64,000 bases of DNA from an uncultured Flavobacteriales bacterium (GTDB taxonomy: Bacteria; Bacteroidota; Bacteroidia; CAIKAF01), in contig CAIKAF010000029.1 of the NCBI GenBank assembly GCA_903825395.1, positions 62,001 through 126,000 on the forward strand, written 5' to 3'. The stretch's first letter is position 1. Every line of letters starts with the position of its first letter. The position numbers and the translations under genes were made by a program. Shown piece by piece: positions 1 to 64,000 of the stretch. The notes beneath the pieces were generated by a model. That model made no database searches, was not told where the DNA came from, and worked only from the letters and a program-made list of their open reading frames with translations.

Positions 1-1
1 G

Positions 2-811
2 GCCGACAAGGATTTTTTGGATTACGGAGAAGAGGAAGAAGCCGAGCGGGTTATTCAAATTTTGCATGCCAACGAAATTCGTGAATACATTATCGCCAAC
101 TACGATTTATGGAAGCATTACGATATTGATCCTAAATCGCCCAAAGCCCGCACCAAAATGATGCGGAAATACAAAGAAAACGTCTCATTTCGACGTACGG
201 AGTTTAACTCGGTCGAAATTTCAGTATTGGACACTGACCCAAAGCGTGCTGCCGGCATGGCCAATGATTTGGTGCATAAGCTGGATACCATGAAAAACCG
301 AATTCAACAGGAGCGAGCCAAGCAAGGCTTGCTGGTGGTCGAGGCAAAATATGCGGAAATGGAAAAGCGAATCGACCTGCTTTCGGATTCGCTGGGGGTA
401 ATTCGCAGCAAGGGCATCAATGATTACGAGTCGCAGGCTGAAGTGGTAAATAAAGAGTATGCAGCGGCAGTGGCCAGCGGAAATCAACGGGCAATCGCCG
501 CCCTGCAGCAAAAATTAGACACCTTATCTAAATATGGTTCTGCATATCAGGCCTTATCTTCCGAATTGGAACTGCTCACCGAGCAAAAGGTACTTTTGGA
601 GCGCAAGCGCGAGGAAATTAAAACCGATGCAGAAAGTTTTGTAGCGCAAATTATGCCCATTGATTATGCCTATGAGGCCGATACAAAAACGTATCCTAAG
701 CGCGCCTTAATTGGTTTGGGTGCAGCATTTGCTGGACTTATTCTAGGCGCTTTGTTTTTATTGGCTCAACAGCACATTCGAGCCCTTCAAGGCTCTGACC
801 CTAAGTCCTGA
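2..811 (+). CDS. Polysaccharide chain-length determinant (Wzz/GNVR-like), 5'-truncated
   Basis: The reading frame is open to the left edge, so the gene begins outside the window; the TTG at 17 is not a convincing start. The visible 269 codons show the C-terminal part of a Wzz-type inner-membrane protein. A long charged, heptad-like region (coiled coil, roughly residues 95-215 of the visible part) is followed by a basic YPKR stretch and one membrane helix (LIGLGAAFAGLILGALFLL) close to the C-terminus. Such proteins set the chain length of O-antigen or capsule polymers. The next gene, 4 bp downstream, is an O-antigen ligase/polymerase, which supports a surface-polysaccharide role. I saw no tyrosine-kinase domain in the visible part. 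Confidence 0.75.
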   Translation, partial: ADKDFLDYGEEEEAERVIQILHANEIREYIIANYDLWKHYDIDPKSPKARTKMMRKYKENVSFRRTEFNSVEISVLDTDPKRAAGMANDLVHKLDTMKNRIQQERAKQGLLVVEAKYAEMEKRIDLLSDSLGVIRSKGINDYESQAEVVNKEYAAAVASGNQRAIAALQQKLDTLSKYGSAYQALSSELELLTEQKVLLERKREEIKTDAESFVAQIMPIDYAYEADTKTYPKRALIGLGAAFAGLILGALFLLAQQHIRALQGSDPKS

Positions 812-815
812 TTGT

Positions 816-2258
816 ATGGAAGGTACCCGGGCAAAGATTCCGGTTTGGTTGTGGTTTGCCATTGGATTGGCCATCATTCAGGGAGCCCTAGTTGCTGCTG
901 AATGGTTTTGGTACATGGCCTTGCCGGTGCTATTGGTCGTGTTGGTATGGCTGTTTACTTCCTTGGATAAGTTTTTCCTGTTTACTGTATTGGTGACTCC
1001 CTTGTCGTTGGAGGTTAAAGAGGCTGATTTGGGTATGGCCATAAGCCTACCTGCCGAAGGACTGATTATCTTAATGACGCTGTTGTTTTTTGGTAAGTGG
1101 TGGCTGGAACGAGGAATTCCAACATCGTTTTGGAAGCATCCGGCCACGCTTGTTGTGTTGTTTCATTTGGGTTGGATGTTCGTAACCTCTTTAACGAGCT
1201 CGATGCCGATGGCCTCCTTTAAAGTCCTGGCCACTCGGATTTGGTTTATTACGGCATTTTATTTTGTATCCGTTCAATTGTTCCGTCAGCCCAAAACCAT
1301 GTTGCGTTTTTTCTGGGCATACTTATTGCCATTGTGCGGTGTAGTTATTTATACGGTTGTTCGGCATGCACAATTTGGATTTGCCAAACAACCAGCCCAT
1401 TGGGTAATGTCTCCTTTTTATAACGACCATACCCACTACGGAGCTGTATTGGCCATGTTTTTGCCTTTTTCATTTGCTATTTTGTGGAGGAAGCGTGCCG
1501 ATGGGTTATTGTGGATAGGATTCGCTTTGATTTTCACCATAATGATGTTGGGTTTTGTGCTGTCCATTTCAAGAGCAGCCTGGCTGAGTATTATGCTGTC
1601 CTTGGGTTTCTTTGCCATTGTTCGGCTTCGGATTCCTTGGAAATTCGTTATTGGGACCAGCTTGGTAGGCCTGATTGCTTTAGTGAGCCTTCAAACGGAA
1701 CTCATTATGGCCTTGGAAAAGAACAAACAGGAAAGCAGTGGAGATTTAGTTAAGCACTTTCAATCGGCTTCCAACATTAGCAGTGATGCCAGCAATGTGG
1801 AACGCATTTTACGCTGGAAATGTGCCTTACGTATGTTTGAGGAAAAGCCCATTTTCGGGTTTGGGCCCGGAACCTATGCCCAATCCTACGCTCCCTATCA
1901 GCGCAGTTATGAGATGACTGTCATCAGCACCAACTTTGGAAGTTTAGGAACAGCGCATTCGGAATATTTTTTAGCCTTATCGGAGCAAGGCGTGCTGGGA
2001 ATGTTAAGTTTTATTTCATTGGCTGTGGTGTTTTTGGTTGTGGGGGTACGGGTGGTTCAGCATCCGGGCATAAGCAATTTGGAATTGATTTTGGGCTATT
2101 CGGCTCTGTTGGGATTATGCACCTACTTCATACATTCGGTGCTAAATAATTTTTTAGACAGCGATGAAGCCTCCGTGCCATTTTGGGCATTGGGGGCGGT
2201 TTTGGTAGCCTTAGATATGCGGCTGCGGGAAGCACAGGAAAGTCCGAACACGAAGTGA
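816..2258 (+). CDS. O-antigen ligase / Wzy-like polymerase family membrane protein
   Basis: This is a 480-residue polytopic membrane protein with about a dozen hydrophobic helices. Near residues 350-400 it has the large soluble loop typical of the Wzy_C/WaaL family, containing FGFGPGTYAQ and then AHSEYFLALSEQGVLG, which matches the conserved His-and-E-x-G region of O-antigen ligases. Members transfer or polymerise lipid-linked glycans at the periplasmic face. It follows the Wzz-like gene by 4 bp and its stop codon overlaps the next ATG (TGATG), so all three are probably one transcript. Ligase and polymerase cannot be told apart from sequence alone. Confidence 0.82.
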   Translation: MEGTRAKIPVWLWFAIGLAIIQGALVAAEWFWYMALPVLLVVLVWLFTSLDKFFLFTVLVTPLSLEVKEADLGMAISLPAEGLIILMTLLFFGKWWLERGIPTSFWKHPATLVVLFHLGWMFVTSLTSSMPMASFKVLATRIWFITAFYFVSVQLFRQPKTMLRFFWAYLLPLCGVVIYTVVRHAQFGFAKQPAHWVMSPFYNDHTHYGAVLAMFLPFSFAILWRKRADGLLWIGFALIFTIMMLGFVLSISRAAWLSIMLSLGFFAIVRLRIPWKFVIGTSLVGLIALVSLQTELIMALEKNKQESSGDLVKHFQSASNISSDASNVERILRWKCALRMFEEKPIFGFGPGTYAQSYAPYQRSYEMTVISTNFGSLGTAHSEYFLALSEQGVLGMLSFISLAVVFLVVGVRVVQHPGISNLELILGYSALLGLCTYFIHSVLNNFLDSDEASVPFWALGAVLVALDMRLREAQESPNTK

Positions 2259-3154
2259 TGAACCGAACGTCCAACTCAACCACCAAGTCGGCCGTATTGT
2301 TTGGACTGTTCAGCAATTTGGCCTTGATAGCCATTAAAGCAGTTGCCGGCATACTTGGAAATTCATTTGCCTTGCTTGCCGATGCTGTGGAGTCTGCGAC
2401 CGATGCTCTTAGCTCCTTGTTTTTATGGCTGGGATTGCGGTATGCTCAGAGGCCTCCCGATGAAAATCATCCGTATGGGCATGGTCGCCTTGAGCCGCTC
2501 CTGACCTTTTTGGTGGTCGCCTTTTTATTGGGCTCTGCCTTGAGCATTGGAATTCAAGGATACTTTAACCTTAAAAAGCCTCAAACCTTACCCGAACCCT
2601 TTACCCTTCTGGTTTTGGTTGGAATCATTGCCTGGAAAGAAATAACATTCCACTACATTCGATTAAAGGCCAAGAAGCATCATAGCTCGGTTTTGCAGGC
2701 TGAAGCCTGGCATCACCGTTCCGATGCGCTAAGTTCATTATTTGCATTGGTAGGAATTGGTCTGGCCTGGATTCTCGGATCTGATTTTGCCTGGCTAGAT
2801 GAAGCCGCCGCCATGATTTCAGCCCTGATTTTGGTGCTGAATGCCTATCGGATTTTCCGGAAGGCATTTAGTGAAATTATGGATGAAGATGTGTACCAGC
2901 CCCTGGCCAATCGAATTCTTGAAATTGGACAGGGATTGCCTTTTATTATGGGGATTCCAACCTGCCGAATTCGAAAATTGGGAACCCGGTATTATGTCGA
3001 TTTACATATTTGGGTTGACCCTACTATGTCTGTTGCCCAAAGCCATGCTCATGCCCACGCGTTAAAGGATTGCATAATGGCTGACCAGCCCCACATTCAA
3101 GATGTTTTAATCCATGTAGAACCCTATGACAAAGAACGCAATACTCATTCCTAG
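2258..3154 (+). CDS. Cation diffusion facilitator (CDF) family metal transporter
   Basis: The 298-residue protein starts at the ATG overlapping the preceding stop (TGATG); a longer frame from 2183 would run inside the ligase gene. It has the CDF layout: TM2 carries the metal-site motif LLADAVESATDAL, TM5 carries AWHHRSDALSS (the HxxxD half of the transport site), and a His-containing cytoplasmic domain follows from about residue 205. CDF proteins export Zn2+, Fe2+ or Mn2+ by proton antiport. The substrate cannot be fixed here; the HxxxD form of TM5 is compatible with Zn or Fe. Its last 29 bp overlap the next gene, indicating translational coupling. Confidence 0.88.
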   Translation: MNRTSNSTTKSAVLFGLFSNLALIAIKAVAGILGNSFALLADAVESATDALSSLFLWLGLRYAQRPPDENHPYGHGRLEPLLTFLVVAFLLGSALSIGIQGYFNLKKPQTLPEPFTLLVLVGIIAWKEITFHYIRLKAKKHHSSVLQAEAWHHRSDALSSLFALVGIGLAWILGSDFAWLDEAAAMISALILVLNAYRIFRKAFSEIMDEDVYQPLANRILEIGQGLPFIMGIPTCRIRKLGTRYYVDLHIWVDPTMSVAQSHAHAHALKDCIMADQPHIQDVLIHVEPYDKERNTHS

Positions 3155-4151
3155 CCTTGCGCTGGCATTCATCATCAGCTCTTGTGCCAATAAAACAGAA
3201 AAGGAGTACTCCACCTATCAGGGTTATGCTCAAGGTACTACCTTTCATATTGAATTGGATGGAGATGGAGACTACTCAACCGCCATCGATTCCATTTTGC
3301 AGGATATTGACAAGGAGCTGTCGTTGTGGGACAGTGTGTCCTGGATCAGTACTTGGAACTCGGGAAATTCATCTGCAGCAATGGGTTTGCATGCCCGCCG
3401 TTGTTGGGAACTTTCTACGAAAATGCATGCCTTATCCAATGGATATTTTGACCCTAGTCTTGCCCCATTGATTCAATTTTGGGGATTTGGAAAGTCAAGC
3501 AAGGGATTTCCGGAACAGGTGGATACGCTGATGTTGAATCAAATTCGGCAACGCATTGGTTTAAATAAAGTGATTCAATACGATTCGGTTCAAGGTCGTT
3601 TACTGCCTAAGATAGCCGGAGCTCAGCTTGATTTTAATGCCATTGCGCAAGGGTATTCTGTGGATGCATTGGCCGATTTTTTCGAGCAAAAGGGGCATAA
3701 GAATTATATGATTGAGATTGGGGGAGAGGTTCGGTGCCGAGGAAAGAGTCCTCAAGGTAAATCCTGGAAAATTGGCATTGATAAACCGGTTTCCAGAAAT
3801 GAAACCAGGGCGCTGCAAGCGATTGTAGATGTGGATGGGGGCTTGGCTACCTCGGGCAGTTACCGAAAATTTTATGAGAAAGATGGCCTTCGGTACGCGC
3901 ATGTAATCAATCCAAAGACCGGATTTCCGGTGAGCCATCGATTGGTTAGTGTAACGGTGAGTGCACCCACGGCAGCTCAAGCCGATGCGCTTGCTACTGC
4001 ATTGTTGGTGATGGGGACTCAGCCGGCCATTGCATTCGCGCAGGCACACCCCAGCCTAGGTGTATTTCTCATTTACGATGAACAGGGCAGTTGGCAAACA
4101 TGGGCTTCAAAAAAAATGCAGGCTCAATTGTCCGAGCAGTTGAACAATTGA
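3126..4151 (+). CDS. apbE: FAD:protein FMN transferase (ApbE family lipoprotein)
   Basis: The 341-residue protein has a lipoprotein signal ending in SSC at Cys20, so it is probably membrane-anchored outside the cytoplasm. ApbE hallmarks are present: GGEVRCRGKSPQGKSW with the following IGIDKP, the loop GGLATSGSYRKF, HVINPKTGFPVSH, and a C-terminal DALATALLVMG that binds the metal and FAD. ApbE covalently attaches FMN to Thr/Ser of flavoproteins such as NqrB/NqrC or RnfG; no such target is visible here. It overlaps the CDF gene by 29 bp and is followed 11 nt later by repeat copy A. Confidence 0.9.
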   Translation: MTKNAILIPSLALAFIISSCANKTEKEYSTYQGYAQGTTFHIELDGDGDYSTAIDSILQDIDKELSLWDSVSWISTWNSGNSSAAMGLHARRCWELSTKMHALSNGYFDPSLAPLIQFWGFGKSSKGFPEQVDTLMLNQIRQRIGLNKVIQYDSVQGRLLPKIAGAQLDFNAIAQGYSVDALADFFEQKGHKNYMIEIGGEVRCRGKSPQGKSWKIGIDKPVSRNETRALQAIVDVDGGLATSGSYRKFYEKDGLRYAHVINPKTGFPVSHRLVSVTVSAPTAAQADALATALLVMGTQPAIAFAQAHPSLGVFLIYDEQGSWQTWASKKMQAQLSEQLNN

Positions 4152-4162
4152 TGGTAAGGTTT

Positions 4163-4309
4163 GGGCGGTTGCGGGCTTTCACCGATAGTCCGCGGTTGCC
4201 GGTTGGGGCGGCAGCGGGCTGTGGTGGCTCCTGAAGTCGCCTCCTCGCCGCGCGCCGCCCAAACCGCCACCCTTGCGGGCTATCCGGTTCAATCCCTACC
4301 GCAAGCCCC
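4163..4309 (+). repeat. Structured dispersed repeat, copy A
   Basis: This 147-bp GC-rich element lies in the convergent gap after apbE, 11 nt past its stop and in the same orientation. It begins GGGCGGTTGCGGGCTTTC and ends TTCAATCCCTACCGCAAGCCC. It folds on itself: outer GCGGT/ACCGC, then GGG/CCC, GATAG/CTATC, GGGCGGC/GCCGCCC, and an apical GGTGGC (4223-4228) with GTCGCC (4236-4241). Relative to other copies, the outer helix changes a C-G pair to T-A and the GGTAG helix changes to GATAG with a compensating CTATC. The two short frames through it are shadows. Confidence 0.85.
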
Positions 4310-4335
4310 TCAAAAGAAAACCCATGTTCAACCCA

Positions 4336-5466
4336 TTAGGCCTTTAAATAAGGAAACCTATGCTTAAGGCGATTGATGGGACGCTCTAAAAATATCCAGG
4401 ATGCATGCGCCAATCCAAAGGTCAGTCCAACATATACCGCCAAGGTCCCAATTTCACCCAAACGGATATGCAGTAGGCTTGAAATCCTATGCGTCAGGCT
4501 AGGAACAAACAAATGGAATACATACAAGCCGTAAGAAATTTGTCCGGCATAGCGCACCCCCTTTGTCATTAAAATTCGCCCCATCCAACCCTTAAATCCA
4601 TGCATCGAGGCTTTGGCAATCAACAGCATAGACAGTAGGGCAAAAAAATACTCATCCACCATTTCTTTGTACCATATCCATTGAAACTTGATTTGCAGAA
4701 GCAAACCTGCCAGGTACAAGAAGAAAAGTACCGCCAGCCAGGAACTGCGGCCAAGCCGAAGGGCAAATGTGGGTCGATACCGCTGAATCCAGGCCAGAAT
4801 ACCGCCCATAGCCAATATTGGCATGCATGACAAGGTGAAATATGAGGTTGCCATCCATTTTCCTACCTCAACCGCCAAATAGATGCGGGTGGCCATTCCC
4901 AAAACTGCCATTCCTACCATGGCCCAAATTAGGCTCTTGGAACGGGGAAATGCCAAGAGTAACCAAGGCCAAAACAAATAAAATTGCTCCTCTACTCCCA
5001 ACGACCAAAAATGATTGAAATCGCCCACATAGGTGTTGTGTATGGATTGGTAGATGTTGGTGGTATAGCTGAGTAGCCATGGAAATAGTTCGCGGGCGTT
5101 TGGGTAATCAATCAGGAATAGACTGAAAATAACCATGTAATACAAGGGGAATATACGCAGGGTACGCCGAATATAGAACCGAATCATAAAGGGCAGGTAG
5201 CCTTGCCCATTCTCGGTTCGAATTTGATTTTCCTGAAGCAATATCCGGGTAATAAGAAAGCCGCTTAAAACAAAAAATAATGTTACTCCATGCACCAAGG
5301 GCAAGCCTTGCAGCAGGGGCTGGGTCCATTTCCATTGCCACCAATGCCCCAGCATTACCATGCCTACGGCCAAGACTCTTAGCCCATCCAGTTGGGGTAA
5401 ATACCCTGAATTTGTGCTGGAATTGGAAGCACCTTGGCTATCATAGAACGACCTTGAATTGCGCAT
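4336..5466 (-). CDS. Acyltransferase 3 (OafA/YrhL-like) membrane protein
   Basis: The 376-residue protein is read from the ATG at 5466 (an upstream TTG at 5481 is less likely). It has the acyltransferase-3 pattern: LPQLDGLRVLAVGMVMLGHW near the N-terminus with the catalytic-type His, FFVLSGFLITRIL, the basic RRTLRIFPLYY loop, and FWSLGVEEQFYLFWP, over about ten membrane helices. Family members O-acetylate or otherwise acylate cell-surface glycans, using cytoplasmic acyl-CoA. The polysaccharide genes at the left edge fit this, although they are on the other strand. It is downstream of the YfhO-like gene by 56 bp and may be cotranscribed. Confidence 0.85.
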   Translation of the reverse strand: MRNSRSFYDSQGASNSSTNSGYLPQLDGLRVLAVGMVMLGHWWQWKWTQPLLQGLPLVHGVTLFFVLSGFLITRILLQENQIRTENGQGYLPFMIRFYIRRTLRIFPLYYMVIFSLFLIDYPNARELFPWLLSYTTNIYQSIHNTYVGDFNHFWSLGVEEQFYLFWPWLLLAFPRSKSLIWAMVGMAVLGMATRIYLAVEVGKWMATSYFTLSCMPILAMGGILAWIQRYRPTFALRLGRSSWLAVLFFLYLAGLLLQIKFQWIWYKEMVDEYFFALLSMLLIAKASMHGFKGWMGRILMTKGVRYAGQISYGLYVFHLFVPSLTHRISSLLHIRLGEIGTLAVYVGLTFGLAHASWIFLERPINRLKHRFPYLKA

Positions 5467-5522
5467 TGATTCAGTTGGCAACCTCCGGATGAACGCATTC
5501 AGTCCTAGAGACCAATTTTAGG

Positions 5523-8102
5523 TTAAGCCTTTTGTTTACGCAAATTGAAAAGCCAGGTTCCCACCGCGCCCAACAGCAGTAAGGCAAGCAATGCCGATCC
5601 GGCTAAACTATAATTGGCTGAGGTTTCTACCACGTCGGGTTTAAAATACCAGCGAATGGTATGGGTTCCGGGGGCAGCCTCGATGGCCCTAAGCAAGTAG
5701 TTCGCCCGATAGCTTGGAATAGGCAACCCATCCATTTCAACCTTCCAGCCTTTATCATAGAAAATTTCGCTAAAAACAAGGGGCTGATATTCGGTTGATT
5801 TAACGGTGTAAACAATTTCTTCGGGGCTATACACCTCAACTTCTACTGTAGCTGTTGAATCGTAATTTCCTTTCCACGATTTAATGGATGATTTGAATTT
5901 TTCATCCACAAAAACAACATCTTTCAGGTTGTATGCTGTTTTAACAGCCTCCATTTCTTGATCTGGGCCTTTCACATATTCAATGTTTCTAGGAAACCAA
6001 GCCGCTCCGTAATGGTAGGGATTTTCAATCGGAGAACTTTTGGGATCAATAATAATGTATTTGGTGTTGAGCATATTCAGCCCTGCGCAACCGGCAAATG
6101 CTTTTTGAGCATCAAAAATGGTTTTTGCCCCCCTCATTCCTACTTGCATTAAATTCAAATCTGCATTGATTCGATTTTCCACAAATTCCTGATAGCGCTT
6201 TATTTTAGCCCCATGATATCCACCGATGGATTGGTGATAGAATGAGGTAGTTGCATCGTTAAATGGAGATACGGATAGGTTCAGCACACGGAGGCTTGGA
6301 TCTCCATCGTTCAAAATTACTCGGTCGGCTGCGGTTTGTGGCTGAGCTTGATCTTTGGGCTTAAACGCTTGATAGGCATTTTCATCCAAATAACGGCCTC
6401 CAACACTTCCAAGGTCAATAGCCACAATAAGCCCTAGGGCAATAGAGGTTTGCAATAGGGGAAGTTTTTTCTTTATGAACGCCCAAAGAAGAGCCGCTCC
6501 AAGCAGAAGAATAAGAATGCTTCTACCTAAATCGGCCCGTAAAATGGCAACCCGGCCCTTTTCCATGGCATCAATAATTTCGCCGGCAGCGTTTCCGGCA
6601 AGCCTGGAAATTTGATCGGCATCTTCTACCCGTACAATGTCTTGAAAAAGACTGGGAGCCACATAACTAATGCCCATAAAAGCAAAAGCCGCGATAAAGA
6701 TTCCTTTTCCCAACACCTCATAACTGAAATTAAATTCCTTTTTACCCAATTTGAAAGGTTCCTTCAAGCGTTGTGGCGATTCAAACAATTCGTTCAGGGT
6801 TAATCCAAAAAGTAGGGGCAATAAAAACTGAGGCACAACCATGATTGAATTGACGGCCCGGAATTTGTTGTACCCGGGAAAGAAATCAATGAACAAGTTG
6901 GTTAACCAGGGCGCATTTTTTCCTAATGCCAACCACATGGTGAGAATAAGGCCGGTTAAAATGACATATTTTAAACCAGATTGAATAAAAAAGAAACCGA
7001 ACAGGCTCAAGACTACAATCAATACACCCACATAAATAACTCCGCCGGCTGCGTCTTGGTAACCCCAATATTGATCGATGTACACATTTAGCCCTTGCTG
7101 CTGCGCCTGAATCTGAAAATTGCGAATGGGCTCCAATCCGCGGGCTCCAAGCGACTTTTCAGCCGTTTCATTGAGCAACAACAACCCATTTTTAGGGCCC
7201 TTATAATTGGGCACCATTAAAGCCAGAAAATCGCCCTTGGCATAGCTGTACCCAGTGATATAACTGCGTTGTAGTCCTCCGGTTTCTTCGTTTGGATCGG
7301 TTGAGGCCAAATTCGAACTCAATTCTGACGGGGCACGGGTGCTAAACTTTTGATATTCCAACACGGGCATGATGCGATTTAGGTTCGCTACCAAGGCTGC
7401 AGCCATGGCTACCGAGAGCAAACTTCCTCCAATAGCCAAGTGCTTTATATCGCCTGATTTAAGGCTGACAATGGCATGCTGAATCAACCAAAAGGCGACA
7501 AAGAAAACCATGTAGTAATAAATCATTTGGTAGTGTCCGGCCAGGATGGCACAGCTCATCATAATGCCTGTCATAGCCGCCCCCGCCAGGTATTTTTTTC
7601 GGGCTACCCAAGCCATACCTGCTATGACCCAAGGCAGGTAGCCAATGGTTTGAACTTTCCCAAAATGACCGGCAGCAAGAACCACCGCTACGTACGAGGT
7701 TAACCCAAAAGCAATGGCAGACAGGACTGAGGATTCTGTTCTGTTTTTGAAGGCAATCATCATCAGATAAAAGCCTGCCATAGCGGTCCACAGGTACATG
7801 GCTACCCGGCTAAGCCCTAAGCCTACAAGCCCATTTACTACTGGAGAAATAAAATTACCAAGGGGTTTGAAATAAATCAGGTAGTTTGGCATGCCTCCGA
7901 ACATTCGATTGGTCCACAAAGCCGGTCTTCCATTTTCCTTTTCAAAATCCATGGCTTGCATGGCGGCTCCTCTCCACATATCATCATCATGCGCCCTTAA
8001 TTCCATCCCATCAAAAAGCTCAGCTTTACCAATAATCATGGCGATAAGAAGCAAAGCCGCTAGGGCGATTGCGTGGGGGAGTAGGGGGCGAAAACGTTCC
8101 AT
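5523..8102 (-). CDS. YfhO-family polytopic membrane protein
   Basis: The start is placed at the ATG at 8102 (residues MERFRPLLP), 22 bp after the malic enzyme stop; an upstream frame extension to 8171 would overlap that gene. The 859-residue product has a first hydrophobic helix, an acidic-aromatic periplasmic loop, roughly a dozen further helices (GT-C-like architecture) and a soluble C-terminal region from about residue 590, with a final helix near the end (LAGSALLALLLLGAVGTWLF). This matches the YfhO family, annotated as membrane proteins or putative glycosyltransferases linked to glycolipid modification in some bacteria. The substrate is unknown; the family assignment is from overall pattern. 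Confidence 0.75.
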   Translation of the reverse strand: MERFRPLLPHAIALAALLLIAMIIGKAELFDGMELRAHDDDMWRGAAMQAMDFEKENGRPALWTNRMFGGMPNYLIYFKPLGNFISPVVNGLVGLGLSRVAMYLWTAMAGFYLMMIAFKNRTESSVLSAIAFGLTSYVAVVLAAGHFGKVQTIGYLPWVIAGMAWVARKKYLAGAAMTGIMMSCAILAGHYQMIYYYMVFFVAFWLIQHAIVSLKSGDIKHLAIGGSLLSVAMAAALVANLNRIMPVLEYQKFSTRAPSELSSNLASTDPNEETGGLQRSYITGYSYAKGDFLALMVPNYKGPKNGLLLLNETAEKSLGARGLEPIRNFQIQAQQQGLNVYIDQYWGYQDAAGGVIYVGVLIVVLSLFGFFFIQSGLKYVILTGLILTMWLALGKNAPWLTNLFIDFFPGYNKFRAVNSIMVVPQFLLPLLFGLTLNELFESPQRLKEPFKLGKKEFNFSYEVLGKGIFIAAFAFMGISYVAPSLFQDIVRVEDADQISRLAGNAAGEIIDAMEKGRVAILRADLGRSILILLLGAALLWAFIKKKLPLLQTSIALGLIVAIDLGSVGGRYLDENAYQAFKPKDQAQPQTAADRVILNDGDPSLRVLNLSVSPFNDATTSFYHQSIGGYHGAKIKRYQEFVENRINADLNLMQVGMRGAKTIFDAQKAFAGCAGLNMLNTKYIIIDPKSSPIENPYHYGAAWFPRNIEYVKGPDQEMEAVKTAYNLKDVVFVDEKFKSSIKSWKGNYDSTATVEVEVYSPEEIVYTVKSTEYQPLVFSEIFYDKGWKVEMDGLPIPSYRANYLLRAIEAAPGTHTIRWYFKPDVVETSANYSLAGSALLALLLLGAVGTWLFNLRKQKA

Positions 8103-8124
8103 AGGAAAGCGGTTTTTAAACGAA

Positions 8125-9309
8125 TTACAAACGGTCTTCGGGCCGAATGGCATCAAGGACAGCCTTGGCAACTTTAGGGCCCACAGACATATCTAAGGTT
8201 TCGGGTACTATGTTTTCTCGGTCAATATGTTCAACAGCCTCGGCAATAGCCAATGCGGCGGCAATTTTCATGCGGGTAGTGATGCGTCGAGCATGCCCAT
8301 CCAAAGCGCCTCGGAAAATACCGGGAAAAGCCAAAACGTTATTAATTTGATTGGGCAAATCGCTGCGGCCGGTTCCAACTACAGCAGCCCCCCCTTTGTA
8401 TGCCTCTTCGGGCATAATTTCAGGAACAGGATTTGCCAAAGCAAAGATGATGGCATCTTTAGCCATGGTGGCAATGTCTTCGGCTTTGAGTAAATTCTCT
8501 TGGCTGACGCCAATAAATACATCGGCTCCCTTCAATACATCATGCAAACTGCCGCTAACATTGTTGGGGTTTGTCCAGCTAAGCAGGCTACGCTTGGTGT
8601 CGTTCAAATCGGTTCTTCCGGCATGTACCACTCCTTTGGTATCGCATAAAATAACTTCTTTAACCGCTAGGCCTTGAAGGTCTTCACCCCGGGTGGCGCT
8701 GTCTAGAAGTTTCGCAATAGCCACCCCCGCAGCTCCAGCCCCATTGATTACAATTTTTAGGTCCTGGATATTTTTATTCAGCAATTTACATGCATTAATC
8801 ATGCCCGCTAGAACCACAACGGCTGTTCCATGTTGGTCATCGTGAAATACGGGTATGCCTAAATCTTGAAGGCGATCTTCAATTTCAAAACAACGGGGAG
8901 CCGAGATGTCTTCCAGATTAATTCCCCCGAAAACAGGAGCAATTCGCCGTATGGTTTCAATAACCTCTTCTGTATCTTGAGTATCCAAGCAAATTGGGAA
9001 GGCATCTACCCCTCCAAATTTTTTGAAGAGCATGGCTTTACCTTCCATGACAGGTAAGGCAGCCGAGGCCCCAATATTGCCCAAACCGAGTACAGCAGTG
9101 CCATCGGTTACTACTGCAACCATATTGCTTTTTATGGTGTATTTCCAAACGTCAGCGGGGTTGGCGTGAATCCGTTTGCATGGCTCTGCAACGCCAGGCG
9201 AATACAATAAACTTAGGCCATCGCGCGAATCAATGTCCATTTTCGCCTGAATTCCAATCTTTCCACGAAGCGATTCATGCAGGTTTAGGGACTCCTTAAA
9301 ATAATCCAT
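8125..9309 (-). CDS. NAD(P)-dependent malic enzyme, short form
   Basis: The 394-residue protein decarboxylates malate to pyruvate with NAD(P) reduction. Visible family features: the N-terminal malic domain with [15 protein letters not shown] and [20 protein letters not shown], the catalytic region [33 protein letters not shown] for the metal-binding acidic cluster, and a Rossmann region ([16 protein letters not shown]). Unlike MaeB it lacks the C-terminal phosphotransacetylase domain. The ATG at 9309 is preferred over the in-frame TTG at 9330, because a TAAGTTTG -7 box (9328-9335) lies 18 nt upstream of it. YfhO follows by 22 bp, probably in the same transcript. Confidence 0.92.
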
Positions 9310-9327
9310 ACAGGTGTTTTGGTTGGT

Positions 9328-9335
9328 CAAACTTA
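9328..9335 (-). promoter_or_regulatory. Putative -7 box (TAAGTTTG) for malic enzyme
   Basis: On the minus strand this reads TAAGTTTG, an exact match to the Bacteroidota TAnnTTTG element, 18 nt before the ATG at 9309. No clear TTTG at -33 was found. Confidence 0.5.
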
Positions 9336-9360
9336 GTAAAGAAATTGCTTGCTACCGCCG

Positions 9361-10434
9361 TTAACGGACGTAGCGGTAATCTTCGTTGCCTTTCATGCCC
9401 ACTACTACATTGTAAATCAGGTCAATAACCTTTTCGACATCCTCGGTGGCTACGGTCTCTACCGTGGTGTGCATGTATTTTAAAGGCAGAGAAATTAATG
9501 CACTTGGCACGCCTTCTCCGCTGTATGCGAAGGAATCGGTATCGGTACCCGTACTGCGTTCGGCTACAATGCGCTGGAACGAAATGCCAGCTGTAGTGGC
9601 GGTATCTATGATGCGGTCTAACAATAGATTGTGTACAGCTGCTCCATGTGAAAGTACTGGGCCGCGTCCACATGCAATATCGGCGTCTTCTTTGTTGTAG
9701 CCCGGAGATTGGGTGTCATGGGTTACATCGGTAATAATGGCCACATCAGGCTTAATGCGTCTTGAAATCATTTCTGCCCCCCGCAATCCGATTTCCTCTT
9801 GAACGGCATTCACCGCATACAAGGCGAAAGGCAATTGAATCTTATTTTCTTTTATGCGCCGCAATACTTCTGCAATCATAAATCCCCCCATGCGGTTATC
9901 CAAAGCTCTTCCTGTAATGTATCGGTCTCCGTTCAGCCAAGTTAAGCCATCGGTAAAGGTGGCCACACAGCCAATGTGAATACCCATGGCTAGCACTTCA
10001 TCCCTATTCTGCGCACCCACATCTAAAAATATACTTTTCATATTGGGAGCGGCCTCATCTTTATCTCGAGGGCGAACATGGATGGCGGGCCAACCGAAAA
10101 TGGCAGGAATTAATCCTTTTTTGGTATGGATAACAGCCCGCATGCTAGGCGCAATCACAGCATCGCTGCCCCCATTCCGCTTTAAGGTGATGTAGCCTTT
10201 CTCGCTGATGTTGGCAACAAACCAAGCAATTTCATCGGCATGCGCTTCAATCACTACTTTAAAAGGGGCATTAGGGTTGACTATGGCCGCCACCGATCCA
10301 TATGGATCAGTCAGATAGCTGTCTGAATAGGGCTTAACGTAATCAAGCCAGATTTGCTGCCCCGGGGCTTCGTGACCGGTGGGCGAATAATTGTTTAAGT
10401 AACGGCTTAAAAACTCCTTCGATTGTGTATCCAT
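9361..10434 (-). CDS. M42 family metallopeptidase (glutamyl aminopeptidase-like)
   Basis: The 357-residue protein is a cytosolic-type M42 peptidase with no signal peptide. Metal and catalytic motifs are in family order: EAHADEIAWFV (first His and Asp), GRALDNRMGGF (bridging Asp), VNAVQEEIGLRGA (catalytic and metal Glu pair), ITDVTHDT, and a late LKYMHTTVETV His. M42 enzymes are dodecameric aminopeptidases that trim short peptides; some were annotated as endoglucanases by mistake. It is downstream of rpmH, separated by a strong terminator, and 51 bp upstream of the malic enzyme start. Confidence 0.9.
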   Translation of the reverse strand: MDTQSKEFLSRYLNNYSPTGHEAPGQQIWLDYVKPYSDSYLTDPYGSVAAIVNPNAPFKVVIEAHADEIAWFVANISEKGYITLKRNGGSDAVIAPSMRAVIHTKKGLIPAIFGWPAIHVRPRDKDEAAPNMKSIFLDVGAQNRDEVLAMGIHIGCVATFTDGLTWLNGDRYITGRALDNRMGGFMIAEVLRRIKENKIQLPFALYAVNAVQEEIGLRGAEMISRRIKPDVAIITDVTHDTQSPGYNKEDADIACGRGPVLSHGAAVHNLLLDRIIDTATTAGISFQRIVAERSTGTDTDSFAYSGEGVPSALISLPLKYMHTTVETVATEDVEKVIDLIYNVVVGMKGNEDYRYVR

Positions 10435-10450
10435 AACTGAGGATGAAAGT

Positions 10451-10475
10451 AAAAAAAAAGCCCCAACAAGGGGCT
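10451..10475 (-). terminator. Rho-independent terminator after rpmH
   Basis: On the minus strand a perfect 6-bp stem AGCCCC/GGGGCT with a 5-nt loop is followed by nine T residues. It lies 21 nt past the rpmH stop. Confidence 0.9.
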
Positions 10476-10495
10476 ACAATAAGCGGTTTGCTCTT

Positions 10496-10657
10496 CTATT
10501 TTTTAGGATAGAATTCGTCAGAAACGGTTAGACGCTTGCGTCCACGACGGCGGCGCGCAGCTAAAACACGGCGGCCATTGGCCGTTGACATTCGCTTCCG
10601 AAAACCATGTTTATTTCTTCTCTTGCGAATGGAGGGTTGAAACGTTCTCTTAGACAT
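10496..10657 (-). CDS. rpmH: 50S ribosomal protein L34
   Basis: This 53-codon gene was found by translating the minus strand. The product begins [20 protein letters not shown] and continues with the hallmark [20 protein letters not shown], which is diagnostic of L34; a Bacteroidota-type tail [11 protein letters not shown] ends it. L34 is a small basic protein of the large ribosomal subunit. Neighbours such as rnpA or dnaA, common in other phyla, are not adjacent here. It has its own terminator downstream and a probable promoter 39 nt upstream. Confidence 0.97.
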
Positions 10658-10696
10658 GACGATGTGTTAATCAGTAAGCAATCAAAAATTGGATTG

Positions 10697-10727
10697 CAAA
10701 AATAGGCTTTCCTTTTTAAATCACCAA
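10697..10727 (-). promoter_or_regulatory. Putative rpmH promoter (TTG-N20-TATTTTTG)
   Basis: Minus strand TATTTTTG (10697-10704) matches TAnnTTTG, with TTG (10725-10727) 20 nt further upstream. This fits Bacteroidota sigma-A spacing. It is 39 nt before the rpmH ATG. Confidence 0.5.
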
Positions 10728-10785
10728 CTTTTATTCATATCAAGCCAGCTGGAATATGGCAATTTCTTCCTCATTCAAGCCCCAA

Positions 10786-11463
10786 TCAATTCTTAAAGGG
10801 AGAATCGCCTTGATGCAATCGAATGGCTTTTTTTGATAAAAACACGCTGATGGCAAAGGTGGCTATGGCTCCCAACAGGGTTAATATACCCCAGCTTTGA
10901 AATAAAAAGAAATCGAAAAGCCCATGCAGTATTGCCGCGAAAAGTAGGGTGGGAATCAATACGGGGAGTTCCGGATTCATTTTTTTTATTCCCAGAGCAA
11001 ATCCAAGCAAAATGCCCCAGGTAGCATGGGCAGGAACCGATAAAAAGGCCCGCATTATTCCTATTGCTACTCCATGCTCTGTTACATACATAATGTTTTC
11101 AAGGGTGGCAAAACCCATGGCCGACATAACACAATAGGTTATTCCGTCAAATGGCTCGTTGAATATCTTTTTTGGATAGATAAACCAACGTACAAAAATG
11201 AATTTGCAAAATTCCTCGATCAATCCAATTCCAAAAATGCAGGAAAGAAGAGAAATCCATATTTGTTCAGATTGGGGTTCAGATCCCAGCAGTTGGGCCA
11301 ATACCGATAAGATTACGGTTGGAATAACACTCAATGCTCCAAGCAGAAAGGCGAATAGGAGCCACTGCAGAGGTTCTTTCTCCCATTTGTCTTTCCAAAA
11401 TATATAAATTCCAATGGCCAACCCGGGGGCAATGGCTAAGGCAATCAATTCTAAATTAGGCAT
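10786..11463 (-). CDS. PrsW-like intramembrane glutamic protease family protein
   Basis: The 225-residue membrane protein has about seven hydrophobic helices. It carries the PrsW signature: an N-terminal DKWEKEPLQWLLFAFLLGA motif and GLIEEFCKFIFVRW (EExxK-type glutamates), followed by FDGITYCVMSAMGFATLEN (GxxxE-type) and a later His-containing helix (SVPAHATWG). In Bacillus, PrsW cleaves the anti-sigma factor RsiW; many homologues in other phyla have unknown targets. No sigma/anti-sigma pair is adjacent. The gap to rpmH holds the rpmH promoter, so this gene ends before it on the same strand. Confidence 0.85.
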   Translation of the reverse strand: MPNLELIALAIAPGLAIGIYIFWKDKWEKEPLQWLLFAFLLGALSVIPTVILSVLAQLLGSEPQSEQIWISLLSCIFGIGLIEEFCKFIFVRWFIYPKKIFNEPFDGITYCVMSAMGFATLENIMYVTEHGVAIGIMRAFLSVPAHATWGILLGFALGIKKMNPELPVLIPTLLFAAILHGLFDFFLFQSWGILTLLGAIATFAISVFLSKKAIRLHQGDSPFKN

Positions 11464-11578
11464 ATAAATAAGTTCCTAGGCTCAAGATATGGTTTTTTTA
11501 TGGCAGAGCGAAACCATTCAAGCCTCATTCAGGTTAAGGCACTATACTTTTAGTGGCAGTTATTTTAACCCCTTACGA

Positions 11579-14011
11579 TTACATACCCATGTCTTCTCCG
11601 CCACCCATTCCTTCTCCGCGCCGCCGCCCGCGCACATCGGTTTTAAATTGTTTTCCAAATTTCCAGGTTAGTTGTGCAGTAAAACGAACCGTCATTGGGT
11701 CACGTAATACCTCCCCATCAAAGTAAATGTCTCTGGATTTAAATAAAAACCGCCGGGTATCAAAGATATCTGAGGCATTGAAGGCCAACGAAAGTTTCCC
11801 ATCCAAAAAATCCTTTCTTAACCCTAAATCCACCCATAAGAAATACGATATTTCACCCTGTGGGAATACTTGTGGCGCCTGATAATAAATACTGCCTTGC
11901 CACTCCCAGGTTTTTCCCATTTTATAGGTCCATTGCGACCGCAAATTCAGACTGTAATTTTCCGCATTTAAAACACCAAGCGCAGAGTTTCCCTCTGTGT
12001 AGGTTCTGAACATGTTGATGGTAAATGTCCCTGTTATTGATTTTTTGATTCGGGTTCTGTACACCAATTCCAGTCCCGTGCTGTGCGAAAATCCAAGATT
12101 TGCCTGAACTACGCTGGCTATACCCAGCGAATCAATAGAGATTAACCGTTGAATTGGGGCGTCTGTGTACCGGTAATAGGCTGATCCATAGAAAAAATGT
12201 GGGCCCAACATTTTGGTGAACGACAATTCTAGGGCATCGGTGATTTCAGGATTTAAATCGGGATTGCCCATTCGAACATTAAAGGGGTCGCGGTAATCTG
12301 GAAATGGATTTAGCGACCAAAATCCAGGGCGATCTATTCGCCTAGAATATCCCAAAGTGAAGTCCAGGCCCTGCTTTGGACTCCATTTTAGATTGGCCGT
12401 TGGAAAAAATTGAATGTATCGCTTGTCAAAGGCGGGAGTAGATTTTCCGATATATCCTTGGGCAATGGTGTATTCGCTGCGCAGTCCGGCCTGATAGTCT
12501 AGGGTTTTATGTATTTTCCCCGACACTTGTACATAGGCAGCACTTACCCACTCGTCGTACCTGAAGGAGGCTGTTCTCAGAGTATCAGGAAACCAGCCTG
12601 TGAAGGAATTTAAACTGTCCGTTTTAAGGTCGTTGTCGCTGCGCCTGAAATTTGATTTAATTCCAAATTCAAGTTTTGAAAATACTTTATTTTTCAACAT
12701 TTGAATTCGGTCTATTTGGGTGCTTAAAACCGCATTAAAACCTTGGTTTCGACTTCGGCTGTAAATGGTGTCAAGCCATGGAAAGGTTTCTTCTTGTTCA
12801 AAATCAGAGTTCTCTATGTCCCCATTCACACTGCCAGATGCCGAAGCGCTCCATTCTGAACCCGTATCTTTGTTTTTATGTTCCCAAGACAGGTTGATAT
12901 CGGTGTTCCAACCCAGTTCTGAGTTGGCTACTCGCCGCAAGTAACTTCGGCTTGGCACATTGAGTGAATCAGAGAACGTGTTTTCAAAAAGCTCGGGATG
13001 CTGCTCCTGACGCAGTCCACCTAGATAGGTTAAGGTCAGGGTGTTTTTCTTGTCTGGACTATATTCTACCGACCCTGAAAGGCTTGCATTCATATCACTT
13101 CGGTCTCCGCGCACGTCTTGATTTTGCCTTAAAAATGTGCTGCCGGGAACATAGCTGTTTCGTCGCGTATATCCGCTCATGGGGCGCGTAGAACTACGAA
13201 ACGACAGGTTATTTGAAAATACCCATGCTCCCTTTTTTAAATTTAGATTTGCTGAGGCATTCGAATTGGCTGGCCATCCTCCGCCACCACTAATTTGACC
13301 AAATCGTCCATCTGGGCGGTCTTCTTTGGTAATGATATTCAAAATACTTACCCCTTCGGCATCGTATTTGGCTGAAGGTGAAGTAATCAGTTCAAATCTG
13401 ACGATGGATGCCGCCGGAATTTGTTCTAAAATTTGACTTCGATTGTCGGCAGTTAAGCCCGAGGGTTTTCCATTGATGTAAACCAAAAGACTTCCACTGC
13501 CCCTCACCGCAATCCCTCCATCCACATCCACCTGCACCAAGGGTACCTGCCTTAATGCATCCATAGCCGAACCTCCCGCCGCAATGCTGTTCTTCTGAAC
13601 GTTAAAAATTTTTCGATCTACACCCAATTCCATTTCCGGCCGATCTTCGGTCAAGTTGTATTCTGAGATGGCCTGAGCATTCGGGCTTAATTCATAGGTA
13701 CTCCCATTTTTTAGTTTCCAGCTCTCATTTAAGGTGTCTAGAAAGGTGCTATAGCCCACCGCACTGATTTGAAGCAATAGCTGCTTCCCTTCTGGAAATG
13801 GAAAACTGAATTTTCCCAAGCTATCTGCAATTCCACCAGTTAGCGTTTTTCCTGTATTTCCCGTTTGCTTAATTGCAACCGAGGCATAGGGAAGTGGCTT
13901 CCCTGTGGAACCATCCTTAATTTTTCCTTTGAATAATTGTTGATTCCAAAGTGGGGTACAAAATAGAAACAACAATGGGCTGAAGGCTATCCTCCAATTT
14001 GATTTAGTCAA
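11579..14011 (-). CDS. TonB-dependent receptor-like outer-membrane protein (CarboxypepD_reg + barrel)
   Basis: The 810-residue protein begins at a TTG (14011), the only sensible start just after the preceding gene; a hydrophobic signal segment follows (IAFSPLLFLFC). Residues about 28-110 form a carboxypeptidase-regulatory-like domain (FKGKIKDGSTGKPLPYASVA), then a plug (AMDALRQVPLVQVDVDGGIA, INGKPSGL) and a long beta-barrel. The type matches the Bacteroidota 'outer membrane beta-barrel family protein'. The tail is unusual: beyond the last aromatic strand it ends with a Gly/Met/Arg-rich segment (GRRRGEGMGGGEDMGM). The substrate is unknown. It lies 13 bp after the M1 peptidase and is probably cotranscribed with it. 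Confidence 0.85.
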   Translation of the reverse strand: MTKSNWRIAFSPLLFLFCTPLWNQQLFKGKIKDGSTGKPLPYASVAIKQTGNTGKTLTGGIADSLGKFSFPFPEGKQLLLQISAVGYSTFLDTLNESWKLKNGSTYELSPNAQAISEYNLTEDRPEMELGVDRKIFNVQKNSIAAGGSAMDALRQVPLVQVDVDGGIAVRGSGSLLVYINGKPSGLTADNRSQILEQIPAASIVRFELITSPSAKYDAEGVSILNIITKEDRPDGRFGQISGGGGWPANSNASANLNLKKGAWVFSNNLSFRSSTRPMSGYTRRNSYVPGSTFLRQNQDVRGDRSDMNASLSGSVEYSPDKKNTLTLTYLGGLRQEQHPELFENTFSDSLNVPSRSYLRRVANSELGWNTDINLSWEHKNKDTGSEWSASASGSVNGDIENSDFEQEETFPWLDTIYSRSRNQGFNAVLSTQIDRIQMLKNKVFSKLEFGIKSNFRRSDNDLKTDSLNSFTGWFPDTLRTASFRYDEWVSAAYVQVSGKIHKTLDYQAGLRSEYTIAQGYIGKSTPAFDKRYIQFFPTANLKWSPKQGLDFTLGYSRRIDRPGFWSLNPFPDYRDPFNVRMGNPDLNPEITDALELSFTKMLGPHFFYGSAYYRYTDAPIQRLISIDSLGIASVVQANLGFSHSTGLELVYRTRIKKSITGTFTINMFRTYTEGNSALGVLNAENYSLNLRSQWTYKMGKTWEWQGSIYYQAPQVFPQGEISYFLWVDLGLRKDFLDGKLSLAFNASDIFDTRRFLFKSRDIYFDGEVLRDPMTVRFTAQLTWKFGKQFKTDVRGRRRGEGMGGGEDMGM

Positions 14012-14024
14012 AACGGAATGAGGT

Positions 14025-15932
14025 TTAATGCTTAATAAATGAAATGGCCTGTCCGAGCTCCGGTACCTTCACGATATAAAGGCCAGAATTCAGATGCCCA
14101 ATTTGAATGGGATGGTTTGGAGCAATTTTACCACGCTTGATTTCCCTGCCAGATCCATCAGTAATTTGGTATTCTTGAACTTGACTTAAACCGGAAATCC
14201 ATATCTGATTTTCAGCTGGATTTGGATAAACCTGCATGTAAGCATCTAGGGCTTTTAAATTCAGATTTCCATTCATGGTGATGCTTCCATCTTGATTGAT
14301 TAACCACTGATTGGGGTCAATTGCCAATCCCGTAAGCGAACCCGAACACTGAATCCGAGCCTGTGTAACAGGTTGATTCAATTCAACGCGAACAACAGTG
14401 TCTCCAATGCTCCGCTGAACCTCAAGTTCTAATGGTACATGAAAAAATGGCACAGAAGAGGGAACTGAGGTGCTTTGCGATATGGAAAGCCATAGGGTGT
14501 CGTTCATGTGCAAGTACTCCACATTAAAGGTGGGATACCCTTCCCCATAATACCATTCTTGAAAAAAATCAGTAAAGTTTTTGGCAGTGTGGTTCTCCAT
14601 GAGGGCTTTAAACTGAGGGACAGTGGCGGTACCGCCTCCATAGGTTTGAAGATACAAGCGCAATCCGGAAAAGAATAGGGAATCGTCGTTGGTTATCGCT
14701 CTCATGGTATGTAAAATCGCCGCTCCCTTATCGTAGGTAAGCCGACCTGAAAAGATGCGATTTACATCGGTAGTATCAGTTACATAAACACTTCCGCCTG
14801 CCGAGGACATGATGTTGGTGTGGGTAGCATCCATCCAAGAACGGGCATTTCCATTTGGAATCTGCTCCCGGTACGCATACTCTGAATAGGAGGCGAAGCC
14901 TTCGTTCAACCAGATTTCTCTCCAAAAGGCGCAGGTGATATGGTCGCCAAACCATTGGTGACCCAATTCATGGGCAGTTAAGTCTCGGTTAAAAAAGCCT
15001 TGGGTTGTCATGGTTTGATGTTCCATTCCTCCGCTAAAAGGAGCCATGCAGTGTCCGTATTTTTCATCGGCAAATGGATAGGGACCAAACAATTTGGAAA
15101 ATTCTTCCATCATCGGAACCGTTTCATCGATGTCTGCTTGGAAATTGGGCAATGTACCCGGATTATCATATATGTAGTTCAAAATATACACCGGAGCCGA
15201 GTTTACCGGATAGGCAGTGATTGCATATTCTACATAGGTAGAAACAGACACCGACAATAAATAGTAATCTATGGGGTGTCGGTGAACCCATTGATAGCGA
15301 TGCCTGTTGCCACCAGCCGGGCTAATCGCCTCCAATAATCCATTGGAACCGGCTTTATTTTCGGTGGAGGTCGTAATCCAAATTCGACATGAATCGATCT
15401 TGTCGGTCAGACTCTGTTTGGCTGGCCACCAATCGCGCGCAGAATAGGGCTGCGATAACGACCAGGTCACCTGATTCCCCCATGAGGGACTACTTCCATT
15501 CGATAATCCATTAAAAAATCCTCCATTGGGCGGACTTCCGGCATAGGTTATAGCGGCAACGAACGATTGGCCTTGAGGAATACTGTTGGTTAAATTAGCT
15601 GTAACCACATTTCCGCTTCGCTGGTAGGGCACCCCTTGTCCATTGATGCTTAGGTTGGAAATACTCAGGTTTGAATGCAATTCAACCACATATTGGTTTA
15701 TGGGCTGAAGGGCCTTGGCGTGGGTAGTGGCTGTCCCCGCAACAGCATTGGAGGTTCGCTCCAATTCCAAATCTAAATGAACATAGGTTACGTCGTACAC
15801 GTTCGTCCCCGGTACATCCATATGTACTCCGGGAACTATTCCTCCGGTTGCCGCTTTTGAAATGGAACATGGATGTTGTCCAAATGCATTAGATGCAATT
15901 GCAAATCCTATATAGACAGGAATTAATTTCAT
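14025..15932 (-). CDS. Secreted M1 family aminopeptidase with T9SS sorting domain
   Basis: The 635-residue protein starts at the ATG at 15932, because a TATCTTTG promoter box ends 4 nt before the alternative ATG at 15941. After a signal peptide ending near NAFGQ it shows an M1 peptidase core: GGMEHQTMTTQ (a GxMEN-like exopeptidase motif), HELGHQWFGDHI plus WLNEGFASYSE, which together make the HExxHx18E zinc site. The C-terminal ~80 residues contain YPNPAENQIWISG and end GLYIVKV...ISFIKH, a type A T9SS sorting domain, so the enzyme is exported across the outer membrane. It probably degrades peptides outside the cell. Confidence 0.9.
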   Translation of the reverse strand: MKLIPVYIGFAIASNAFGQHPCSISKAATGGIVPGVHMDVPGTNVYDVTYVHLDLELERTSNAVAGTATTHAKALQPINQYVVELHSNLSISNLSINGQGVPYQRSGNVVTANLTNSIPQGQSFVAAITYAGSPPNGGFFNGLSNGSSPSWGNQVTWSLSQPYSARDWWPAKQSLTDKIDSCRIWITTSTENKAGSNGLLEAISPAGGNRHRYQWVHRHPIDYYLLSVSVSTYVEYAITAYPVNSAPVYILNYIYDNPGTLPNFQADIDETVPMMEEFSKLFGPYPFADEKYGHCMAPFSGGMEHQTMTTQGFFNRDLTAHELGHQWFGDHITCAFWREIWLNEGFASYSEYAYREQIPNGNARSWMDATHTNIMSSAGGSVYVTDTTDVNRIFSGRLTYDKGAAILHTMRAITNDDSLFFSGLRLYLQTYGGGTATVPQFKALMENHTAKNFTDFFQEWYYGEGYPTFNVEYLHMNDTLWLSISQSTSVPSSVPFFHVPLELEVQRSIGDTVVRVELNQPVTQARIQCSGSLTGLAIDPNQWLINQDGSITMNGNLNLKALDAYMQVYPNPAENQIWISGLSQVQEYQITDGSGREIKRGKIAPNHPIQIGHLNSGLYIVKVPELGQAISFIKH

Positions 15933-15945
15933 GGAACTCATGGCT

Positions 15946-15953
15946 CAAAGATA
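15946..15953 (-). promoter_or_regulatory. Putative -7 box (TATCTTTG) for the M1 peptidase
   Basis: Minus strand TATCTTTG is an exact TAnnTTTG match, 13 nt before the ATG at 15932. It supports that start over the upstream ATG, which is only 4 nt from the box. Confidence 0.5.
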
Positions 15954-16020
15954 AGGGTATAACCTTGAAAATCGCCTCCCTTTGGTAAAGTGGTAGGATT
16001 GGCTGTTTTTAAAAACGTTT

Positions 16021-16054
16021 AAAAGAAAAAGCGGCCCGGACAAATCCGGACCGC
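16021..16054 (-). terminator. Rho-independent terminator after the DUF4397 gene
   Basis: A 10-bp stem GCGGTCCGGA/TCCGGGCCGC (one G-U) with a 4-nt loop is followed on the minus strand by TTTTTCTTTT. T-rich sequence on the other side may let it act in both directions. Confidence 0.9.
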
Positions 16055-16098
16055 TTTCGCTTTTTAAAGACCTTGAAATTTCAAGACCAAATTTTTAT

Positions 16099-17847
16099 TT
16101 ACTTGATGAATGGCATGGCTACACGTACATCGTTTGAAGTCAATGTCAAGAAATACTGACCAGAAGCCAACGCGCTCATGTTTACAGTAAGGCTGTTGCT
16201 GCCTTCTACCAATGAAACTTGACCTAGGTTGGCCACTTCACGACCTAAGGTGTTTACTACGGTCATTGTAGCATTCATTGAACGATTAGAATTGAATGTC
16301 AATGTAGAAACTTCATTAACCGGATTTGGGAACAAATTCATTTGGCTTAACCCGCTTGCATTTTCCAATGACAATACTGGAGTCAATTCCACCAAATTGC
16401 CGCCGTTCGGGAAGGCAACCCAAAGACCAAAAGGCTGTAAATTGCTCACGTTTTCATCGGCAGGAGTTAAGAAGCCTGTAGCGAAAATGGTTAAACCCAA
16501 GCCAGACAAACTGGTTAATGGAGCTGCAAAAGTTGCAACTGTTGTGTTGTTGTCGTTAGCAGGAGTAATGCGGATTTGACCGTCAGCAATAGTTGGAATA
16601 GGCAAATACCCTTGGTACTCACCAAAACTGATGTCGTTCACCAATACAGTTCCAGTTGACCCAACGGCATCAACCATAGGTGCATCAGGAGAATGGTGGA
16701 ATACAGCGATATTTACAGTAGTTGGGGTGGTTGACCAAGGACGTGAGTTGGCAATTACATCCAAACCAAAAGCTACACTGCTGCCATTTACAGAAACGGA
16801 GTGAGCAAAATTGGTTCCACTGGTGTTGGCCAAACCTGCTGCGGCAACTTGGTACGTTGTGTTCCGCATTAAAGTAGCAGGAATTTTAACCAAAGCTCCA
16901 GAAGTGTCAGCAGAATTGGGAGCTGAAAACAATACCCGGTAAGAATCAGAAGGTACCAATAGATATGGAGTAGCTTGCAAATAACCTACATTGTTGAAGG
17001 GAATTACCGCACCAGTAGAGGTTACTACATCAATATCAACGGCAGCTACCATTGGATCTGGTGAATTGTGTACTATTTGAATGCGGCTGGCATCTACTTG
17101 AGGAAGTTGAAGCACGGTGCCATCAGGCAAAGCAACAAACAAACCAAAAGCAGGTTCACCCACCGCTGGACTTAGTTTACCTGAGGCAAACAACACCCCG
17201 GCAGCTCCAGCAGCGTTCAAAGTAGCCAACGGAACTCCAAATCCTTCAACCATGGTGTTGAAATCTGTAGCTGGAGTCAACAATGACAACAAATCAGAGG
17301 CTGGCAAACTTGCAAATCCTGAAAATGCTCCAAATGCTAAGCTAGGAACTGCAGGTGTAAGCGCATCCAAATTGGTAAATACGGCCACCGCTGGAGCATC
17401 TGTACTACCGTGGAAAATGTTAACATCAAAATTTGATGAATTTCCGGCAGCTAAGGCTCCTGTACCAAAATACAAGTCAAAAGGAGTGTTGGGATTGCCA
17501 ATTTCTCCGGCTGCTACTGCCACATAAGAAGAACCTTGCATTAAGGTAGGTAATGCAAACGACACCAACGTGTCATTAATGGTTGTGCCTGCACCAAATT
17601 CTGGAGCAACTGCTACACGTGCACCGGAAAGGCCCGCAGGAACCTGCAAATAACCTGTGGCATCACGAAACGCCAAGTTATCAACCAATGGATTGGCAGT
17701 GAAACCTGAACCTAGATTTACATAAATGTCAACAGTGCCTGCCGCTGGAGTAGGGCAGTTGTGAATGATTTGTACATTGGCGTTCTGAGCCTGTACTGCT
17801 GCCATCGAGGCCGCTAAAGCAAAAATGGATAAAAATTGTTTTTTCAT
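16099..17847 (-). CDS. Secreted DUF4397-repeat protein with T9SS sorting domain
   Basis: The start is placed at 17847 (MKKQFLSIFALAASMAAVQA), a clear signal peptide; the frame continues upstream to 17916 without one. The 582-residue product has about four DUF4397 units, each opening with a variant of 'V-x-I-x-H-x-S-P-D-A-P' (VQIIHNCPTP, VNIFHGSTDAP, IQIVHNSPDP, VAVFHHSPDAP). The C-terminal ~80 residues (NLFPNPVNEVSTLTFNS and GQYFLTLTSNDVRVAMPFIK) form a type A T9SS sorting domain. DUF4397 proteins are extracellular or surface-linked with no proven activity. It has its own terminator and an independent upstream region, so it is probably monocistronic and well expressed. Confidence 0.88.
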   Translation of the reverse strand: MKKQFLSIFALAASMAAVQAQNANVQIIHNCPTPAAGTVDIYVNLGSGFTANPLVDNLAFRDATGYLQVPAGLSGARVAVAPEFGAGTTINDTLVSFALPTLMQGSSYVAVAAGEIGNPNTPFDLYFGTGALAAGNSSNFDVNIFHGSTDAPAVAVFTNLDALTPAVPSLAFGAFSGFASLPASDLLSLLTPATDFNTMVEGFGVPLATLNAAGAAGVLFASGKLSPAVGEPAFGLFVALPDGTVLQLPQVDASRIQIVHNSPDPMVAAVDIDVVTSTGAVIPFNNVGYLQATPYLLVPSDSYRVLFSAPNSADTSGALVKIPATLMRNTTYQVAAAGLANTSGTNFAHSVSVNGSSVAFGLDVIANSRPWSTTPTTVNIAVFHHSPDAPMVDAVGSTGTVLVNDISFGEYQGYLPIPTIADGQIRITPANDNNTTVATFAAPLTSLSGLGLTIFATGFLTPADENVSNLQPFGLWVAFPNGGNLVELTPVLSLENASGLSQMNLFPNPVNEVSTLTFNSNRSMNATMTVVNTLGREVANLGQVSLVEGSNSLTVNMSALASGQYFLTLTSNDVRVAMPFIK

Positions 17848-18018
17848 CGTTAAGGTGTTTAAGTTAGCAGTTAAACACCCCATTTTAAGTTTTGTTCTTA
17901 GTGTTTCTTCTTTCAATGCGCTTTTTGAGATTTATCTTTATCTGAATCCATTGAAATCATTGACTTTGCTTTAATTTGTACTGTTTTCCATTTAACGGTT
18001 TTTAAGTGTTTTTTCCGT

Positions 18019-19422
18019 ATGTATGCCCAGCCCAATTCCTCTGATATCCGCTTTTTTAACTCTATTCTTGGCCAGGATCGGGTACGCTCTGATGCCGATT
18101 CTCTGACCGCGGCCGCTTCCGATATGACCGAGGATTTTGTGTTCTTGCCCTCTGTGGTGGTTTTCCCCGATTCCACCCTACAGGTTAGTCAGCTGATGGC
18201 GCATTGCCATGAACGCTGCATCCCGGTTACCGTTCGCGGAGCCGGGACTGGCTTAAGTGGGGGCGCCCTTCCTGTACATGGAGGAATTGTTCTCTCTACA
18301 GCCCGCATGAACGCTCGCCCAACCGTTGACACTCAAAATATGCAGGTGCATGTTCAACCCGGTGTTATTACACAGGTTCTGCAAGAGTGTGTTGAAGAAC
18401 ATGGATTGTTCTATCCCCCCGATCCCTCCAGCCGAGGCTCTAGTTTTATTGGCGGAAATCTGGCCGAATCATCCGGAGGCCCAAGGGCTGTTAAATACGG
18501 CGTTACTAAAGATTATGTGCTCAATCTGGAAGTGGTATTGGCCGATGGACGAATTATGGAAACCGGAGCCAACGTGCTAAAAAATGCCACCGGATACAAT
18601 TTGACTCAGTTGATGGTGGGCAGTGAAGGCACGCTGGCTGTTATTACGAGAATTACGCTGCGCCTCATTCCTCTGCCTACTTTACGTTGGACGTTTTTAT
18701 TGCCTTTCCCCGATGCCCAAAAAGCAGTTTCGGCGGTAGCTCAAATCTTCAGCTCGGGCATTAGCCCCTCTGCGCTCGAATTCATGGAAAAAGAGGCCAT
18801 AGCATATACGCTGTCCAATCGACCCGATTTAAGTTTTCCGGCACAGAACCTGTCCGAAGCCTATTTGCTGATTGAATTGGATGGATTCGATGAAGATGAA
18901 CTGCAGCGGCAAACCGACCGCCTTCTTCCCGTGCTTGAAGCCTATGAACCTGAAGACGTTTGGATGGCCACCACCGCAGCCGAAACCGAAGGACTTTGGA
19001 AGGTAAGGCGAAGCATCGGCGAAGCTGTGAAATCCCATTCCATCTATAAGGAAGAAGATACGGTGGTGCCCCGCTATCATTTGCCCGAATTGCTCCGGTT
19101 TGTTAAGCAGTTGGGAGCTGAATACGGCTTTCAATCGGTCTGCTATGGGCATGCCGGCGACGGCAATCTGCACGTGAATATTCTCCGCTCAAATTTGACC
19201 GAACAGCAATGGCAAGATGACCTTCCCATAGCCATTCGGAAGCTGTTCATAAAGGTGAAAGAACTGGGCGGAACTTTGTCGGGGGAACATGGCATTGGTT
19301 GGGTACAGAAACCGTACATGGATGTGGTCTGCAGCCCTGCCCAGCTCGAAATGATGAAGGGCATCAAGGCGGTGTTCGATTCCCGCGGCATTCTGAATCC
19401 GGGAAAAATTTTTCCGGACTAA
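18019..19422 (+). CDS. FAD-binding oxidoreductase, glycolate oxidase GlcD / D-lactate dehydrogenase-like
   Basis: The 467-residue protein is a VAO/PCMH-type flavoenzyme. The FAD_binding_4 domain (about residues 45-185) contains VTVRGAGTGLSGGALPVHGG and FIGGNLAESSGGPRAVKYG; the C-terminal FAD-oxidase domain ends with CYGHAGDGNLHVNI and GTLSGEHGIGWVQK, the His-rich substrate/metal loop of GlcD and D-lactate dehydrogenases. The likely reaction is oxidation of a D-2-hydroxy acid. No GlcE/GlcF partners are nearby, so the exact substrate is open. It is divergent from the DUF4397 gene (171-bp intergenic region) and is followed 37 nt after its stop by repeat copy B. Confidence 0.88.
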   Translation: MYAQPNSSDIRFFNSILGQDRVRSDADSLTAAASDMTEDFVFLPSVVVFPDSTLQVSQLMAHCHERCIPVTVRGAGTGLSGGALPVHGGIVLSTARMNARPTVDTQNMQVHVQPGVITQVLQECVEEHGLFYPPDPSSRGSSFIGGNLAESSGGPRAVKYGVTKDYVLNLEVVLADGRIMETGANVLKNATGYNLTQLMVGSEGTLAVITRITLRLIPLPTLRWTFLLPFPDAQKAVSAVAQIFSSGISPSALEFMEKEAIAYTLSNRPDLSFPAQNLSEAYLLIELDGFDEDELQRQTDRLLPVLEAYEPEDVWMATTAAETEGLWKVRRSIGEAVKSHSIYKEEDTVVPRYHLPELLRFVKQLGAEYGFQSVCYGHAGDGNLHVNILRSNLTEQQWQDDLPIAIRKLFIKVKELGGTLSGEHGIGWVQKPYMDVVCSPAQLEMMKGIKAVFDSRGILNPGKIFPD

Positions 19423-19459
19423 CTCTGTTTCCTAACCTTGGTTTTAGTGGGATTGTTCT

Positions 19460-19609
19460 GGGCGGCAGCCGGGCTTTCACAGGTTGTCCGCGCCCGCCGG
19501 AAGGCTGGCCCAGCGGGCTTGCGGTGGCTCCTAAAGTCGCCTCCGCGCCGCGCGGGCCAGGCTCCGGCAGGCTTGCGGGCAACCTTGTTCAATCCCTGCC
19601 GCAAGGCCC
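19460..19609 (+). repeat. Structured dispersed repeat, copy B
   Basis: This 150-bp element sits in the 325-bp convergent gap after the FAD oxidase, in the same orientation. It starts GGGCGGCAGCCGGGCTTTC and ends TTCAATCCCTGCCGCAAGGCCC (19588-19609, given in two parts: TTCAATCCCTGCCGCA then AGGCCC). Helices: GCGGC/GCCGC, GGG/CCC, GGTTG/CAACC (replacing GGTAG/CTACC), CTGGCCC/GGGCCAG, and the apical GGTGGC/GTCGCC. The rest of the gap holds the zinc-peptidase terminator. Confidence 0.85.
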
Positions 19610-19692
19610 AACCAAACTAAAATCTTCCAACAGTTTTTTCTTGCCGATGAGCTACGACGATGCCAGTAAACTGAAAGGATTGTTTTTTTCTC

Positions 19693-19721
19693 AAAAAAAA
19701 AGGCCAACACCTGTTGACCTT
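19693..19721 (-). terminator. Rho-independent terminator after the zinc peptidase
   Basis: Minus strand stem AAGGTCAACA/TGTTGGCCTT (10 bp, one G-U, 2-nt gap in the loop) is followed by eight or more T residues; it is 26 nt after the peptidase stop. Confidence 0.85.
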
Positions 19722-19747
19722 TAATTGCAATTCTAAAAAGGCTGATT

Positions 19748-20437
19748 TTAATCTCTACGCCCTAGAAAAATCATGATGTAATACAACAAGACGCTCAATG
19801 ACGACAGAGCCGCTACCACATAGGTTGTGGCTGCCAACCTTAAGGCATGACTGGCTTTTTCATGTTCTTCACCGTAGGTGAGTCCGGTGCTGTTCAACCA
19901 CATCAAACCACGACGGGTGGCATCAAATTCTACAGGCAGGGTAATCAAGCTGAACAAGGTTATAGCCCCTTGTGCCACAATGATAATCATTAACATGGTT
20001 GTACTGCTGTACAAATTGAACATTAGCCCCCCAAAAATGGAAGCCAGGAAAATGAAATTAATGACCTGATTGCTAATGTTCACCAAGGGAACCATAGCCG
20101 AACGGAACTGCAAGAAAGGATAGGCCGTGGCATGTTGAACGGCATGTCCACATTCGTGAGCCGCTACGGCCGCTGCAGAAACCGAGGCGCCATTGTACAC
20201 CTCTGGACTTAGATTCACCGTTTTATCTGCCGGATTGTAGTGGTCGGTTAAGGTGCCCTGAACACAGGTAACCTGCACATCGTTAATTCCATTGTCGCGA
20301 AGCATTCGTTCAGCCACTTCCCGTCCTGTAAGACCGGATTTCAACGGAACTTTGGTGTACGCATTAAAGCGGTTTTTCAATCGCATGCCAACCAGCATGC
20401 TGACAATCATGAAAAATCCAATGATAATAAACAACAT
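19748..20437 (-). CDS. Neutral zinc metallopeptidase, membrane-bound (YugP/Zn_peptidase_2 family)
   Basis: The 229-residue protein has an N-terminal membrane helix and two or three more after the active site. The motif AAVAAHECGHAVQHA supplies the HExxH zinc site. The flanking pattern (LTGREVAERMLRDNGINDV, YNPADKTVNLSPEVY, TLPVEFDATRRGLMWL) is that of the Zn_peptidase_2 / YugP family. These are conserved bacterial membrane proteases of unknown substrate. It is convergent with the FAD oxidase and ends at its own terminator. Confidence 0.87.
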   Translation of the reverse strand: MLFIIIGFFMIVSMLVGMRLKNRFNAYTKVPLKSGLTGREVAERMLRDNGINDVQVTCVQGTLTDHYNPADKTVNLSPEVYNGASVSAAAVAAHECGHAVQHATAYPFLQFRSAMVPLVNISNQVINFIFLASIFGGLMFNLYSSTTMLMIIIVAQGAITLFSLITLPVEFDATRRGLMWLNSTGLTYGEEHEKASHALRLAATTYVVAALSSLSVLLYYIMIFLGRRD

Positions 20438-20558
20438 AGGTATTGAGTATAAAATTTAGGATTACAAAGTTCGCTCAATTTCAGGCGTAGTGCAAGGGCT
20501 TATTCTGCATATTCTAGTTAAAATTGCATAAACCGAACGGGACAGTTCTTCTCAGGGC

Positions 20559-21716
20559 TTATTTCAGTCCTATAGGAGTTTCCATCACCTGATAGGTTTT
20601 GTAAATTTCGCCTCCAATATTCAACAGCGGTCGCTTCATGGGTTCATTGTCTTCTACAATGTAACTGGCTTCCGCCCAAGTGGCTCCACGTTCCAAACCC
20701 CGTTTTGTGATTTGAAGGTACATCAAGGCGTCTAGACCTTTACGCTGATATTCAGGCAATACCCCTAAAATGACAATTCGGACGCATTTTATTTTTTTGG
20801 CTTTGGTGAACATGTCAATCCAATTGAAGGGAAATAGGTTCCCTTTCCAAGAACGGAATACTTCATTGTAATCGGGCAAACATATGCAGCCACCCACTAC
20901 TTCCCCGTCCACTTTTGCCAGCATGACCAGTCTGGGGTCGGTAATTTGCTTCAATTCGGTGGTAATGTTGTCAAATTCGGCATCGGTTAGCGGTACCCAA
21001 CCGTGGTTGTTGACGGTTGTCCAAGCTTTATTGAACAATCCTCGGAAGGTTTTTACGCCCTCATCAAATCGCTTCATATCCAAATCGACCAACTCAAAAT
21101 TCAATCTATGCTTTAATGCGGCTTCAATTCGGTCAATCCGTTCTTTATTTTTTTCTAAAATTTTAAGCCCGTCAAATTTGAAGGCAAACAATTTTTTTAT
21201 CGGTTGCAACCCGTAGCCAACATACAAATCATAATACCACCGAGCGTTGTAGGTGGATAATATGACATGCTGCTGATCAAATCCGTCAATCATTACGCCG
21301 TAGTCTTCGTTGGAAGAGGGACTGGCGGGACCACGCATGTGGGAATAGCCTCGTTCCTCAAGCCATGCTTTAGCAGAATCTAGGAGGGCATTGGCAACTT
21401 CCTGTTCGTTTATGCATTCAAAAAATCCAAAGAAGCCAACCCTGTCTTTCCAAGTCTCATTGTGCAAATGGTTGATGATGGCGGCAATCCGACCTACCAC
21501 CTTCCCGTTTTGAACGGCAATAAAGGTTTGCATGTCGCCATGCAAAAAGAAAGGGTTTTTCTCTTTTTGAAAGACTTTTTTATAACTGTCTTTTAGGGGG
21601 GCTACCCAAACGGGGTCGTTCTTATAGATTTCCCAAGGGAAAAAAATAAAGGCTTTCCAATCTGCCTTACTTTCAACCGTTTTTATTTCAATGCGTGAGG
21701 TTTTCGGGCTGTTCAT
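20559..21716 (-). CDS. GNAT-fold N-acetyltransferase-like protein (YghO-like)
   Basis: The start is put at the ATG at 21716; a longer frame to 21830 lacks a good start context. The 385-residue protein opens with a FIFFPWEIYKNDPVWVAPLK region followed by KNPFFLHGDMQTFIA and VVGRIAAIINHLHNE. This order is typical of the large GNAT-like family represented by E. coli YghO. A second GNAT half near residues 250-375 contains VRIVILGVLPEYQRKGLDALM, which resembles the acetyl-CoA pyrophosphate loop. The substrate is unknown. A TACTTTTA sequence about 40 nt upstream resembles the -7 box of other genes here. It shares the minus strand with the zinc peptidase, 121 bp away. Confidence 0.78.
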   Translation of the reverse strand: MNSPKTSRIEIKTVESKADWKAFIFFPWEIYKNDPVWVAPLKDSYKKVFQKEKNPFFLHGDMQTFIAVQNGKVVGRIAAIINHLHNETWKDRVGFFGFFECINEQEVANALLDSAKAWLEERGYSHMRGPASPSSNEDYGVMIDGFDQQHVILSTYNARWYYDLYVGYGLQPIKKLFAFKFDGLKILEKNKERIDRIEAALKHRLNFELVDLDMKRFDEGVKTFRGLFNKAWTTVNNHGWVPLTDAEFDNITTELKQITDPRLVMLAKVDGEVVGGCICLPDYNEVFRSWKGNLFPFNWIDMFTKAKKIKCVRIVILGVLPEYQRKGLDALMYLQITKRGLERGATWAEASYIVEDNEPMKRPLLNIGGEIYKTYQVMETPIGLK

Positions 21717-21884
21717 GAAGATTTTTTTTCGCGTTCTGAGCAAAAATTCGAAGGTAAAAGTAGGGATTTTGACTTCAGCTGCCAAGTTACCCAAGGGGCA
21801 AAGTAATTTGATTTTACCGGTTAGCATCAAACGATTGGATTGGCGATTTGTGATTTTAGCTTAGGGCCGTTTTTAATTGCTCTG

Positions 21885-21892
21885 TACCTTTG
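21885..21892 (+). promoter_or_regulatory. Putative -7 box (TACCTTTG), 6 nt from the ATG
   Basis: An exact TAnnTTTG match whose last base is separated from the ATG at 21899 by six bases. If used as a promoter, transcription would begin at or next to the start codon. Confidence 0.5.
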
Positions 21893-21898
21893 GCCTGC

Positions 21899-22621
21899 AT
21901 GAAAAGGTTTAATTCTATTTTCCGCTTCAAACAATTCCACATTCAGCAAACCGAAGGGGTTTTTAGGCTGGGTACCGATGCCGTGCTGTTGGGCAGCTGG
22001 GCTTCGCTGCAAACCAATGGTAATGCGATTTTAGATGTTGGTACGGGTACAGGTATTGTAGGGTTTATGGCAGCTCAACGCACCGAACGCCATGTTATTG
22101 GAATTGATGTGGCTCCCGATGCGATACGCTCTGCCAATCTGAACCGCGACTCTAATCCTTGGAGGCAGCGTATTTCTTTTCATTGTTCTTCTGTTGAGTC
22201 GTTTGAACCGGAACTGAAATTGGACGACATTTTGATGAATCCTCCCTATTTTTTGAACCATACTCCAAATGCTATACCTACGCTAAATGTCGCCCGGCAT
22301 GGAGATGCCGATTTGCCCCAACGCTGGTTGCAATCTCCTGCTGTTATCTCCAATCCTGATGTTCAAATTCATCTGATTTTGCCAACGGCCTCTTTTGTTT
22401 TGTGGCAGCGAACATGGGAACTACTGGGCTGGACTCTGATTCGGCGTCAAAGCGTTCAAGGACGACGCAATGGACCCGTTATTCGTCAATTGATTTGCCT
22501 TGGAAAGAAAGGTTTAGCGGAGCAGGAAACAGAGCCCAAGCATGTGTATGAAATTGATGGTGCACGAAGTGCCTGGTATCAATCGTTAACCGAGGGCTTT
22601 TATTTGGATGTAGATAGGTAG
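21899..22621 (+). CDS. tRNA1(Val) (adenine-37-N6)-methyltransferase (TrmN6/YfiC)
   Basis: The 240-residue class I SAM methyltransferase starts at the ATG at 21899 (the frame also opens with TTG at 21890, inside the promoter box). The N-terminus FRFKQFHIQQTEGVFRLGTD is typical of TrmN6. The SAM site DVGTGTGIVGFMAAQR is at about residues 43-58, followed by VIGIDVAPDA, and the catalytic N6-adenine motif NPPY is in DDILMNPPYFLN. TrmN6 methylates A37 of tRNA-Val. Its 3' end is only 5 bp from the convergent CorB-like gene. Confidence 0.88.
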   Translation: MKRFNSIFRFKQFHIQQTEGVFRLGTDAVLLGSWASLQTNGNAILDVGTGTGIVGFMAAQRTERHVIGIDVAPDAIRSANLNRDSNPWRQRISFHCSSVESFEPELKLDDILMNPPYFLNHTPNAIPTLNVARHGDADLPQRWLQSPAVISNPDVQIHLILPTASFVLWQRTWELLGWTLIRRQSVQGRRNGPVIRQLICLGKKGLAEQETEPKHVYEIDGARSAWYQSLTEGFYLDVDR

Positions 22622-22626
22622 AAATT

Positions 22627-23916
22627 TTAATCCGGCTGTTCAATGCGCACCCGGACTTCTTGTATTTTTCGCTCGCTCACCCGTGTCATTAAAAACCGAA
22701 AGGATCCAATTCTAATTTCATCTCCTTGCTCCGGAATTTCCTGGTGATGGAATAAAATAAAGCCGGCCAGGGTTTCATAGTCTTCGTGCTCAGGAATGTC
22801 TAAATTGTATTTGTTGTTGATGGCATCTATTTCCAAACGCCCTGACCAAATAAACGTATGCTCATCAATTTGCTGGTCGGTTAGTGCTTCTTTGTCGTGT
22901 TCGTCTTGGATTTCTCCCACCAATTCTTCGATGATATCCTCTAAGGTAATGAGCCCTGAAGTGCCACCATATTCATCTACCACAATGGCCAAGGACTTAT
23001 GCTGTTGAATAAATTGAGTCATGATGTCTTTTATGGGCATGGTTTCTGCCACAAAAAAAACAGGGCGTAAAATACTACGGATGGAATCTGGGGTTACAAA
23101 TAAGTCGAAGCTGTGAACAAAACCAATAACTTCATCGATGCTTTCTGAAAAAACAACAATTTTAGAATGCCCCGACTGAATGAAAAGATTCTTCAGTTCA
23201 TCGATGTTTGAGGAGGAGTTAATGGCCGTAATTTCATTTCTGGGAATCATACATTCCCTGGCTTTCACCGAGGGGAATTCAAGGGCATTTTGAAGAATCA
23301 GGACCTCATTGTCCACCTCCACCATATCGTCTTTGGCCTCTTCTGTCAGGCTGCGCAAATAATAGTTTAAGTCAGCCAGGTCGACACCCTGAGATGAACT
23401 GTTGGTTTTAATTTTCAGCACTTTTCGAACCACCCAGTTGCTAAAGCCACTGATGAGGCTAACAGGCAATTTCAGCACCTGAAAAAACACATAGGCAGGT
23501 CCGGAAAATACCGAGAGCATTTTATTGGGTTGCAGAGAAAAGAAGGCTTTTGGCAGGTATTCCGCCACAAAAAGGATGAGAATGGTGGCTGCGATGGTTT
23601 GTAAAATCAAGCTGGCAATATCGGCTCCTTGCGTGCCAAATTGACCAATGTAGGCTGTTTTGATTAGAGGAGTAAGCCATTCTCCCATGATTAAGCTGTA
23701 AATAACCAAGGCTAAATTATTCCCAACCAGAGCGGTGGCAATAAATCGGGAGGGGCTTTGGGTAAGGGTGTTCAGCATTCGGGCGCGTACCCCATTTCTA
23801 TTTTTTTCAAGTTCCAGCTTTAGCTTATTGACGCTGATGTAGGCAATTTCAATGCCTGAGAAAAATGCAGACAATAAAATGGCGCTGATTAAAAGAAAGA
23901 AATCGCTGAAACTCAT
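22627..23916 (-). CDS. CNNM/CorB-like membrane protein with CBS domains (hemolysin family)
   Basis: The 429-residue protein has an N-terminal DUF21/CNNM membrane domain (residues 1-170, three to four helices, with FFSGIEIAYISVNKLKLEL), a CBS-domain pair (about 200-330, starting ECMIPRNEITAIN and containing VVDEYGGTSGLITLEDIIEE), and a C-terminal CorC_HlyC domain (about 345-425). Relatives are implicated in Mg2+/Co2+ transport; the hemolysin name is historical. In Bacteroidota it often follows lptC, as here, but a 503-bp gap holding two repeat structures separates them. Confidence 0.88.
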   Translation of the reverse strand: MSFSDFFLLISAILLSAFFSGIEIAYISVNKLKLELEKNRNGVRARMLNTLTQSPSRFIATALVGNNLALVIYSLIMGEWLTPLIKTAYIGQFGTQGADIASLILQTIAATILILFVAEYLPKAFFSLQPNKMLSVFSGPAYVFFQVLKLPVSLISGFSNWVVRKVLKIKTNSSSQGVDLADLNYYLRSLTEEAKDDMVEVDNEVLILQNALEFPSVKARECMIPRNEITAINSSSNIDELKNLFIQSGHSKIVVFSESIDEVIGFVHSFDLFVTPDSIRSILRPVFFVAETMPIKDIMTQFIQQHKSLAIVVDEYGGTSGLITLEDIIEELVGEIQDEHDKEALTDQQIDEHTFIWSGRLEIDAINNKYNLDIPEHEDYETLAGFILFHHQEIPEQGDEIRIGSFRFLMTRVSERKIQEVRVRIEQPD

Positions 23917-24114
23917 GTTCGGGGTAAAAGTAGATAAAACCGCGGTTATTTTGATGCCGGGAAAGAATTTGACTCCATTGGATAAGGTTTATTCACCTGA
24001 ATTGTCCACCTTTTTTTTGATGATTGTTTTGCTTGTTTGTTATCATGGGTTTGAATTTTCTTTGGTCCGGTCTTTGTGTTAAAAAATGGAAGCCGGGCCC
24101 TGAAGTTTTTTTTA

Positions 24115-24212
24115 CCACAAATAACACAATGTCGGCGCAAAGGGCACAGATGGAATCTCGGGTAGTGAGAGTGTTCGAGGCACCTTTGCGAACATTGCGG
24201 TTCACTTTGCGG
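24115..24212. repeat. Imperfect inverted repeat (about 30-bp arms)
   Basis: The left arm 24115-24143 (CCACAAA...CAATGT...GCGCAAAGG) matches the reverse complement of the right arm 24183-24212 (CCGCAAA...CAATGT...TCGCAAAGG) with a few mismatches. A 39-bp centre separates them. It lies between the corB start and repeat copy C, is unlike the latter in sequence, and codes for nothing convincing. Similar CGCAAAG-rich palindromes are a familiar look in environmental genomes, but I cannot name a family. Confidence 0.6.
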
Positions 24213-24244
24213 CCTTTGTATTTAAAAAGGAGAGTTGGGCTTGA

Positions 24245-24393
24245 GGGCTGCGGCAGGGATTGAGCCAGGTAGCCCGCAGCGTTGCCGGCGCAAGCTGACG
24301 CGAGGCGAGGAGGCGACGTAAGGAGCCACCGCAGCCCGCTGTCAGCTCGCCCGGCAACCGAGGACTACCGGTGAAAGCCCGGCTGCCGCCCCC
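24245..24393 (-). repeat. Structured dispersed repeat, copy C
   Basis: This 149-bp element is read on the minus strand, 26 nt after the lptC stop and in the same direction. It has the standard termini (5' GGGCGGCAGCCGGGCTTTC, 3' TCAATCCCTGCCGCAG). Helices: GCGGC/GCCGC, GGG/CCC, GGTAG/CTACC, GTTGCCGG/CCGGCAAC, apical GGTGGC/GTCGCC with loop TCCTTAC. A spurious frame on the same strand crosses it. Confidence 0.87.
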
Positions 24394-24419
24394 AAACAAT
24401 AATACATCCAGAAAATGGC

Positions 24420-24962
24420 CTATTCGGTGACGGAAAAACTTCCGGCGGGAATGAGGAATTGATACTGGGTAAAGGCCAGATTGGCTTTCATGCCAAGCCC
24501 TTGAATAATTTGATTTCCAGAGCGAATGGAGACCGCTTCGGGACAGGTGATTTGGCCTTCTTTGTTGGGCAATTCCTGCCAAAAAAGCACCGAAGTTTTT
24601 AGGGTGTCGCCCTTGGGATTGGTGACCACTACAGACCCGGCAGCGCGGATGATGTTTGATTTTTCAAACATTACGGCCGAGTCGGCGGAAAGACTAGAAA
24701 TGGTGTTTCCCTGGGCATCTTTAAACCGCATGGTTAAGCCAACGGGCATTTGACTCCTTGGGTTTTCTCCCCCAAAAATTTCCCTTAAAGGCGCGTTCAA
24801 TTCAAACCTACTTACGCCTGAATCGCTATAGGTTAGAGAAAAGTCGCGGGTAATTAGCAGGGGGATTTCATCGGTCTGTGGCACAGGAATCACCTCTTGC
24901 AAGTCGTTCGAGCAGGAGGTGATTCCGAGCCAAAGGCCCAGATAAACCAAGGCTAATTTCAT
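24420..24962 (-). CDS. lptC: LPS export protein LptC-like lipoprotein
   Basis: The 180-residue protein has a lipoprotein signal ending in TSC (Cys17), unlike enterobacterial LptC, which has a membrane anchor; this fits Bacteroidota homologues. The fold pattern of short amphipathic strands (DFSLTYSDSGVSRFELNAPL, ITCPEAVSIRSGNQIIQGLG) matches the LptC/OstA jelly roll that passes LPS from LptBFG to LptA. It lies 3 bp after the TPR gene in the coaX-OMP-TPR-lptC cluster. An OstA/LptA-like partner is encoded at 50.9 kb. Confidence 0.83.
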   Translation of the reverse strand: MKLALVYLGLWLGITSCSNDLQEVIPVPQTDEIPLLITRDFSLTYSDSGVSRFELNAPLREIFGGENPRSQMPVGLTMRFKDAQGNTISSLSADSAVMFEKSNIIRAAGSVVVTNPKGDTLKTSVLFWQELPNKEGQITCPEAVSIRSGNQIIQGLGMKANLAFTQYQFLIPAGSFSVTE

Positions 24963-24965
24963 GGG

Positions 24966-26351
24966 TTATCTGGTGCGTACAGTGGTAGTGGTTTGAATCC
25001 AACAGCCTACATTCACTGAATCGCCGTCTTTCATTTCAATAAAAAAGCAATCGGATTTTAAGGGGTAAGAGCCTGCCATATTGTTCAGCCGTTTTTGCGC
25101 CTTATCTGAAACAGAGGCATCTACAGATTTTGCTTTAATGTATTGATCTGCAGCGGCCCAATAGGCTCCGAACGAAGTGCACTTGTCGTCGGTGCCGCAG
25201 GCGTTTCCTGAACTGGCATATAGGTCGCCAATAAAAATGTAGGGCTCTCCCCAATTTGGCCGTAATTCAGCGGCCATTCTAGCCGCTTGCCGGGCACCGG
25301 AAAGGCTTCCGGCTTCGCGCTGGGCAGAGGCCTGAACCATTAGGAAGGCAGCCTTTTTCATTGGATCTTCTTCCAAATCTACCGCCTTTTTAAAGGCAGC
25401 TACAGCTTTTGCTTCTTCTTTAGAAATGGTGTACATCCGGCCTAAGCGCAAATATGCAGTTGAATTGGGATAGAATTCCGCATTCTTTTCCATGATGGCA
25501 ATCAGGTTGGCATTTCCGGCATATTCCGGTTTTTTTGCGCAAGATTTCCGGTCTAGGGCAGCTGATGTTTTTCTAATCCATTCAGAATCAGAAGATTTGA
25601 CGGAAAAATCACGCTGCAACACTTCCATTAGGTTTTCGCAAGTTAAGCAGGGGCCAGCCAAATCGCTAACCTTATTTTGAGCCAATTGAAAATTGTTCAA
25701 TTTTATGCTATCGGCATCGGTTAGTTTTTCAAGACCGGCATCAATGTAATCGTTAATCAAGTTGTAGGCATCAATCACATCTCCGCAGTCTTTTTTATTT
25801 GATTTTCTAAGGAAGGCGGTGTAAATCATGTGAAGATACATCACTTGAGCATCGGTATTTTCCTTTTCCAATTCCAACGATTGTTTGCTGAGGGCGTAAA
25901 TTTCCTCAACATTATTTTTATCGTACAATGCTAAAGCCTTTACTTTTTTACCCAATATGTAGCCTTCGGTTCCGTATTTGACATCTTGCTTAGAGGCCTG
26001 CATACGTTTATCATAGAGTAAGAAAAGGGTATCGATTAATCCTTTTTTTACGGCCTCATCGCTTTCCTTTTTAATCAGGTCTTGGAGCATAGATTCTCCA
26101 CGAATGTACAGGCCAGTTCCTGGGGTTAGGCAATTGTTGATTAAAAATCGAAATGCCGGCAACGCGAATTGGTAGTCTTTGATTTTAGCGTTGTCGGTAA
26201 AGATTTGGAACTCCTTTTTACATTCTTCAGTTCCCGTTTGCTCGGTTTCTTCCACGGGTTCATCTTGAGCATATAAAGTATTCAAGCTTAGGTTCATGGT
26301 GAACAGGCTAAAACAAATCAAGCTGATGTGTAAAAGATGAAAGCGTCTCAT
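24966..26351 (-). CDS. TPR-like repeat periplasmic protein
   Basis: The 461-residue protein has a signal peptide (ending around TLYAQ) and an alpha-helical body with TPR-like helices, clearest at about residues 300-420 (TAYLRLGRMYTISKEEAKAV, AAFKKAVDLEEDPMKKAAFL, ARMAAELRPNWGEPYIFIGD). Several Cys pairs (for example CLTCENLM and ACGTDDKC) are likely disulfides, consistent with a periplasmic location. TPR proteins at this spot next to lptC and coaX recur in Bacteroidota; the function is unknown, perhaps in envelope assembly. It lies 24 bp after the preceding outer-membrane protein gene. Confidence 0.75.
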   Translation of the reverse strand: MRRFHLLHISLICFSLFTMNLSLNTLYAQDEPVEETEQTGTEECKKEFQIFTDNAKIKDYQFALPAFRFLINNCLTPGTGLYIRGESMLQDLIKKESDEAVKKGLIDTLFLLYDKRMQASKQDVKYGTEGYILGKKVKALALYDKNNVEEIYALSKQSLELEKENTDAQVMYLHMIYTAFLRKSNKKDCGDVIDAYNLINDYIDAGLEKLTDADSIKLNNFQLAQNKVSDLAGPCLTCENLMEVLQRDFSVKSSDSEWIRKTSAALDRKSCAKKPEYAGNANLIAIMEKNAEFYPNSTAYLRLGRMYTISKEEAKAVAAFKKAVDLEEDPMKKAAFLMVQASAQREAGSLSGARQAARMAAELRPNWGEPYIFIGDLYASSGNACGTDDKCTSFGAYWAAADQYIKAKSVDASVSDKAQKRLNNMAGSYPLKSDCFFIEMKDGDSVNVGCWIQTTTTVRTR

Positions 26352-26375
26352 TTTTTTACTTTTTTGAGGTTTATG

Positions 26376-27782
26376 TTAATTAAAACGCGGTTGGTCAAAC
26401 CACCAATCTCGAAGCGAAATTCCTAGGGTAACTCGAACGAAGAATTCCTGATAGGTTCCGGGCGCAGATGAATTCATCCAAATAAATTGGGTGCCCAAAT
26501 TCAGGTAAGACCCCAGATAGCGACTTTGTCCCATATTTCTTCCTCTTCTAAATCCGTGATTGAACGGTAAGCCTAATCCAATTCCCATGCCAAACTCAGA
26601 GGTTGGTAGGCTTTCTGGCTGGAAACTGTTTTTTTGGTAGTGAAATCCAAGTCGGGCAATGAGATTTTTGCTGAAGAGATTGCCTTTGTTTTTCAGTTTC
26701 CAATTGCCAGGCTGTGCTTGCACGCCAATTCCCAAACCCCAAGCATCGGCATAAATGGAGGTTGGATCATTGAAGTACCTAAAATCACTTCCCGTAGTGT
26801 AATGTCCGTCGGCCACACAAAGCCATTTTCCGGGGTTGCTCCATTGAAATCCGGCACGTAAGGTATTGGGCATGGCAACTTTGGCATCCAATTCTTTATT
26901 CAGTTGGATGGTATCTCCCACAATATTATACGCTCCTGCCACATATTGCATACCGATTTGGGTTCTTGAAGCCATAATCGGCACACCGGGCTGAACGGAA
27001 ATTCCCAAAATCAGTTCATGGTTTTTTCTCAGGGTATCTTTTCCCCCCTTTTCATTGGTGTAAATGCGTTTGAAGGGTAGTCTGATTTGTTGCTGAATGC
27101 CCAAATCGTATGAAAAGGAACCGGCCTCTACCTCTTCGCGGTTTCGGGTTGAAAAGAACCCCTGATTCCCGGGCAATATCAAATTCCTGTCGCGGGTTAG
27201 CGACCCGAAGGTATAGTGAAAAGCGGCGCCTAGGCTTAGGCGATTGAACAACTGAATTCCATGGTGCCAGGACAACCGATTCCAACCTCCACTGCCATTG
27301 AAGGCCCGTTCGACAGGAATGGTATCTCCATTGCTCATCAACGAACTGGAATCACGCATGGAATATCCAATTTGCGAAAAGGGCGAGAAGTTTAAGGCCA
27401 TTGAATATTTTAGAAATCTGGACTTTCGGAAGATTGGAAAGCCTATGCTAAAATGATTCACATATAAATTTCCGAACGAATACGGTGCACCATTAATGTT
27501 CCGTTGTCCGCTGTTCAACTCAGCCCCCACCTGCAAGGTGGTTAAATCTACAGCCGAAATGGAGGCCGGATTTAAAAAATTAAGGCTCATGGAATCGCGC
27601 AGAGCTGCCCCAGATTGACCTAGAACCGACCCGTGTTGTGAAAACGGCCTTTGCCACTCTCCAATTCCATAAATGGAATAGGGTGAAAAATCATCCACTT
27701 GAGCATGTACAGATGCCGTAAAACTAAAACTGCTGAGCAGAATTAATGAGAGAAAAATGCGTTTTAACGGTTCCATGTCCAT
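26376..27782 (-). CDS. Outer-membrane beta-barrel protein (FadL/PorV-like), function unknown
   Basis: The 468-residue protein has a signal peptide (ending VHAQ) followed by SPYSIYGIGEW, a common opening of a Bacteroidota outer-membrane family. LNFLNPASISAVDLTTLQVG and the alternating-hydrophobic strands indicate a barrel in the style of FadL or PorV. The start may be the ATG at 27776 instead. Its 5' end overlaps the coaX 3' end by about 13-19 bp, implying coupling. No substrate can be inferred. Confidence 0.72.
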   Translation of the reverse strand: MDMEPLKRIFLSLILLSSFSFTASVHAQVDDFSPYSIYGIGEWQRPFSQHGSVLGQSGAALRDSMSLNFLNPASISAVDLTTLQVGAELNSGQRNINGAPYSFGNLYVNHFSIGFPIFRKSRFLKYSMALNFSPFSQIGYSMRDSSSLMSNGDTIPVERAFNGSGGWNRLSWHHGIQLFNRLSLGAAFHYTFGSLTRDRNLILPGNQGFFSTRNREEVEAGSFSYDLGIQQQIRLPFKRIYTNEKGGKDTLRKNHELILGISVQPGVPIMASRTQIGMQYVAGAYNIVGDTIQLNKELDAKVAMPNTLRAGFQWSNPGKWLCVADGHYTTGSDFRYFNDPTSIYADAWGLGIGVQAQPGNWKLKNKGNLFSKNLIARLGFHYQKNSFQPESLPTSEFGMGIGLGLPFNHGFRRGRNMGQSRYLGSYLNLGTQFIWMNSSAPGTYQEFFVRVTLGISLRDWWFDQPRFN

Positions 27783-28495
27783 AAGTGCACCAAGCCTTCA
27801 AAAACCAAAAGGGGCGCGGCAAAGATGCGATTTTTAGATTTAGCCTCAAAATGCGAGGCATCTCCGCCGCACATGTAAACGAGTCCTTTCGGAAATTGTT
27901 GTAAAAAACGGTCAATCTCGGCCTGAATTTCGTCTGTCCACCCTTGAAAAGCACCCCTTGCCAAGGCATCTTTTGTGTTGGTAGGGTAGGAGCCTTCGGT
28001 TTTGGGTTTGATGGTGGTATGCTGGATTAAGGGCAATTTCCCAGTAAACTCGTGCATAGCTTGGCTTCGCATTCTGAGTCCGGGAGAAATAACTCCTCCA
28101 AGGTGTCCCTGCTTTTGGCTAAGCACATCAAAGGTAATGCAGGTCCCGGCATCGATAATTAGGGCGTCGCAGCTTGGATTTTTGGCGAAGACCCCCGCAA
28201 TTGCGGCAATTCGGTCTGAACCAATTTGGGCTCGGTCGTAGCGGGTTTGGAACGGAATATGTATGTCAGCGTTTATTTCTAAGGGCTCTGTAGGCCATTG
28301 GGACAGAATGACCGGCAAGGCTGCCCCCACACCGGAATAAACCAATTGGGCTGATGGGGGTACCGAATTGATGTTTAACTCCTCTAACCCCTTATAGGTG
28401 GTAATCCAGGTTTGATTTTCAATGTCCCAGATGCTGTATTTGGCCGAGGAATTCCCGGAATCAATCGCATAAAGGAAGGAGGGGCTAGTATGCAT
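27764..28495 (-). CDS. coaX: Type III pantothenate kinase
   Basis: The start is the ATG at 28495; the longer frame would run into the tRNA gene. The 243-residue protein phosphorylates pantothenate, the first step of coenzyme A synthesis. It has the type III (acetate/sugar kinase-like) motifs: YAIDSGNSSAKYSIWD (phosphate-1), IGSDRIAAIAG (pantothenate loop), DAGTCITFDVL (phosphate-2) and GGVISPGLRMR. Type III enzymes require a monovalent cation and are not feedback-inhibited by CoA. It heads the operon leading to lptC. Confidence 0.92.
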   Translation of the reverse strand: MHTSPSFLYAIDSGNSSAKYSIWDIENQTWITTYKGLEELNINSVPPSAQLVYSGVGAALPVILSQWPTEPLEINADIHIPFQTRYDRAQIGSDRIAAIAGVFAKNPSCDALIIDAGTCITFDVLSQKQGHLGGVISPGLRMRSQAMHEFTGKLPLIQHTTIKPKTEGSYPTNTKDALARGAFQGWTDEIQAEIDRFLQQFPKGLVYMCGGDASHFEAKSKNRIFAAPLLVFEGLVHLWTWNR

Positions 28496-28530
28496 GCTGC
28501 TGAAGCTGAGTGCAAAGCACCAAGATAAAA

Positions 28531-28553
28531 TAAAAAAACCCCGAAACGGGGTT
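28531..28553 (-). terminator. Rho-independent terminator after tRNA-Phe
   Basis: Minus strand stem AACCCCG/CGGGGTT with a TTT loop followed by seven T residues, 5 nt beyond the tRNA 3' end. Confidence 0.9.
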
Positions 28554-28557
28554 GAAG

Positions 28558-28630
28558 TGGTACCAGTTGGAATCGAACCAACGACACAAGGATTTTCAGT
28601 CCTTTGCTCTACCAACTGAGCTATGGTACC
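28558..28630 (-). tRNA. tRNA-Phe (GAA)
   Basis: A 73-nt cloverleaf on the minus strand. Acceptor arms GGTACCA and TGGTACC pair; the D arm is AGCTCAGTTGGTAGAGC; the anticodon loop CTGAAAA gives GAA for Phe; the T arm contains GGTTCGATTCC. The discriminator is A, and CCA is not encoded. A terminator follows directly. Confidence 0.97.
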
Positions 28631-28677
28631 TTTAAAGGGGAGTGCAAATGTATAAAAAAAATATGATTGGCGAAACG

Positions 28678-29169
28678 TTAGAAACTATACATTAAACCAA
28701 CATGGGGTATGAACGCTACTAAGGCTCCACCACTGATTACAATTGGCATCCGAATGCCGCCTTCGGCGAAGAGGAAGGGGGTTAATTCATATCGGTAGCG
28801 CACATCGGGATTGAGTAAAAAGCCGCCGTTGCCGCCGCCAAATATTCCGCCTACACCGGCATTGGCTATGATTTGGCCGGTGCTTAGTGGGAAATGATAC
28901 CCTGCTTTGGCTACGAAACCAAAGTTTGAGCTGTTGAAGTTAGCTGAAATCAGGGAAGCTTCAATCCCGGCAGAAATTTTGGGATCTATGGCATACGTTA
29001 TGTCCGCCGTCCACTGAAACCAAGCATATGAACCTGTTGAAACGGCTGGCCCTATTCCTAAATTAGAGCCCATAAAAAAGCCGATAGGAACCCTGTAGGT
29101 TTGGGCCTGAACACCAACAGCGCCGCAGAAAAGGCCTGCTAAAAGAAAAAATGAGCGAATTTGAAGCAT
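28678..29169 (-). CDS. Small outer-membrane beta-barrel protein
   Basis: The start is the ATG at 29169. The 163-residue product has a signal peptide (FFLLAGLFCGAVGVQAQ) and Gly-rich alternating strands that end with an aromatic tail (HVGLMYSF, final Phe), as expected for an eight- or ten-strand barrel. Repeated G-I/V-G-G-x-F-G-G segments (VGGIFGGGNGGF) are visible. The function is unknown. It sits alone between the M16 peptidase and tRNA-Phe, 82 bp after the former. Confidence 0.68.
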   Translation of the reverse strand: MLQIRSFFLLAGLFCGAVGVQAQTYRVPIGFFMGSNLGIGPAVSTGSYAWFQWTADITYAIDPKISAGIEASLISANFNSSNFGFVAKAGYHFPLSTGQIIANAGVGGIFGGGNGGFLLNPDVRYRYELTPFLFAEGGIRMPIVISGGALVAFIPHVGLMYSF

Positions 29170-29250
29170 CGTATTTGGGTATTTGATTGGATTCAATTTT
29201 CTACACAAAATTAGGCCAAAGTCCCTGTAAACGCAAACTATTTTCTGAGT

Positions 29251-32067
29251 TTAGTATTCCATTTTTTTGAGTGTAATTGGCAGATTCAAGGCATCCAATT
29301 GGGGCTTGAGTTTGCTGTAATCGGCCACAATTATAATCCAGGCCGTTTGGGCGTCTAAGTAGCGTTTAATATGAAAATTCATAATGGATGAATTCATGCT
29401 GTTCAGCATATTTTTTTGCTTGGTAGTATAATCGGTGCTTAGGTTGTAGGTCAGAATGTTTTTCAAAATTCCTAGACGTTGCCACGGTGTTTCATAGCTT
29501 AGTGCTTCTCGTTGAGCCATAGCCAATCGGGTGAATTCGATTTCAGCATCTGTAGGTCCTTCGTTGAAATAAGCGGTTAGTTCTTTCATGATTTCGGTGA
29601 TGGAGGAATCGGAAGTGGCATGGAGGAATGATCCGGCCACCTGGAAATACCCAAAATGTGGATTTCCCTGAAATCCTGCCCGAACCCCGTAAGTATAGCC
29701 CTTGTCTTCCCGTAGGTTGAGGTTGAGTCGGCTATTGAATGCTCCACCCAAAGGGAAGGTCGCTACATTTGATAAAAAGTAAGGGCCTAGAGCATCGTAG
29801 GGCAAACCTTTGGAAACAAATCGAATTTCCGATTGGGCTGAACCGGGCTTATCTACTACAATTAAGGTAGGGCGAATGGGGAATTTAAGCTCCGGAAAGG
29901 AATGAATCAACTCTTTTGGGTTGCGGTTTAACTGATTTAAAAATCCTAAATCTGCGTCCAATTCAGCCGCATTGGAATACCCTACCGCTGAAACACGGGC
30001 AAGTGAAGGTTGAAAAATGCGGGCATACCATTCCTGAATTGTAGCTTTTGATATGGCGGCAATGCTATTTTGAGTACCCAGTTCGGGCAGTGCAGCCCGG
30101 TGGCCTTCCATTAGGGTAGCGTTCACCATATCTGACGCTAAAGCCCCGGCGTTGGTTTTACGGTTTTTAAGGTTTTCGAGCTGTTGCTTTCGAAGCCGTT
30201 CAATGTCTTCCGAATCGAAGGCCGGCTTTAAAAGTCGTTCCTCAGCAATTTGCATCACTTCTTGAACGTCCTTTTTTAAGCAGCGTATGGAAATGCCAGT
30301 TTCTAAAGCACCAGTGTAAACAGATAGAGAAGCACCCAAGGCTTTCAAGCGGTCGTTCAAGGCTTCAGCGGTTGAGTTAAGCGACTTTTCTTCCATTAAG
30401 TTCACCATGATTTGGCTTACACCAGCATGTTGTACTGACTCATGCCAAAACCCGATAGGCCATGATATTTGAATGGAAATCAAAGGCAATTCAGGATAAG
30501 AGGTGCCTGTGGCCAAGGCTCCTGAACTTAAATTTTGCTTCCAGATGGCCAGCTGTGTATCTCCGATTTTGCTGCCCGGTTCGGGTTTTTTAGACCGATC
30601 AAAATTGTCTTTGCCTTTGGTGTACGTGAGTGAGGTATATTCTGAAACATCGGGGGAATAGCCCTCAGGTGCTTTGGGTCGGCCCGCATTGTCGGGTGCC
30701 GCCGGTAAGACTGAACCGTCTTTGGGGATGCAAGACAGGTAAACGGCAGGCTTTCCTTTTATGTACCTTCTATATACCTCCATCACCTGCTCTGGTTTTA
30801 CGTTGCGGTACTTGGAGATTTCGGTCAATCTGGTTTTGGGGCTTCCTGTAAAGGTCTGGTAATAGGCCAATTGGGCCGCCTTGCCAGAAATGGAGGCTAA
30901 ATTTTGAATGGCTTCAGCCTCCTGTTGAGTGGCAAAGCGGTCAATATCTGCTTGAGAAATGCCGCGCTTTTCAAACACAGAAAGCGATTTTTCCCATTCG
31001 GTTTTCAACCCCGATAGAGAAGCCTGTGCAAATCCTGTAATGCTGATGGACATGTATCCGGCAAGTTCGGCAGTAGAATGGTAGGCGTAAGCGGATTTGG
31101 CTTTTTGAGTTTTTTCCAATTCCTGATATAAAATGGAGCTTTTTCCGCCGCCCAATACATCCGCCAAAATATCCAATGCAGCCTCGTCTTCGTGGCGGGC
31201 TTCAATGCTTGGATATGTAATAGATAGAAGTGGGAATCGAACATTGTCTTTGTACGAAACAAAGCGATCTGAGGAAAGTTTTGTGGGGGTAGGAGCCATG
31301 GACTTTACTTCTGGGCCTCTTGGAATAGAGCTGAAGTACTTTTTTACCCAGTTTAAGCACTGTTCTTTATCAAAACTTCCGGCTATGGTCAGGGTAGCAT
31401 TGTTGGGCCCATACCAGCGCAAAAAGAACTTTTTTAAATCATCTAGAGTTGCGGCATTTAAGTCGTCAATGTAACCAATGGTTGTCCATGAATACGGGTG
31501 GCCAAAGGGGTACAAGGCCTCCATGGTTTTTTCATACACCAAGCCATACGGGCGGTTGTCGTAGCGTTGACCACGTTCGTTTTTAACGGTAGCGCGTTGA
31601 ATTTCGAATTTTTTCAGGGTTACAGCATCTAAGAAAAATCCCATTCGGTCAGCTTCAAGCCACAACGCTGTTTCCAATTGATTGGCCGGTACAGTTTCGA
31701 AGTAGTTGGTGCGGTCTAGGTTGGTAGTACCGTTTAAGGTACCCCCCGCTTCGGTTACGATCTTAAAATGCTCTTCGTCGGCCACATTGTCTGAGCCTTG
31801 AAACATCATGTGTTCGAAAAAATGAGCAAAGCCTGACCTTCCTGACAATTCTCTTGCTGACCCCACATGGTAGGTTACATCTACATGAACCATCGGGTCT
31901 GAGGTGTCGGGGTGTAAAATAATGGTTAGCCCATTATCAAGCTGGAATTTTTCATAGGGGATAATCCAAGGGTTCCCTGGGGCTGTAGGTTGAGATTCGA
32001 TGGGCTTAATTTGGCCCAAGGCATTTAGGCACAGGGCCAGAGAAAACCAAAGAGGAAATTGTTTCAT
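29251..32067 (-). CDS. M16 (pitrilysin-family) two-domain metallopeptidase
   Basis: The 938-residue protein starts at the ATG at 32067, with a signal peptide ending LGQ. The first half carries the inverted zinc motif HFFEHMMFQG (HxxEH) and, downstream, a conserved NERGQRYDNRPYG segment supplying the third ligand region. The second half (from about residue 500) is a homologous, catalytically degenerate domain with R/Y substrate-binding residues (DKGYTYGVRAGFQGN). Such periplasmic proteases degrade peptides. A TACCTTTG promoter box lies 19 nt upstream. Confidence 0.9.
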   Translation of the reverse strand: MKQFPLWFSLALCLNALGQIKPIESQPTAPGNPWIIPYEKFQLDNGLTIILHPDTSDPMVHVDVTYHVGSARELSGRSGFAHFFEHMMFQGSDNVADEEHFKIVTEAGGTLNGTTNLDRTNYFETVPANQLETALWLEADRMGFFLDAVTLKKFEIQRATVKNERGQRYDNRPYGLVYEKTMEALYPFGHPYSWTTIGYIDDLNAATLDDLKKFFLRWYGPNNATLTIAGSFDKEQCLNWVKKYFSSIPRGPEVKSMAPTPTKLSSDRFVSYKDNVRFPLLSITYPSIEARHEDEAALDILADVLGGGKSSILYQELEKTQKAKSAYAYHSTAELAGYMSISITGFAQASLSGLKTEWEKSLSVFEKRGISQADIDRFATQQEAEAIQNLASISGKAAQLAYYQTFTGSPKTRLTEISKYRNVKPEQVMEVYRRYIKGKPAVYLSCIPKDGSVLPAAPDNAGRPKAPEGYSPDVSEYTSLTYTKGKDNFDRSKKPEPGSKIGDTQLAIWKQNLSSGALATGTSYPELPLISIQISWPIGFWHESVQHAGVSQIMVNLMEEKSLNSTAEALNDRLKALGASLSVYTGALETGISIRCLKKDVQEVMQIAEERLLKPAFDSEDIERLRKQQLENLKNRKTNAGALASDMVNATLMEGHRAALPELGTQNSIAAISKATIQEWYARIFQPSLARVSAVGYSNAAELDADLGFLNQLNRNPKELIHSFPELKFPIRPTLIVVDKPGSAQSEIRFVSKGLPYDALGPYFLSNVATFPLGGAFNSRLNLNLREDKGYTYGVRAGFQGNPHFGYFQVAGSFLHATSDSSITEIMKELTAYFNEGPTDAEIEFTRLAMAQREALSYETPWQRLGILKNILTYNLSTDYTTKQKNMLNSMNSSIMNFHIKRYLDAQTAWIIIVADYSKLKPQLDALNLPITLKKMEY

Positions 32068-32086
32068 GGTCAAAAATTACTTCGAC

Positions 32087-32094
32087 CAAAGGTA
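32087..32094 (-). promoter_or_regulatory. Putative -7 box (TACCTTTG) for the M16 peptidase
   Basis: An exact TAnnTTTG match on the minus strand, 19 nt before the ATG at 32067. Confidence 0.5.
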
Positions 32095-32159
32095 CAAACT
32101 ATTTAATGTCCGATTTCAGTGCCTGACAGCAGCTAGAAAAGAATCAAGGTCCCTAACAA

Positions 32160-32636
32160 TTAAAAAAGCTGAAAGGTGAAAGGCAGCAGATGTTCGATGC
32201 CCTTGCAGCGCGTGATTTGATTTTCCGGACCTTCAAAAATTATATCGATGGGGGCATTGTTTTGACGGGCTTGCGATTCTGAAATCACCTGGCGGCACCC
32301 ACCGCAAGGGGCATAGACTCGTTTGTTGTCTTTAAATTCAGAAACCACCGCAATGCACAGCAGTTGAATTTTTGCTTCTGGATAGGTGGCGCCAACATAA
32401 TTCAGCAGAACACGTTCGGCGCACATTCCACTGGGGTAGGAGGCGTTTTCTTGGTTGGAACCGGAAAGGATTTCTCCTGATTCAAGCACCACTGCGGCTC
32501 CCACATGGAATTTGCTGTAGGGCGCATGCGCCTTAAGTGCGGCTTTTCTGGCCTCCGCTAAAACAGCGGCTTCTATGGTCGTTAATTCCGATTCAGGCTG
32601 GGTGAAGAATTCAGGTTGTATGGGCAGTTTTATCAT
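32160..32636 (-). CDS. cdd: Cytidine deaminase
   Basis: The 158-residue protein converts cytidine/deoxycytidine to uridine forms in pyrimidine salvage. The zinc motifs are complete: MCAERVLLNYVGA (C-A-E, with catalytic Glu) and VYAPCGGCRQVISE (PCxxC). The substrate strand KFHVGAAVVLESGEILSGSN includes the family's N-x-E-N-A-S-Y-P region (NQENASYPSG). It is slightly longer than the classical ~135-residue enzymes because of an N-terminal extension. It is divergent from pepA and has the best promoter in the window. Confidence 0.93.
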   Translation of the reverse strand: MIKLPIQPEFFTQPESELTTIEAAVLAEARKAALKAHAPYSKFHVGAAVVLESGEILSGSNQENASYPSGMCAERVLLNYVGATYPEAKIQLLCIAVVSEFKDNKRVYAPCGGCRQVISESQARQNNAPIDIIFEGPENQITRCKGIEHLLPFTFQLF

Positions 32637-32659
32637 GCTTCAATATTGAGAAAGGGCGT

Positions 32660-32688
32660 CAAAGGTACATTAAAATGTGAATTGCAAA
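32660..32688 (-). promoter_or_regulatory. Promoter of cdd (TTTG-N17-TACCTTTG)
   Basis: On the minus strand TTTG (32685-32688) and TACCTTTG (32660-32667) are separated by exactly 17 nt. This is a full match to the Bacteroidota -33/-7 consensus, 23 nt upstream of the cdd ATG. Confidence 0.72.
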
Positions 32689-32867
32689 CTGAGATGTAAG
32701 TTAAGTTGCTTATTTGGTAATTAATAATTAGGTTGGGGTTGCTCTGTTTTCATGCCTATCCGGAATTTTTTAGCGGTTTTTTATCCTCGATTTTACATTC
32801 CAGACCCATAGAAGGGGTTAAGTTGATAAAAACATGTTAAATTTCAATTATTCCGCTTGGCACTACC

Positions 32868-32875
32868 TACCTTTG
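32868..32875 (+). promoter_or_regulatory. Putative -7 box (TACCTTTG), 5 nt from the ATG
   Basis: An exact TAnnTTTG match; only five bases separate it from the ATG at 32881. A weak TTTC lies 22 nt upstream. Transcription from it would start at the start codon. Confidence 0.5.
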
Positions 32876-32880
32876 TGGGT

Positions 32881-34254
32881 ATGAAATTTCCAGTTCAATT
32901 TTTTTCAGCAGAAGCAGAACTTGACTCAGTTGAGGCCTATGTTTTTATAGGGGTTCCAGCCGCAGTGCCTGCCTCATGGCCTTCCTTTCTAAATACTTGG
33001 CTGCACTCTATTTCAGCAGAAGAAGGGGCAAAAGGCATATTTCAAGTTCAATTTTCAAAAGCAAAGGCCTTCCTGCTTATACCGGAAGAGACGAGTGCCG
33101 AAGCGGTTCGTACCCTAGCCTCGGGAATCAAACTTCAAGGAAATGTGGGTATTTTTTCTTCGCTTTCAGCAGATGCCTCCCTGTTTGCTGTTGAGGGTAT
33201 GATTTTGGCCAGTTATTCCTTTAGAAGGACGTCCTCATTGAACGTTTATCTGAGCGGTAACCCCGTTGATTCATCCGAGCTGGCTGTGTTGGTGAATGCC
33301 GTTTATCAGGTTCGAGATTGGGTGAACTTACCCTATAATCAATTGAAAAGTGTTGATTTTCATGCCGAAATTGAACGCGCAGCGGCGCAATGTGGCTTGA
33401 AATACGAAGGTTTAGGCCCAAAGGCCATTGAGGCCTTAAAAATGGTGGGATTGGAATCGGTCAATAAGGGGAGCGTTAGCCCTCCTTTATTTGCCATTTT
33501 AGAGCATTGTCCGGAAGGGAAATCTCAGGAGGCTCCAATGGTTTTGGTAGGTAAGGGTGTGATGTTTGATTCCGGTGGCCACAGCCTAAAGACGGCGAAA
33601 GGAATGGAAGAAATGAAGGGAGATATGGCCGGAGCGGCTACGGTGTTGGGAACGATGATGGTATTGGCGCAGATGAACTATCCGAAACGGGTTGTGGGCT
33701 TACTTCCAATTACCGACAATCGCTTGGCTCCAGGAAGTTTAAGTCCGGGTGACGTTATTACCTATTCCAATGGAGTATCCGTTGAAATATTAAATACCGA
33801 TGCCGAAGGGCGACTGATTCTAGCCGATGCCTTATTGTATGCTGCAAAATTGAAACCGGAATGGGTGTTGGATTTAGCGACATTAACAGGGGCTGCCGTT
33901 GCCGCTGTGGGTGAGGGAGCTATGGTAGGTTTTGAACATTCAGCCCCTGAATTGTTTTCCATGCTTCAAGACGCGGGTCAACATGTAGGTGAACCTGTGG
34001 TTCAGTTGCCCTTGTTGCCCGAATACGAAGAGCAATTGAAATCGGATGTGGCTGATATAAAAAATATAGGGTCGGGCTACGCTGGAGCCATAACTGCCGC
34101 CTTATTCTTAAAGCGATTTACGGATTTTCCGTGGATGCACATCGATTTGTCCATGGCTTTAACGGCCTCGGCTACCCATTATAGAACAGCAGGGGGCACG
34201 GGTGCTGGATTGCGCCTATTGTGGCAATTTTTTCAGGCTGCCCAAAAGAAATAA
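32881..34254 (+). CDS. pepA: Leucyl aminopeptidase, M17 family
   Basis: The 457-residue cytosolic protein is read from the ATG at 32881; the frame's earlier codons lie inside the promoter. The family signature NTDAEGRLILADAL is present, along with GKGVMFDSGGHSLK and MKGDMAGAATVLGTM, which supply the two-metal ligands. M17 enzymes release N-terminal residues, often Leu, as hexamers. The N-terminal domain (residues 1-150) is poorly conserved, as expected. pdxA follows 6 bp downstream in the same direction. Confidence 0.9.
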   Translation: MKFPVQFFSAEAELDSVEAYVFIGVPAAVPASWPSFLNTWLHSISAEEGAKGIFQVQFSKAKAFLLIPEETSAEAVRTLASGIKLQGNVGIFSSLSADASLFAVEGMILASYSFRRTSSLNVYLSGNPVDSSELAVLVNAVYQVRDWVNLPYNQLKSVDFHAEIERAAAQCGLKYEGLGPKAIEALKMVGLESVNKGSVSPPLFAILEHCPEGKSQEAPMVLVGKGVMFDSGGHSLKTAKGMEEMKGDMAGAATVLGTMMVLAQMNYPKRVVGLLPITDNRLAPGSLSPGDVITYSNGVSVEILNTDAEGRLILADALLYAAKLKPEWVLDLATLTGAAVAAVGEGAMVGFEHSAPELFSMLQDAGQHVGEPVVQLPLLPEYEEQLKSDVADIKNIGSGYAGAITAALFLKRFTDFPWMHIDLSMALTASATHYRTAGGTGAGLRLLWQFFQAAQKK

Positions 34255-34260
34255 TCTGGT

Positions 34261-35334
34261 ATGAAAGAACGCAATCAGCCACTGAATGTGGCCATTTCAG
34301 TTGGAGATATACATGGCATTGGACCGGAAATCATTTTGGCGGCCTTTCAAGAAAATCAATTATTTAAATGGTTTACTCCCGTGGTTTTTGATCCGGCAGG
34401 GGCCATTCCTCAACTTAAATCTTCCTTTCCAGATCTATTTTTAGATTCAATCTGTGAATTGAAACCCGGAGAGCCAATTAAGCCCAAAAAAATGAATCTA
34501 ATGGGCCTTCCGGCAGAAGGACATCCCTTGAGCCCAGGTCAGCGAAAGCCCGATGGGGCTAAGTTCGCTGTGGACTCTTTGAAAATGGCTGTAAATGCTA
34601 TAATATCAGGTCTTTGTGATTGCTTGGTTACCTGTCCTTTGGATAAAACCCATCTCACTGAATCTGGCATGCCATTTCCGGGGCATACCGAATACCTTGG
34701 AGTTGAGTTCAAAGGCAAACCACAAATGATTATGGTTGCCGGTCAGCTTCGGGTTGGATTGTTCACAGGACATATGGCTCTAGACCAAGTAGCTCAATCT
34801 GTAAATACCGCCGATTTGGTTCGTAGCCTCTTGGCTTTGAATCAAACCTTGAAAATTGATTTCCAAATTGGTCGGCCTAAGATCGCAGTACTTTCCTTAA
34901 ACCCACACGCCGGAGATCATGGAAAATTCGGAAAACAAGAGGCAGAGGTAATACAACCCGCCTTAGACGAATGCGTAGATCAACATGGGCTTTTGGTTTC
35001 AGGGCCTTTTGCATCGGATGGGTTTTTCGGTTCGGGTGCCTTTCGGAAATTCGATGGAGTACTTAGTATGTATCACGATCAGGGCTTGACTGCCTTTAAG
35101 GCCTTAGCCGGTTTTGAGGGTGTGAATTACACGGGCGGTTTGCCGGTGGTTAGAACTTCACCCGATCATGGGCCAGCTTTTGATTTGGCCGGAAAGGGTA
35201 CGGCAGATCCCAGCTCTTTCAGAGAAGCGCTTTTCGTGAGTAGGGATGTTTTTTTCAATCGGCAACTGCATGCAGAATTAAAGGAAAATCCACTTCGGAT
35301 TTCTCCCAAGAGCCATTCTGCGTATGAGCGCTAA
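34261..35334 (+). CDS. pdxA: 4-hydroxythreonine-4-phosphate dehydrogenase
   Basis: The 357-residue protein catalyses the NAD-dependent oxidation of 4-phosphohydroxy-L-threonine in the DXP-dependent vitamin B6 pathway. Motifs in order: ISVGDIHGIGPEI at the N-terminus, TCPLDKTHLTESGMPFPGHT with the following EYLG, GLFTGHMALDQV, LSLNPHAGDHGKFGKQE (metal-binding His) and MYHDQGLTAFKAL (second His). It is a little longer than typical (~330). It is 6 bp after pepA, so probably in the same transcript. No pdxJ is in the window. Confidence 0.93.
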   Translation: MKERNQPLNVAISVGDIHGIGPEIILAAFQENQLFKWFTPVVFDPAGAIPQLKSSFPDLFLDSICELKPGEPIKPKKMNLMGLPAEGHPLSPGQRKPDGAKFAVDSLKMAVNAIISGLCDCLVTCPLDKTHLTESGMPFPGHTEYLGVEFKGKPQMIMVAGQLRVGLFTGHMALDQVAQSVNTADLVRSLLALNQTLKIDFQIGRPKIAVLSLNPHAGDHGKFGKQEAEVIQPALDECVDQHGLLVSGPFASDGFFGSGAFRKFDGVLSMYHDQGLTAFKALAGFEGVNYTGGLPVVRTSPDHGPAFDLAGKGTADPSSFREALFVSRDVFFNRQLHAELKENPLRISPKSHSAYER

Positions 35335-35346
35335 GTGCCCCAATGA

Positions 35347-36981
<1,635 letters not shown>

Positions 36982-36984
36982 GCC

Positions 36985-37224
36985 ATGAATTTACTGGTTG
37001 TTACTCCCGATCTAACCCTTTTTGATGGTCCCATTAAGTTGGTACAATGTCCCGGCACCGATGGTTCCTTCGAGTTGATGGACAAGCATGCCGCGTTGAT
37101 TAGCACACTGAAAAAGGGAACCTTGCGTATTGTTGAACCCTCTGGTGCTGAAACCAGCATCGATATCCGTTCGGGTGTGGTAGAAATGTCAGGCAATGTG
37201 GTGACCATTCTGGCCGAAAACTGA
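36985..37224 (+). CDS. atpC: F1-ATP synthase subunit epsilon, short form
   Basis: The 79-residue protein has only the N-terminal beta-sandwich: LLVVTPDLTLFDGPIKLVQC, GTDGSFELMDKHAALISTL, and DIRSGVVEMSGNVVTILAE. The C-terminal helical hairpin that in E. coli or Bacillus inhibits ATP hydrolysis is absent. This truncation is normal for many Bacteroidota but implies no epsilon-hairpin control. It is translated directly after atpD. Confidence 0.93.
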   Translation: MNLLVVTPDLTLFDGPIKLVQCPGTDGSFELMDKHAALISTLKKGTLRIVEPSGAETSIDIRSGVVEMSGNVVTILAEN

Positions 37225-37261
37225 TTTCATCGGTTTCTAAACGCTTTTTTCTTGAGGCGCC

Positions 37262-37403
37262 GGGCCCCCGATTGAACCGGCAGGAAAGCTGGCAACGGGT
37301 GCAATGGCTTGGTGCGAGGAGGCGACCTTGGGAGCCACCGCAGCGCCATAAGCCATTTACCCGTTGACAGTTTGACTACAGGTGAAAGCGGGAAATGGCC
37401 CCC
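37262..37403 (-). repeat. Structured dispersed repeat, divergent copy D
   Basis: This 142-bp copy on the minus strand is 6 nt after the esterase stop, in the gap with atpC. Its ends differ: 5' GGGGGCCATTTCCCGCTTTC, and 3' TTCAATCGGGGGCCC. The helix next to CTTTC/CAAT is CCG/CGG where others have GGG/CCC, a double compensatory change. The arm pairs as CAACGGGT/ACCCGTTG and AATGGCTT/AAGCCATT. The apical core is kept (GGTGGCTCCC and GTCGCCTCCTCGC). Confidence 0.78.
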
Positions 37404-37409
37404 AACTCT

Positions 37410-38372
37410 TTATTCCCAAAACTGAAAATGGATAAAATCAGGAACCCGTTGGCTCCATGATTTTTCACTGTGGTCCGCGCCCTGTGTAATTTTCCAGTAT
37501 AGCTTTTCGTCCGGAATTTTCCGCTTTATTATTTCTATAAAATTGATATTCAATTCATTGTACATTGAATCTAAGGTTTCAGTTCCAGAGTCCAAGTACC
37601 ATTTTTTATTCAAAACCTTGGGTAGATGTGCCTGCAAATACCTTTCAAAGGCCAGGGGAAGCGGGTTGTTTTCCAGGCTGAAAATGCCCGGCCAATGGGT
37701 GCTTATGCTGCCGATTCCGCCCCAATTATTGGGATATTCACACATTCCATACCACGAAATTAAGCCGCCCATACTGCTGCCCGCCAGTACATTCTGTTCC
37801 GCCGCTCGGCTTACCTTAAATCTGGATTCGATTTCAGGACGAATTTGATGCATCAGAAATGCCAGATACGCATCTGAATTTGGTTTGAATGGCCCATTTG
37901 AACGACCATGCTGCTGAAGTTCTGTGCTAACATGTTGTTGTTCAGTGGACGAAAGGGCATAGAACGGTTTTTCCGGTAGGTAATCGGCATGCCGGGTATT
38001 GGGATTGTTCCAAATGCCCACTACGATTGGAATGGGTGATTTCCCCACGGCTTGGGAAGCACATAAGATGGAGTCAATATTCCAAGACTGCCTATTCCAT
38101 GTTTGCTCGGCATCGAATAACATCTGACCATCGTGCATGTAAACCACAGGATAGGGGGCAGCGTTCGGGTAACCGCTTGGCAACCAGACATCTACCAATC
38201 GGTCGGAAAATAAAGGGTTATTCCACGCGCTAATCCGGTATGAACTGCCGCAATCTACCTTGGGGCCGGGCTGAACGAGTGCTTGTGCATAGCCCTTTGT
38301 ACATGAGCTCCATGGGAATAAAATAAGGGTAATTGGCCCTAGAATTGCTCTAAATTTTAACGGATTTCTCAT
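37410..38372 (-). CDS. Secreted alpha/beta-hydrolase, putative esterase (EstD/Fes-like)
   Basis: The 320-residue protein has a signal sequence (LILFPWSSCTKGYAQA) with a possible lipobox at the Cys. The family pattern is ASTITSA-like putative esterase: VWLPSGYPNAAPYPVVYMHD followed by GQMLFD, then the nucleophile motif LAGSSMGGLISWYG (GxSxGG), and a late DHSEKSW that supplies the catalytic His. It hydrolyses ester bonds; relatives act on siderophore esters, feruloyl esters or S-formylglutathione, and the substrate is unknown here. Repeat copy D lies 6 nt after its stop. Confidence 0.83.
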   Translation of the reverse strand: MRNPLKFRAILGPITLILFPWSSCTKGYAQALVQPGPKVDCGSSYRISAWNNPLFSDRLVDVWLPSGYPNAAPYPVVYMHDGQMLFDAEQTWNRQSWNIDSILCASQAVGKSPIPIVVGIWNNPNTRHADYLPEKPFYALSSTEQQHVSTELQQHGRSNGPFKPNSDAYLAFLMHQIRPEIESRFKVSRAAEQNVLAGSSMGGLISWYGMCEYPNNWGGIGSISTHWPGIFSLENNPLPLAFERYLQAHLPKVLNKKWYLDSGTETLDSMYNELNINFIEIIKRKIPDEKLYWKITQGADHSEKSWSQRVPDFIHFQFWE

Positions 38373-38473
38373 CCTTAATTTTTGAAAAGAGGCATGTACC
38401 TGAAGGGGATTAATGGGGCTGGGTCAATAGTGGAATGGGCAGAAGCGATTTTGTTTGAATGGAGCATGCATGC

Positions 38474-39085
38474 TTATCGGACGCGGAGTGTAAACATGGT
38501 TTTACCTTGCAGACTTCCTTTTAATTCATCTCCCGATTCAACCCGGCCAACTCCGGCAGGGGTTCCGGTAAAAATAACATCTCCCATTTTTAAACTAAAA
38601 TACCGGCTGATGTAGGAAATCAGTTTGGGGATGCTGTGCAACATCTGTGCACTGTGCCCAATTTGTACCGATTGTCCATTTTTAAGCAATTCAAATTCAA
38701 GATTTTGAACATCTTGGAATTCTGATAATGGCATAAAATCGCCCAAATAGGCCGAGCCATCAAATGCCTTTGCCTTTTCCCAGGGAAGCCCCTTCGCTTT
38801 GAGCTGGGCTTGCAAATCGCGTGCCGTAAAATCAATTCCGAGCCCTATTTCAGAGATGTACCGAAAAGCGAACTCTTCATCGATGCACTTGCCATTTCTG
38901 CCAATTTTCAGAAGGAGCTCACATTCATAGTGAATATCAGATGAAAAGGCGGGAATAATGAACGGATTATTGCGTTGCATTACCGCCGAATCGGGCTTCA
39001 TAAATAGTACAGGTTCTTCAGGCACTTCATTGCCCAGTTCCTGAGCATGGTCGGCATAATTTCTTCCTACACAAATAATTTTCAT
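38474..39085 (-). CDS. Fumarylacetoacetate hydrolase-family protein (FAHD1-like)
   Basis: The 203-residue protein matches the short FAH fold: MKIICVGRNYADHAQELGNE, IHYECELLLKIG (Glu pair), GLGIDFTARDLQ (Asp; metal triad), KAFDGSAYLGDF and DVIFTGTPAGVG. Short members are acylpyruvases or oxaloacetate decarboxylases rather than true tyrosine-pathway FAH, although hmgA-hppD elsewhere in the window could use a fumarylacetoacetase. It lies 11 bp after a tiny membrane gene and the NSS transporter, so the three are probably one transcript. Confidence 0.85.
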   Translation of the reverse strand: MKIICVGRNYADHAQELGNEVPEEPVLFMKPDSAVMQRNNPFIIPAFSSDIHYECELLLKIGRNGKCIDEEFAFRYISEIGLGIDFTARDLQAQLKAKGLPWEKAKAFDGSAYLGDFMPLSEFQDVQNLEFELLKNGQSVQIGHSAQMLHSIPKLISYISRYFSLKMGDVIFTGTPAGVGRVESGDELKGSLQGKTMFTLRVR

Positions 39086-39096
39086 TTTATAGCCCT

Positions 39097-39201
39097 TTAC
39101 TTGTTGTTTGGTTTTTTAAGAACTTTCCAAAAAAAGTACACAGTAAAACCAATAACAATAGATTGGGCAATTAGACAAGTAATTAATGCAGCGCGGTTCA
39201 T
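39097..39201 (-). CDS. 34-residue membrane protein, MetS-like small subunit of the NSS transporter
   Basis: I found this frame by translating the gap between the transporter and the FAH gene. It begins with an ATG that overlaps the transporter stop (ATGA) and ends TAA. The product starts MNRAALITCLIAQ, has one hydrophobic helix of about 20 residues (including SIVIGFTVYFFWK) and a basic tail VLKKPNNK. This size, topology, and gene position match the MetS family of small subunits for NSS methionine/alanine importers, first described in Corynebacterium (MetPS). The match is by architecture; I cannot run a search. Confidence 0.72.
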   Translation of the reverse strand: MNRAALITCLIAQSIVIGFTVYFFWKVLKKPNNK

Positions 39202-41177
39202 GCGGGATTTTTTTTGCGTTTTAAATAGGCCAAGTACACTAGAAAAGAAATACCGGCAAATAAAATAATCAATAGGGTTCTGCCGATATTCAATAGGAGA
39301 AGGTGCTCTCGGCGCAGAGCAATTTCATGCTCTACCTGTTCCGCCTCCAGCGTTAAACCCAATGAAGACAGATTGGCTAGTTTCAGTTCTAGGGCGGTTA
39401 ATTCGGCCTTTTCGCTTGCGTTTACGCCCTTTTTCAACAGGCTATTGTTGTCTAAATTCCAACCCTTTCCTGAAAATAGATTTGAAAATTCGAGCGACCA
39501 ATTTTGAGATTCCTCTACTCGATACTCTTCTTTCTTCAATTCAGGAGCGTAGGTTCCGGCCCAAGTACGCAAGGCCCCAATGCTAGGGAAACGCTGTTTG
39601 AACTCTGTTTTAGGAAGCTTGCCGCTGAGGCGATTCCCATGTTGTTTTACGTCTTGAAACCCTTGGTCTTGCAACACAGTGCTCAAATAAAGGGCATGAT
39701 CCTTGTTTTTTGCATGAATGTGCAGCACAGAGCTGCTGGGTGGAGTAATCAAGGCTCCGATGAAAACAGCCAGTAGCATTACCGGAGTTACATAGCGAAT
39801 GATATACTTGAAAATTATGGGAATTTTCATGTCTGATCCCAGGTTGATTTCTTCCCAGCCTTTATGAATGCCAAAAATCCAAGAAAATAAAATGGTTTCT
39901 GCTAAAGCAAAAAAGACCAATCCTACGGTTCCTGCCCAGTAATCGTATTCATCAAAAATGGGTTGAGTCAAAAACACGATTTTTCCTTGGCTGTCATAGT
40001 CAACAACATATCCCAACACAGTAGGCAATCCAAACATTAAAACAATCAATCCAAAGCTCAAGGCCGCTTTTTTATGAGGTACCTTAAATTCGTCTTTCAA
40101 AAAACCAATCCAAGGTGTTCCCATGGCAAGTGAGGAGGTAATACCGGCAAAAAACAACAATCCAAACCAAAAAAATCCGGCAAACTTGGCCACAATTGGT
40201 CCCCATTGTTGGAATAAATAAGGCATGGTTTGAAATGCCATTCCGAATCCGGCATTATCAATAACCCAATCAATGCCCAAATACCCTGCCGCAATGGGAA
40301 TCACAATCATGCTGCCCAAAACCACTTCTACAAATTCATTTGTAAATCCAGATGTTGTGGCATTTAGAGCAATATCGCCTTTGGATTCAACATAACTGGC
40401 ATAGCAATGAATCGTTCCCATTCCCAACGATAAGGTGAAGAAGATTTGTCCGGCGGCTGCCAGCCACACTTTTGGATTGGCAAGGGAATCAAATTGGGGC
40501 GTCCATAAAAAATTAATCCCATCCCAAGCATTGGCATCTGGAACAGCAGCTGAAGCCCCTTCAGTACCTAAGGTTAATCCACGAACCGCGAGGATTAATC
40601 CGAAAAATATGAGCATGGGTACTCCGATTTTTGCCACTTTTTCTATTCCAGATAGGCCGGTAGATAAAATATAGGTGTTTAAGCCCAGGCAAAGCAGGAA
40701 AAATACCACACCCTCATAGGGGATTCCGGTTGAACTTTGGCCGGCATCAATGTATTTCAAAAAGAAATATGCCGATTCCGATTGAGACAATTCGGCAAAT
40801 GTTCCAACCACAGAATGATACATGTATGACAGCGTCCATGACTCAATATAGCAGTAGTAACAGGCAACGGCGACATTGGTGAAAATTCCGAAAACGCCAA
40901 TGTATTTCCATAAAGCACGTTTTCCTAAGGAATCAAAAATAAACGGCGTACTGTGGTTTCCTTTTCGACCTCCATGCCTGCCCATGGCCCATTCAATCCA
41001 CAACAAAGGGATTCCCATCAGTAAAAAACAAATCAAATACGGGATAATAAAGGCTCCGCCGCCATTTTGCACGGCTTGCACCGGAAAGCGCAAAAAGTTC
41101 CCCAAGCCAACGGCATTCCCAGCCATTGCAAGAATAAGACCTAAGCGCGAGCCCCATTTTTCTTTTTCTATCGACAT
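39198..41177 (-). CDS. Sodium-dependent NSS-family amino-acid transporter with C-terminal insertion
   Basis: The 659-residue protein begins with the NSS signature: WGSRLGLILAMAGNAVGLGN, then FLRFPVQAVQNGGGAFIIPY and LLWIEWAMGRHGG. These unwound-TM1 residues bind Na+ and substrate. Around eleven helices are followed by a soluble stretch of roughly 130-150 residues (with HIHAKNKDHALYLSTVLQDQ and coiled-coil-like KAELTALELKLANLSSL) before a last helix near the end (TLLIILFAGISFLVYLAYL). Most NSS proteins lack such a segment. The stop overlaps the MetS-like start. Confidence 0.87.
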   Translation of the reverse strand: MSIEKEKWGSRLGLILAMAGNAVGLGNFLRFPVQAVQNGGGAFIIPYLICFLLMGIPLLWIEWAMGRHGGRKGNHSTPFIFDSLGKRALWKYIGVFGIFTNVAVACYYCYIESWTLSYMYHSVVGTFAELSQSESAYFFLKYIDAGQSSTGIPYEGVVFFLLCLGLNTYILSTGLSGIEKVAKIGVPMLIFFGLILAVRGLTLGTEGASAAVPDANAWDGINFLWTPQFDSLANPKVWLAAAGQIFFTLSLGMGTIHCYASYVESKGDIALNATTSGFTNEFVEVVLGSMIVIPIAAGYLGIDWVIDNAGFGMAFQTMPYLFQQWGPIVAKFAGFFWFGLLFFAGITSSLAMGTPWIGFLKDEFKVPHKKAALSFGLIVLMFGLPTVLGYVVDYDSQGKIVFLTQPIFDEYDYWAGTVGLVFFALAETILFSWIFGIHKGWEEINLGSDMKIPIIFKYIIRYVTPVMLLAVFIGALITPPSSSVLHIHAKNKDHALYLSTVLQDQGFQDVKQHGNRLSGKLPKTEFKQRFPSIGALRTWAGTYAPELKKEEYRVEESQNWSLEFSNLFSGKGWNLDNNSLLKKGVNASEKAELTALELKLANLSSLGLTLEAEQVEHEIALRREHLLLLNIGRTLLIILFAGISFLVYLAYLKRKKNPA

Positions 41178-41245
41178 ACGTCTAGCATTTCATATTCGCT
41201 TCCGAAGATACAATTCTTTTTTTACGGCTTGCACTTTAATGGCTT

Positions 41246-41393
41246 GGGCGGCGGACGGGCTTTCAGCGCTACTCCGCAGTCCTCTTGGGGCCACAGGTGG
41301 CATAGCAGTAGCTCCCAGGGTCGCTCTGCCATGCCGCCTGTGGCAGCCCAAGCGTTCTTTGCGGGGTAGCTGCTTCAATCCCTGCCGCAGGCC
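41246..41393 (+). repeat. Structured dispersed repeat, antisense copy E
   Basis: This 148-bp copy is plus-oriented between two minus genes (Hpt stop at 41397, NSS start at 41177), so it alone has no upstream gene in its own direction. Termini: GGGCGGCGGACGGGCTTTC and TTCAATCCCTGCCGCA. Helices: GCTAC/GTAGC replacing GGTAG/CTACC, TTGGG/CCCAA, GCCACAGG/CCTGTGGC and GGCAT/ATGCC. The apical core is altered (GTAGCTCCC, GTCGCT) relative to the others. Confidence 0.82.
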
Positions 41394-41396
41394 TCC

Positions 41397-41765
41397 TCAT
41401 TTTTTGGGGTGTTGCATCAAACCTTGAAGGGCAGTGATTTCCGTCGTTAAATCCGCTTGTATTTCCTCCAATCCCTCTTTTAGAGCATGGATTTTGGTTA
41501 GATCTGAAGGATTTTCTTGCAGTTCAACCTGCAATGCTGAAATTCGTTGAGCCATCGAATCATAGCCCAAGGTTCTCAATCCTGAGAGCCATCGGTGCTG
41601 TATGTGAAAAATCCCTTTGACATTGGCCTCGCTCAAGCATTGATGCCAATCAGGTAATGTTTTATCCCATTCTTCTTTGAATCGGTATAATAAGCGCAAT
41701 ACAATAGTCAAATCTCCAGAAAATGATTTGAATAATGGGTTGTGGGGCTGGGCAAAGCGACTCAT
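41397..41765 (-). CDS. Hpt-like histidine phosphotransfer protein (candidate)
   Basis: The 122-residue all-helical protein has the motif HRWLSGLRTLGYD. Its His-to-Gly spacing (ten residues) and following helix (SMAQRISALQVEL) line up with Hpt phospho-His motifs of the type H-x-L-K-G-S-x4-G. The Lys normally present after His is missing (Leu). It is encoded 2 bp after a response regulator gene, which fits a phosphorelay partner. It could also be an unrelated helical protein; no other hallmark was seen. Confidence 0.5.
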   Translation of the reverse strand: MSRFAQPHNPLFKSFSGDLTIVLRLLYRFKEEWDKTLPDWHQCLSEANVKGIFHIQHRWLSGLRTLGYDSMAQRISALQVELQENPSDLTKIHALKEGLEEIQADLTTEITALQGLMQHPKK

Positions 41766-41767
41766 AC

Positions 41768-43126
41768 CTATTCCCGCTCACGCTTTAACATATTGTAGAT
41801 GCTGCTTTTAGAAATCTGCAGCTTATCTGCTACCAAAATGACCTTATGCTCATATTTTTCCAAGAAAAAATGAATGATTTCATTTTGATACTCTTCCATG
41901 GTTTTGTCTGTATTAAACCACAGCCGCTCTTGTCCGTTTATACCTTGAATCACAACATCATCGGCCTCGATTTCCTGATTTTTCGAAAGTACAACAGCCA
42001 TGTCGATTATGGCTTTCAGCTCCTTTAAATTTCCAGGAAATGTATGCTTCATCAATTTATCAATAGCCTTTTTAGTTAGGCGGGGTTGATGTATGTGCCC
42101 TTGGGTTGCCGATTGCTGTAAAAACAAATTCGAGAGCAATATAATGTCTTCTTTCCGTTGAAGCAATGCCGGCAATTCAATCCGTATTTCCATTAATGAA
42201 AACATCAAATATGCTCGGTCGGGATTGCTTTTTAACCATAAATCGGAATTTAGGTGGCTTGTGAATATCCATTTGCCCTTTACTTCGAATTTGTAGTTGC
42301 TGCCTTTGGCATAAAAATGCCGGCTTCGTTTGATTTGGGTGAGTCGCTCCAGAATAGTATGACTTAACCGATCAAAATGTTCAATTACAAGCGTTCCTTT
42401 TCCCACTTGAACCAACAGCCCGGTTTCCCGTTGAATACCTAAAGAGGTGATGTGTTCCGTTCCAAAAAGTACTTTTTCGATTTGCTCCTCATTCAATCCG
42501 ATGGGGCTAAAAATGAGGAATGGCTGTGTGGCAGTTCCAGCGTATTGATGTATGTATTTGGCCAATGTTTTCTTTCCGGAACCCGATGGCCCGCAAATCA
42601 ATATCCCTGAATCTCGCTTAGCAGCTTTTTCCGCTATGCTTTTGGCTCTTTTAATGTTGGCATCGTTCCCAATAAATGGGACGGGCTGAACGGATTGCAG
42701 CAATTGCTCTTTTAACCGCCGGTTTTCTTGTTCTAATTTGACTTCCTTAATTAAGTTCTTAACGATATTCCAAAGCCGGTCACGGGTTTGTTCGTTTTTC
42801 ACCAAATAATCGTAGGCTCCATGCTTGAGTAAATCAACGGCAGTTTCAATGTCTTCCTGAGCTGAAACTACAGCAACTTTGGCGGTTTGGTTTTTTTCTA
42901 AAATGAACCTTAGTGCATCTTTCCCTCCCATATCGGGCAAGCGGTAATCTAAGGTGATGAGGGAGGGGTTTTGGCCCAAGGCATCAATGCAGGCCTGAGC
43001 TTTTCCAAAGCGATGGACTTCAACGTTGGGGAACAGCTGAATCGAAGCTTCCAGAAATTCTCCATACCAAGGATCGTCTTCTACAATAAAAATTCGAAAC
43101 GGTTCTTCATTCATAAGCGTACCCAT
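41768..43126 (-). CDS. NtrC-like response regulator with degenerate AAA+ domain
   Basis: The 452-residue protein has a receiver domain (IFIVEDDPWYG; phospho-site DYRLPDMGG; KHGAYDYLVK), a AAA+-like domain and a C-terminal Fis-type helix-turn-helix (ILVADKLQISKSSIYNMLKR). Walker A is recognisable (GPSGSGKKTLAKYI). The GAFTGA loop that contacts sigma-54 is absent: after VLFGTEHIT comes SLGIQRETG. Walker B reads GTLVIEHFDRLS, with the Asp-Glu pair changed. The arginine finger region (AYLMFSLMEIRI) also differs. It is probably not a classical sigma-54 activator; it may act as a DNA-binding response regulator. The start may be 43114 instead. Confidence 0.8.
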   Translation of the reverse strand: MGTLMNEEPFRIFIVEDDPWYGEFLEASIQLFPNVEVHRFGKAQACIDALGQNPSLITLDYRLPDMGGKDALRFILEKNQTAKVAVVSAQEDIETAVDLLKHGAYDYLVKNEQTRDRLWNIVKNLIKEVKLEQENRRLKEQLLQSVQPVPFIGNDANIKRAKSIAEKAAKRDSGILICGPSGSGKKTLAKYIHQYAGTATQPFLIFSPIGLNEEQIEKVLFGTEHITSLGIQRETGLLVQVGKGTLVIEHFDRLSHTILERLTQIKRSRHFYAKGSNYKFEVKGKWIFTSHLNSDLWLKSNPDRAYLMFSLMEIRIELPALLQRKEDIILLSNLFLQQSATQGHIHQPRLTKKAIDKLMKHTFPGNLKELKAIIDMAVVLSKNQEIEADDVVIQGINGQERLWFNTDKTMEEYQNEIIHFFLEKYEHKVILVADKLQISKSSIYNMLKRERE

Positions 43127-43228
43127 TGGCTGTCTAAAAATACACTTTAGACGCTTTTTTGTGAAAGATAATTGAAAAATATCTTCAGCACTTTAACTGT
43201 AGCGATTTTCCATGATTAAATTTGGAGA

Positions 43229-43810
43229 ATGTTTCGATTGCAATTGCCGACCGACCCGCGCTGGGTAAATCTAGCATCTCAAGACCTGCAAGAAATTTTA
43301 ACTGATCATGCCTGGTGTGAGCAAAAGGCCGCTTCTTCGGCCATTTCACTCATGGTTCAATTCCCTGAATATCCTGAACTTGTTGAGCAGATGAGTGCTT
43401 TAGCTCAAGAAGAAATGCAGCATTTTCAACGGGTATTTACCTTGCTTCAGGAAAAAGGATTGAGCTTGGGCCGTGAACGGAAGGATGCCTATGTTGGAGC
43501 CCTGCTGGAATTTCAACAGAGAGGAAATTCGGCTATTAACAGGCTTCGAGATAAATTACTGATGGCAGCACTTATTGAGGCAAGAAGTTGTGAGCGCTTT
43601 CGCTTGCTTTCTGAGCAATTAGCCGATGTTGAACTTCAGGCTTTCTATAGAGAATTGATGGAAAGCGAGGCAGGGCATTATACTCTTTTTATCACCCTGG
43701 CACGCGATTTAACCGGACGGGAAGAAACAGATACCCGCTGGAGGGAATGGTTGGATTACGAAGCGAAAATTTTGCACCATTTCTCTGAAGGAAAAGGGAT
43801 ACATGGCTGA
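43229..43810 (+). CDS. miaE: tRNA-(ms2io6A)-hydroxylase (MiaE)
   Basis: The 193-residue helical diiron protein matches MiaE: DHAWCEQKAASSAISLMVQ, LAQEEMQHFQRVFTLLQEKG and EARSCERFRLLS, with a late MESEAGHYTLFITLAR. The E...ExxH...E...ExxH pattern supplies the diiron site. MiaE hydroxylates ms2i6A at tRNA position 37. No miaA or miaB is in the window. It is divergent from the NtrC-like regulator, with a 102-bp gap, and is followed by an AT-rich 158-bp convergent gap. Confidence 0.88.
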   Translation: MFRLQLPTDPRWVNLASQDLQEILTDHAWCEQKAASSAISLMVQFPEYPELVEQMSALAQEEMQHFQRVFTLLQEKGLSLGRERKDAYVGALLEFQQRGNSAINRLRDKLLMAALIEARSCERFRLLSEQLADVELQAFYRELMESEAGHYTLFITLARDLTGREETDTRWREWLDYEAKILHHFSEGKGIHG

Positions 43811-43968
43811 CCTGTTATCGCTGGTTATGAATTGAACTTTTCAATCAAAATAAACCAAACATTGATTTCAAGTAAAGGGTAAATCATCGATCCAAGAACG
43901 ATTTTTTAACAATGAAACTCAAGCAAACATTATAAATTAAAAAAAACTAAAATATGCGAAGCGTGCTT

Positions 43969-45189
43969 TTATAGTTTTAATTTATCAAACGCATTTTTAA
44001 GAAGAAATGGTGTAGAAAGAGTTGTTATTATTCCCATTATTACTAAAATTGAAAAAATCTCGGTATTAATTAAATTATTTCTATAGGCTATATTGGCAAT
44101 CACTAACTCCATAATTCCTCTGGCATTTAACCCTATTCCAAGTGTCAAGGAAAAACGGGAGTTCAAACCTGCAAGTTTACCTCCAATAAAGCCTCCAAGT
44201 ATTTTTGAAATATATGAAACCAATAAAATACCGATTAAAAGTCCCACATTTTGAATTGAAATAAAGTTAAATTCTAATCCAATTCCTGCAAAGAAAATTG
44301 GCGCCAAAAAACCCATAGCCATATTGCTCGTAGTTTTTTCAATAGCATATAAATTCTCTTTTCCAATCAAAGATTCACTAATCAACATCGAACCAAAAAA
44401 TGCCCCTACAATAAAATGCAATCCCAAATTTTCTGTAAACGTTGAGAAAAGTAAAATAAACGCAAAAAATAAGGCAAACAATGGTTCTTTACCTTTTAAA
44501 AGGGAAACTAATTTATCTAAAGATTCTTGAATATAATTCCCTTTTTTTACCAATTTCCGTATAAGCAGGTATGCCAAACTTAAGGATGAAATAAATACAA
44601 ATAGTTTAAAAAGAGATTGGGCACCTGCCTTGGCAACTGCAAAGAAAGACATATCAGTATCTTTAAGGTTTAATAAGACACCTAAAATTGAAAGTGCCAA
44701 AACATCATCAAAAATCGCAATTGAAATAATTTTTTGACCTACTTCCGTATTGATTTTTCCTAAATCCATTAGAATCCGAATACTTACAGGCAAGGCAGTT
44801 ATAGCAACACATAAACCAATAAATATATTGGTCATAATATCCTGTTTAAAAACATATCCAATCCCAATTCCACCAACAATAGGGATGGAAAAAGCCATTA
44901 TAGAAATAATTATATTCCTGCCTTTTAATGATTTTAAAATATCTTCAATATTGATTTCAAGGCCTGCGATGATTACTAAAAGAAATATGCCCAACTCAGA
45001 AATCACTTTGATGTCCTCAGTTCGATGAATCAGATTTAGAAGGCTAGGACCAAGTATAATGCCCGCTATAATTTCGCCAATCATAGCGGGTTGTTTAAAA
45101 CGCTCAAAAACCTCTCCCAGTATTCTTGCGGTTACCAACAAGATGAGAAGATTTGTAAAAAAGGGAAGGACGTGTTCTGGACTACCCAT
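43969..45189 (-). CDS. Cation:proton antiporter, CPA2 family
   Basis: The 406-residue membrane protein has 11-13 helices with Na+/H+ exchanger features: QPAMIGEIIAGIILGPSLLN, ELGIFLLVIIAGLEI, IFDDVLALSILGVLL (the ND/DD ion-site region) and GLNARGIMELVIAN. No C-terminal TrkA or USP domain follows. Its DNA is clearly more A+T-rich than its neighbours, with many AAA, ATT and TTT codons, and the flanking gaps share this. That points to transfer from an AT-rich donor. The ion specificity is unknown. Confidence 0.88.
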   Translation of the reverse strand: MGSPEHVLPFFTNLLILLVTARILGEVFERFKQPAMIGEIIAGIILGPSLLNLIHRTEDIKVISELGIFLLVIIAGLEINIEDILKSLKGRNIIISIMAFSIPIVGGIGIGYVFKQDIMTNIFIGLCVAITALPVSIRILMDLGKINTEVGQKIISIAIFDDVLALSILGVLLNLKDTDMSFFAVAKAGAQSLFKLFVFISSLSLAYLLIRKLVKKGNYIQESLDKLVSLLKGKEPLFALFFAFILLFSTFTENLGLHFIVGAFFGSMLISESLIGKENLYAIEKTTSNMAMGFLAPIFFAGIGLEFNFISIQNVGLLIGILLVSYISKILGGFIGGKLAGLNSRFSLTLGIGLNARGIMELVIANIAYRNNLINTEIFSILVIMGIITTLSTPFLLKNAFDKLKL

Positions 45190-45299
45190 AAAGTCCCAAA
45201 TTTAGCTAAAATTCTGTATGGAAAGCTAAATCTCAGATTTATGCCCTCAGCCCCAATTAAATCTCTCTATTTATTGGATTCCTAAAGAACCATGGATTT

Positions 45300-45815
45300 T
45301 TATGGTTGATTAAACAAAGAATCCAATTCTCTAAATATTTCTATCACAAAATCTAAACCCATATTCGCCTGTCCGGCCCAACTGTCTTTTTGAATTTGTC
45401 GAACGGAGGCAATCAGTTCCGGGACACCTTCAAAAACATACATTTTTCCAGATCCCGGTACTTTGGTTTTCATCATCTGACCTCCAAACAACAAGGCCAA
45501 ATAATTTAAGTAAATATGGGCATTGGCATCTTCTTGGCTTAAGCGTTGTAAATAATCCAAGTATCTTTTCCCGGCCTGTGTCCGCTTAGGTTCAATACCC
45601 AGTTCATCTAAATCTTCTTGAATCAAATTGCTCCGCTCAAAACCGGAATGGGGAAGCTGGAAGTGCGCCTCGATGGTAGAAAAAATTTCCAATTGACTTT
45701 GAAGATAAGAGGCATACTCGGCCGGGGTTAATTCCCCTCGAAACATTTTTTGGTTAAAGGGCATTTTTTCAGCGATCGAGTGCCGTTCGGCAATGGCTTC
45801 TTTTAATGGTATCAT
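45300..45815 (-). CDS. Heme oxygenase-like protein
   Basis: The start is the ATG at 45815, 11 bp after the TonB receptor stop. The 171-residue helical protein has the proximal-helix pattern of heme oxygenases: KEAIAERHSIAEKMPF, with His12 in the place of the heme-ligand His, then MFRGELTPAEYASYL and a Glu in STIEAHF. The distal-helix segment reads YLNYLALLFGGQMM, where human HO-1 has YLGDLSGGQ. The GG pair remains but the catalytic Asp140 position is Leu. It may still open heme or only bind it. Linkage to a TonB receptor under a Fur-like box suggests iron or heme acquisition. Confidence 0.72.
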   Translation of the reverse strand: MIPLKEAIAERHSIAEKMPFNQKMFRGELTPAEYASYLQSQLEIFSTIEAHFQLPHSGFERSNLIQEDLDELGIEPKRTQAGKRYLDYLQRLSQEDANAHIYLNYLALLFGGQMMKTKVPGSGKMYVFEGVPELIASVRQIQKDSWAGQANMGLDFVIEIFRELDSLFNQP

Positions 45816-45826
45816 AAGAACAAGAG

Positions 45827-48277
45827 TTAAAATGTTGCTTTTAATCCAATTTGTGCATTGAATGGCATTCCTGGGCGCCATCCAGCTGGACGTGCCGCAG
45901 CAAGGTAGGTGTTTTGACCTAGGTTTTGCGCCCGAAGTTGTAAACTGATTTCGCGAGTCAGTAATATATGCACCCCAGCATCTAGAATCAATGCTACATC
46001 GGTTTGTTGTTCCAAGGCAATGGCTCCTTGACCAGGACGTATGCGCATGGGTGCCGCATACCGGCCTTGCATATATACCCGAAACCGCGCATGCTCCAAA
46101 CCAATATTTAAGATCAATTGATGTTCAGGTAAGTAAGGGAACATATCGCCCGATACCACGGTGCCCCAATCTCCATTCCCACTTTGGAATGAATTTTGAA
46201 ACCGAGCCTGCATCCATGTGTAGGCAAACGAAAATGGAAGTCCCCAACGTTTACTGCGACCCAATAATAAGTCGGTGGAAACGCCGGCCTCAATGCCGTA
46301 GGATTCAGCAGCGCCTCCATTGTACATTTCTCCTGTACCTCCGCCGCCACTGGCATTGAAATCTGAACCCAATAAATTTGAAAAATCAGTATAAAAACCG
46401 GTAACATAGCCGTGCATAAATTGCCGATCAAACCGAGCCCCCAATTCATAATTTATGGAAGCCTCAGGAATGGTGTTTGAGTCCACTCCGGGAGGAGAAA
46501 ATCCTCTGTGTACCCCAGCAAAGGCGGACCAGTTTTCAGTCATTTGATACCCTACAGACATGCCTGGCAATATGGCCAGCTGTGCGTTGGATTGCTGATT
46601 TAAATTGGTCCCCAAGCGGGCCGTATCGTTTTTCCCATAATCCAGTTTTTCCATATTGACCTGCTCAATGCGCAGGCCGGGTCTGAAATTCAATTTTTTC
46701 CAACTTAAACTATATTGGGCATGAGCAGAAAGAGCCAAAGCCCGGTCTATTCGGTTGGCATCTGTTCCTGGTAAGCCAGATTCGGTTTTGTACATTTTCC
46801 CCTGACGCATGGCAAACCAATCTGACCACTGAAACCGATCGTGTTCATCCTGATGAATCCGGAAACCTGTATTTAATTCCTGTTTGAATTGATTCCCCCA
46901 ACGTACGGAGGCTCGAGCTTGAACGCCTTGAGCCAAATAATTCCTATTGTTGGCCTTTACTTCTAAGGCTTTTTCATGTGAGTCTAGCTCTCCACGAAGA
47001 ACGCCTAAGGCCTCTACATTTGTTTCAGGGTTACTGAGTATCGAATTTAGGGTAGTCAGGGTGCCCACACTATCGCGGTATTTATCCACTTTATACCAAT
47101 TTCTCCACAGTTCATTTCGGTAGGCCGTAACTTGAATTTCCCCCCTTTTATGGGTATAGGTATAGGTTAAATTGGCCTGGCGCTGCGTGGAACTGATTTG
47201 GTCCATTTGGCTTCCGGCATACCTCCGATAGGGCGTACTTTCTACATCTTCGCGCGTTAAGCCAAGGTATGATTCGTTCGCTTGTTCGTTGATTCCCCCA
47301 ATTTTCATCGCCAATGCATGTTGCCGCCCGTTTTTTTCATTGCTGTTCACCCGAACTTTCGCCATTAGGTCATTGCGATTAAACCCGGTGTTGCCCCCAC
47401 CATCCAATTGCTTAAACCCATCGCTGTATAAGTTTGAGGTCTCTACCACATACGCAAGATTCTTGTGGCTATTTCCAACCCAGGCTTGACCCTGCCTGTG
47501 CCCAAAACTACCAGCAGATAAGGAAATGCTTCCGCTAAATTCATCTGGGATGGGCGTTGATAAAAAGTTGATTGCGCCCCCTGTAGTGAACGGACCATAC
47601 AGCAATTGCCCGGATCCTTTTAGTACTTCTATTCCTTGCATCCGCATGGCATTGGGGAAAAAATAGGCGGCCGGAGCTGAATAGGGCGCCGGCGACATTA
47701 AAATGCCATCCTCCATAATCGTTATGCGGCTCGAGCGCTCCACCCCAGAACCCCGGATCCCAATGTTCGGACGCAAACCAAATCCATCTTCCTCCTGTAT
47801 GGATACACCAGGAATACTCCATAATGCCCGGTTTGGATCTGTTGGAGCTAGTTTTGCAAGCTCCGCGGGAGAAATATAAACCCCCGACCCCGGTACTCTA
47901 TTCAACGAAGACAACCGATCTGATACTACCATGGCCTCTTTTAATCGAGCCGAACTGGTGGACAATTTGATTTTTAAGGTTAGGGTATCACCCAATTCCA
48001 TTTTTCGTACTTCTCGGGATGGCATGTAACCAATGGCCGAACCAATAATGCGAACCTGTCCTGCCTTAGATAAATGTATTTCAAAAGCCCCAACGGCATT
48101 GCTGGCCGCAAGTTTAGAACTTCCTTCAATTTGAATATGAGCCCCAATAATGGGAGTCACTCCATCTGTTTCGGTAACTGTTCCACGGATTACAATGCCT
48201 TGAGCTGAAATAGCTCCAAAGGCAATAAGGGTAACCCCTCCAATAAACCAACCTCGAATACCTGAACGGAGTTTCAT
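45827..48277 (-). CDS. TonB-dependent receptor, FecA-like
   Basis: The 816-residue protein has a signal peptide (GWFIGGVTLIAFGAISAQ), a carboxypeptidase-regulatory-like domain (RGTVTETDGVTPIIGAHIQI), a plug (WSIPGVSIQEEDGFGLRPNI, GSGVERSSRITIMEDGILMS, GSGQLLYGPFTTGGAINFLS) and a 22-strand barrel ending in Phe. The plug resembles FecA-type ferric-citrate receptors, which suits an iron role. It is followed by the heme-oxygenase-like gene, and a perfect 17-bp palindrome lies 33 bp upstream. Confidence 0.88.
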   Translation of the reverse strand: MKLRSGIRGWFIGGVTLIAFGAISAQGIVIRGTVTETDGVTPIIGAHIQIEGSSKLAASNAVGAFEIHLSKAGQVRIIGSAIGYMPSREVRKMELGDTLTLKIKLSTSSARLKEAMVVSDRLSSLNRVPGSGVYISPAELAKLAPTDPNRALWSIPGVSIQEEDGFGLRPNIGIRGSGVERSSRITIMEDGILMSPAPYSAPAAYFFPNAMRMQGIEVLKGSGQLLYGPFTTGGAINFLSTPIPDEFSGSISLSAGSFGHRQGQAWVGNSHKNLAYVVETSNLYSDGFKQLDGGGNTGFNRNDLMAKVRVNSNEKNGRQHALAMKIGGINEQANESYLGLTREDVESTPYRRYAGSQMDQISSTQRQANLTYTYTHKRGEIQVTAYRNELWRNWYKVDKYRDSVGTLTTLNSILSNPETNVEALGVLRGELDSHEKALEVKANNRNYLAQGVQARASVRWGNQFKQELNTGFRIHQDEHDRFQWSDWFAMRQGKMYKTESGLPGTDANRIDRALALSAHAQYSLSWKKLNFRPGLRIEQVNMEKLDYGKNDTARLGTNLNQQSNAQLAILPGMSVGYQMTENWSAFAGVHRGFSPPGVDSNTIPEASINYELGARFDRQFMHGYVTGFYTDFSNLLGSDFNASGGGGTGEMYNGGAAESYGIEAGVSTDLLLGRSKRWGLPFSFAYTWMQARFQNSFQSGNGDWGTVVSGDMFPYLPEHQLILNIGLEHARFRVYMQGRYAAPMRIRPGQGAIALEQQTDVALILDAGVHILLTREISLQLRAQNLGQNTYLAAARPAGWRPGMPFNAQIGLKATF

Positions 48278-48309
48278 GCGTCTTTGTTTTTTTCAGAACA
48301 AAGAACTTA

Positions 48310-48326
48310 TTTAGAATAATTCTAAA
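48310..48326 (-). promoter_or_regulatory. Fur/PerR-type operator palindrome
   Basis: TTTAGAATAATTCTAAA is a perfect palindrome with arms of 8 around one base; its 7-1-7 core resembles PerR/Fur boxes (TTATAATNATTATAA type). It lies 33 bp upstream of the FecA-like receptor ATG, where a repressor would block transcription. A fur-family gene is at 54.1 kb. Confidence 0.65.
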
Positions 48327-48355
48327 CAATCCCATAATCAGGGGGATTTTTCGGG

Positions 48356-48379
48356 AATATCCCCTGTTTAGGGGGTATT
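48356..48379 (-). terminator. Hairpin at the end of the TPP-riboswitch TonB receptor
   Basis: AATATCCCC (48356-48364) pairs with GGGGGTATT (48371-48379) around a 6-nt loop, ending at the stop codon. The T-tract on the minus strand is poor, and GGGGAT can also pair with a further ATCCCC, so termination is uncertain. Confidence 0.4.
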
Positions 48380-50744
48380 AATTTAGGGACAAAGTAAATC
48401 CAGCCATAAAATGCCGGCCAGCCATGGGATACACAAAATTTTCGGTAATGGATTGTCCACCAAAAATATAGCTAAATGAATAGCCATTTGGTGCATATCT
48501 GGCATTCCAAAGATTAAATACGGTACAGTGCAACCCAACACCAAGGCCATTTTTCCAATTTTTTTGCCAATGTATGCCTAAATCACTGGTATAATACGCT
48601 GGCAAACTTCGGGAAATTTCTCCGGTGTTATCTAGGAATTGCCGCCCAACGCCTTTATGTGCCCAGTGGATTTCCATTCCTTTTAATGGGGAAATAACCA
48701 AGGTGCCTGCGGCCGTCCAATCGGGCGAGAAAGCAATAGGTGTATTCCCGCGTGCAATGGCTATTTGGCCTCCATTGTCGTAGTCATCCATATATTCAAT
48801 GAAATTCAAAATCCGATTTTGACTGTAGCTAAAATTTCCTGTTACCCATAAAAAGGGTTTGGGTTTTATCATGCATTCGATTTCTGCCCCAATTCTGTAG
48901 CTCCTAGAGGCATTGGTCCTTGTGTACGCCCCAACATCATTGATTGCTCCGGTAAGTACAAGTTGGTCGGTGTAGTCCATCCAAAATCCAGTAATTCGCG
49001 TCCACCATTTTTGCCCCGAAATGCGGTACGCAAGTTCCAAATCTCGAAGTACTTCATGCTTGGGTTTTTGATTTGGCCCCGTTTCATAATCTACCCGATT
49101 TGGTTCTTTTTGCGTCAGTCCAAAAAAGGCTGAAAATTCTTGATTTTGAATGGGATTCCAGGTTATCCCACCTCTAGGGTTTACAAAATGAAACCGATCT
49201 TCCACCTGAATAGAAGGTTGGCCAGCAAATCCTTGAATGCTGTAGTTTACCCCTCGGTATTGAACATCGGCGTGAATGACAACATCAGCCCCCATTTGGC
49301 AGGTTGCTCTTGCAAAGGCATTGTATTCCGTTTTTTCAGCGGGATGGTCATAGTACCTCAGGTTGTATCCGTTTTCTGGAGCATATTGAGCCCAATTTAG
49401 CGTTCCAAAATGCTGACCTAAATACTGGTACAAACCCAATCCCCCATTGAATGACCAGCGTTTGTTTGACCAGCTAAGCACGGCGTTTCCTCCAAAAAAA
49501 TGATTGTCTAGCCACAATCGGCGAATGACATCAGAAGTATCCCTGAAATCACCAAGACCAGCTATTCCATAGTTGGTCATCAACTCTTTCACTTTGTATT
49601 GCTCATAAAATCCGCGGCCTTTTGTGTAGAACCCAGCCGTTCGAAGAATCAGATTTTCTTTAAATCGATGGGTGAAAAAAAGCTGGTAATGGTCCTGTTG
49701 ATAATTGTCGGTTTCATTTTCATAAGGTGTGTTTCTTTTTCCATTATCGGTTCCCGCTGAATTAAAGGTGGGAATGGAATCGGCCAATGCCTGGGGTACT
49801 CCATACCAGGCTTGGTAGGTTATTTCCTTGCCAGAAAAGGCATGAAAAATCAGCGAAGATTTTTTCCCATGATACGCCGTCTTTAAGTAATACGACCGCA
49901 AGTCGCTGCTGGCTCGATCGATAAATCCATCCGACTGAATTTTTGAAAGTCGGAGTTCGGCCGAAAATCCCGGGCCCAATCGGCCGGTTCCAATTTCTAT
50001 GGTGTTTCTCAATGAGTTAAAACTGCCTCCGGAAAATCGGTACCTGGCAAAGGGGCTATCTGACTGTTCCAGGGTATTCAAGTGAATGGCTCCACCAAAC
50101 GAACCTGCCCCTTGCGTACTTGTTCCTGCTCCGCGTTGTACTTCTATACTTCCGGTCGAGCTCACCAAATCAGGAGTGTTTACCCAAAAAACACCCTGAG
50201 ATTCAGGGTCATTCACCGGGATTCCATTAATGGTTACATTGATTCGGGTTTGGTCGGTGCCCCGAATCCGAATGCCGGTATATCCGATGCCCGCCCCGGC
50301 ATCTGAATGCGTAACCACCGAAGCTGATTGGTCGAGCATTACAGGTAAATCTCTTCCCGTGTTCAAGGGTTCTAAATCTGATTTTTCAAATCTTGTGAAG
50401 GTTACAGGAACTCCGCTGCTGGCTTCAACAACCCGAACTAGGTACTCCGGCTGAACATACATAAATGGTTTTAATTGAAGATTTTTGGGACATTCACCAA
50501 GGGCATTTGCCGCGATTAGCGTATCGGTTTCAAAACCTAGAAATCGGATTATCCATTTTTGCCCTGGGGCATACGGCAATTCAAGCATTCCGTTTTGGTC
50601 TGAAATCCGAACTAAAAAACCATCGGAAGCGGTAGCCCCAACTAAAGGTCGTTGGGTGCTTTCTGAACGCAACTGCAGGCTCCACTGACCATAAACAAGC
50701 ATGATGCTGCTCCAAAAAAGATTGATAAGGACGATTTTTTTCAT
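48378..50744 (-). CDS. TonB-dependent receptor under TPP riboswitch control (thiamine uptake candidate)
   Basis: The start is the ATG at 50744 (or 50750); the frame continues into the riboswitch. The 788-residue product has a signal peptide (IVLINLFWSSIMLVYGQ), a short CarboxypepD-like domain, a plug (GIGYTGIRIRGTDQTRINVT, PDLVSSTGSIEVQRGAGTST, GAGSFGGAIHLNT) and a barrel ending in a polar residue. A TPP riboswitch precedes it, so it probably imports thiamine or a precursor such as thiamine phosphate. It is known that B. thetaiotaomicron has a TPP-regulated TonB receptor (OMPthi). No thiamine biosynthesis gene is adjacent. Confidence 0.87.
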   Translation of the reverse strand: MKKIVLINLFWSSIMLVYGQWSLQLRSESTQRPLVGATASDGFLVRISDQNGMLELPYAPGQKWIIRFLGFETDTLIAANALGECPKNLQLKPFMYVQPEYLVRVVEASSGVPVTFTRFEKSDLEPLNTGRDLPVMLDQSASVVTHSDAGAGIGYTGIRIRGTDQTRINVTINGIPVNDPESQGVFWVNTPDLVSSTGSIEVQRGAGTSTQGAGSFGGAIHLNTLEQSDSPFARYRFSGGSFNSLRNTIEIGTGRLGPGFSAELRLSKIQSDGFIDRASSDLRSYYLKTAYHGKKSSLIFHAFSGKEITYQAWYGVPQALADSIPTFNSAGTDNGKRNTPYENETDNYQQDHYQLFFTHRFKENLILRTAGFYTKGRGFYEQYKVKELMTNYGIAGLGDFRDTSDVIRRLWLDNHFFGGNAVLSWSNKRWSFNGGLGLYQYLGQHFGTLNWAQYAPENGYNLRYYDHPAEKTEYNAFARATCQMGADVVIHADVQYRGVNYSIQGFAGQPSIQVEDRFHFVNPRGGITWNPIQNQEFSAFFGLTQKEPNRVDYETGPNQKPKHEVLRDLELAYRISGQKWWTRITGFWMDYTDQLVLTGAINDVGAYTRTNASRSYRIGAEIECMIKPKPFLWVTGNFSYSQNRILNFIEYMDDYDNGGQIAIARGNTPIAFSPDWTAAGTLVISPLKGMEIHWAHKGVGRQFLDNTGEISRSLPAYYTSDLGIHWQKNWKNGLGVGLHCTVFNLWNARYAPNGYSFSYIFGGQSITENFVYPMAGRHFMAGFTLSLN

Positions 50745-50799
50745 ATCCATAACAAGGTTTAAATACACTACCTCAGGATACGGCGAAACCGAAACCGCT

Positions 50800-50879
50800 A
50801 CCTCCGCCGGTATTACCCGGATCAGGTTCTGCTGCAAGAGCATCGGGTATTATCTCAGCCTTTTTGGGCACCCCGAGGT
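50800..50879 (-). ncRNA. TPP riboswitch (THI element)
   Basis: On the minus strand the order matches the TPP aptamer: CGGGGTGCC, then GGCTGAGATAATACCC, then GAACCTGATCCGGGTAATAC and CGGCGGAGG. The closing helix P1 is ACCTC (50875-50879) with GAGGT (50800-50804). It ends 55 nt before the TonB receptor ATG. A second GAGGT copy (50770-50774) could pair with the same ACCTC in the ligand-free form. Confidence 0.95.
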
Positions 50880-50935
50880 GGAACAAATGTATGAAAAGAA
50901 TGCTAAATGTTGCTGTACGATATGCCCCCCACCAC

Positions 50936-54107
<3,172 letters not shown>

Positions 54108-54115
<8 letters not shown>

Positions 54116-54602
54116 GACAATCAGAAGATTTTTGAGGCGGGCTTATCAGCTTATTCGAACAATCCGTCCGGGTACAATCCCCATGCAAGATAAACGAATG
54201 CGACCGTATGGAAAACCCAAGTAAATCTCCGATACTCATATGAATGTGGTGCAGTCGGGGCTCACAAAACTCGGTGACCTGCTGACATTGATTGCAAATT
54301 AAATGGTGGTGCTGACTGTGTCCAACCGATTTTTCGTATTGAGCAAGACTACTTCCAAACTGGTGCTTTCGTACCAAATTGCAATCCACCAATAAATCAA
54401 GGGTGTTGTATACCGTGGCACGACTTACCCTGTAGTTTTTGGCTTTCATGCTTTCAAACAGCTCATCGACATCAAAATGTTCGTTTCGACTGTACACTTC
54501 ATCCAAAATGGCAAAACGCTCCGGTGTTTTCCGCAACTGATTCTTTTCAAGGTGTTCTGAAAACAACTGCTTTACATGCTCAAATGAAGATCTCGAACTC
54601 AT
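54108..54602 (-). CDS. Fur-family transcriptional regulator
   Basis: The 164-residue protein has the Fur winged helix (EKNQLRKTPERFAILDEVYS, YRVSRATVYNTLDLLVDCNL) and the metal-binding dimerisation part (HSQHHHLICNQCQQVTEFCE). CxxC is in CNQC and a second pair is CTRTDC, the usual structural zinc site. It could be Fur, PerR or Zur. An 8-1-8 palindrome at 48310 is a candidate target. The gene overlaps relA by 4 bp (ATGA) and STAS by 8 bp. Confidence 0.92.
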
Positions 54603-56854
54603 GTGGTTGAGGTGTTTTCAGTGATGCGTTCCACCCTCAACACGCCTTTAACCTGTTTGATTTTTTCCAACAGTTCGTCTAAGTGACGCGTATGTTCAAC
54701 AAAAAGGGTCATTCTGCCCTCAAAGATACCATCATTCGAATCGAAACTCAGAGACCGTATGTTAACTTTCATCTGATTCGATATCAATTTGGTAATTCGG
54801 TTGACCATGCCCACTTCGTCAAAGCCGGTCAAATAAATTCCCACCAAAAAAGCCGGAATTTCACTGCCAGTCCATTTTGCCTTTATAACCCGATACGCAT
54901 AATTCGATAACAATGACACAGCATTCGGACAGTTGGTCTTATGAATTTTAATGCCTTCGCTTACAGTCACAAATCCAAAAACCTCATCGCCTGGAATGGG
55001 GTTGCAGCACGGAGCCAACTTATAATCCAAGGTATCTAGGTTGTCCCCAAGCAGCAATTGATTTTCTTCCTGCTTTATTTTATGAAGGATTTCTTTTCCT
55101 CCTTCTGCCGTTCGTTTTTTTATTTCGGGATTGCGAGAAAACTTCTGGCTCAAATATTTATACCAACTCCGAACCCCTTCATTTTTATAAAAATCTCGAA
55201 TCTGCTGTGAGCTGATGCTCCCCTTGCCAATCCGATAAAATAAATCCAAGGATTCATCCAACCCAAAATGCTGAATCATTTTCTGAACGTCCGATTCAGA
55301 ATAGTTGATCTTCAATCGACGAAGCTTGCGTTTCAAAAGCTCTTTCCCCTCCTCGGCAACGCTTCTTTTCTCCTCTTTTAAGGCCGATTTAATCCTAGAC
55401 TTTGCTTTGCTGGTGACTACAAAGTGGAGCCAGTCTTCGTGTGGCTTTTGCTTGGAAGAACTAATGATTTCTACCTGATCTCCAGAAGTTAATTTATGCG
55501 ATAGGGGCAGCAGCTTGTTGTTTACTTTGGCCCCCAAACAATGATCCCCCAATTCACTATGAATTTCATAGGCAAAATCCAATGCCGTACTGCCCAATGG
55601 TAAGGTGCGCAATTCTCCTTTTGGGGTGAACAAATAGATTTCATCATTGAATAAATTCAGCTTGAAGGAGTCCAATAAATCCAAGGCCTCTCCCTCCCGA
55701 AAATTATCCAGCAATTCCCGCACTTTCAATAGCCATTCATCCAATCCCGATTCCCCATTCTCGCCTTTGTATTTCCAATGGGCGGCATAGCCTTTTTCGG
55801 CTACTTCATCCATCCTTCGGCTTCGAATTTGAACCTCTACCCATTTTCCGGTAGGACTCATTACGGTGGTGTGTAGCGATTCATATCCATTGGCCCTAGG
55901 AAAACTAATCCAATCCCTCAATCGATCTGGCTTTGGCTGATACACATCGGTGATAATGGAATAGCTGCGCCAAATCTCAGATTTCTCCTTCTCTGGCTCT
56001 ACATCTAAAATGATTCGGATGGCGAAAATATCGTAAATCTCGTCGAAAGGAACTCCCTTGTTTTTGATTTTATTCCAAATCGAATACATGGATTTGGTAC
56101 GTCCTTTTATTTCAAACCGCAATCCCCCTGCCTGTAAATTACGACGTATTGGTCCTATAAAACTCGATATAAACCGGTCGCGTACTTCTTTGCTTTTCTG
56201 TAATTTCTGTTCGATTTCTCCATACACATCCGGCTCTAAATACCTCAATGCCAAATCTTCCAACTCCGATTTGATGTTGAATAAACCCAGCCGGTGAGCC
56301 AAAGGAGCATACAAGTACATGGTTTCTGATGCAATTTTCAACTGCTTGTCACGCCGCATATGGTCTAGCGTTCGCATGTTGTGCAACCGATCTGCAATTT
56401 TGATTAAAATGACCCGAACATCCTCCGAAAGGGTTAAAATTATTTTTTTGAAATTCTCGGCTTGAATGGATTCAGTAAAGTCAAATACGCCTTCAATTTT
56501 AGTCAGCCCATCAATGATGTTTCGAACCTTTTTCCCAAACAATCGCTCCATGTCATCTAAGGTCAAGTCGGTATCCTCCACGGTATCGTGCAGCAAGGCT
56601 GCAACCACCCCGGTGGCCCCCAAACCAATCTCCTCAGCTACAATTCGAGCAACTGCAATAGGATGATAAATGTAAGGCTCCCCACTTTTCCTGCGCATAT
56701 CCTTGTGCGCATCCAAGGCCAAATTGAAGGCCTTACGAATTGTTTTTTTATCGGCCGAATGGCTGATGTGCTTGGAGGCCGCACGCAACAAACCACGGTA
56801 ACGGCGTAAAATATCTGAATTTTCTTCCTGTAGAGCCTCCTCGGTAAGATTCAT
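54599..56854 (-). CDS. Bifunctional (p)ppGpp synthetase/hydrolase (RelA/SpoT)
   Basis: The start is the ATG at 56854 (MNLTEEALQEEN), just 5 nt after a TATCTTTG box; the upstream ATG at 56878 is before the box. The 751-residue protein has an intact HD hydrolase (GVVAALLHDTVEDTDLTLDD), the synthetase domain (KSMYSIWNKIKNKGVPFDEI), TGS (IYLFTPKGELRTLPLGSTAL) and a C-terminal ACT. Both activities are therefore likely. It is the first gene of a five-gene overlapping operon ending in ostA. Confidence 0.93.
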   Translation of the reverse strand: MNLTEEALQEENSDILRRYRGLLRAASKHISHSADKKTIRKAFNLALDAHKDMRRKSGEPYIYHPIAVARIVAEEIGLGATGVVAALLHDTVEDTDLTLDDMERLFGKKVRNIIDGLTKIEGVFDFTESIQAENFKKIILTLSEDVRVILIKIADRLHNMRTLDHMRRDKQLKIASETMYLYAPLAHRLGLFNIKSELEDLALRYLEPDVYGEIEQKLQKSKEVRDRFISSFIGPIRRNLQAGGLRFEIKGRTKSMYSIWNKIKNKGVPFDEIYDIFAIRIILDVEPEKEKSEIWRSYSIITDVYQPKPDRLRDWISFPRANGYESLHTTVMSPTGKWVEVQIRSRRMDEVAEKGYAAHWKYKGENGESGLDEWLLKVRELLDNFREGEALDLLDSFKLNLFNDEIYLFTPKGELRTLPLGSTALDFAYEIHSELGDHCLGAKVNNKLLPLSHKLTSGDQVEIISSSKQKPHEDWLHFVVTSKAKSRIKSALKEEKRSVAEEGKELLKRKLRRLKINYSESDVQKMIQHFGLDESLDLFYRIGKGSISSQQIRDFYKNEGVRSWYKYLSQKFSRNPEIKKRTAEGGKEILHKIKQEENQLLLGDNLDTLDYKLAPCCNPIPGDEVFGFVTVSEGIKIHKTNCPNAVSLLSNYAYRVIKAKWTGSEIPAFLVGIYLTGFDEVGMVNRITKLISNQMKVNIRSLSFDSNDGIFEGRMTLFVEHTRHLDELLEKIKQVKGVLRVERITENTSTT

Positions 56855-56859
56855 ACCTT

Positions 56860-56867
56860 CAAAGATA
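56860..56867 (-). promoter_or_regulatory. Putative -7 box (TATCTTTG), 5 nt from the relA ATG
   Basis: Minus strand TATCTTTG is an exact TAnnTTTG match; five bases (AAGGT) separate it from ATG 56854. Confidence 0.5.
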
Positions 56868-56999
56868 CCAATTTCCATAGGTTTCTGTTCATACGCATGT
56901 CATTATTTCCCTGGATTGATTTTTGACTTTTCGGCAGAAAACCCCCTGTTCTTTGGCTTTGTTTCCTTACTTTTAAGGGCAGTTTAATATGCTCTTTTT

Positions 57000-57461
57000 A
57001 TGTCTATTTTAAAAGAATTTAAGCAGTTCGCTATGAAAGGCAATGCCATGGAATTGGCGGTGGCCTTTATTATGGGCGGGGCTTTTGGTAAGATTGTATC
57101 GTCCTTGGTGGCCGACGTAATTATGCCTCCATTGGGCTTGGTGGTGGGTGGAGTGAATTTTTCTCACCTGAAGCTTACGCTCAAGTCTGCCATTCCACAA
57201 AAGCTCGAGCAGGGTAGGGTAGTCCAAGAGGCCGTGGCCGAGGTGTCTCTGAATTATGGGATTTTTCTGCAGAATGTGCTGGATTTTATCATTATTGCTT
57301 TTGCCATGTTTTTGGCCGTCAAAGCAATCAATACGGTGAAGGCAAAAATTGCCGAGGAAGAGCAAAAGGAGGCAGAACGCTCCGAACCTTCCGAAGAGGT
57401 GCAGCTGCTGCAACAGATCCGCGATGCCCTTCTTAAAGACTCGCAAAAGAAGGCAGATTAA
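57000..57461 (+). CDS. mscL: Large-conductance mechanosensitive channel
   Basis: The 153-residue protein has the MscL layout: an N-terminal amphipathic helix (MSILKEFKQFAMKGNAMELA), TM1 (VAFIMGGAFGKIVSSLVADV) and TM2 (GIFLQNVLDFIIIAFAMFLA), with a charged C-terminal bundle (EEEQKEAERSEPSEEVQLLQ). It opens under membrane tension in osmotic downshock. The opposite-strand frame through it is a shadow. Repeat copy F begins 29 nt after its stop. Confidence 0.96.
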   Translation: MSILKEFKQFAMKGNAMELAVAFIMGGAFGKIVSSLVADVIMPPLGLVVGGVNFSHLKLTLKSAIPQKLEQGRVVQEAVAEVSLNYGIFLQNVLDFIIIAFAMFLAVKAINTVKAKIAEEEQKEAERSEPSEEVQLLQQIRDALLKDSQKKAD

Positions 57462-57490
57462 GCCGCAATTTTAATTTTTTCTCTTTTTAA

Positions 57491-57637
57491 GGGCGGCAGC
57501 CGGGCTTTCTCAGGTAGTCTGCCGATGCCCGGCGGGGTGGCAGCCGGCTGCGGTGGCTCCTCACGTCGCCTCCTCGCCAGGCGCCACCAGCCGCCGGAAC
57601 ACGGCAGAGCTACCTTGTTCAATCCCTGCCGCAGCCA
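57491..57637 (+). repeat. Structured dispersed repeat, copy F (closest to consensus)
   Basis: This 147-bp copy after mscL (same direction) starts GGGCGGCAGCCGGGCTTTC and ends TTCAATCCCTGCCGCAGCC. Helices: GCGGC/GCCGC, GGG/CCC, AGGTAG/CTACCT, CTGCCG/CGGCAG, and the apical GGTGGC/GTCGCC with loop TCCTCAC. It lies in the gap convergent with ftcD. Confidence 0.88.
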
Positions 57638-57680
57638 CCTCCAAACCAAACCCATGCATGCGCCTAGGCCGGAATTCTTC

Positions 57681-59357
57681 CTACACCTGTATCATGCCGG
57701 CAATCAATTCGTATTCTATTTTCCCCAGCCGTTCTATTTCCCCGGCACGCTGTAGCAATTCATCTCCTTTGCTATTTCCCTTTACCGATTTGGCATTGAT
57801 TCGCACATTCAAATGAGCCCCCTGCAATCCAGCCCACAACATTAAATTCCCAACCCCCACATCAGAGGCACTAGAACTCATACCCCTTACCGCCATTTCT
57901 TTGCATATCTCAAATCCCTGTAAACAAGATTCCATTACCTGAACCGGAATTTCCATGGCATATATGGTGGCATCTGAAATGGCACGTTTTCGCTCTGCAA
58001 TTTCCTCTTCATTGGTTTTAGGAAGCTGAAAGGCGTCCATAATGCGGTTGAAACTTCGGGTGTCTTCATCCACCAAATACAACAACCGATCAGCCAAGGC
58101 CTGACCCCTTTCCGCCCATTCTGAAAAATACGATGTTTGTGCATCCCAACCCCGTTTGTGGGAACTTAGATTGGCTACCATGGTGGCCAAGGCACAACCC
58201 ATAGAGCCGGCAAGGGCTGAAATCGAGCCGCCCCCAGGAGCAGGAGATTCCGATGCGGTTTCCCATACAAATTCCTCCACGGTCTTTCCAACCAATCCCT
58301 TAGATTGGCCTTCTGCCATGACGTATTCAATGATTTTTTTGTCCGGATCAAACGGCTTCAATTCATCCAATCCTAAACTCTTTACTGCAATTCGAATCAG
58401 CTCGCGCTCGGGCAAGCCGGTAGAACGGTTTTGAAGACGCAAGTAATGTTTCCCTGCCGCAATCATGGCCTGCAATGAAATTAGACCAACCAACTCCGAT
58501 CCAGTCACCCGCATACCCCTCCGCAACGCGGACGCACAAACGGCATCAAAGGCTTCATGCACCGAACACACTGTAATATCGGTTAGGTTCATGGATATTT
58601 GAGCAATTCCATACTCTTCAATGAACCACCCAATGGCTTTTACACTTTTCAATGCCCCAGCCTCCCACACCGGATTGCCCTGGGCATCCAGTACAATGTC
58701 TCCGTCAATGGGGTCTCCCATGCGCTTAATTCGGCCTTTTTCCCGAACATCATAGGCTACGGAATTGGCCCTTCGAACGGAGGTGGTGTTCAAATTCACG
58801 TTGTAGGCGACCAAGAAGTTACGGGCTCCAATGACAGTAGCGCCACTCTGAGGATTAAACTCAGCCGGACCAAAATCCGGCTTCCAATCTGGGTTTTTTA
58901 GTTTTTCTTTCAAGCCTTCATACTCTCCGGCACGTACAACCGCTAGGTTCCTACGCTGAGGATTCATGGCGGCAGCCTCATAGCAATACACCGGTATTTG
59001 AAGCTCTTCGCCCACCCGTTTGGCAAGCCTATGCGCATACTGCACGGTTTCTTCCATGCTGATGCCAGATATGGGCACCAAGGGACAAACGTCGGTAGCC
59101 CCCATTCGTGGATGCTCTCCACTGTGCTGCCGCATGTCAATCCGTTGCGCCGCCACTTGAATGGCTCGAAATGCAGCCTCTATTACCGGCTCTGCTTCTC
59201 CTACAAAGGTGAAAACGGTTCTGTGGGTGGCTTTACCTGGATCTACATCCAACAATTGAACGCCCTCTACAGAACGAACGGCATCGGCAATCGCCTCTAA
59301 TACTACATGGTCCCTGCCTTCAGAAAAGTTTGGAACGCATTCGATGATCTGACGCAT
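57681..59357 (-). CDS. ftcD: Glutamate formimidoyltransferase / formimidoyl-THF cyclodeaminase
   Basis: The 558-residue fusion ends histidine degradation: it moves the formimino group from FIGLU to tetrahydrofolate, then deaminates it. The N-terminal half is the transferase (VPNFSEGRDHVVLEAIADAV, HSGEHPRMGATDVCPLVPIS, SVRRANSVAYDVREKGR). The C-terminal half (about 345-555) is the cyclodeaminase, with ASESPAPGGGSISALAGSMG. The other hut genes are not in the window. A TATCTTTG box is 14 nt upstream of the ATG. It is divergent from the CPBP gene. Confidence 0.93.
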   Translation of the reverse strand: MRQIIECVPNFSEGRDHVVLEAIADAVRSVEGVQLLDVDPGKATHRTVFTFVGEAEPVIEAAFRAIQVAAQRIDMRQHSGEHPRMGATDVCPLVPISGISMEETVQYAHRLAKRVGEELQIPVYCYEAAAMNPQRRNLAVVRAGEYEGLKEKLKNPDWKPDFGPAEFNPQSGATVIGARNFLVAYNVNLNTTSVRRANSVAYDVREKGRIKRMGDPIDGDIVLDAQGNPVWEAGALKSVKAIGWFIEEYGIAQISMNLTDITVCSVHEAFDAVCASALRRGMRVTGSELVGLISLQAMIAAGKHYLRLQNRSTGLPERELIRIAVKSLGLDELKPFDPDKKIIEYVMAEGQSKGLVGKTVEEFVWETASESPAPGGGSISALAGSMGCALATMVANLSSHKRGWDAQTSYFSEWAERGQALADRLLYLVDEDTRSFNRIMDAFQLPKTNEEEIAERKRAISDATIYAMEIPVQVMESCLQGFEICKEMAVRGMSSSASDVGVGNLMLWAGLQGAHLNVRINAKSVKGNSKGDELLQRAGEIERLGKIEYELIAGMIQV

Positions 59358-59371
59358 AGATTATTTTTCTC

Positions 59372-59379
59372 CAAAGATA
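59372..59379 (-). promoter_or_regulatory. Putative -7 box (TATCTTTG) for ftcD
   Basis: An exact TAnnTTTG match on the minus strand, 14 nt before the ATG at 59357. Confidence 0.5.
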
Positions 59380-59409
59380 TAAGGCCTTTTATGTTATTTT
59401 GACCTCGAT

Positions 59410-60147
59410 ATGCGTACCTTTTTGAAAAAATTACTCCCACCTGAACCGGTAAACCGAAAAACGATGGGAGTTTTGTTGGTTTCTGCCGTATCTCTGTTGA
59501 TACTCCACTATGGCCAACAAGATTTCGTTTATGCCTGGCTTCGCCCCAGCCTCTTGACCGTTTTTCAAGGTCTTGACACAGGCTTGATTCGCTTGCTTTG
59601 GTGGGCCATCCTTTGCTTTTTTTCTTATGTTGTTGTGCCTGTGATTTTTCTGCTTTCAATTCGGGAACGGAATTGGAACGAGTTCGGTTTGAGCTCTAAC
59701 ATAGACCTAAGGCAGGGAAAGGGATACATGTTGCTTCTGCTTCCCATGATCCCTGTGGTTCTATTGGCCTCATTTTTACCCTCTTTTCAATCCACTTATC
59801 CCTTTTGGAATCCAGGCGCAGGTTCAACGCTGTGGCCAAACCTTTTAATCTGGGAATTGGCCTATGCCACGCAATTTTTTGCCTTAGAGTTTTTTTTTCG
59901 GGGATTTATCGTGCATGGGTGCAAACATACGTTTGGATGGTATGCTGTCCCTGTGATGATGATTCCCTATGTTATGATTCATTTTTCCAAGCCGTTGCCG
60001 GAAGCTTTGGGTTCAATTGCCGCTGGTTGGGTGTTGGGTATGCTTAGTTTTCATTCCAAATCCATTTGGTATGGAGTGCTTATGCATGTTGCCGTGGCTT
60101 GGACAATGGATTTTTTAAGCCTCTACCATCGCGGACTTTTAGGTTAA
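59410..60147 (+). CDS. CPBP/CAAX-like intramembrane protease-family protein
   Basis: The 245-residue membrane protein has six or seven helices and the CPBP motifs near residues 155-165 (FFALEFFFRGF) and downstream (IPYVMIHFSKPLPEALGSIA, LMHVAVAWTMDF). The usual EExxxR is here LExxxR: the first Glu is Leu. The His of motif 2 and the late His are kept. Activity is therefore uncertain, though similar single-Glu forms are plausible in the family. The substrate is unknown. It lies 54 bp ahead of the NtrC-like regulator. Confidence 0.8.
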   Translation: MRTFLKKLLPPEPVNRKTMGVLLVSAVSLLILHYGQQDFVYAWLRPSLLTVFQGLDTGLIRLLWWAILCFFSYVVVPVIFLLSIRERNWNEFGLSSNIDLRQGKGYMLLLLPMIPVVLLASFLPSFQSTYPFWNPGAGSTLWPNLLIWELAYATQFFALEFFFRGFIVHGCKHTFGWYAVPVMMIPYVMIHFSKPLPEALGSIAAGWVLGMLSFHSKSIWYGVLMHVAVAWTMDFLSLYHRGLLG

Positions 60148-60201
60148 AGGCTAGATTCAGCTAGATTTTGGCTACCTTGCTGCTCCTAAAATGTTGGAAT
60201 T

Positions 60202-61374
60202 ATGGCAACGGTTTTGGTCATTGACGATCAGCAAAGTGTACGGAAAAGTTTCCGGGAGGTATTGGAATATGAATCGTTTACTGTTTTAGAAGCAGAAGAC
60301 GGGCAAAAGGGGTTGGATGCCTTGGCTGAACATACGGTTGACGTCGTTCTCTGCGACATAAAAATGCCTAAAATGGACGGCATGGAGTTTTTGGATTTGG
60401 CTTTGGCCTCCGGATTTGAAATGCCCATTATTATGATTTCAGGGCATGGAAATATTGAAACGGCCGTCGATTCTATTAAGAAAGGAGCTTATGATTTTAT
60501 TCAAAAACCCATTGACCTTCCAAGGCTTTTGGTCACCCTTAGGAACGCCCTGGAAAAAAGAACGCTGGTCACCGAAACCAAACAATTAAAAAAGAAGGTT
60601 TCTAAAAGCAAAGCAAAAGACATCATTGGCGATTCAGAGGCCATCCGAAAAATCCGGGATTTAATTCAGCGGGTAGCACCTACCGATGCCCGAATTTTAG
60701 TTACAGGAAGCAACGGAACGGGAAAGGAGTTGGTGGCGCACTGGGTGCACGCATTAAGCGCCCGCTCTGAAGGCCCAATGGTGGAAGTGAATTGCGCAGC
60801 TATTCCCAGTGAATTGATCGAATCCGAACTGTTCGGTCATGAAAAAGGAGCCTTTACTTCGGCAGTGAAACAACGGCAAGGAAAATTTGAATTGGCCAAT
60901 GGAGGCACTTTGTTTCTCGATGAAATAGGCGATATGAGCCTGTCGGCCCAAGCTAAAGTACTAAGAGCCCTTCAGGAAAATAAAATTGCCAGGGTAGGCG
61001 GCGATAAGGAAATTAAGGTCGATGTGCGCGTGGTGGCTGCCACCAATAAGGATTTGAGCGAGGAAATTCGAAAAGGGAACTTTAGAGAAGATTTATTCCA
61101 CCGCCTAAACGTGATTCCAATTCATGTCCCCGATTTAAATGAACGAAGAGAGGATATTCCATTGTTGGCCGATCACTTTTTAAGCATGATCCTGGAAGAG
61201 CAAAATATGGGCCCGAAACAAATTCGACCCGATGCCATTAAAGCGCTTCAAGAACTCGATTGGACGGGAAACATAAGAGAACTTCGAAACGTGGTGGAAC
61301 GCCTAATCATTTTAAGCGACCAAGAAATTACAGCTCAAGATGTTGAAATCTTTGCTAAACCCAATAAAAAATAA
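60202..61374 (+). CDS. NtrC-family response regulator without a DNA-binding domain
   Basis: The 390-residue protein has a receiver ([20 protein letters not shown]; phospho-Asp in [11 protein letters not shown]) and an intact sigma-54-type AAA+ domain: Walker [15 protein letters not shown], the loop GAFTSA (consensus GAFTGA), Walker [14 protein letters not shown] and the [12 protein letters not shown] arginine fingers. It ends shortly after [18 protein letters not shown], with no Fis-type helix-turn-helix. It may activate sigma-54 from solution, as some HTH-less family members do. The cognate kinase is not adjacent. Confidence 0.9.
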
Positions 61375-61482
61375 CAAGGACTCAACCGCTCCGCCTAACT
61401 TGGGGCCCCATGCATCCGATTTGACATTTGGCCTGCCCAAGGTTAATGACGAATCTCATGGTTTTCTATAATGCAATATCCA

Positions 61483-61490
61483 TACCTTTG
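61483..61490 (+). promoter_or_regulatory. Putative -7 box (TACCTTTG) for hmgA-hppD
   Basis: An exact TAnnTTTG match, 20 nt before the hmgA ATG; a GTTTTC about 16 nt upstream is a weak -33 candidate. Confidence 0.55.
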
Positions 61491-61510
61491 CTGCAATCAA
61501 CGTAGTTCGT

Positions 61511-62668
61511 ATGCCCATTTATCATAAACTCGGCCAGATTCCATCCAAACGCCATGTGCAGTTTCGTAAACCCGATGGAGGCTTATACTATGAACAATTG
61601 TTTGGAACTGTGGGATTTGCAGGTATGTCCAGTTTACTGTACCACCACCACCGGCCCACCCGAATTGCCGGCATCGATGAACCCATCCCCTTTGTGCCAA
61701 CAGCTGCCGTTGAAAACAACATGACGCCCCGCCGTTTGTTGGGATTCAGAACGCCACCAGTACAGGATTATCTGAAAAGCCGAAGCTATGTGTTGTTCAA
61801 TTCCGATGTCAATATTGCTCTTGCAGCCCCCTCCGGTCTAAACACTTCCTATTTTTATAAGAACGCCGATGCCGATGAACTGGTTTTCGTTCATCAAGGC
61901 TCCGGCACCCTCGAAACCATGTTGGGGCATATTCCCTTTGAATCAGGAGATTACTTGCTAATTCCCAGAGGTATTATCCATCGATTTGCCTTCTCTAATT
62001 CTGAAAATCGCTTGTTGATTACAGAATCCCACCATCCCATTTATACCCCAAAACGCTACCGGAATTACTTTGGTCAGCTGTTGGAACATTCGCCGTTTTG
62101 CGAGCGAGATATGAAATTGCCATCTGTTCTTGAGCATCACGATGAAAAAGGAGACTTTTTGGTCTATGTTAAAAAACAGGGCCTACTGCACCCCGTCCAT
62201 TATCAAACACATCCTTTTGATGTGGTTGGCTGGGATGGGTATAATTTCCCTTATGGTTTTTCCATTCACAACTTCGAACCCATAACAGGAAGGGTACATC
62301 AGCCACCGCCAGTGCATCAAACATTTGAAACCGATGCATTTGTGGTGTGCTCGTTTTGTCCGCGCTTGTACGATTACCACCCTCTGTCCATTCCCGCCCC
62401 CTACAACCACAGCAACATTGATTCCGATGAGGTTTTGTATTATGTGGACGGCGATTTTATGAGCCGCAACGAAGTGGAAAAGGGAATGATTACTCTGCAC
62501 CCCGCCGGAATTCCGCATGGACCTCAGCCCGGGGCCACAGAACGCAGCATCGGTCAAACTGAAACCAACGAACTGGCAGTAATGATTGATACGTTTAAAC
62601 CACTTAAGCTAACTGCTCAGGCCTTGAACATGGAAGACCCTGCATATTGGGCTTCTTGGCAAGAATAA
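61511..62668 (+). CDS. hmgA: Homogentisate 1,2-dioxygenase
   Basis: The 385-residue protein opens homogentisate to maleylacetoacetate in tyrosine degradation. Typical segments: YHHHRPTRIAGIDEP, NSDVNIALAAPSGLNTSYFY, DELVFVHQGSGTLETMLG and ESGDYLLIPRGIIHRF. In the C-terminal half, NHSNIDSDEVLYYVDGDFMS and LHPAGIPHGPQPG supply the iron His/Glu/His ligands. It is shorter than the ~440-residue mammalian form. hppD follows by 22 bp, so two successive steps of the pathway are joined. Confidence 0.92.
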   Translation: MPIYHKLGQIPSKRHVQFRKPDGGLYYEQLFGTVGFAGMSSLLYHHHRPTRIAGIDEPIPFVPTAAVENNMTPRRLLGFRTPPVQDYLKSRSYVLFNSDVNIALAAPSGLNTSYFYKNADADELVFVHQGSGTLETMLGHIPFESGDYLLIPRGIIHRFAFSNSENRLLITESHHPIYTPKRYRNYFGQLLEHSPFCERDMKLPSVLEHHDEKGDFLVYVKKQGLLHPVHYQTHPFDVVGWDGYNFPYGFSIHNFEPITGRVHQPPPVHQTFETDAFVVCSFCPRLYDYHPLSIPAPYNHSNIDSDEVLYYVDGDFMSRNEVEKGMITLHPAGIPHGPQPGATERSIGQTETNELAVMIDTFKPLKLTAQALNMEDPAYWASWQE

Positions 62669-62690
62669 CACTCAAAAACCAACCTACACC

Positions 62691-63830
62691 ATGGAAACTC
62701 CTTCATTGAACAGAACCTATAAAAAAGTTGTTGAGGAAGCTCAAGATTTTTTGCCCATTCTGGGAACCGATTATGTGGAACTGATTGTGGGAAATGCCAA
62801 GCAATCGGCACATTATTTTAAAACTGCATTTGGATTCCAAGATTTAGCCTTCTCTGGCATGGAAACCGGAAGAAAAGACCAGGTTTCTTATGTGCTTCAG
62901 CAAGGAAAAATCCGCCTGGTTCTAACAGCGCCGCTTAGTCAAGACAGCCACTTGTGGGAACACGTGCGTACCCATGGCGATGGAGTTAAAGTAGTAGCTC
63001 TTTGGGTAGAAGATGCCACTAAAGCCTTTCAAGAAACGGTGGCCCGCGGAGCCAAGCCCTACCTTGAACCCACTGTTGAAAGCGATGAATTTGGACGTGT
63101 GGTGAAATCCGGAATTTATACCTACGGAGAAACAGTTCACCTGTTTATTGAGCGTCATGAATATTCCGGCGCTTTTTTGCCGGGTTTCCAACCCTTCAAT
63201 TCGGGCTTTTCCCCCTCCGATACGGGTTTGAAGTTCATCGATCACATGGTGGGAAATGTAGATTGGGGCCAAATGAATACCTGGTGTACTTTTTACGCCG
63301 AGGTCATGGGATTCGCTCAGCTGATTTCTTTTGATGACAAAGACATTAGCACCGATTATACCGCATTGATGTCTAAGGTGATGAGCAACGGCTCTGGCTT
63401 CATCAAGTTCCCAATCAACGAACCGGCTAAGGGCAAGAAAAAATCGCAAATTGAAGAGTATATTGAATATTATGGCGGCCCAGGCGTTCAGCACATTGCC
63501 GTGGCTACCGATAACATCGTTGAGACAGTAACTGCATTGCGCAGCCGAGGTGTTCAATTTCTAGAAGTTCCCGATTCCTATTATGAAGATCTTCAGCATA
63601 GGGTAGGGCAAATAGATGAGGAAATTGAGGTGCTGAAATCCCTACGTATTTTGGTTGATCGCGATGATCAAGGGTATCTTCTACAGCTGTTTACCAAACC
63701 TGTGGTGGACCGCCCAACCATTTTCATTGAAATTATTCAACGGAAAGGAGCTACCAGTTTCGGAAAAGGGAATTTTAAAGCTTTGTTCGAAAGCATTGAA
63801 CGCGAACAAGAATTGCGGGGCACGCTCTAA
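62691..63830 (+). CDS. hppD: 4-hydroxyphenylpyruvate dioxygenase
   Basis: The 379-residue protein turns 4-hydroxyphenylpyruvate into homogentisate, the substrate of the upstream enzyme. It has two VOC domains; the catalytic C-terminal half contains the iron facial triad: His in KFIDHMVGNVDWG, His in GGPGVQHIAVATDNI, and Glu in PTIFIEIIQRKG. The C-terminal tail SFGKGNFKALFESIEREQEL closes the active site. It completes the hmgA-hppD operon. Confidence 0.94.
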   Translation: METPSLNRTYKKVVEEAQDFLPILGTDYVELIVGNAKQSAHYFKTAFGFQDLAFSGMETGRKDQVSYVLQQGKIRLVLTAPLSQDSHLWEHVRTHGDGVKVVALWVEDATKAFQETVARGAKPYLEPTVESDEFGRVVKSGIYTYGETVHLFIERHEYSGAFLPGFQPFNSGFSPSDTGLKFIDHMVGNVDWGQMNTWCTFYAEVMGFAQLISFDDKDISTDYTALMSKVMSNGSGFIKFPINEPAKGKKKSQIEEYIEYYGGPGVQHIAVATDNIVETVTALRSRGVQFLEVPDSYYEDLQHRVGQIDEEIEVLKSLRILVDRDDQGYLLQLFTKPVVDRPTIFIEIIQRKGATSFGKGNFKALFESIEREQELRGTL

Positions 63831-63914
63831 TCAGCAACCAATTCTTGAACCTATTTTCAGCCTGTTGGGGTCATACTGTTATTGAGCATTTCTAGTAAGC
63901 CCAACAAAAAAACC

Positions 63915-63922
63915 TACCTTTG
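63915..63922 (+). promoter_or_regulatory. Putative -7 box (TACCTTTG) for the ABC ATPase
   Basis: An exact TAnnTTTG match 15 nt before the ATG at 63938. Confidence 0.5.
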
Positions 63923-63937
63923 ACTCAATTGAATTGC

Positions 63938-64000
63938 ATGGATCTTCAGCCCATTTTACAGGCACAAAATCTGCGCCGCTCCTTTGGCTCCGTTCAGGTC
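63938..64000 (+). CDS. ABC transporter ATP-binding protein, 3'-truncated
   Basis: Only 21 codons are in the window: MDLQPILQAQNLRRSFGSVQ. The pattern 'L-x-A-x-N-L-x-x-S-F-G' is the opening strand of ABC ATPases, where an aromatic residue (here Phe) stacks on the ATP adenine. The Walker motifs lie beyond the edge. A TACCTTTG box 15 nt upstream supports this start. The type of transporter is unknown. Confidence 0.7.
   Translation, partial: MDLQPILQAQNLRRSFGSVQV

What the first reader, a model, noticed from the sequence alone, without database searches (positions are those of the whole stretch)
4163..57637. Six-copy family of covarying, hairpin-forming intergenic elements
Copies A-F (4163-4309, 19460-19609, 24245-24393, 37262-37403, 41246-41393, 57491-57637) are all 142-150 bp and GC-rich. 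They share a 5' end like GGGCGGCAGCCGGGCTTTC, a 3' end like TTCAATCCCTGCCGCA, and an apical GGTGGCTCC-N4-GTCGCCTCC. Between these, both arms differ between copies but stay complementary. For example the GGTAG/CTACC helix of C and F is GATAG/CTATC in A, GGTTG/CAACC in B and GCTAC/GTAGC in E. Compensatory change in every helix means the fold is maintained while sequence is free to drift. This is seen directly. Whether it is an RNA, a REP-like mobile palindrome or a protein-binding DNA hairpin is inference. I have an unverified impression that GGGCTTTC...CAATCCCT ends occur in other Bacteroidota, so novelty is not claimed.
Basis: seen in the sequence. Interest (0 to 1): 0.9.

Follow-up and report, generated by a model that had tools for sequence, protein, structure and literature searches.

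The report
Dispersed Flavo-1-like DNA hairpin elements
Six look-alike foldable DNA segments in this window belong to a family of at least 150 copies in one Bacteroidota genome, relatives of the unexplained Flavo-1 motif, and the way they evolve suggests that they work as folded DNA rather than as an RNA.

Summary
All six copies fold better than any of 200 shuffles. The own genome has at least 150 copies, about one per 10 kb in the 892 kb examined. On 44 copies, 28 of 42 pairs show two-sided changes, not reached in 500 shuffles.

They miss the Rfam threshold but are relatives of Flavo-1 (RF01705): same internal loop and strand, with weak hits by both models at the same places in other relatives. 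They are a longer, GC-rich variant.

Between two species, pooled copies differ at 1.9% of sites, against 9.8% in other intergenic DNA and 13.8% at third codon positions: strong purifying selection.

Evidence against RNA: no orientation preference at tandem genes (20:18); no G-U excess (68:61; tRNAs 26:0); a published RNA-seq passage on Flavo-1 (PMC9723704).

Same-orientation copies rarely lie within 5 kb (2:19; second genome 4:25). Y1 transposase is absent from two of four element-rich genomes, reverse transcriptase from all four. An IntI/XerA-like recombinase beside some copies is a lead only. Verdict: a new variant of a known, unexplained kind, probably DNA-level.

The parts
4163..4309 (+). 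copy A, between convergent genes (ApbE family; acyltransferase)
19460..19609 (+). copy B, between convergent genes (FAD-linked oxidase; zinc peptidase); orthologous copies in G001 and G005 with compensatory differences
24245..24393 (-). copy C, between tandem genes (CNNM/CBS protein; LptC-like); present in G001 and G003, none detected in G005
37262..37403 (-). copy D, divergent copy with swapped outer pairs, between convergent genes (V/A-type ATPase subunit; esterase); present in G003, none detected in G001 and G005
41246..41393 (+). copy E, different apex type; orthologous site in G001 and G005 keeps the outer half but carries two other apical modules
57491..57637 (+). copy F, between convergent genes (MscL; formiminotransferase-cyclodeaminase)
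57501..57509 (+). copy F: 5' side of the internal loop (CGGGCTTTC; reads GAAAGCCCG on the Flavo-1 strand); GCTTTC is invariant in 44 copies
57552..57573 (+). copy F: apex GGTGGCTCC-TCAC-GTCGCCTCC (minus strand GA-C(GTGA)G-GA)
57619..57626 (+). copy F: 3' side of the internal loop (TCAATCCC; reads GGGATTGA on the Flavo-1 strand); TCAATC is invariant in 44 copies
57466..57490 (+). T-rich stretch before copy F; such a stretch precedes copies whatever the direction of the upstream gene (T fraction at -6..-2: 0.70 sense, 0.72 antisense)

Best explanation
The six segments are members of a high-copy chromosomal hairpin family that is a long, GC-rich, genus-level variant of the Flavo-1 motif (RF01705). 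The most likely mode of action is at the DNA level. The imperfect palindrome can be extruded as a hairpin or cruciform. One strand (GGGATTGA ... GAAAGCCC) then shows a conserved tandem G.A internal loop and a GA-C(NNNN)G-GA apex, which a host protein recognises. Each copy is a local chromosomal site, so selection keeps pairing and loops while stem sequence drifts by paired changes. Copies arise and are lost slowly, favour the space between convergent genes, and are rare as close direct repeats. Shown here: family size, covariation, kinship with Flavo-1, purifying selection, placement, the rarity of close same-orientation pairs, and the absence of reverse transcriptase (four element-rich genomes) and of Y1 transposase (two of them). 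Inferred: extrusion, the recognising protein, and the cellular role (chromosome organisation or recombination control).
For: Covariation. Flavo-1 kinship: two elements of other genomes with the same ends hit RF01705 on the strand opposite to the GGGCTTTC strand; L077, L078 and L082, brought in by R1 from other relatives, are hit by R1 (45.2, 43.7, 35.0 bits) and, below its cut-off of 42, by Flavo-1 (27.8, 26.1, 30.1 bits; E 0.044, 0.13, 0.01) at the same place on opposite strands; the middle pair of the shared loop itself changes in a paired way (GGGATTGA/GAAAGCCC versus GGGATAGA/GATAGCCC, read by eye). Selection: element 84/4320 differences and 0 gaps (about 30 copies pooled), intergenic 1482/15166, codon positions 1/2/3 3.1/1.5/13.8%. 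Apex: 84 of 84 occurrences of the core in 892 kb have first/last loop letters C-G, T-A or G-A on the minus strand. DNA rather than RNA: tandem-gene contexts 20 sense and 18 antisense; mismatches GT 68, AC 61 in paired columns, against 26 and 0 in 16 tRNAs; PMC9723704 passage on Flavo-1. Same-orientation pairs under 5 kb: 2 against 19 in G000, 4 against 25 in G005. Chromosomal: copy F has no match in 72,556 plasmid and 50,697 phage records, and the exact apex occurs in 1 of 2.9 million viral contigs.
Against: No DNA-binding partner was found and no function was tested. The wobble test leaves out one column where T.G is conserved (78 of 107), which on the plus strand could be a kept U-G pair, and alignment noise (327 other mismatches) blurs it. 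Close direct repeats could be purged by ordinary deletion, without any function. In G005 the excess of opposite neighbours is slight (60 against 39, p = 0.044). Weinberg et al. (PMC2864571, Table 1, passage) mark Flavo-1 as a likely RNA, and Rfam files it as sRNA. Apex loops such as GTGA and CTTG also suit RNA (recalled).
Confidence: 0.45

Rival explanations
1. A structured RNA (Flavo-1-like sRNA or mRNA 3' element) transcribed from the GGGATTGA strand, with tandem G.A loop and GNRA/CUUG-like apex.
For: Rfam family type and strand; loops CTTG 37, GTGA 7, GCGA 4, GTAA 1 of 84 on that strand; strong covariation.
Against: No orientation preference at tandem genes; no G-U excess on either strand against 26:0 in tRNAs; PMC9723704 reports Flavo-1 hits in sense or antisense alike and many outside transcribed regions (passage read); 28 of 84 loops are TTTA, not a classic RNA tetraloop (recalled).
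Confidence: 0.25
2. A selfish, non-autonomous mobile element (REP/MITE-like) moved by a transposase or recombinase; the fold is what the enzyme reads.
For: Gain or loss at orthologous sites (copy D in G000/G003 only; a G005 copy just past a terminator-like sequence, judged by eye, that is element-free in G000). An IntI/XerA-like tyrosine recombinase gene starts 68 bp after an element in G005, and three C-terminal fragments lie about 40, 410 and 300 bp after elements, same strand (coordinates): 4 of 5 hits that I judged non-Xer in G000 and G005, against 31 of 728 genes with an element so placed (P about 1.6e-5, or 2e-4 as 4 of 8 if the three G001 fragments are counted as misses; post hoc).
Against: 39 of 39 G000/G003 site pairs are occupied in both (the G003 contigs had been chosen because they hold elements); elements evolve about five times slower than other intergenic DNA, which mere passengers should not; no Y1_Tnp in G001 and G005, no RVT_1 in G000, G001, G003, G005; R1 finds no element near relatives of the recombinase on 4 plasmids and 12 of the 80 viral loci.
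Confidence: 0.2
3. A 3'-end device: bidirectional transcription terminator or mRNA-stabilising hairpin.
For: Convergent gaps are favoured (27 of 73 copies against 68 of 360 background gaps) and divergent ones hold fewer (8 of 73 against 73 of 360).
Against: Few T-runs follow the hairpin (TTTT within 15 nt downstream in 4 of 78, upstream in 49 of 78); a simple hairpin would not need invariant unpaired letters, nor rarity of close same-orientation pairs.
Confidence: 0.07
4. No selection on the fold: palindrome-correcting template switches make arms match.
For: Whole apical modules are exchanged at orthologous site E while the outer half is kept.
Against: Unpaired loop letters are invariant and not 'corrected'; in 39 close ortholog pairs 33 paired cells changed on one side and only 2 on both, neither to a standard pair; elements are far more conserved than other intergenic DNA.
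Confidence: 0.03

Closest known systems
Flavo-1 RNA motif (RF01705; Weinberg et al. 2010, PMC2864571)
   Same: Internal loop GAUUGA/GAAAGC, strand, long hairpin with variable arms, many copies per genome (22 of 22 scored candidates in each of eight genomes of one unnamed genus), Bacteroidota.
   Different: 142-150 bp and GC-rich against a 76-position, AU-rich model; the side hairpin near the base seen in several Flavo-1 loci (by eye) is missing; extra conserved apex; below the gathering score in the window (none up to E=5 around copy F) and in the own genome (best 27.6 bits against 42 among 107 scored of 455 candidates).
REP elements and RAYT (Y1 transposases)
   Same: High-copy intergenic palindromes.
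   Different: Much longer than the 20-40 bp of REPs (PMC3733652, abstract in search listing); no Y1 transposase match in element-rich G001 and G005. The own genome's RAYT-like gene in L002 sits among its own GAGACGCAC palindromes.
Integron attC sites
   Same: Folded, structure-conserved, sequence-poor hairpins (recalled); a recombinase of the IntI/XerA type lies beside some copies.
   Different: Scattered in both orientations; no IntI above its cut-off in any of 6 genomes (the G005 protein scores 196.6 bits against 265). The attC core was not searched for.

Membership tests
Flavo-1 (RF01705) | reaches the Rfam gathering score (42 bits) | tested here: not met
   no hit in window; none up to E=5 around copy F; own genome best 27.6 bits; 107 of 455 candidates scored
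Flavo-1 (RF01705) | GAUUGA ... GAAAGC internal loop on the same strand | tested here: met
Flavo-1 (RF01705) | intermediates linking the two | tested here: inconclusive
   L077, L078, L082 are hit by R1 (E 6.2e-8 to 9.5e-6) and weakly, below cut-off, by Flavo-1 (E 0.01 to 0.13) at the same place on opposite strands
REP/RAYT | 20-40 bp palindrome with GTAG or CGTC tag | tested here: not met
   142-150 bp; the internal GGTAG is not invariant; definition from title and abstract of PMC3733652 in the listing
REP/RAYT | Y1 transposase in genomes with many copies | tested here: not met
   0 matches in G001 and G005; 3 in G000, 2 in G003
Group II intron / retron derivative | reverse transcriptase in the genome | tested here: not met
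   RVT_1 absent from G000, G001, G003, G005
Intrinsic terminator | hairpin followed by T-run | tested here: not met
   TTTT within 15 nt downstream in 4 of 78
Integron attC | integron integrase above cut-off | tested here: not met
   0 of 6 genomes over cut-off
Integron attC | attC core sequence | not tested
   no search was run for it
Integron attC | recombination at the site by the integrase | not testable with these tools
   needs an assay

The most novel reading that the evidence does not exclude
The whole Flavo-1 superfamily, filed as sRNA, is a family of structure-read DNA sites: hundreds of dispersed, attC-like hairpins in Bacteroidota chromosomes that were spread by, and may still be paired by, an IntI/XerA-like tyrosine recombinase, and that were domesticated as chromosomal sites in which close neighbours alternate in orientation.
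Probability: 0.12. Interest if true: 0.9.

Novelty: new variant of a known kind. Interest (0 to 1): 0.62.

Why it matters
Flavo-1 is listed among the most abundant small RNA families, with no function given (PMC9029176, passages), and RNA-seq in Flavobacterium psychrophilum gave no clue to its role (PMC9723704, passage). A second, longer variant with about 260 copies per genome (extrapolated) gives the power to ask whether it is RNA at all. Two results are testable elsewhere: pooled conservation close to that of second codon positions, and the rarity of same-orientation copies within about 5-8 kb. If it is DNA, an Rfam family is misfiled and Bacteroidota have a widespread chromosomal hairpin system for which I know no close parallel.

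Tried and rejected
RAYT as driver: the two RAYT-like genes of the own genome (L002, L003) have an element or element part nearby, but L002 sits among GAGACGCAC palindromes of its own and G001/G005 have no Y1 match.

Insertion behind terminators: suggested by one G005 site and the upstream T-run, but the T-run is there whatever the gene direction, and only 1 of 72 copies has a simple perfect hairpin before it.

Extended pairing of the flanks: mean duplex energy -7.32 against -6.78 (sd 0.18, 20 permutations); weak, in a subset of copies. A 3' tail with CTC within 14 nt is in 40 of 78 copies, against 11 and 7 in shifted windows.

Regular spacing (CV 0.56 against 0.92, 0 of 2000) as a separate finding: not claimed. 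Forbidding same-orientation neighbours within 8 kb brings the null close (27 of 600 simulations as regular in the strict set, 169 of 600 in the wider set), and the incomplete lists of 150 are not clearly regular (CV 0.74 in G000, 0.91 in G005).

Flavo-1 gene context in G206: a pattern search of the 400 kb fetched gave one copy, and Rfam on 7 of the 20 stretches gave none, so no test was possible.

Target-site duplication: no vacant site among the 39 close pairs, so none could be read.

Inversion by recombination between A and a neighbouring copy: the flip exists, but the copy orientations in G001/G005 do not fit a simple exchange.

Papers: the search for the two end sequences found 9 papers, 8 listed, with unrelated titles, none opened; 'Flavo-1 RNA' none; of the listings only PMC2864571 was opened, and there only passages were seen. 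I saw no account of the long variant.
Full report
Observation. Each folds better than 200 of 200 shuffles. In the own genome (2,625,067 bases, 33 contigs) copy F finds 41 places by BLAST, itself included, with 40 of 206 first-look candidates scored. I aligned 44 copies (A2). RNAalifold gives 42 pairs, 28 with two-sided changes, and the same structure counted with controls stays far above shuffles and slid partners. The covariance model R1 matched 150 of 150 scored candidates at E <= 4.7e-18, out of 683 first-look candidates, so 150 is a floor. In 891,706 bases taken as stretches there are 88 copies, which extrapolates to about 260 per genome. The window holds only the six at that threshold.

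Anatomy. On the plus strand as aligned: T-rich stretch, GGGCGGCAG-C-CGGG, CTTTC, variable stems, apex GGTGGCTCC-N4-GTCGCCTCC, variable stems, TCAAT, CCCTGCCGC, and in about half of the copies a CTC tail (40 of 78). On the other strand the invariant unpaired letters make sense: GGG-ATTGA facing GAAAG-CCC has two U/T-A pairs next to tandem G.A, and the apex reads GA-C(NNNN)G-GA (my reading). All 84 occurrences of the apex core in 892 kb have loop ends C-G (39), T-A (29) or G-A (16); random letters would give 3 in 16. That strand is the one on which Rfam models Flavo-1.

Kinship. Rfam at threshold finds only a tRNA in the window. A scan of 395 genomes of the phylum with the two ends gave 189 matches in the own genome, and in G139, G234, G411 and G326 sequences such as GGGCTTTCCGCTATATCTTTT...AAAAGGATGCCGC-TCAATCCC. 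Two of these loci hit Flavo-1 above gathering. Flavo-1 is over its cut-off in 21 of 198 genomes, with all 22 scored candidates matching in each of eight genomes of one genus, yet 400 kb of one of these (G206) held a single clear copy. In the same family as the window, G006, G008 and G012 have Flavo-1 over the cut-off. L077, L078 and L082, which R1 found in other relatives (from the order of scores I take them to be other genera of the same family; not checked), are hit by R1 and weakly by Flavo-1 at the same place on opposite strands. The loop's middle pair swaps as a pair between subfamilies. I therefore call the window elements Flavo-1 relatives, not Flavo-1 members.

Evolution. The window region is collinear with G001 and G005 (about 68-78% identity) and with G003 (87-95%). 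B and E are shared by G000, G001 and G005; C is not detected in G005; D is not detected in G001 and G005; one copy of G001 and G005 is missing in G000; one G005 copy is missing in G000 and decayed in G001. Orthologous copies differ by paired changes, and at E three different apical modules sit on the same outer half. For G000 against G003, 39 distinct sites were compared and all are occupied in both. The G003 contigs were picked for holding elements, so that direction is biased. From the G003 side 40 copies had both flanks placed in G000: 36 with the gap expected for a full copy (163-170) and four with 199, 307, 621 and 911, each of which also spans a listed G000 copy. Divergence is 1.94% in elements, 9.77% in intergenic DNA, and 3.1, 1.5 and 13.8% at codon positions 1, 2 and 3; an earlier count on the 39 pairs gave 1.67% in elements, 4.2% and 8.1% in 150 bp up- and downstream. 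ORFs were called by a simple longest-frame rule, which adds noise.

DNA or RNA. Gene context on the plus strand: (+,-) 27, (+,+) 20, (-,-) 18, (-,+) 8 of 73 placed copies, with 5 more inside small ORFs; background gaps 68, 100, 119 and 73 of 360. So convergent gaps are favoured, divergent ones hold fewer, and tandem genes show no strand preference. Within paired columns of 107 copies there are 68 GT and 61 AC mismatches after leaving out column 28-125, which has T.G in 78 copies. In 16 tRNAs of the same genomes the numbers are 26 and 0. A fold that must work on one RNA strand should show the tRNA pattern. [quoted passage not shown] The conserved T.G column speaks against this reading, or at least against a simple version of it.

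Arrangement. Neighbouring copies in the 892 kb are in opposite orientation 60 times and in the same 22 times at E<1e-3 (46 and 26 at E<1e-9). In lists of the 150 scored copies, pairs closer than 5 kb are 2 same and 19 opposite in G000, 4 and 25 in G005; all neighbours 80 against 41 in G000 and 60 against 39 in G005. The two genomes share some sites, so these are not fully independent. Simulations that forbid same-orientation neighbours within 8 kb come close to the observed spacing variation and share of opposite neighbours. Deletion between direct repeats is the simplest cause; polarity of a functional site is the other.

Movement. There is no Y1 transposase match in G001 and G005, but there are three in G000 and two in G003; no reverse transcriptase in the four element-rich genomes; copy F has no match on plasmids or phages. 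The last genome search, for integron integrase, opened a lead. G005 has a 380-residue IntI/XerA-like tyrosine recombinase whose gene begins 68 bp after an element on the same strand. C-terminal fragments follow elements in G005 (about 40 and 410 bp, from coordinates) and in G000 (about 300 bp). One further G005 fragment (C14:42578) has no listed element. That is 4 of the 5 hits I judged non-Xer by length, against a base rate of 31 of 728 genes. The test is post hoc; three G001 fragments and many in G002 and G004 could not be checked. Near relatives of the recombinase elsewhere R1 found no element: 4 plasmid loci and 12 of the 80 viral loci; Rfam found no Flavo-1 in the 4 plasmid loci and L389. 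In G000 and G003 an Xer-length recombinase match also begins 138 bp after an element (coordinates), but its G001 counterpart has none nearby (L388).

Conclusion. I rate a DNA-level, selected hairpin site the best reading, an RNA the main rival, and a recombinase-spread attC-like site the boldest reading still open.

Noticed in passing
window 1-4120 with flank, G000:C29 about 61751-66120: A 4.4-kb segment bounded in G000 by a weak element (minus, E 1.5e-6) and copy A (plus) is inverted relative to G001 and G005, which have one element at one junction.
   Followed up: partly
L385 1207-2349 (G005:C29): IntI/XerA-like tyrosine recombinase next to an element; G002 and G004 carry many C-terminal fragments of such recombinases, often with stops.
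   Followed up: partly
L469-L472: Four Bacteroidota plasmids carry similar recombinases, most of them followed by small codirectional genes, an integron-like layout.
   Followed up: no
L002 1445-2297: RAYT-like gene among six copies of a GAGACGCAC...GTGCGTCTC palindrome, one of them beside or inside a remnant of an element.
   Followed up: partly
G000:C5 70569/70748, C23 150708/150933, C10 79692/79969; G005:C16 45368/45554, C27 17904/18053: Head-to-head pairs of elements less than 300 bp apart; the six pairs under 1 kb in the two lists (4 and 2) are all plus then minus.
   Followed up: no
L003 1386-1475: 18-bp tandem repeats inside the RAYT-like gene.
   Followed up: no
window 28558-28630: tRNA on the minus strand.
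   Followed up: no

Follow-up and report, generated by a model that had tools for sequence, protein, structure and literature searches.

We find that a 34-codon open reading frame in the 64,000-nucleotide window (the whole stretch of Flavobacteriales DNA analysed here) is likely to encode the second, single-helix subunit of a two-component Na+/amino-acid symporter of the LeuT type. The frame opens with ATG (39201..39097, reverse strand) and its translation is MNRAALITCLIAQSIVIGFTVYFFWKVLKKPNNK; the start codon (39201-39199) and the TGA that ends the NSS transporter gene (39200-39198) have the four letters ATGA in common, as a sequence-only reading of this DNA had correctly pointed out, and the FAH-family gene starts at 39085, leaving a gap of 11 bp. 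The small protein comprises one helix (residues 6-24, mean hydropathy 2.07) and a C-terminus that reads WKVLKKPNNK. Neither Pfam nor NCBIfam has a noteworthy match for it, and a search of the genome returned no second significant copy of its gene. The features of the locus are collected in Table 1. Upstream of the transporter gene, at 41397-43126 on the same strand, the window also encodes an Hpt-like protein (PF01627, a weak match) and an NtrC-like sigma-54 response regulator.

Table 1. Features of the NSS/small-gene locus, in window coordinates
Feature	Positions	Strand	Basis
Probable small-subunit gene (LeuT-clade NSS small protein), 34 aa, single helix	39097..39201	-	ORF and translation, homologues, pN/pS
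LeuT-like Na+-coupled NSS transporter, 659 aa	39198..41177	-	PF00209 E 1.8e-52; best PDB relatives are LeuT
ATGA stop/start overlap of the NSS and small genes	39198..39201	-	Sequence; same -4 overlap in 19/26 related loci
Expanded EL6, TM11-TM12, NSS residues about 480-625	39303..39740	-	Alignment, hydropathy, TM12 match to LeuT 485-508
FAH-family enzyme gene, 11 bp downstream of the small gene	38474..39085	-	PF01557 E 1.1e-49, PRK10691-like; neighbours in relatives

By comparative sequence analysis, the small ORF is confirmed as a genuine gene under purifying selection. With the 34-aa protein alone as the query, 25 matches at E < 0.03 were obtained among 100 relatives, every one of them directly behind an NSS gene, and the -4 overlap is common to 19 of the 26 adjacent NSS/small-gene cases in relatives. 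The frame is intact beside NSS genes in close relatives, where disruption was looked for and not seen, and pN/pS within the window's genus is 0.11-0.32. The adjacency (25/25) and the pN/pS values bear out the proposal of the sequence-only reading that a hidden 34-residue membrane protein is coupled to the NSS transporter, and its remark that the gene lies below the usual annotation limits holds as well, the frame having only 34 codons. That reading had also described one hydrophobic helix with a basic tail. The helix stands; the tail proves to be a shortened form, a local reduction seen in part of the window's genus, and most homologues have a longer acidic one (for example, PPKPEPDSFSENDDEPR). 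The Bacteroidota members follow the pattern MNTSALIxMxxTQxxVxxxTxYFFxKVLKTPPKPEPDSFSENDD. Judged by their sequences, the small proteins are a wide family of 29-60 aa with a single helix, and this family is conserved, little described, and missed by current annotation models. A literature search, which had most subscription journals outside its scope, found no report of a small subunit of LeuT-clade NSS.

The transporter that precedes the small gene resembles LeuT closely. In a PDB comparison, LeuT entries match the window NSS at E values of about 1e-117 and the next bacterial NSS, MhsT, at 2.7e-39; identity to Aquifex LeuT is 51% across 444 aligned residues. The ligands of the Na1 and Na2 sites are all identical in the two proteins, the R30/D404 gate residues of LeuT are kept, and among the S1 substrate-site residues checked the window NSS differs only at F259 (M253) and I359 (M352). 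With LeuT of Aquifex aeolicus (PDB 2a65 and others) as its closest solved relative, both Na+ sites conserved, and a clean E-value gap to other NSS, the window protein belongs to the LeuT clade; as a query it has a single match in the window genome. Except for the F259M and I359M replacements the LeuT substrate site is retained, which makes a hydrophobic amino acid the probable substrate. Besides these two replacements, the window NSS differs from LeuT in its expanded EL6 (about 150 residues), which varies in length and sequence among Bacteroidota relatives and which, if LeuT topology applies, would lie on the periplasmic side. The gene arrangement differs too: leuT has no adjacent small gene, the copy in A. 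aeolicus VF5 being unlinked.

From the nearby FAH-family gene the sequence-only reading had suggested that import and breakdown of an amino or keto acid are linked. This suggestion fails on wider comparison, in which an FAH gene follows 9 loci in two genera of the window's family only, the window's own and one related to it. We tried and rejected the NSS/small gene/FAH arrangement as a general catabolic operon; FAH was found in none of the other loci examined.

The association of the small protein with LeuT-clade NSS is strongly supported by the genome sequences compared. In a set of 395 genomes from the window's phylum, all 51 with a LeuT-clade NSS (E <= 5e-112, clearly set off from the next NSS at 3e-52) have the small gene, versus 1 of the 344 without such an NSS; the threshold for the small gene in the 51 genomes was E <= 1.5e-4, and the single exception is a weak partial match. 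Linked copies are present in 45 of the 51, and the other 6 have unlinked copies only. Fisher's test gives 9e-64 for this co-occurrence, a value that ignores the relatedness of the genomes and is inflated by it, and some seeds of the small-protein model came from genomes tested. Several families include genomes that have the two genes alongside genomes that lack the two, and the pattern is therefore not that of one clade counted repeatedly.

The association extends well beyond this phylum. A LeuT-led NSS alignment, searched with NSS sequences only and no small proteins, gave 80 LeuT-clade loci in bacterial and archaeal genomes. In 56 of these, an ORF for a single-helix protein of 29-60 aa sits at the NSS stop; in 2 loci the small protein is fused to the NSS, and in 2 its gene lies a few hundred bases off. 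These loci span Aquificota, Thermodesulfobacteria, Dadabacteria, Ignavibacteria, Omnitrophota, WOR-3, Gemmatimonadota, and others, and Acetoanaerobium (Bacillota) has the small gene as well. The multi-phylum consensus, MxxxGWIFMxxSWxxIxxLxxFCFxKIL, aligns with the window family at an hhalign probability of 98.9 (E 1e-17; trimmed score 65.4, shuffle maximum 31.2). Unlinked small genes are present in 12 of the 17 genomes that have no local copy; the other 5, mostly MAGs for which incompleteness is possible, gave no match anywhere. When the neighbours of the unlinked genes were compared, no constant gene emerged; three of these small genes (L290, L291, and L293) have nearby, on the opposite strand, what by eye appears to be a phosphofructokinase gene, probably through local synteny. 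Copy number also varies: a Hydrothermota MAG (L160) has two tandem small-subunit genes behind one LeuT-type NSS (NSS stop at 2695), and another genome (G342) has three copies, two of them away from any NSS.

Natural fusions join the two proteins in a single chain. A small-protein profile search of the Aminicenantes class placed the small protein in one open frame with the N-terminus of a LeuT-type NSS in 25 of 29 loci, and a 26th in-frame locus runs off its stretch; a Fibrobacter MAG (L180) has a fusion without an internal methionine. The AF2 model of a fusion (pTM 0.91) gives pLDDT values of 89-93 for the small helix and below 50 at linker residues 34-41, and all 50 matches listed in a comparison of this model with the PDB are LeuT entries or LeuT variants. 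The fusion alignment excludes the free small proteins, which MAFFT placed away from the N-terminus. Mean-field DCA (143 pairs, Neff 91) returned top intra-NSS pairs unlike contacts, and the inter-protein pairs were discarded.

A two-subunit NSS transporter has been described in Corynebacterium glutamicum, where MetPS is presented as such a member of the family (PMC3219685) and where MetS completes MetP (Trotschel et al. 2008, PubMed 18991398, as cited in PMC2807442 and PMC3219685). The sequence-only reading had likened the window protein, in architecture and position, to the MetS-type small subunits that MetP needs, which is right as to kind. Like MetS, it is a tiny single-helix protein whose gene directly follows that of an NSS (with ATGA in the window and adjacency in 25/25 cases in relatives), and profile comparison supports the view that the window family and MetS are distant homologues: hhalign relates the family to Bacteroidota MetS at a probability of 96.4 (E 1.1e-9), trimmed profiles score 38.4, where 150 column shuffles reach at most 24.3, and the window protein scores 19.1 bits with a Bacteroidota MetS HMM, the decoy maximum being 5.6. 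The wider LeuT-clade small-protein set is borderline against MetS, at 28.9 with a null maximum of 30.7. As to family, the comparison does not hold in the form given, for the MetS models PF16951 and NF033493 find no match in the window protein, the IVWGG helix motif is absent from it and its family, and its partner is not MetP-like.

A stronger version of the MetS assignment, in which the small protein would be a true family member with the identical function of a methionine/alanine import subunit, is quite improbable. It can draw on the profile homology above the shuffle null, on matches of 17 of 43 family members to NF033493 at E < 1 (best 5e-4), and on two Aquificales relatives that exceed the NF033493 cut-off (26.2 and 25.9 versus 25). 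However, the window protein scores under all MetS model cut-offs, as do nearly all of the relatives tested: none of 40 relatives is above that of PF16951, no LeuT-clade small protein tested passes PF16951 or NF033494, and no member tested reaches the 70-bit MetS equivalog cut-off. The motifs differ as well, with G(W)IFM..SW or ALIxM...YFFxKVLK in the window and LeuT-clade family and IVWGG in MetS. Proteins of the canonical MetS-like form, with IVWGG, do occur in the window's phylum (7 of 296 genomes over the NF033493 cut-off), and their genes adjoin different NSS genes that share about 27-34% identity with that of the window, whereas the window family has a LeuT-clade partner, many phyla, and natural fusions.

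We weigh the subunit reading against three further explanations. That the ORF is a chance frame or an artefact could be argued from its mere 34 codons, under the usual annotation limits, but the pN/pS of 0.11-0.32 and the conservation of start, position, and sequence over phyla already refute this, and we give it practically no credence. A regulatory or inhibitory helix that adjusts the transporter or shuts it off, in the manner of small regulators of some other pumps, is a more serious contender, in keeping with the single helix and its fast-changing cytoplasmic tail, with the unlinked copies in Aquificales and Ignavibacteria, which would permit separate control, and with the two or three copies of some genomes; we nevertheless hold it to be unlikely, because permanent fusion to the NSS through much of the Aminicenantes class and the dominance of the -4 overlap favour a constant 1:1 part, and because the small protein is kept in almost all LeuT-clade genomes. 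It is very improbable that the protein has its function in another process and stays with LeuT-type genes through operon inertia: its gene does lie behind tyrS in Aquifex and beside other genes in other Aquificaceae, and the unlinked copies have no constant neighbour, but the co-occurrence persists when the genes are unlinked, and fusions to the NSS exist.

On the preferred reading, the small protein would be a dedicated subunit for the assembly, stability, or turnover of LeuT-type transporters. Its helix would sit in the membrane N-out/C-in, given the short N-terminus, the basic residues after the helix, and the fusion to the cytoplasmic N-terminus of LeuT, and it may pack on the lipid-facing side of the NSS. 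Coupled translation would supply one partner for each transporter. The most likely role, by analogy with MetS of MetPS, would be to stabilise or complete the transporter, with the helix needed for full activity or turnover, and regulation may reside in the variable cytoplasmic tail. The helix might act in folding, in the formation of oligomers, or in the transport cycle.

The pairing appears to include LeuT itself. Across 101 genomes of the Aquifex order, the small gene is present in 48 of the 50 whose LeuT reaches about 53% identity or more (one of the 48 being a weak partial match, G670, E 2.3e-4), and 20 of the 47 placed small genes are unlinked. In the genome of A. aeolicus VF5, whose LeuT ORF agrees with the PDB sequence at 464/464 positions, the unlinked copy lies 13 bp behind tyrS and encodes a 51-aa protein, MKGEALIFMLFSWLLICSLSTFCFTMLLTHQEKPSEKRETFISEEEREEIT. 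This protein scores 44.8 bits (decoy maximum 6.9) with a model that lacks the Aquificota-type MKG/MDG and LNT-G sequences and 25.7 bits versus a decoy value of 9.8 with the Bacteroidota-phylum model, and its C-terminal EEREEIT is shared by relatives whose genes are linked to LeuT-type ones. The VF5 protein falls outside the NCBIfam and Pfam families. A PDB sequence search with the small family matched no chain, and LeuT structures are not known to contain such a small subunit. LeuT, MhsT, and Tyt1 bind or transport without an added partner, and the subunit is therefore not strictly required in vitro. On balance, we lean toward LeuT being a two-subunit transporter with the unlinked 51-aa protein of VF5 as its partner, in which case its structures and its slow in vitro transport would describe it without its natural second subunit.

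Clades of the same order in which the small gene is lacking count against the subunit reading and would be natural controls. The small gene occurs in 0 of 16 Aquifex-order genomes of a clade whose LeuT-like proteins are 46-48% identical to LeuT, and it is missing from 4 of the 7 with an insert-bearing LeuT. LeuT homologues with an insert (L345, L346, and L347) are 615-629 aa long, and their large insertion falls near LeuT residue 220, in the EL3 region. In the 46-48% clade, the gene of a 430-aa protein comes next at -4 in 4 of the 6 loci read (L338, at 2802-4091, L339, L341, and L343); the L338 protein, the sole one scanned, has a CBS domain (PF00571 E 2.4e-6), and the 430-aa protein may be a regulatory partner of another kind.

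The SLC6 transporters, which carry serotonin, dopamine, GABA, and amino acids, have LeuT as their reference structure. Among the human members, B0AT1 (SLC6A19) and SIT1 (SLC6A20) rely on an ancillary membrane protein, ACE2 or collectrin (PMC10491607). The two cases are alike in joining an SLC6-fold transporter to an ancillary membrane protein; ACE2/collectrin differs in being eukaryotic, in its large ectodomain and membrane-trafficking role, and in contacting the extracellular end of TM7, and there is no known sequence relation. The small subunit would be a bacterial counterpart of the dependence of human B0AT1 and SIT1 on an ancillary protein and, if the LeuT clade does have a dedicated subunit, the oligomeric state, lipid contacts, kinetics, and slow turnover of LeuT would call for re-examination in the presence of the partner.
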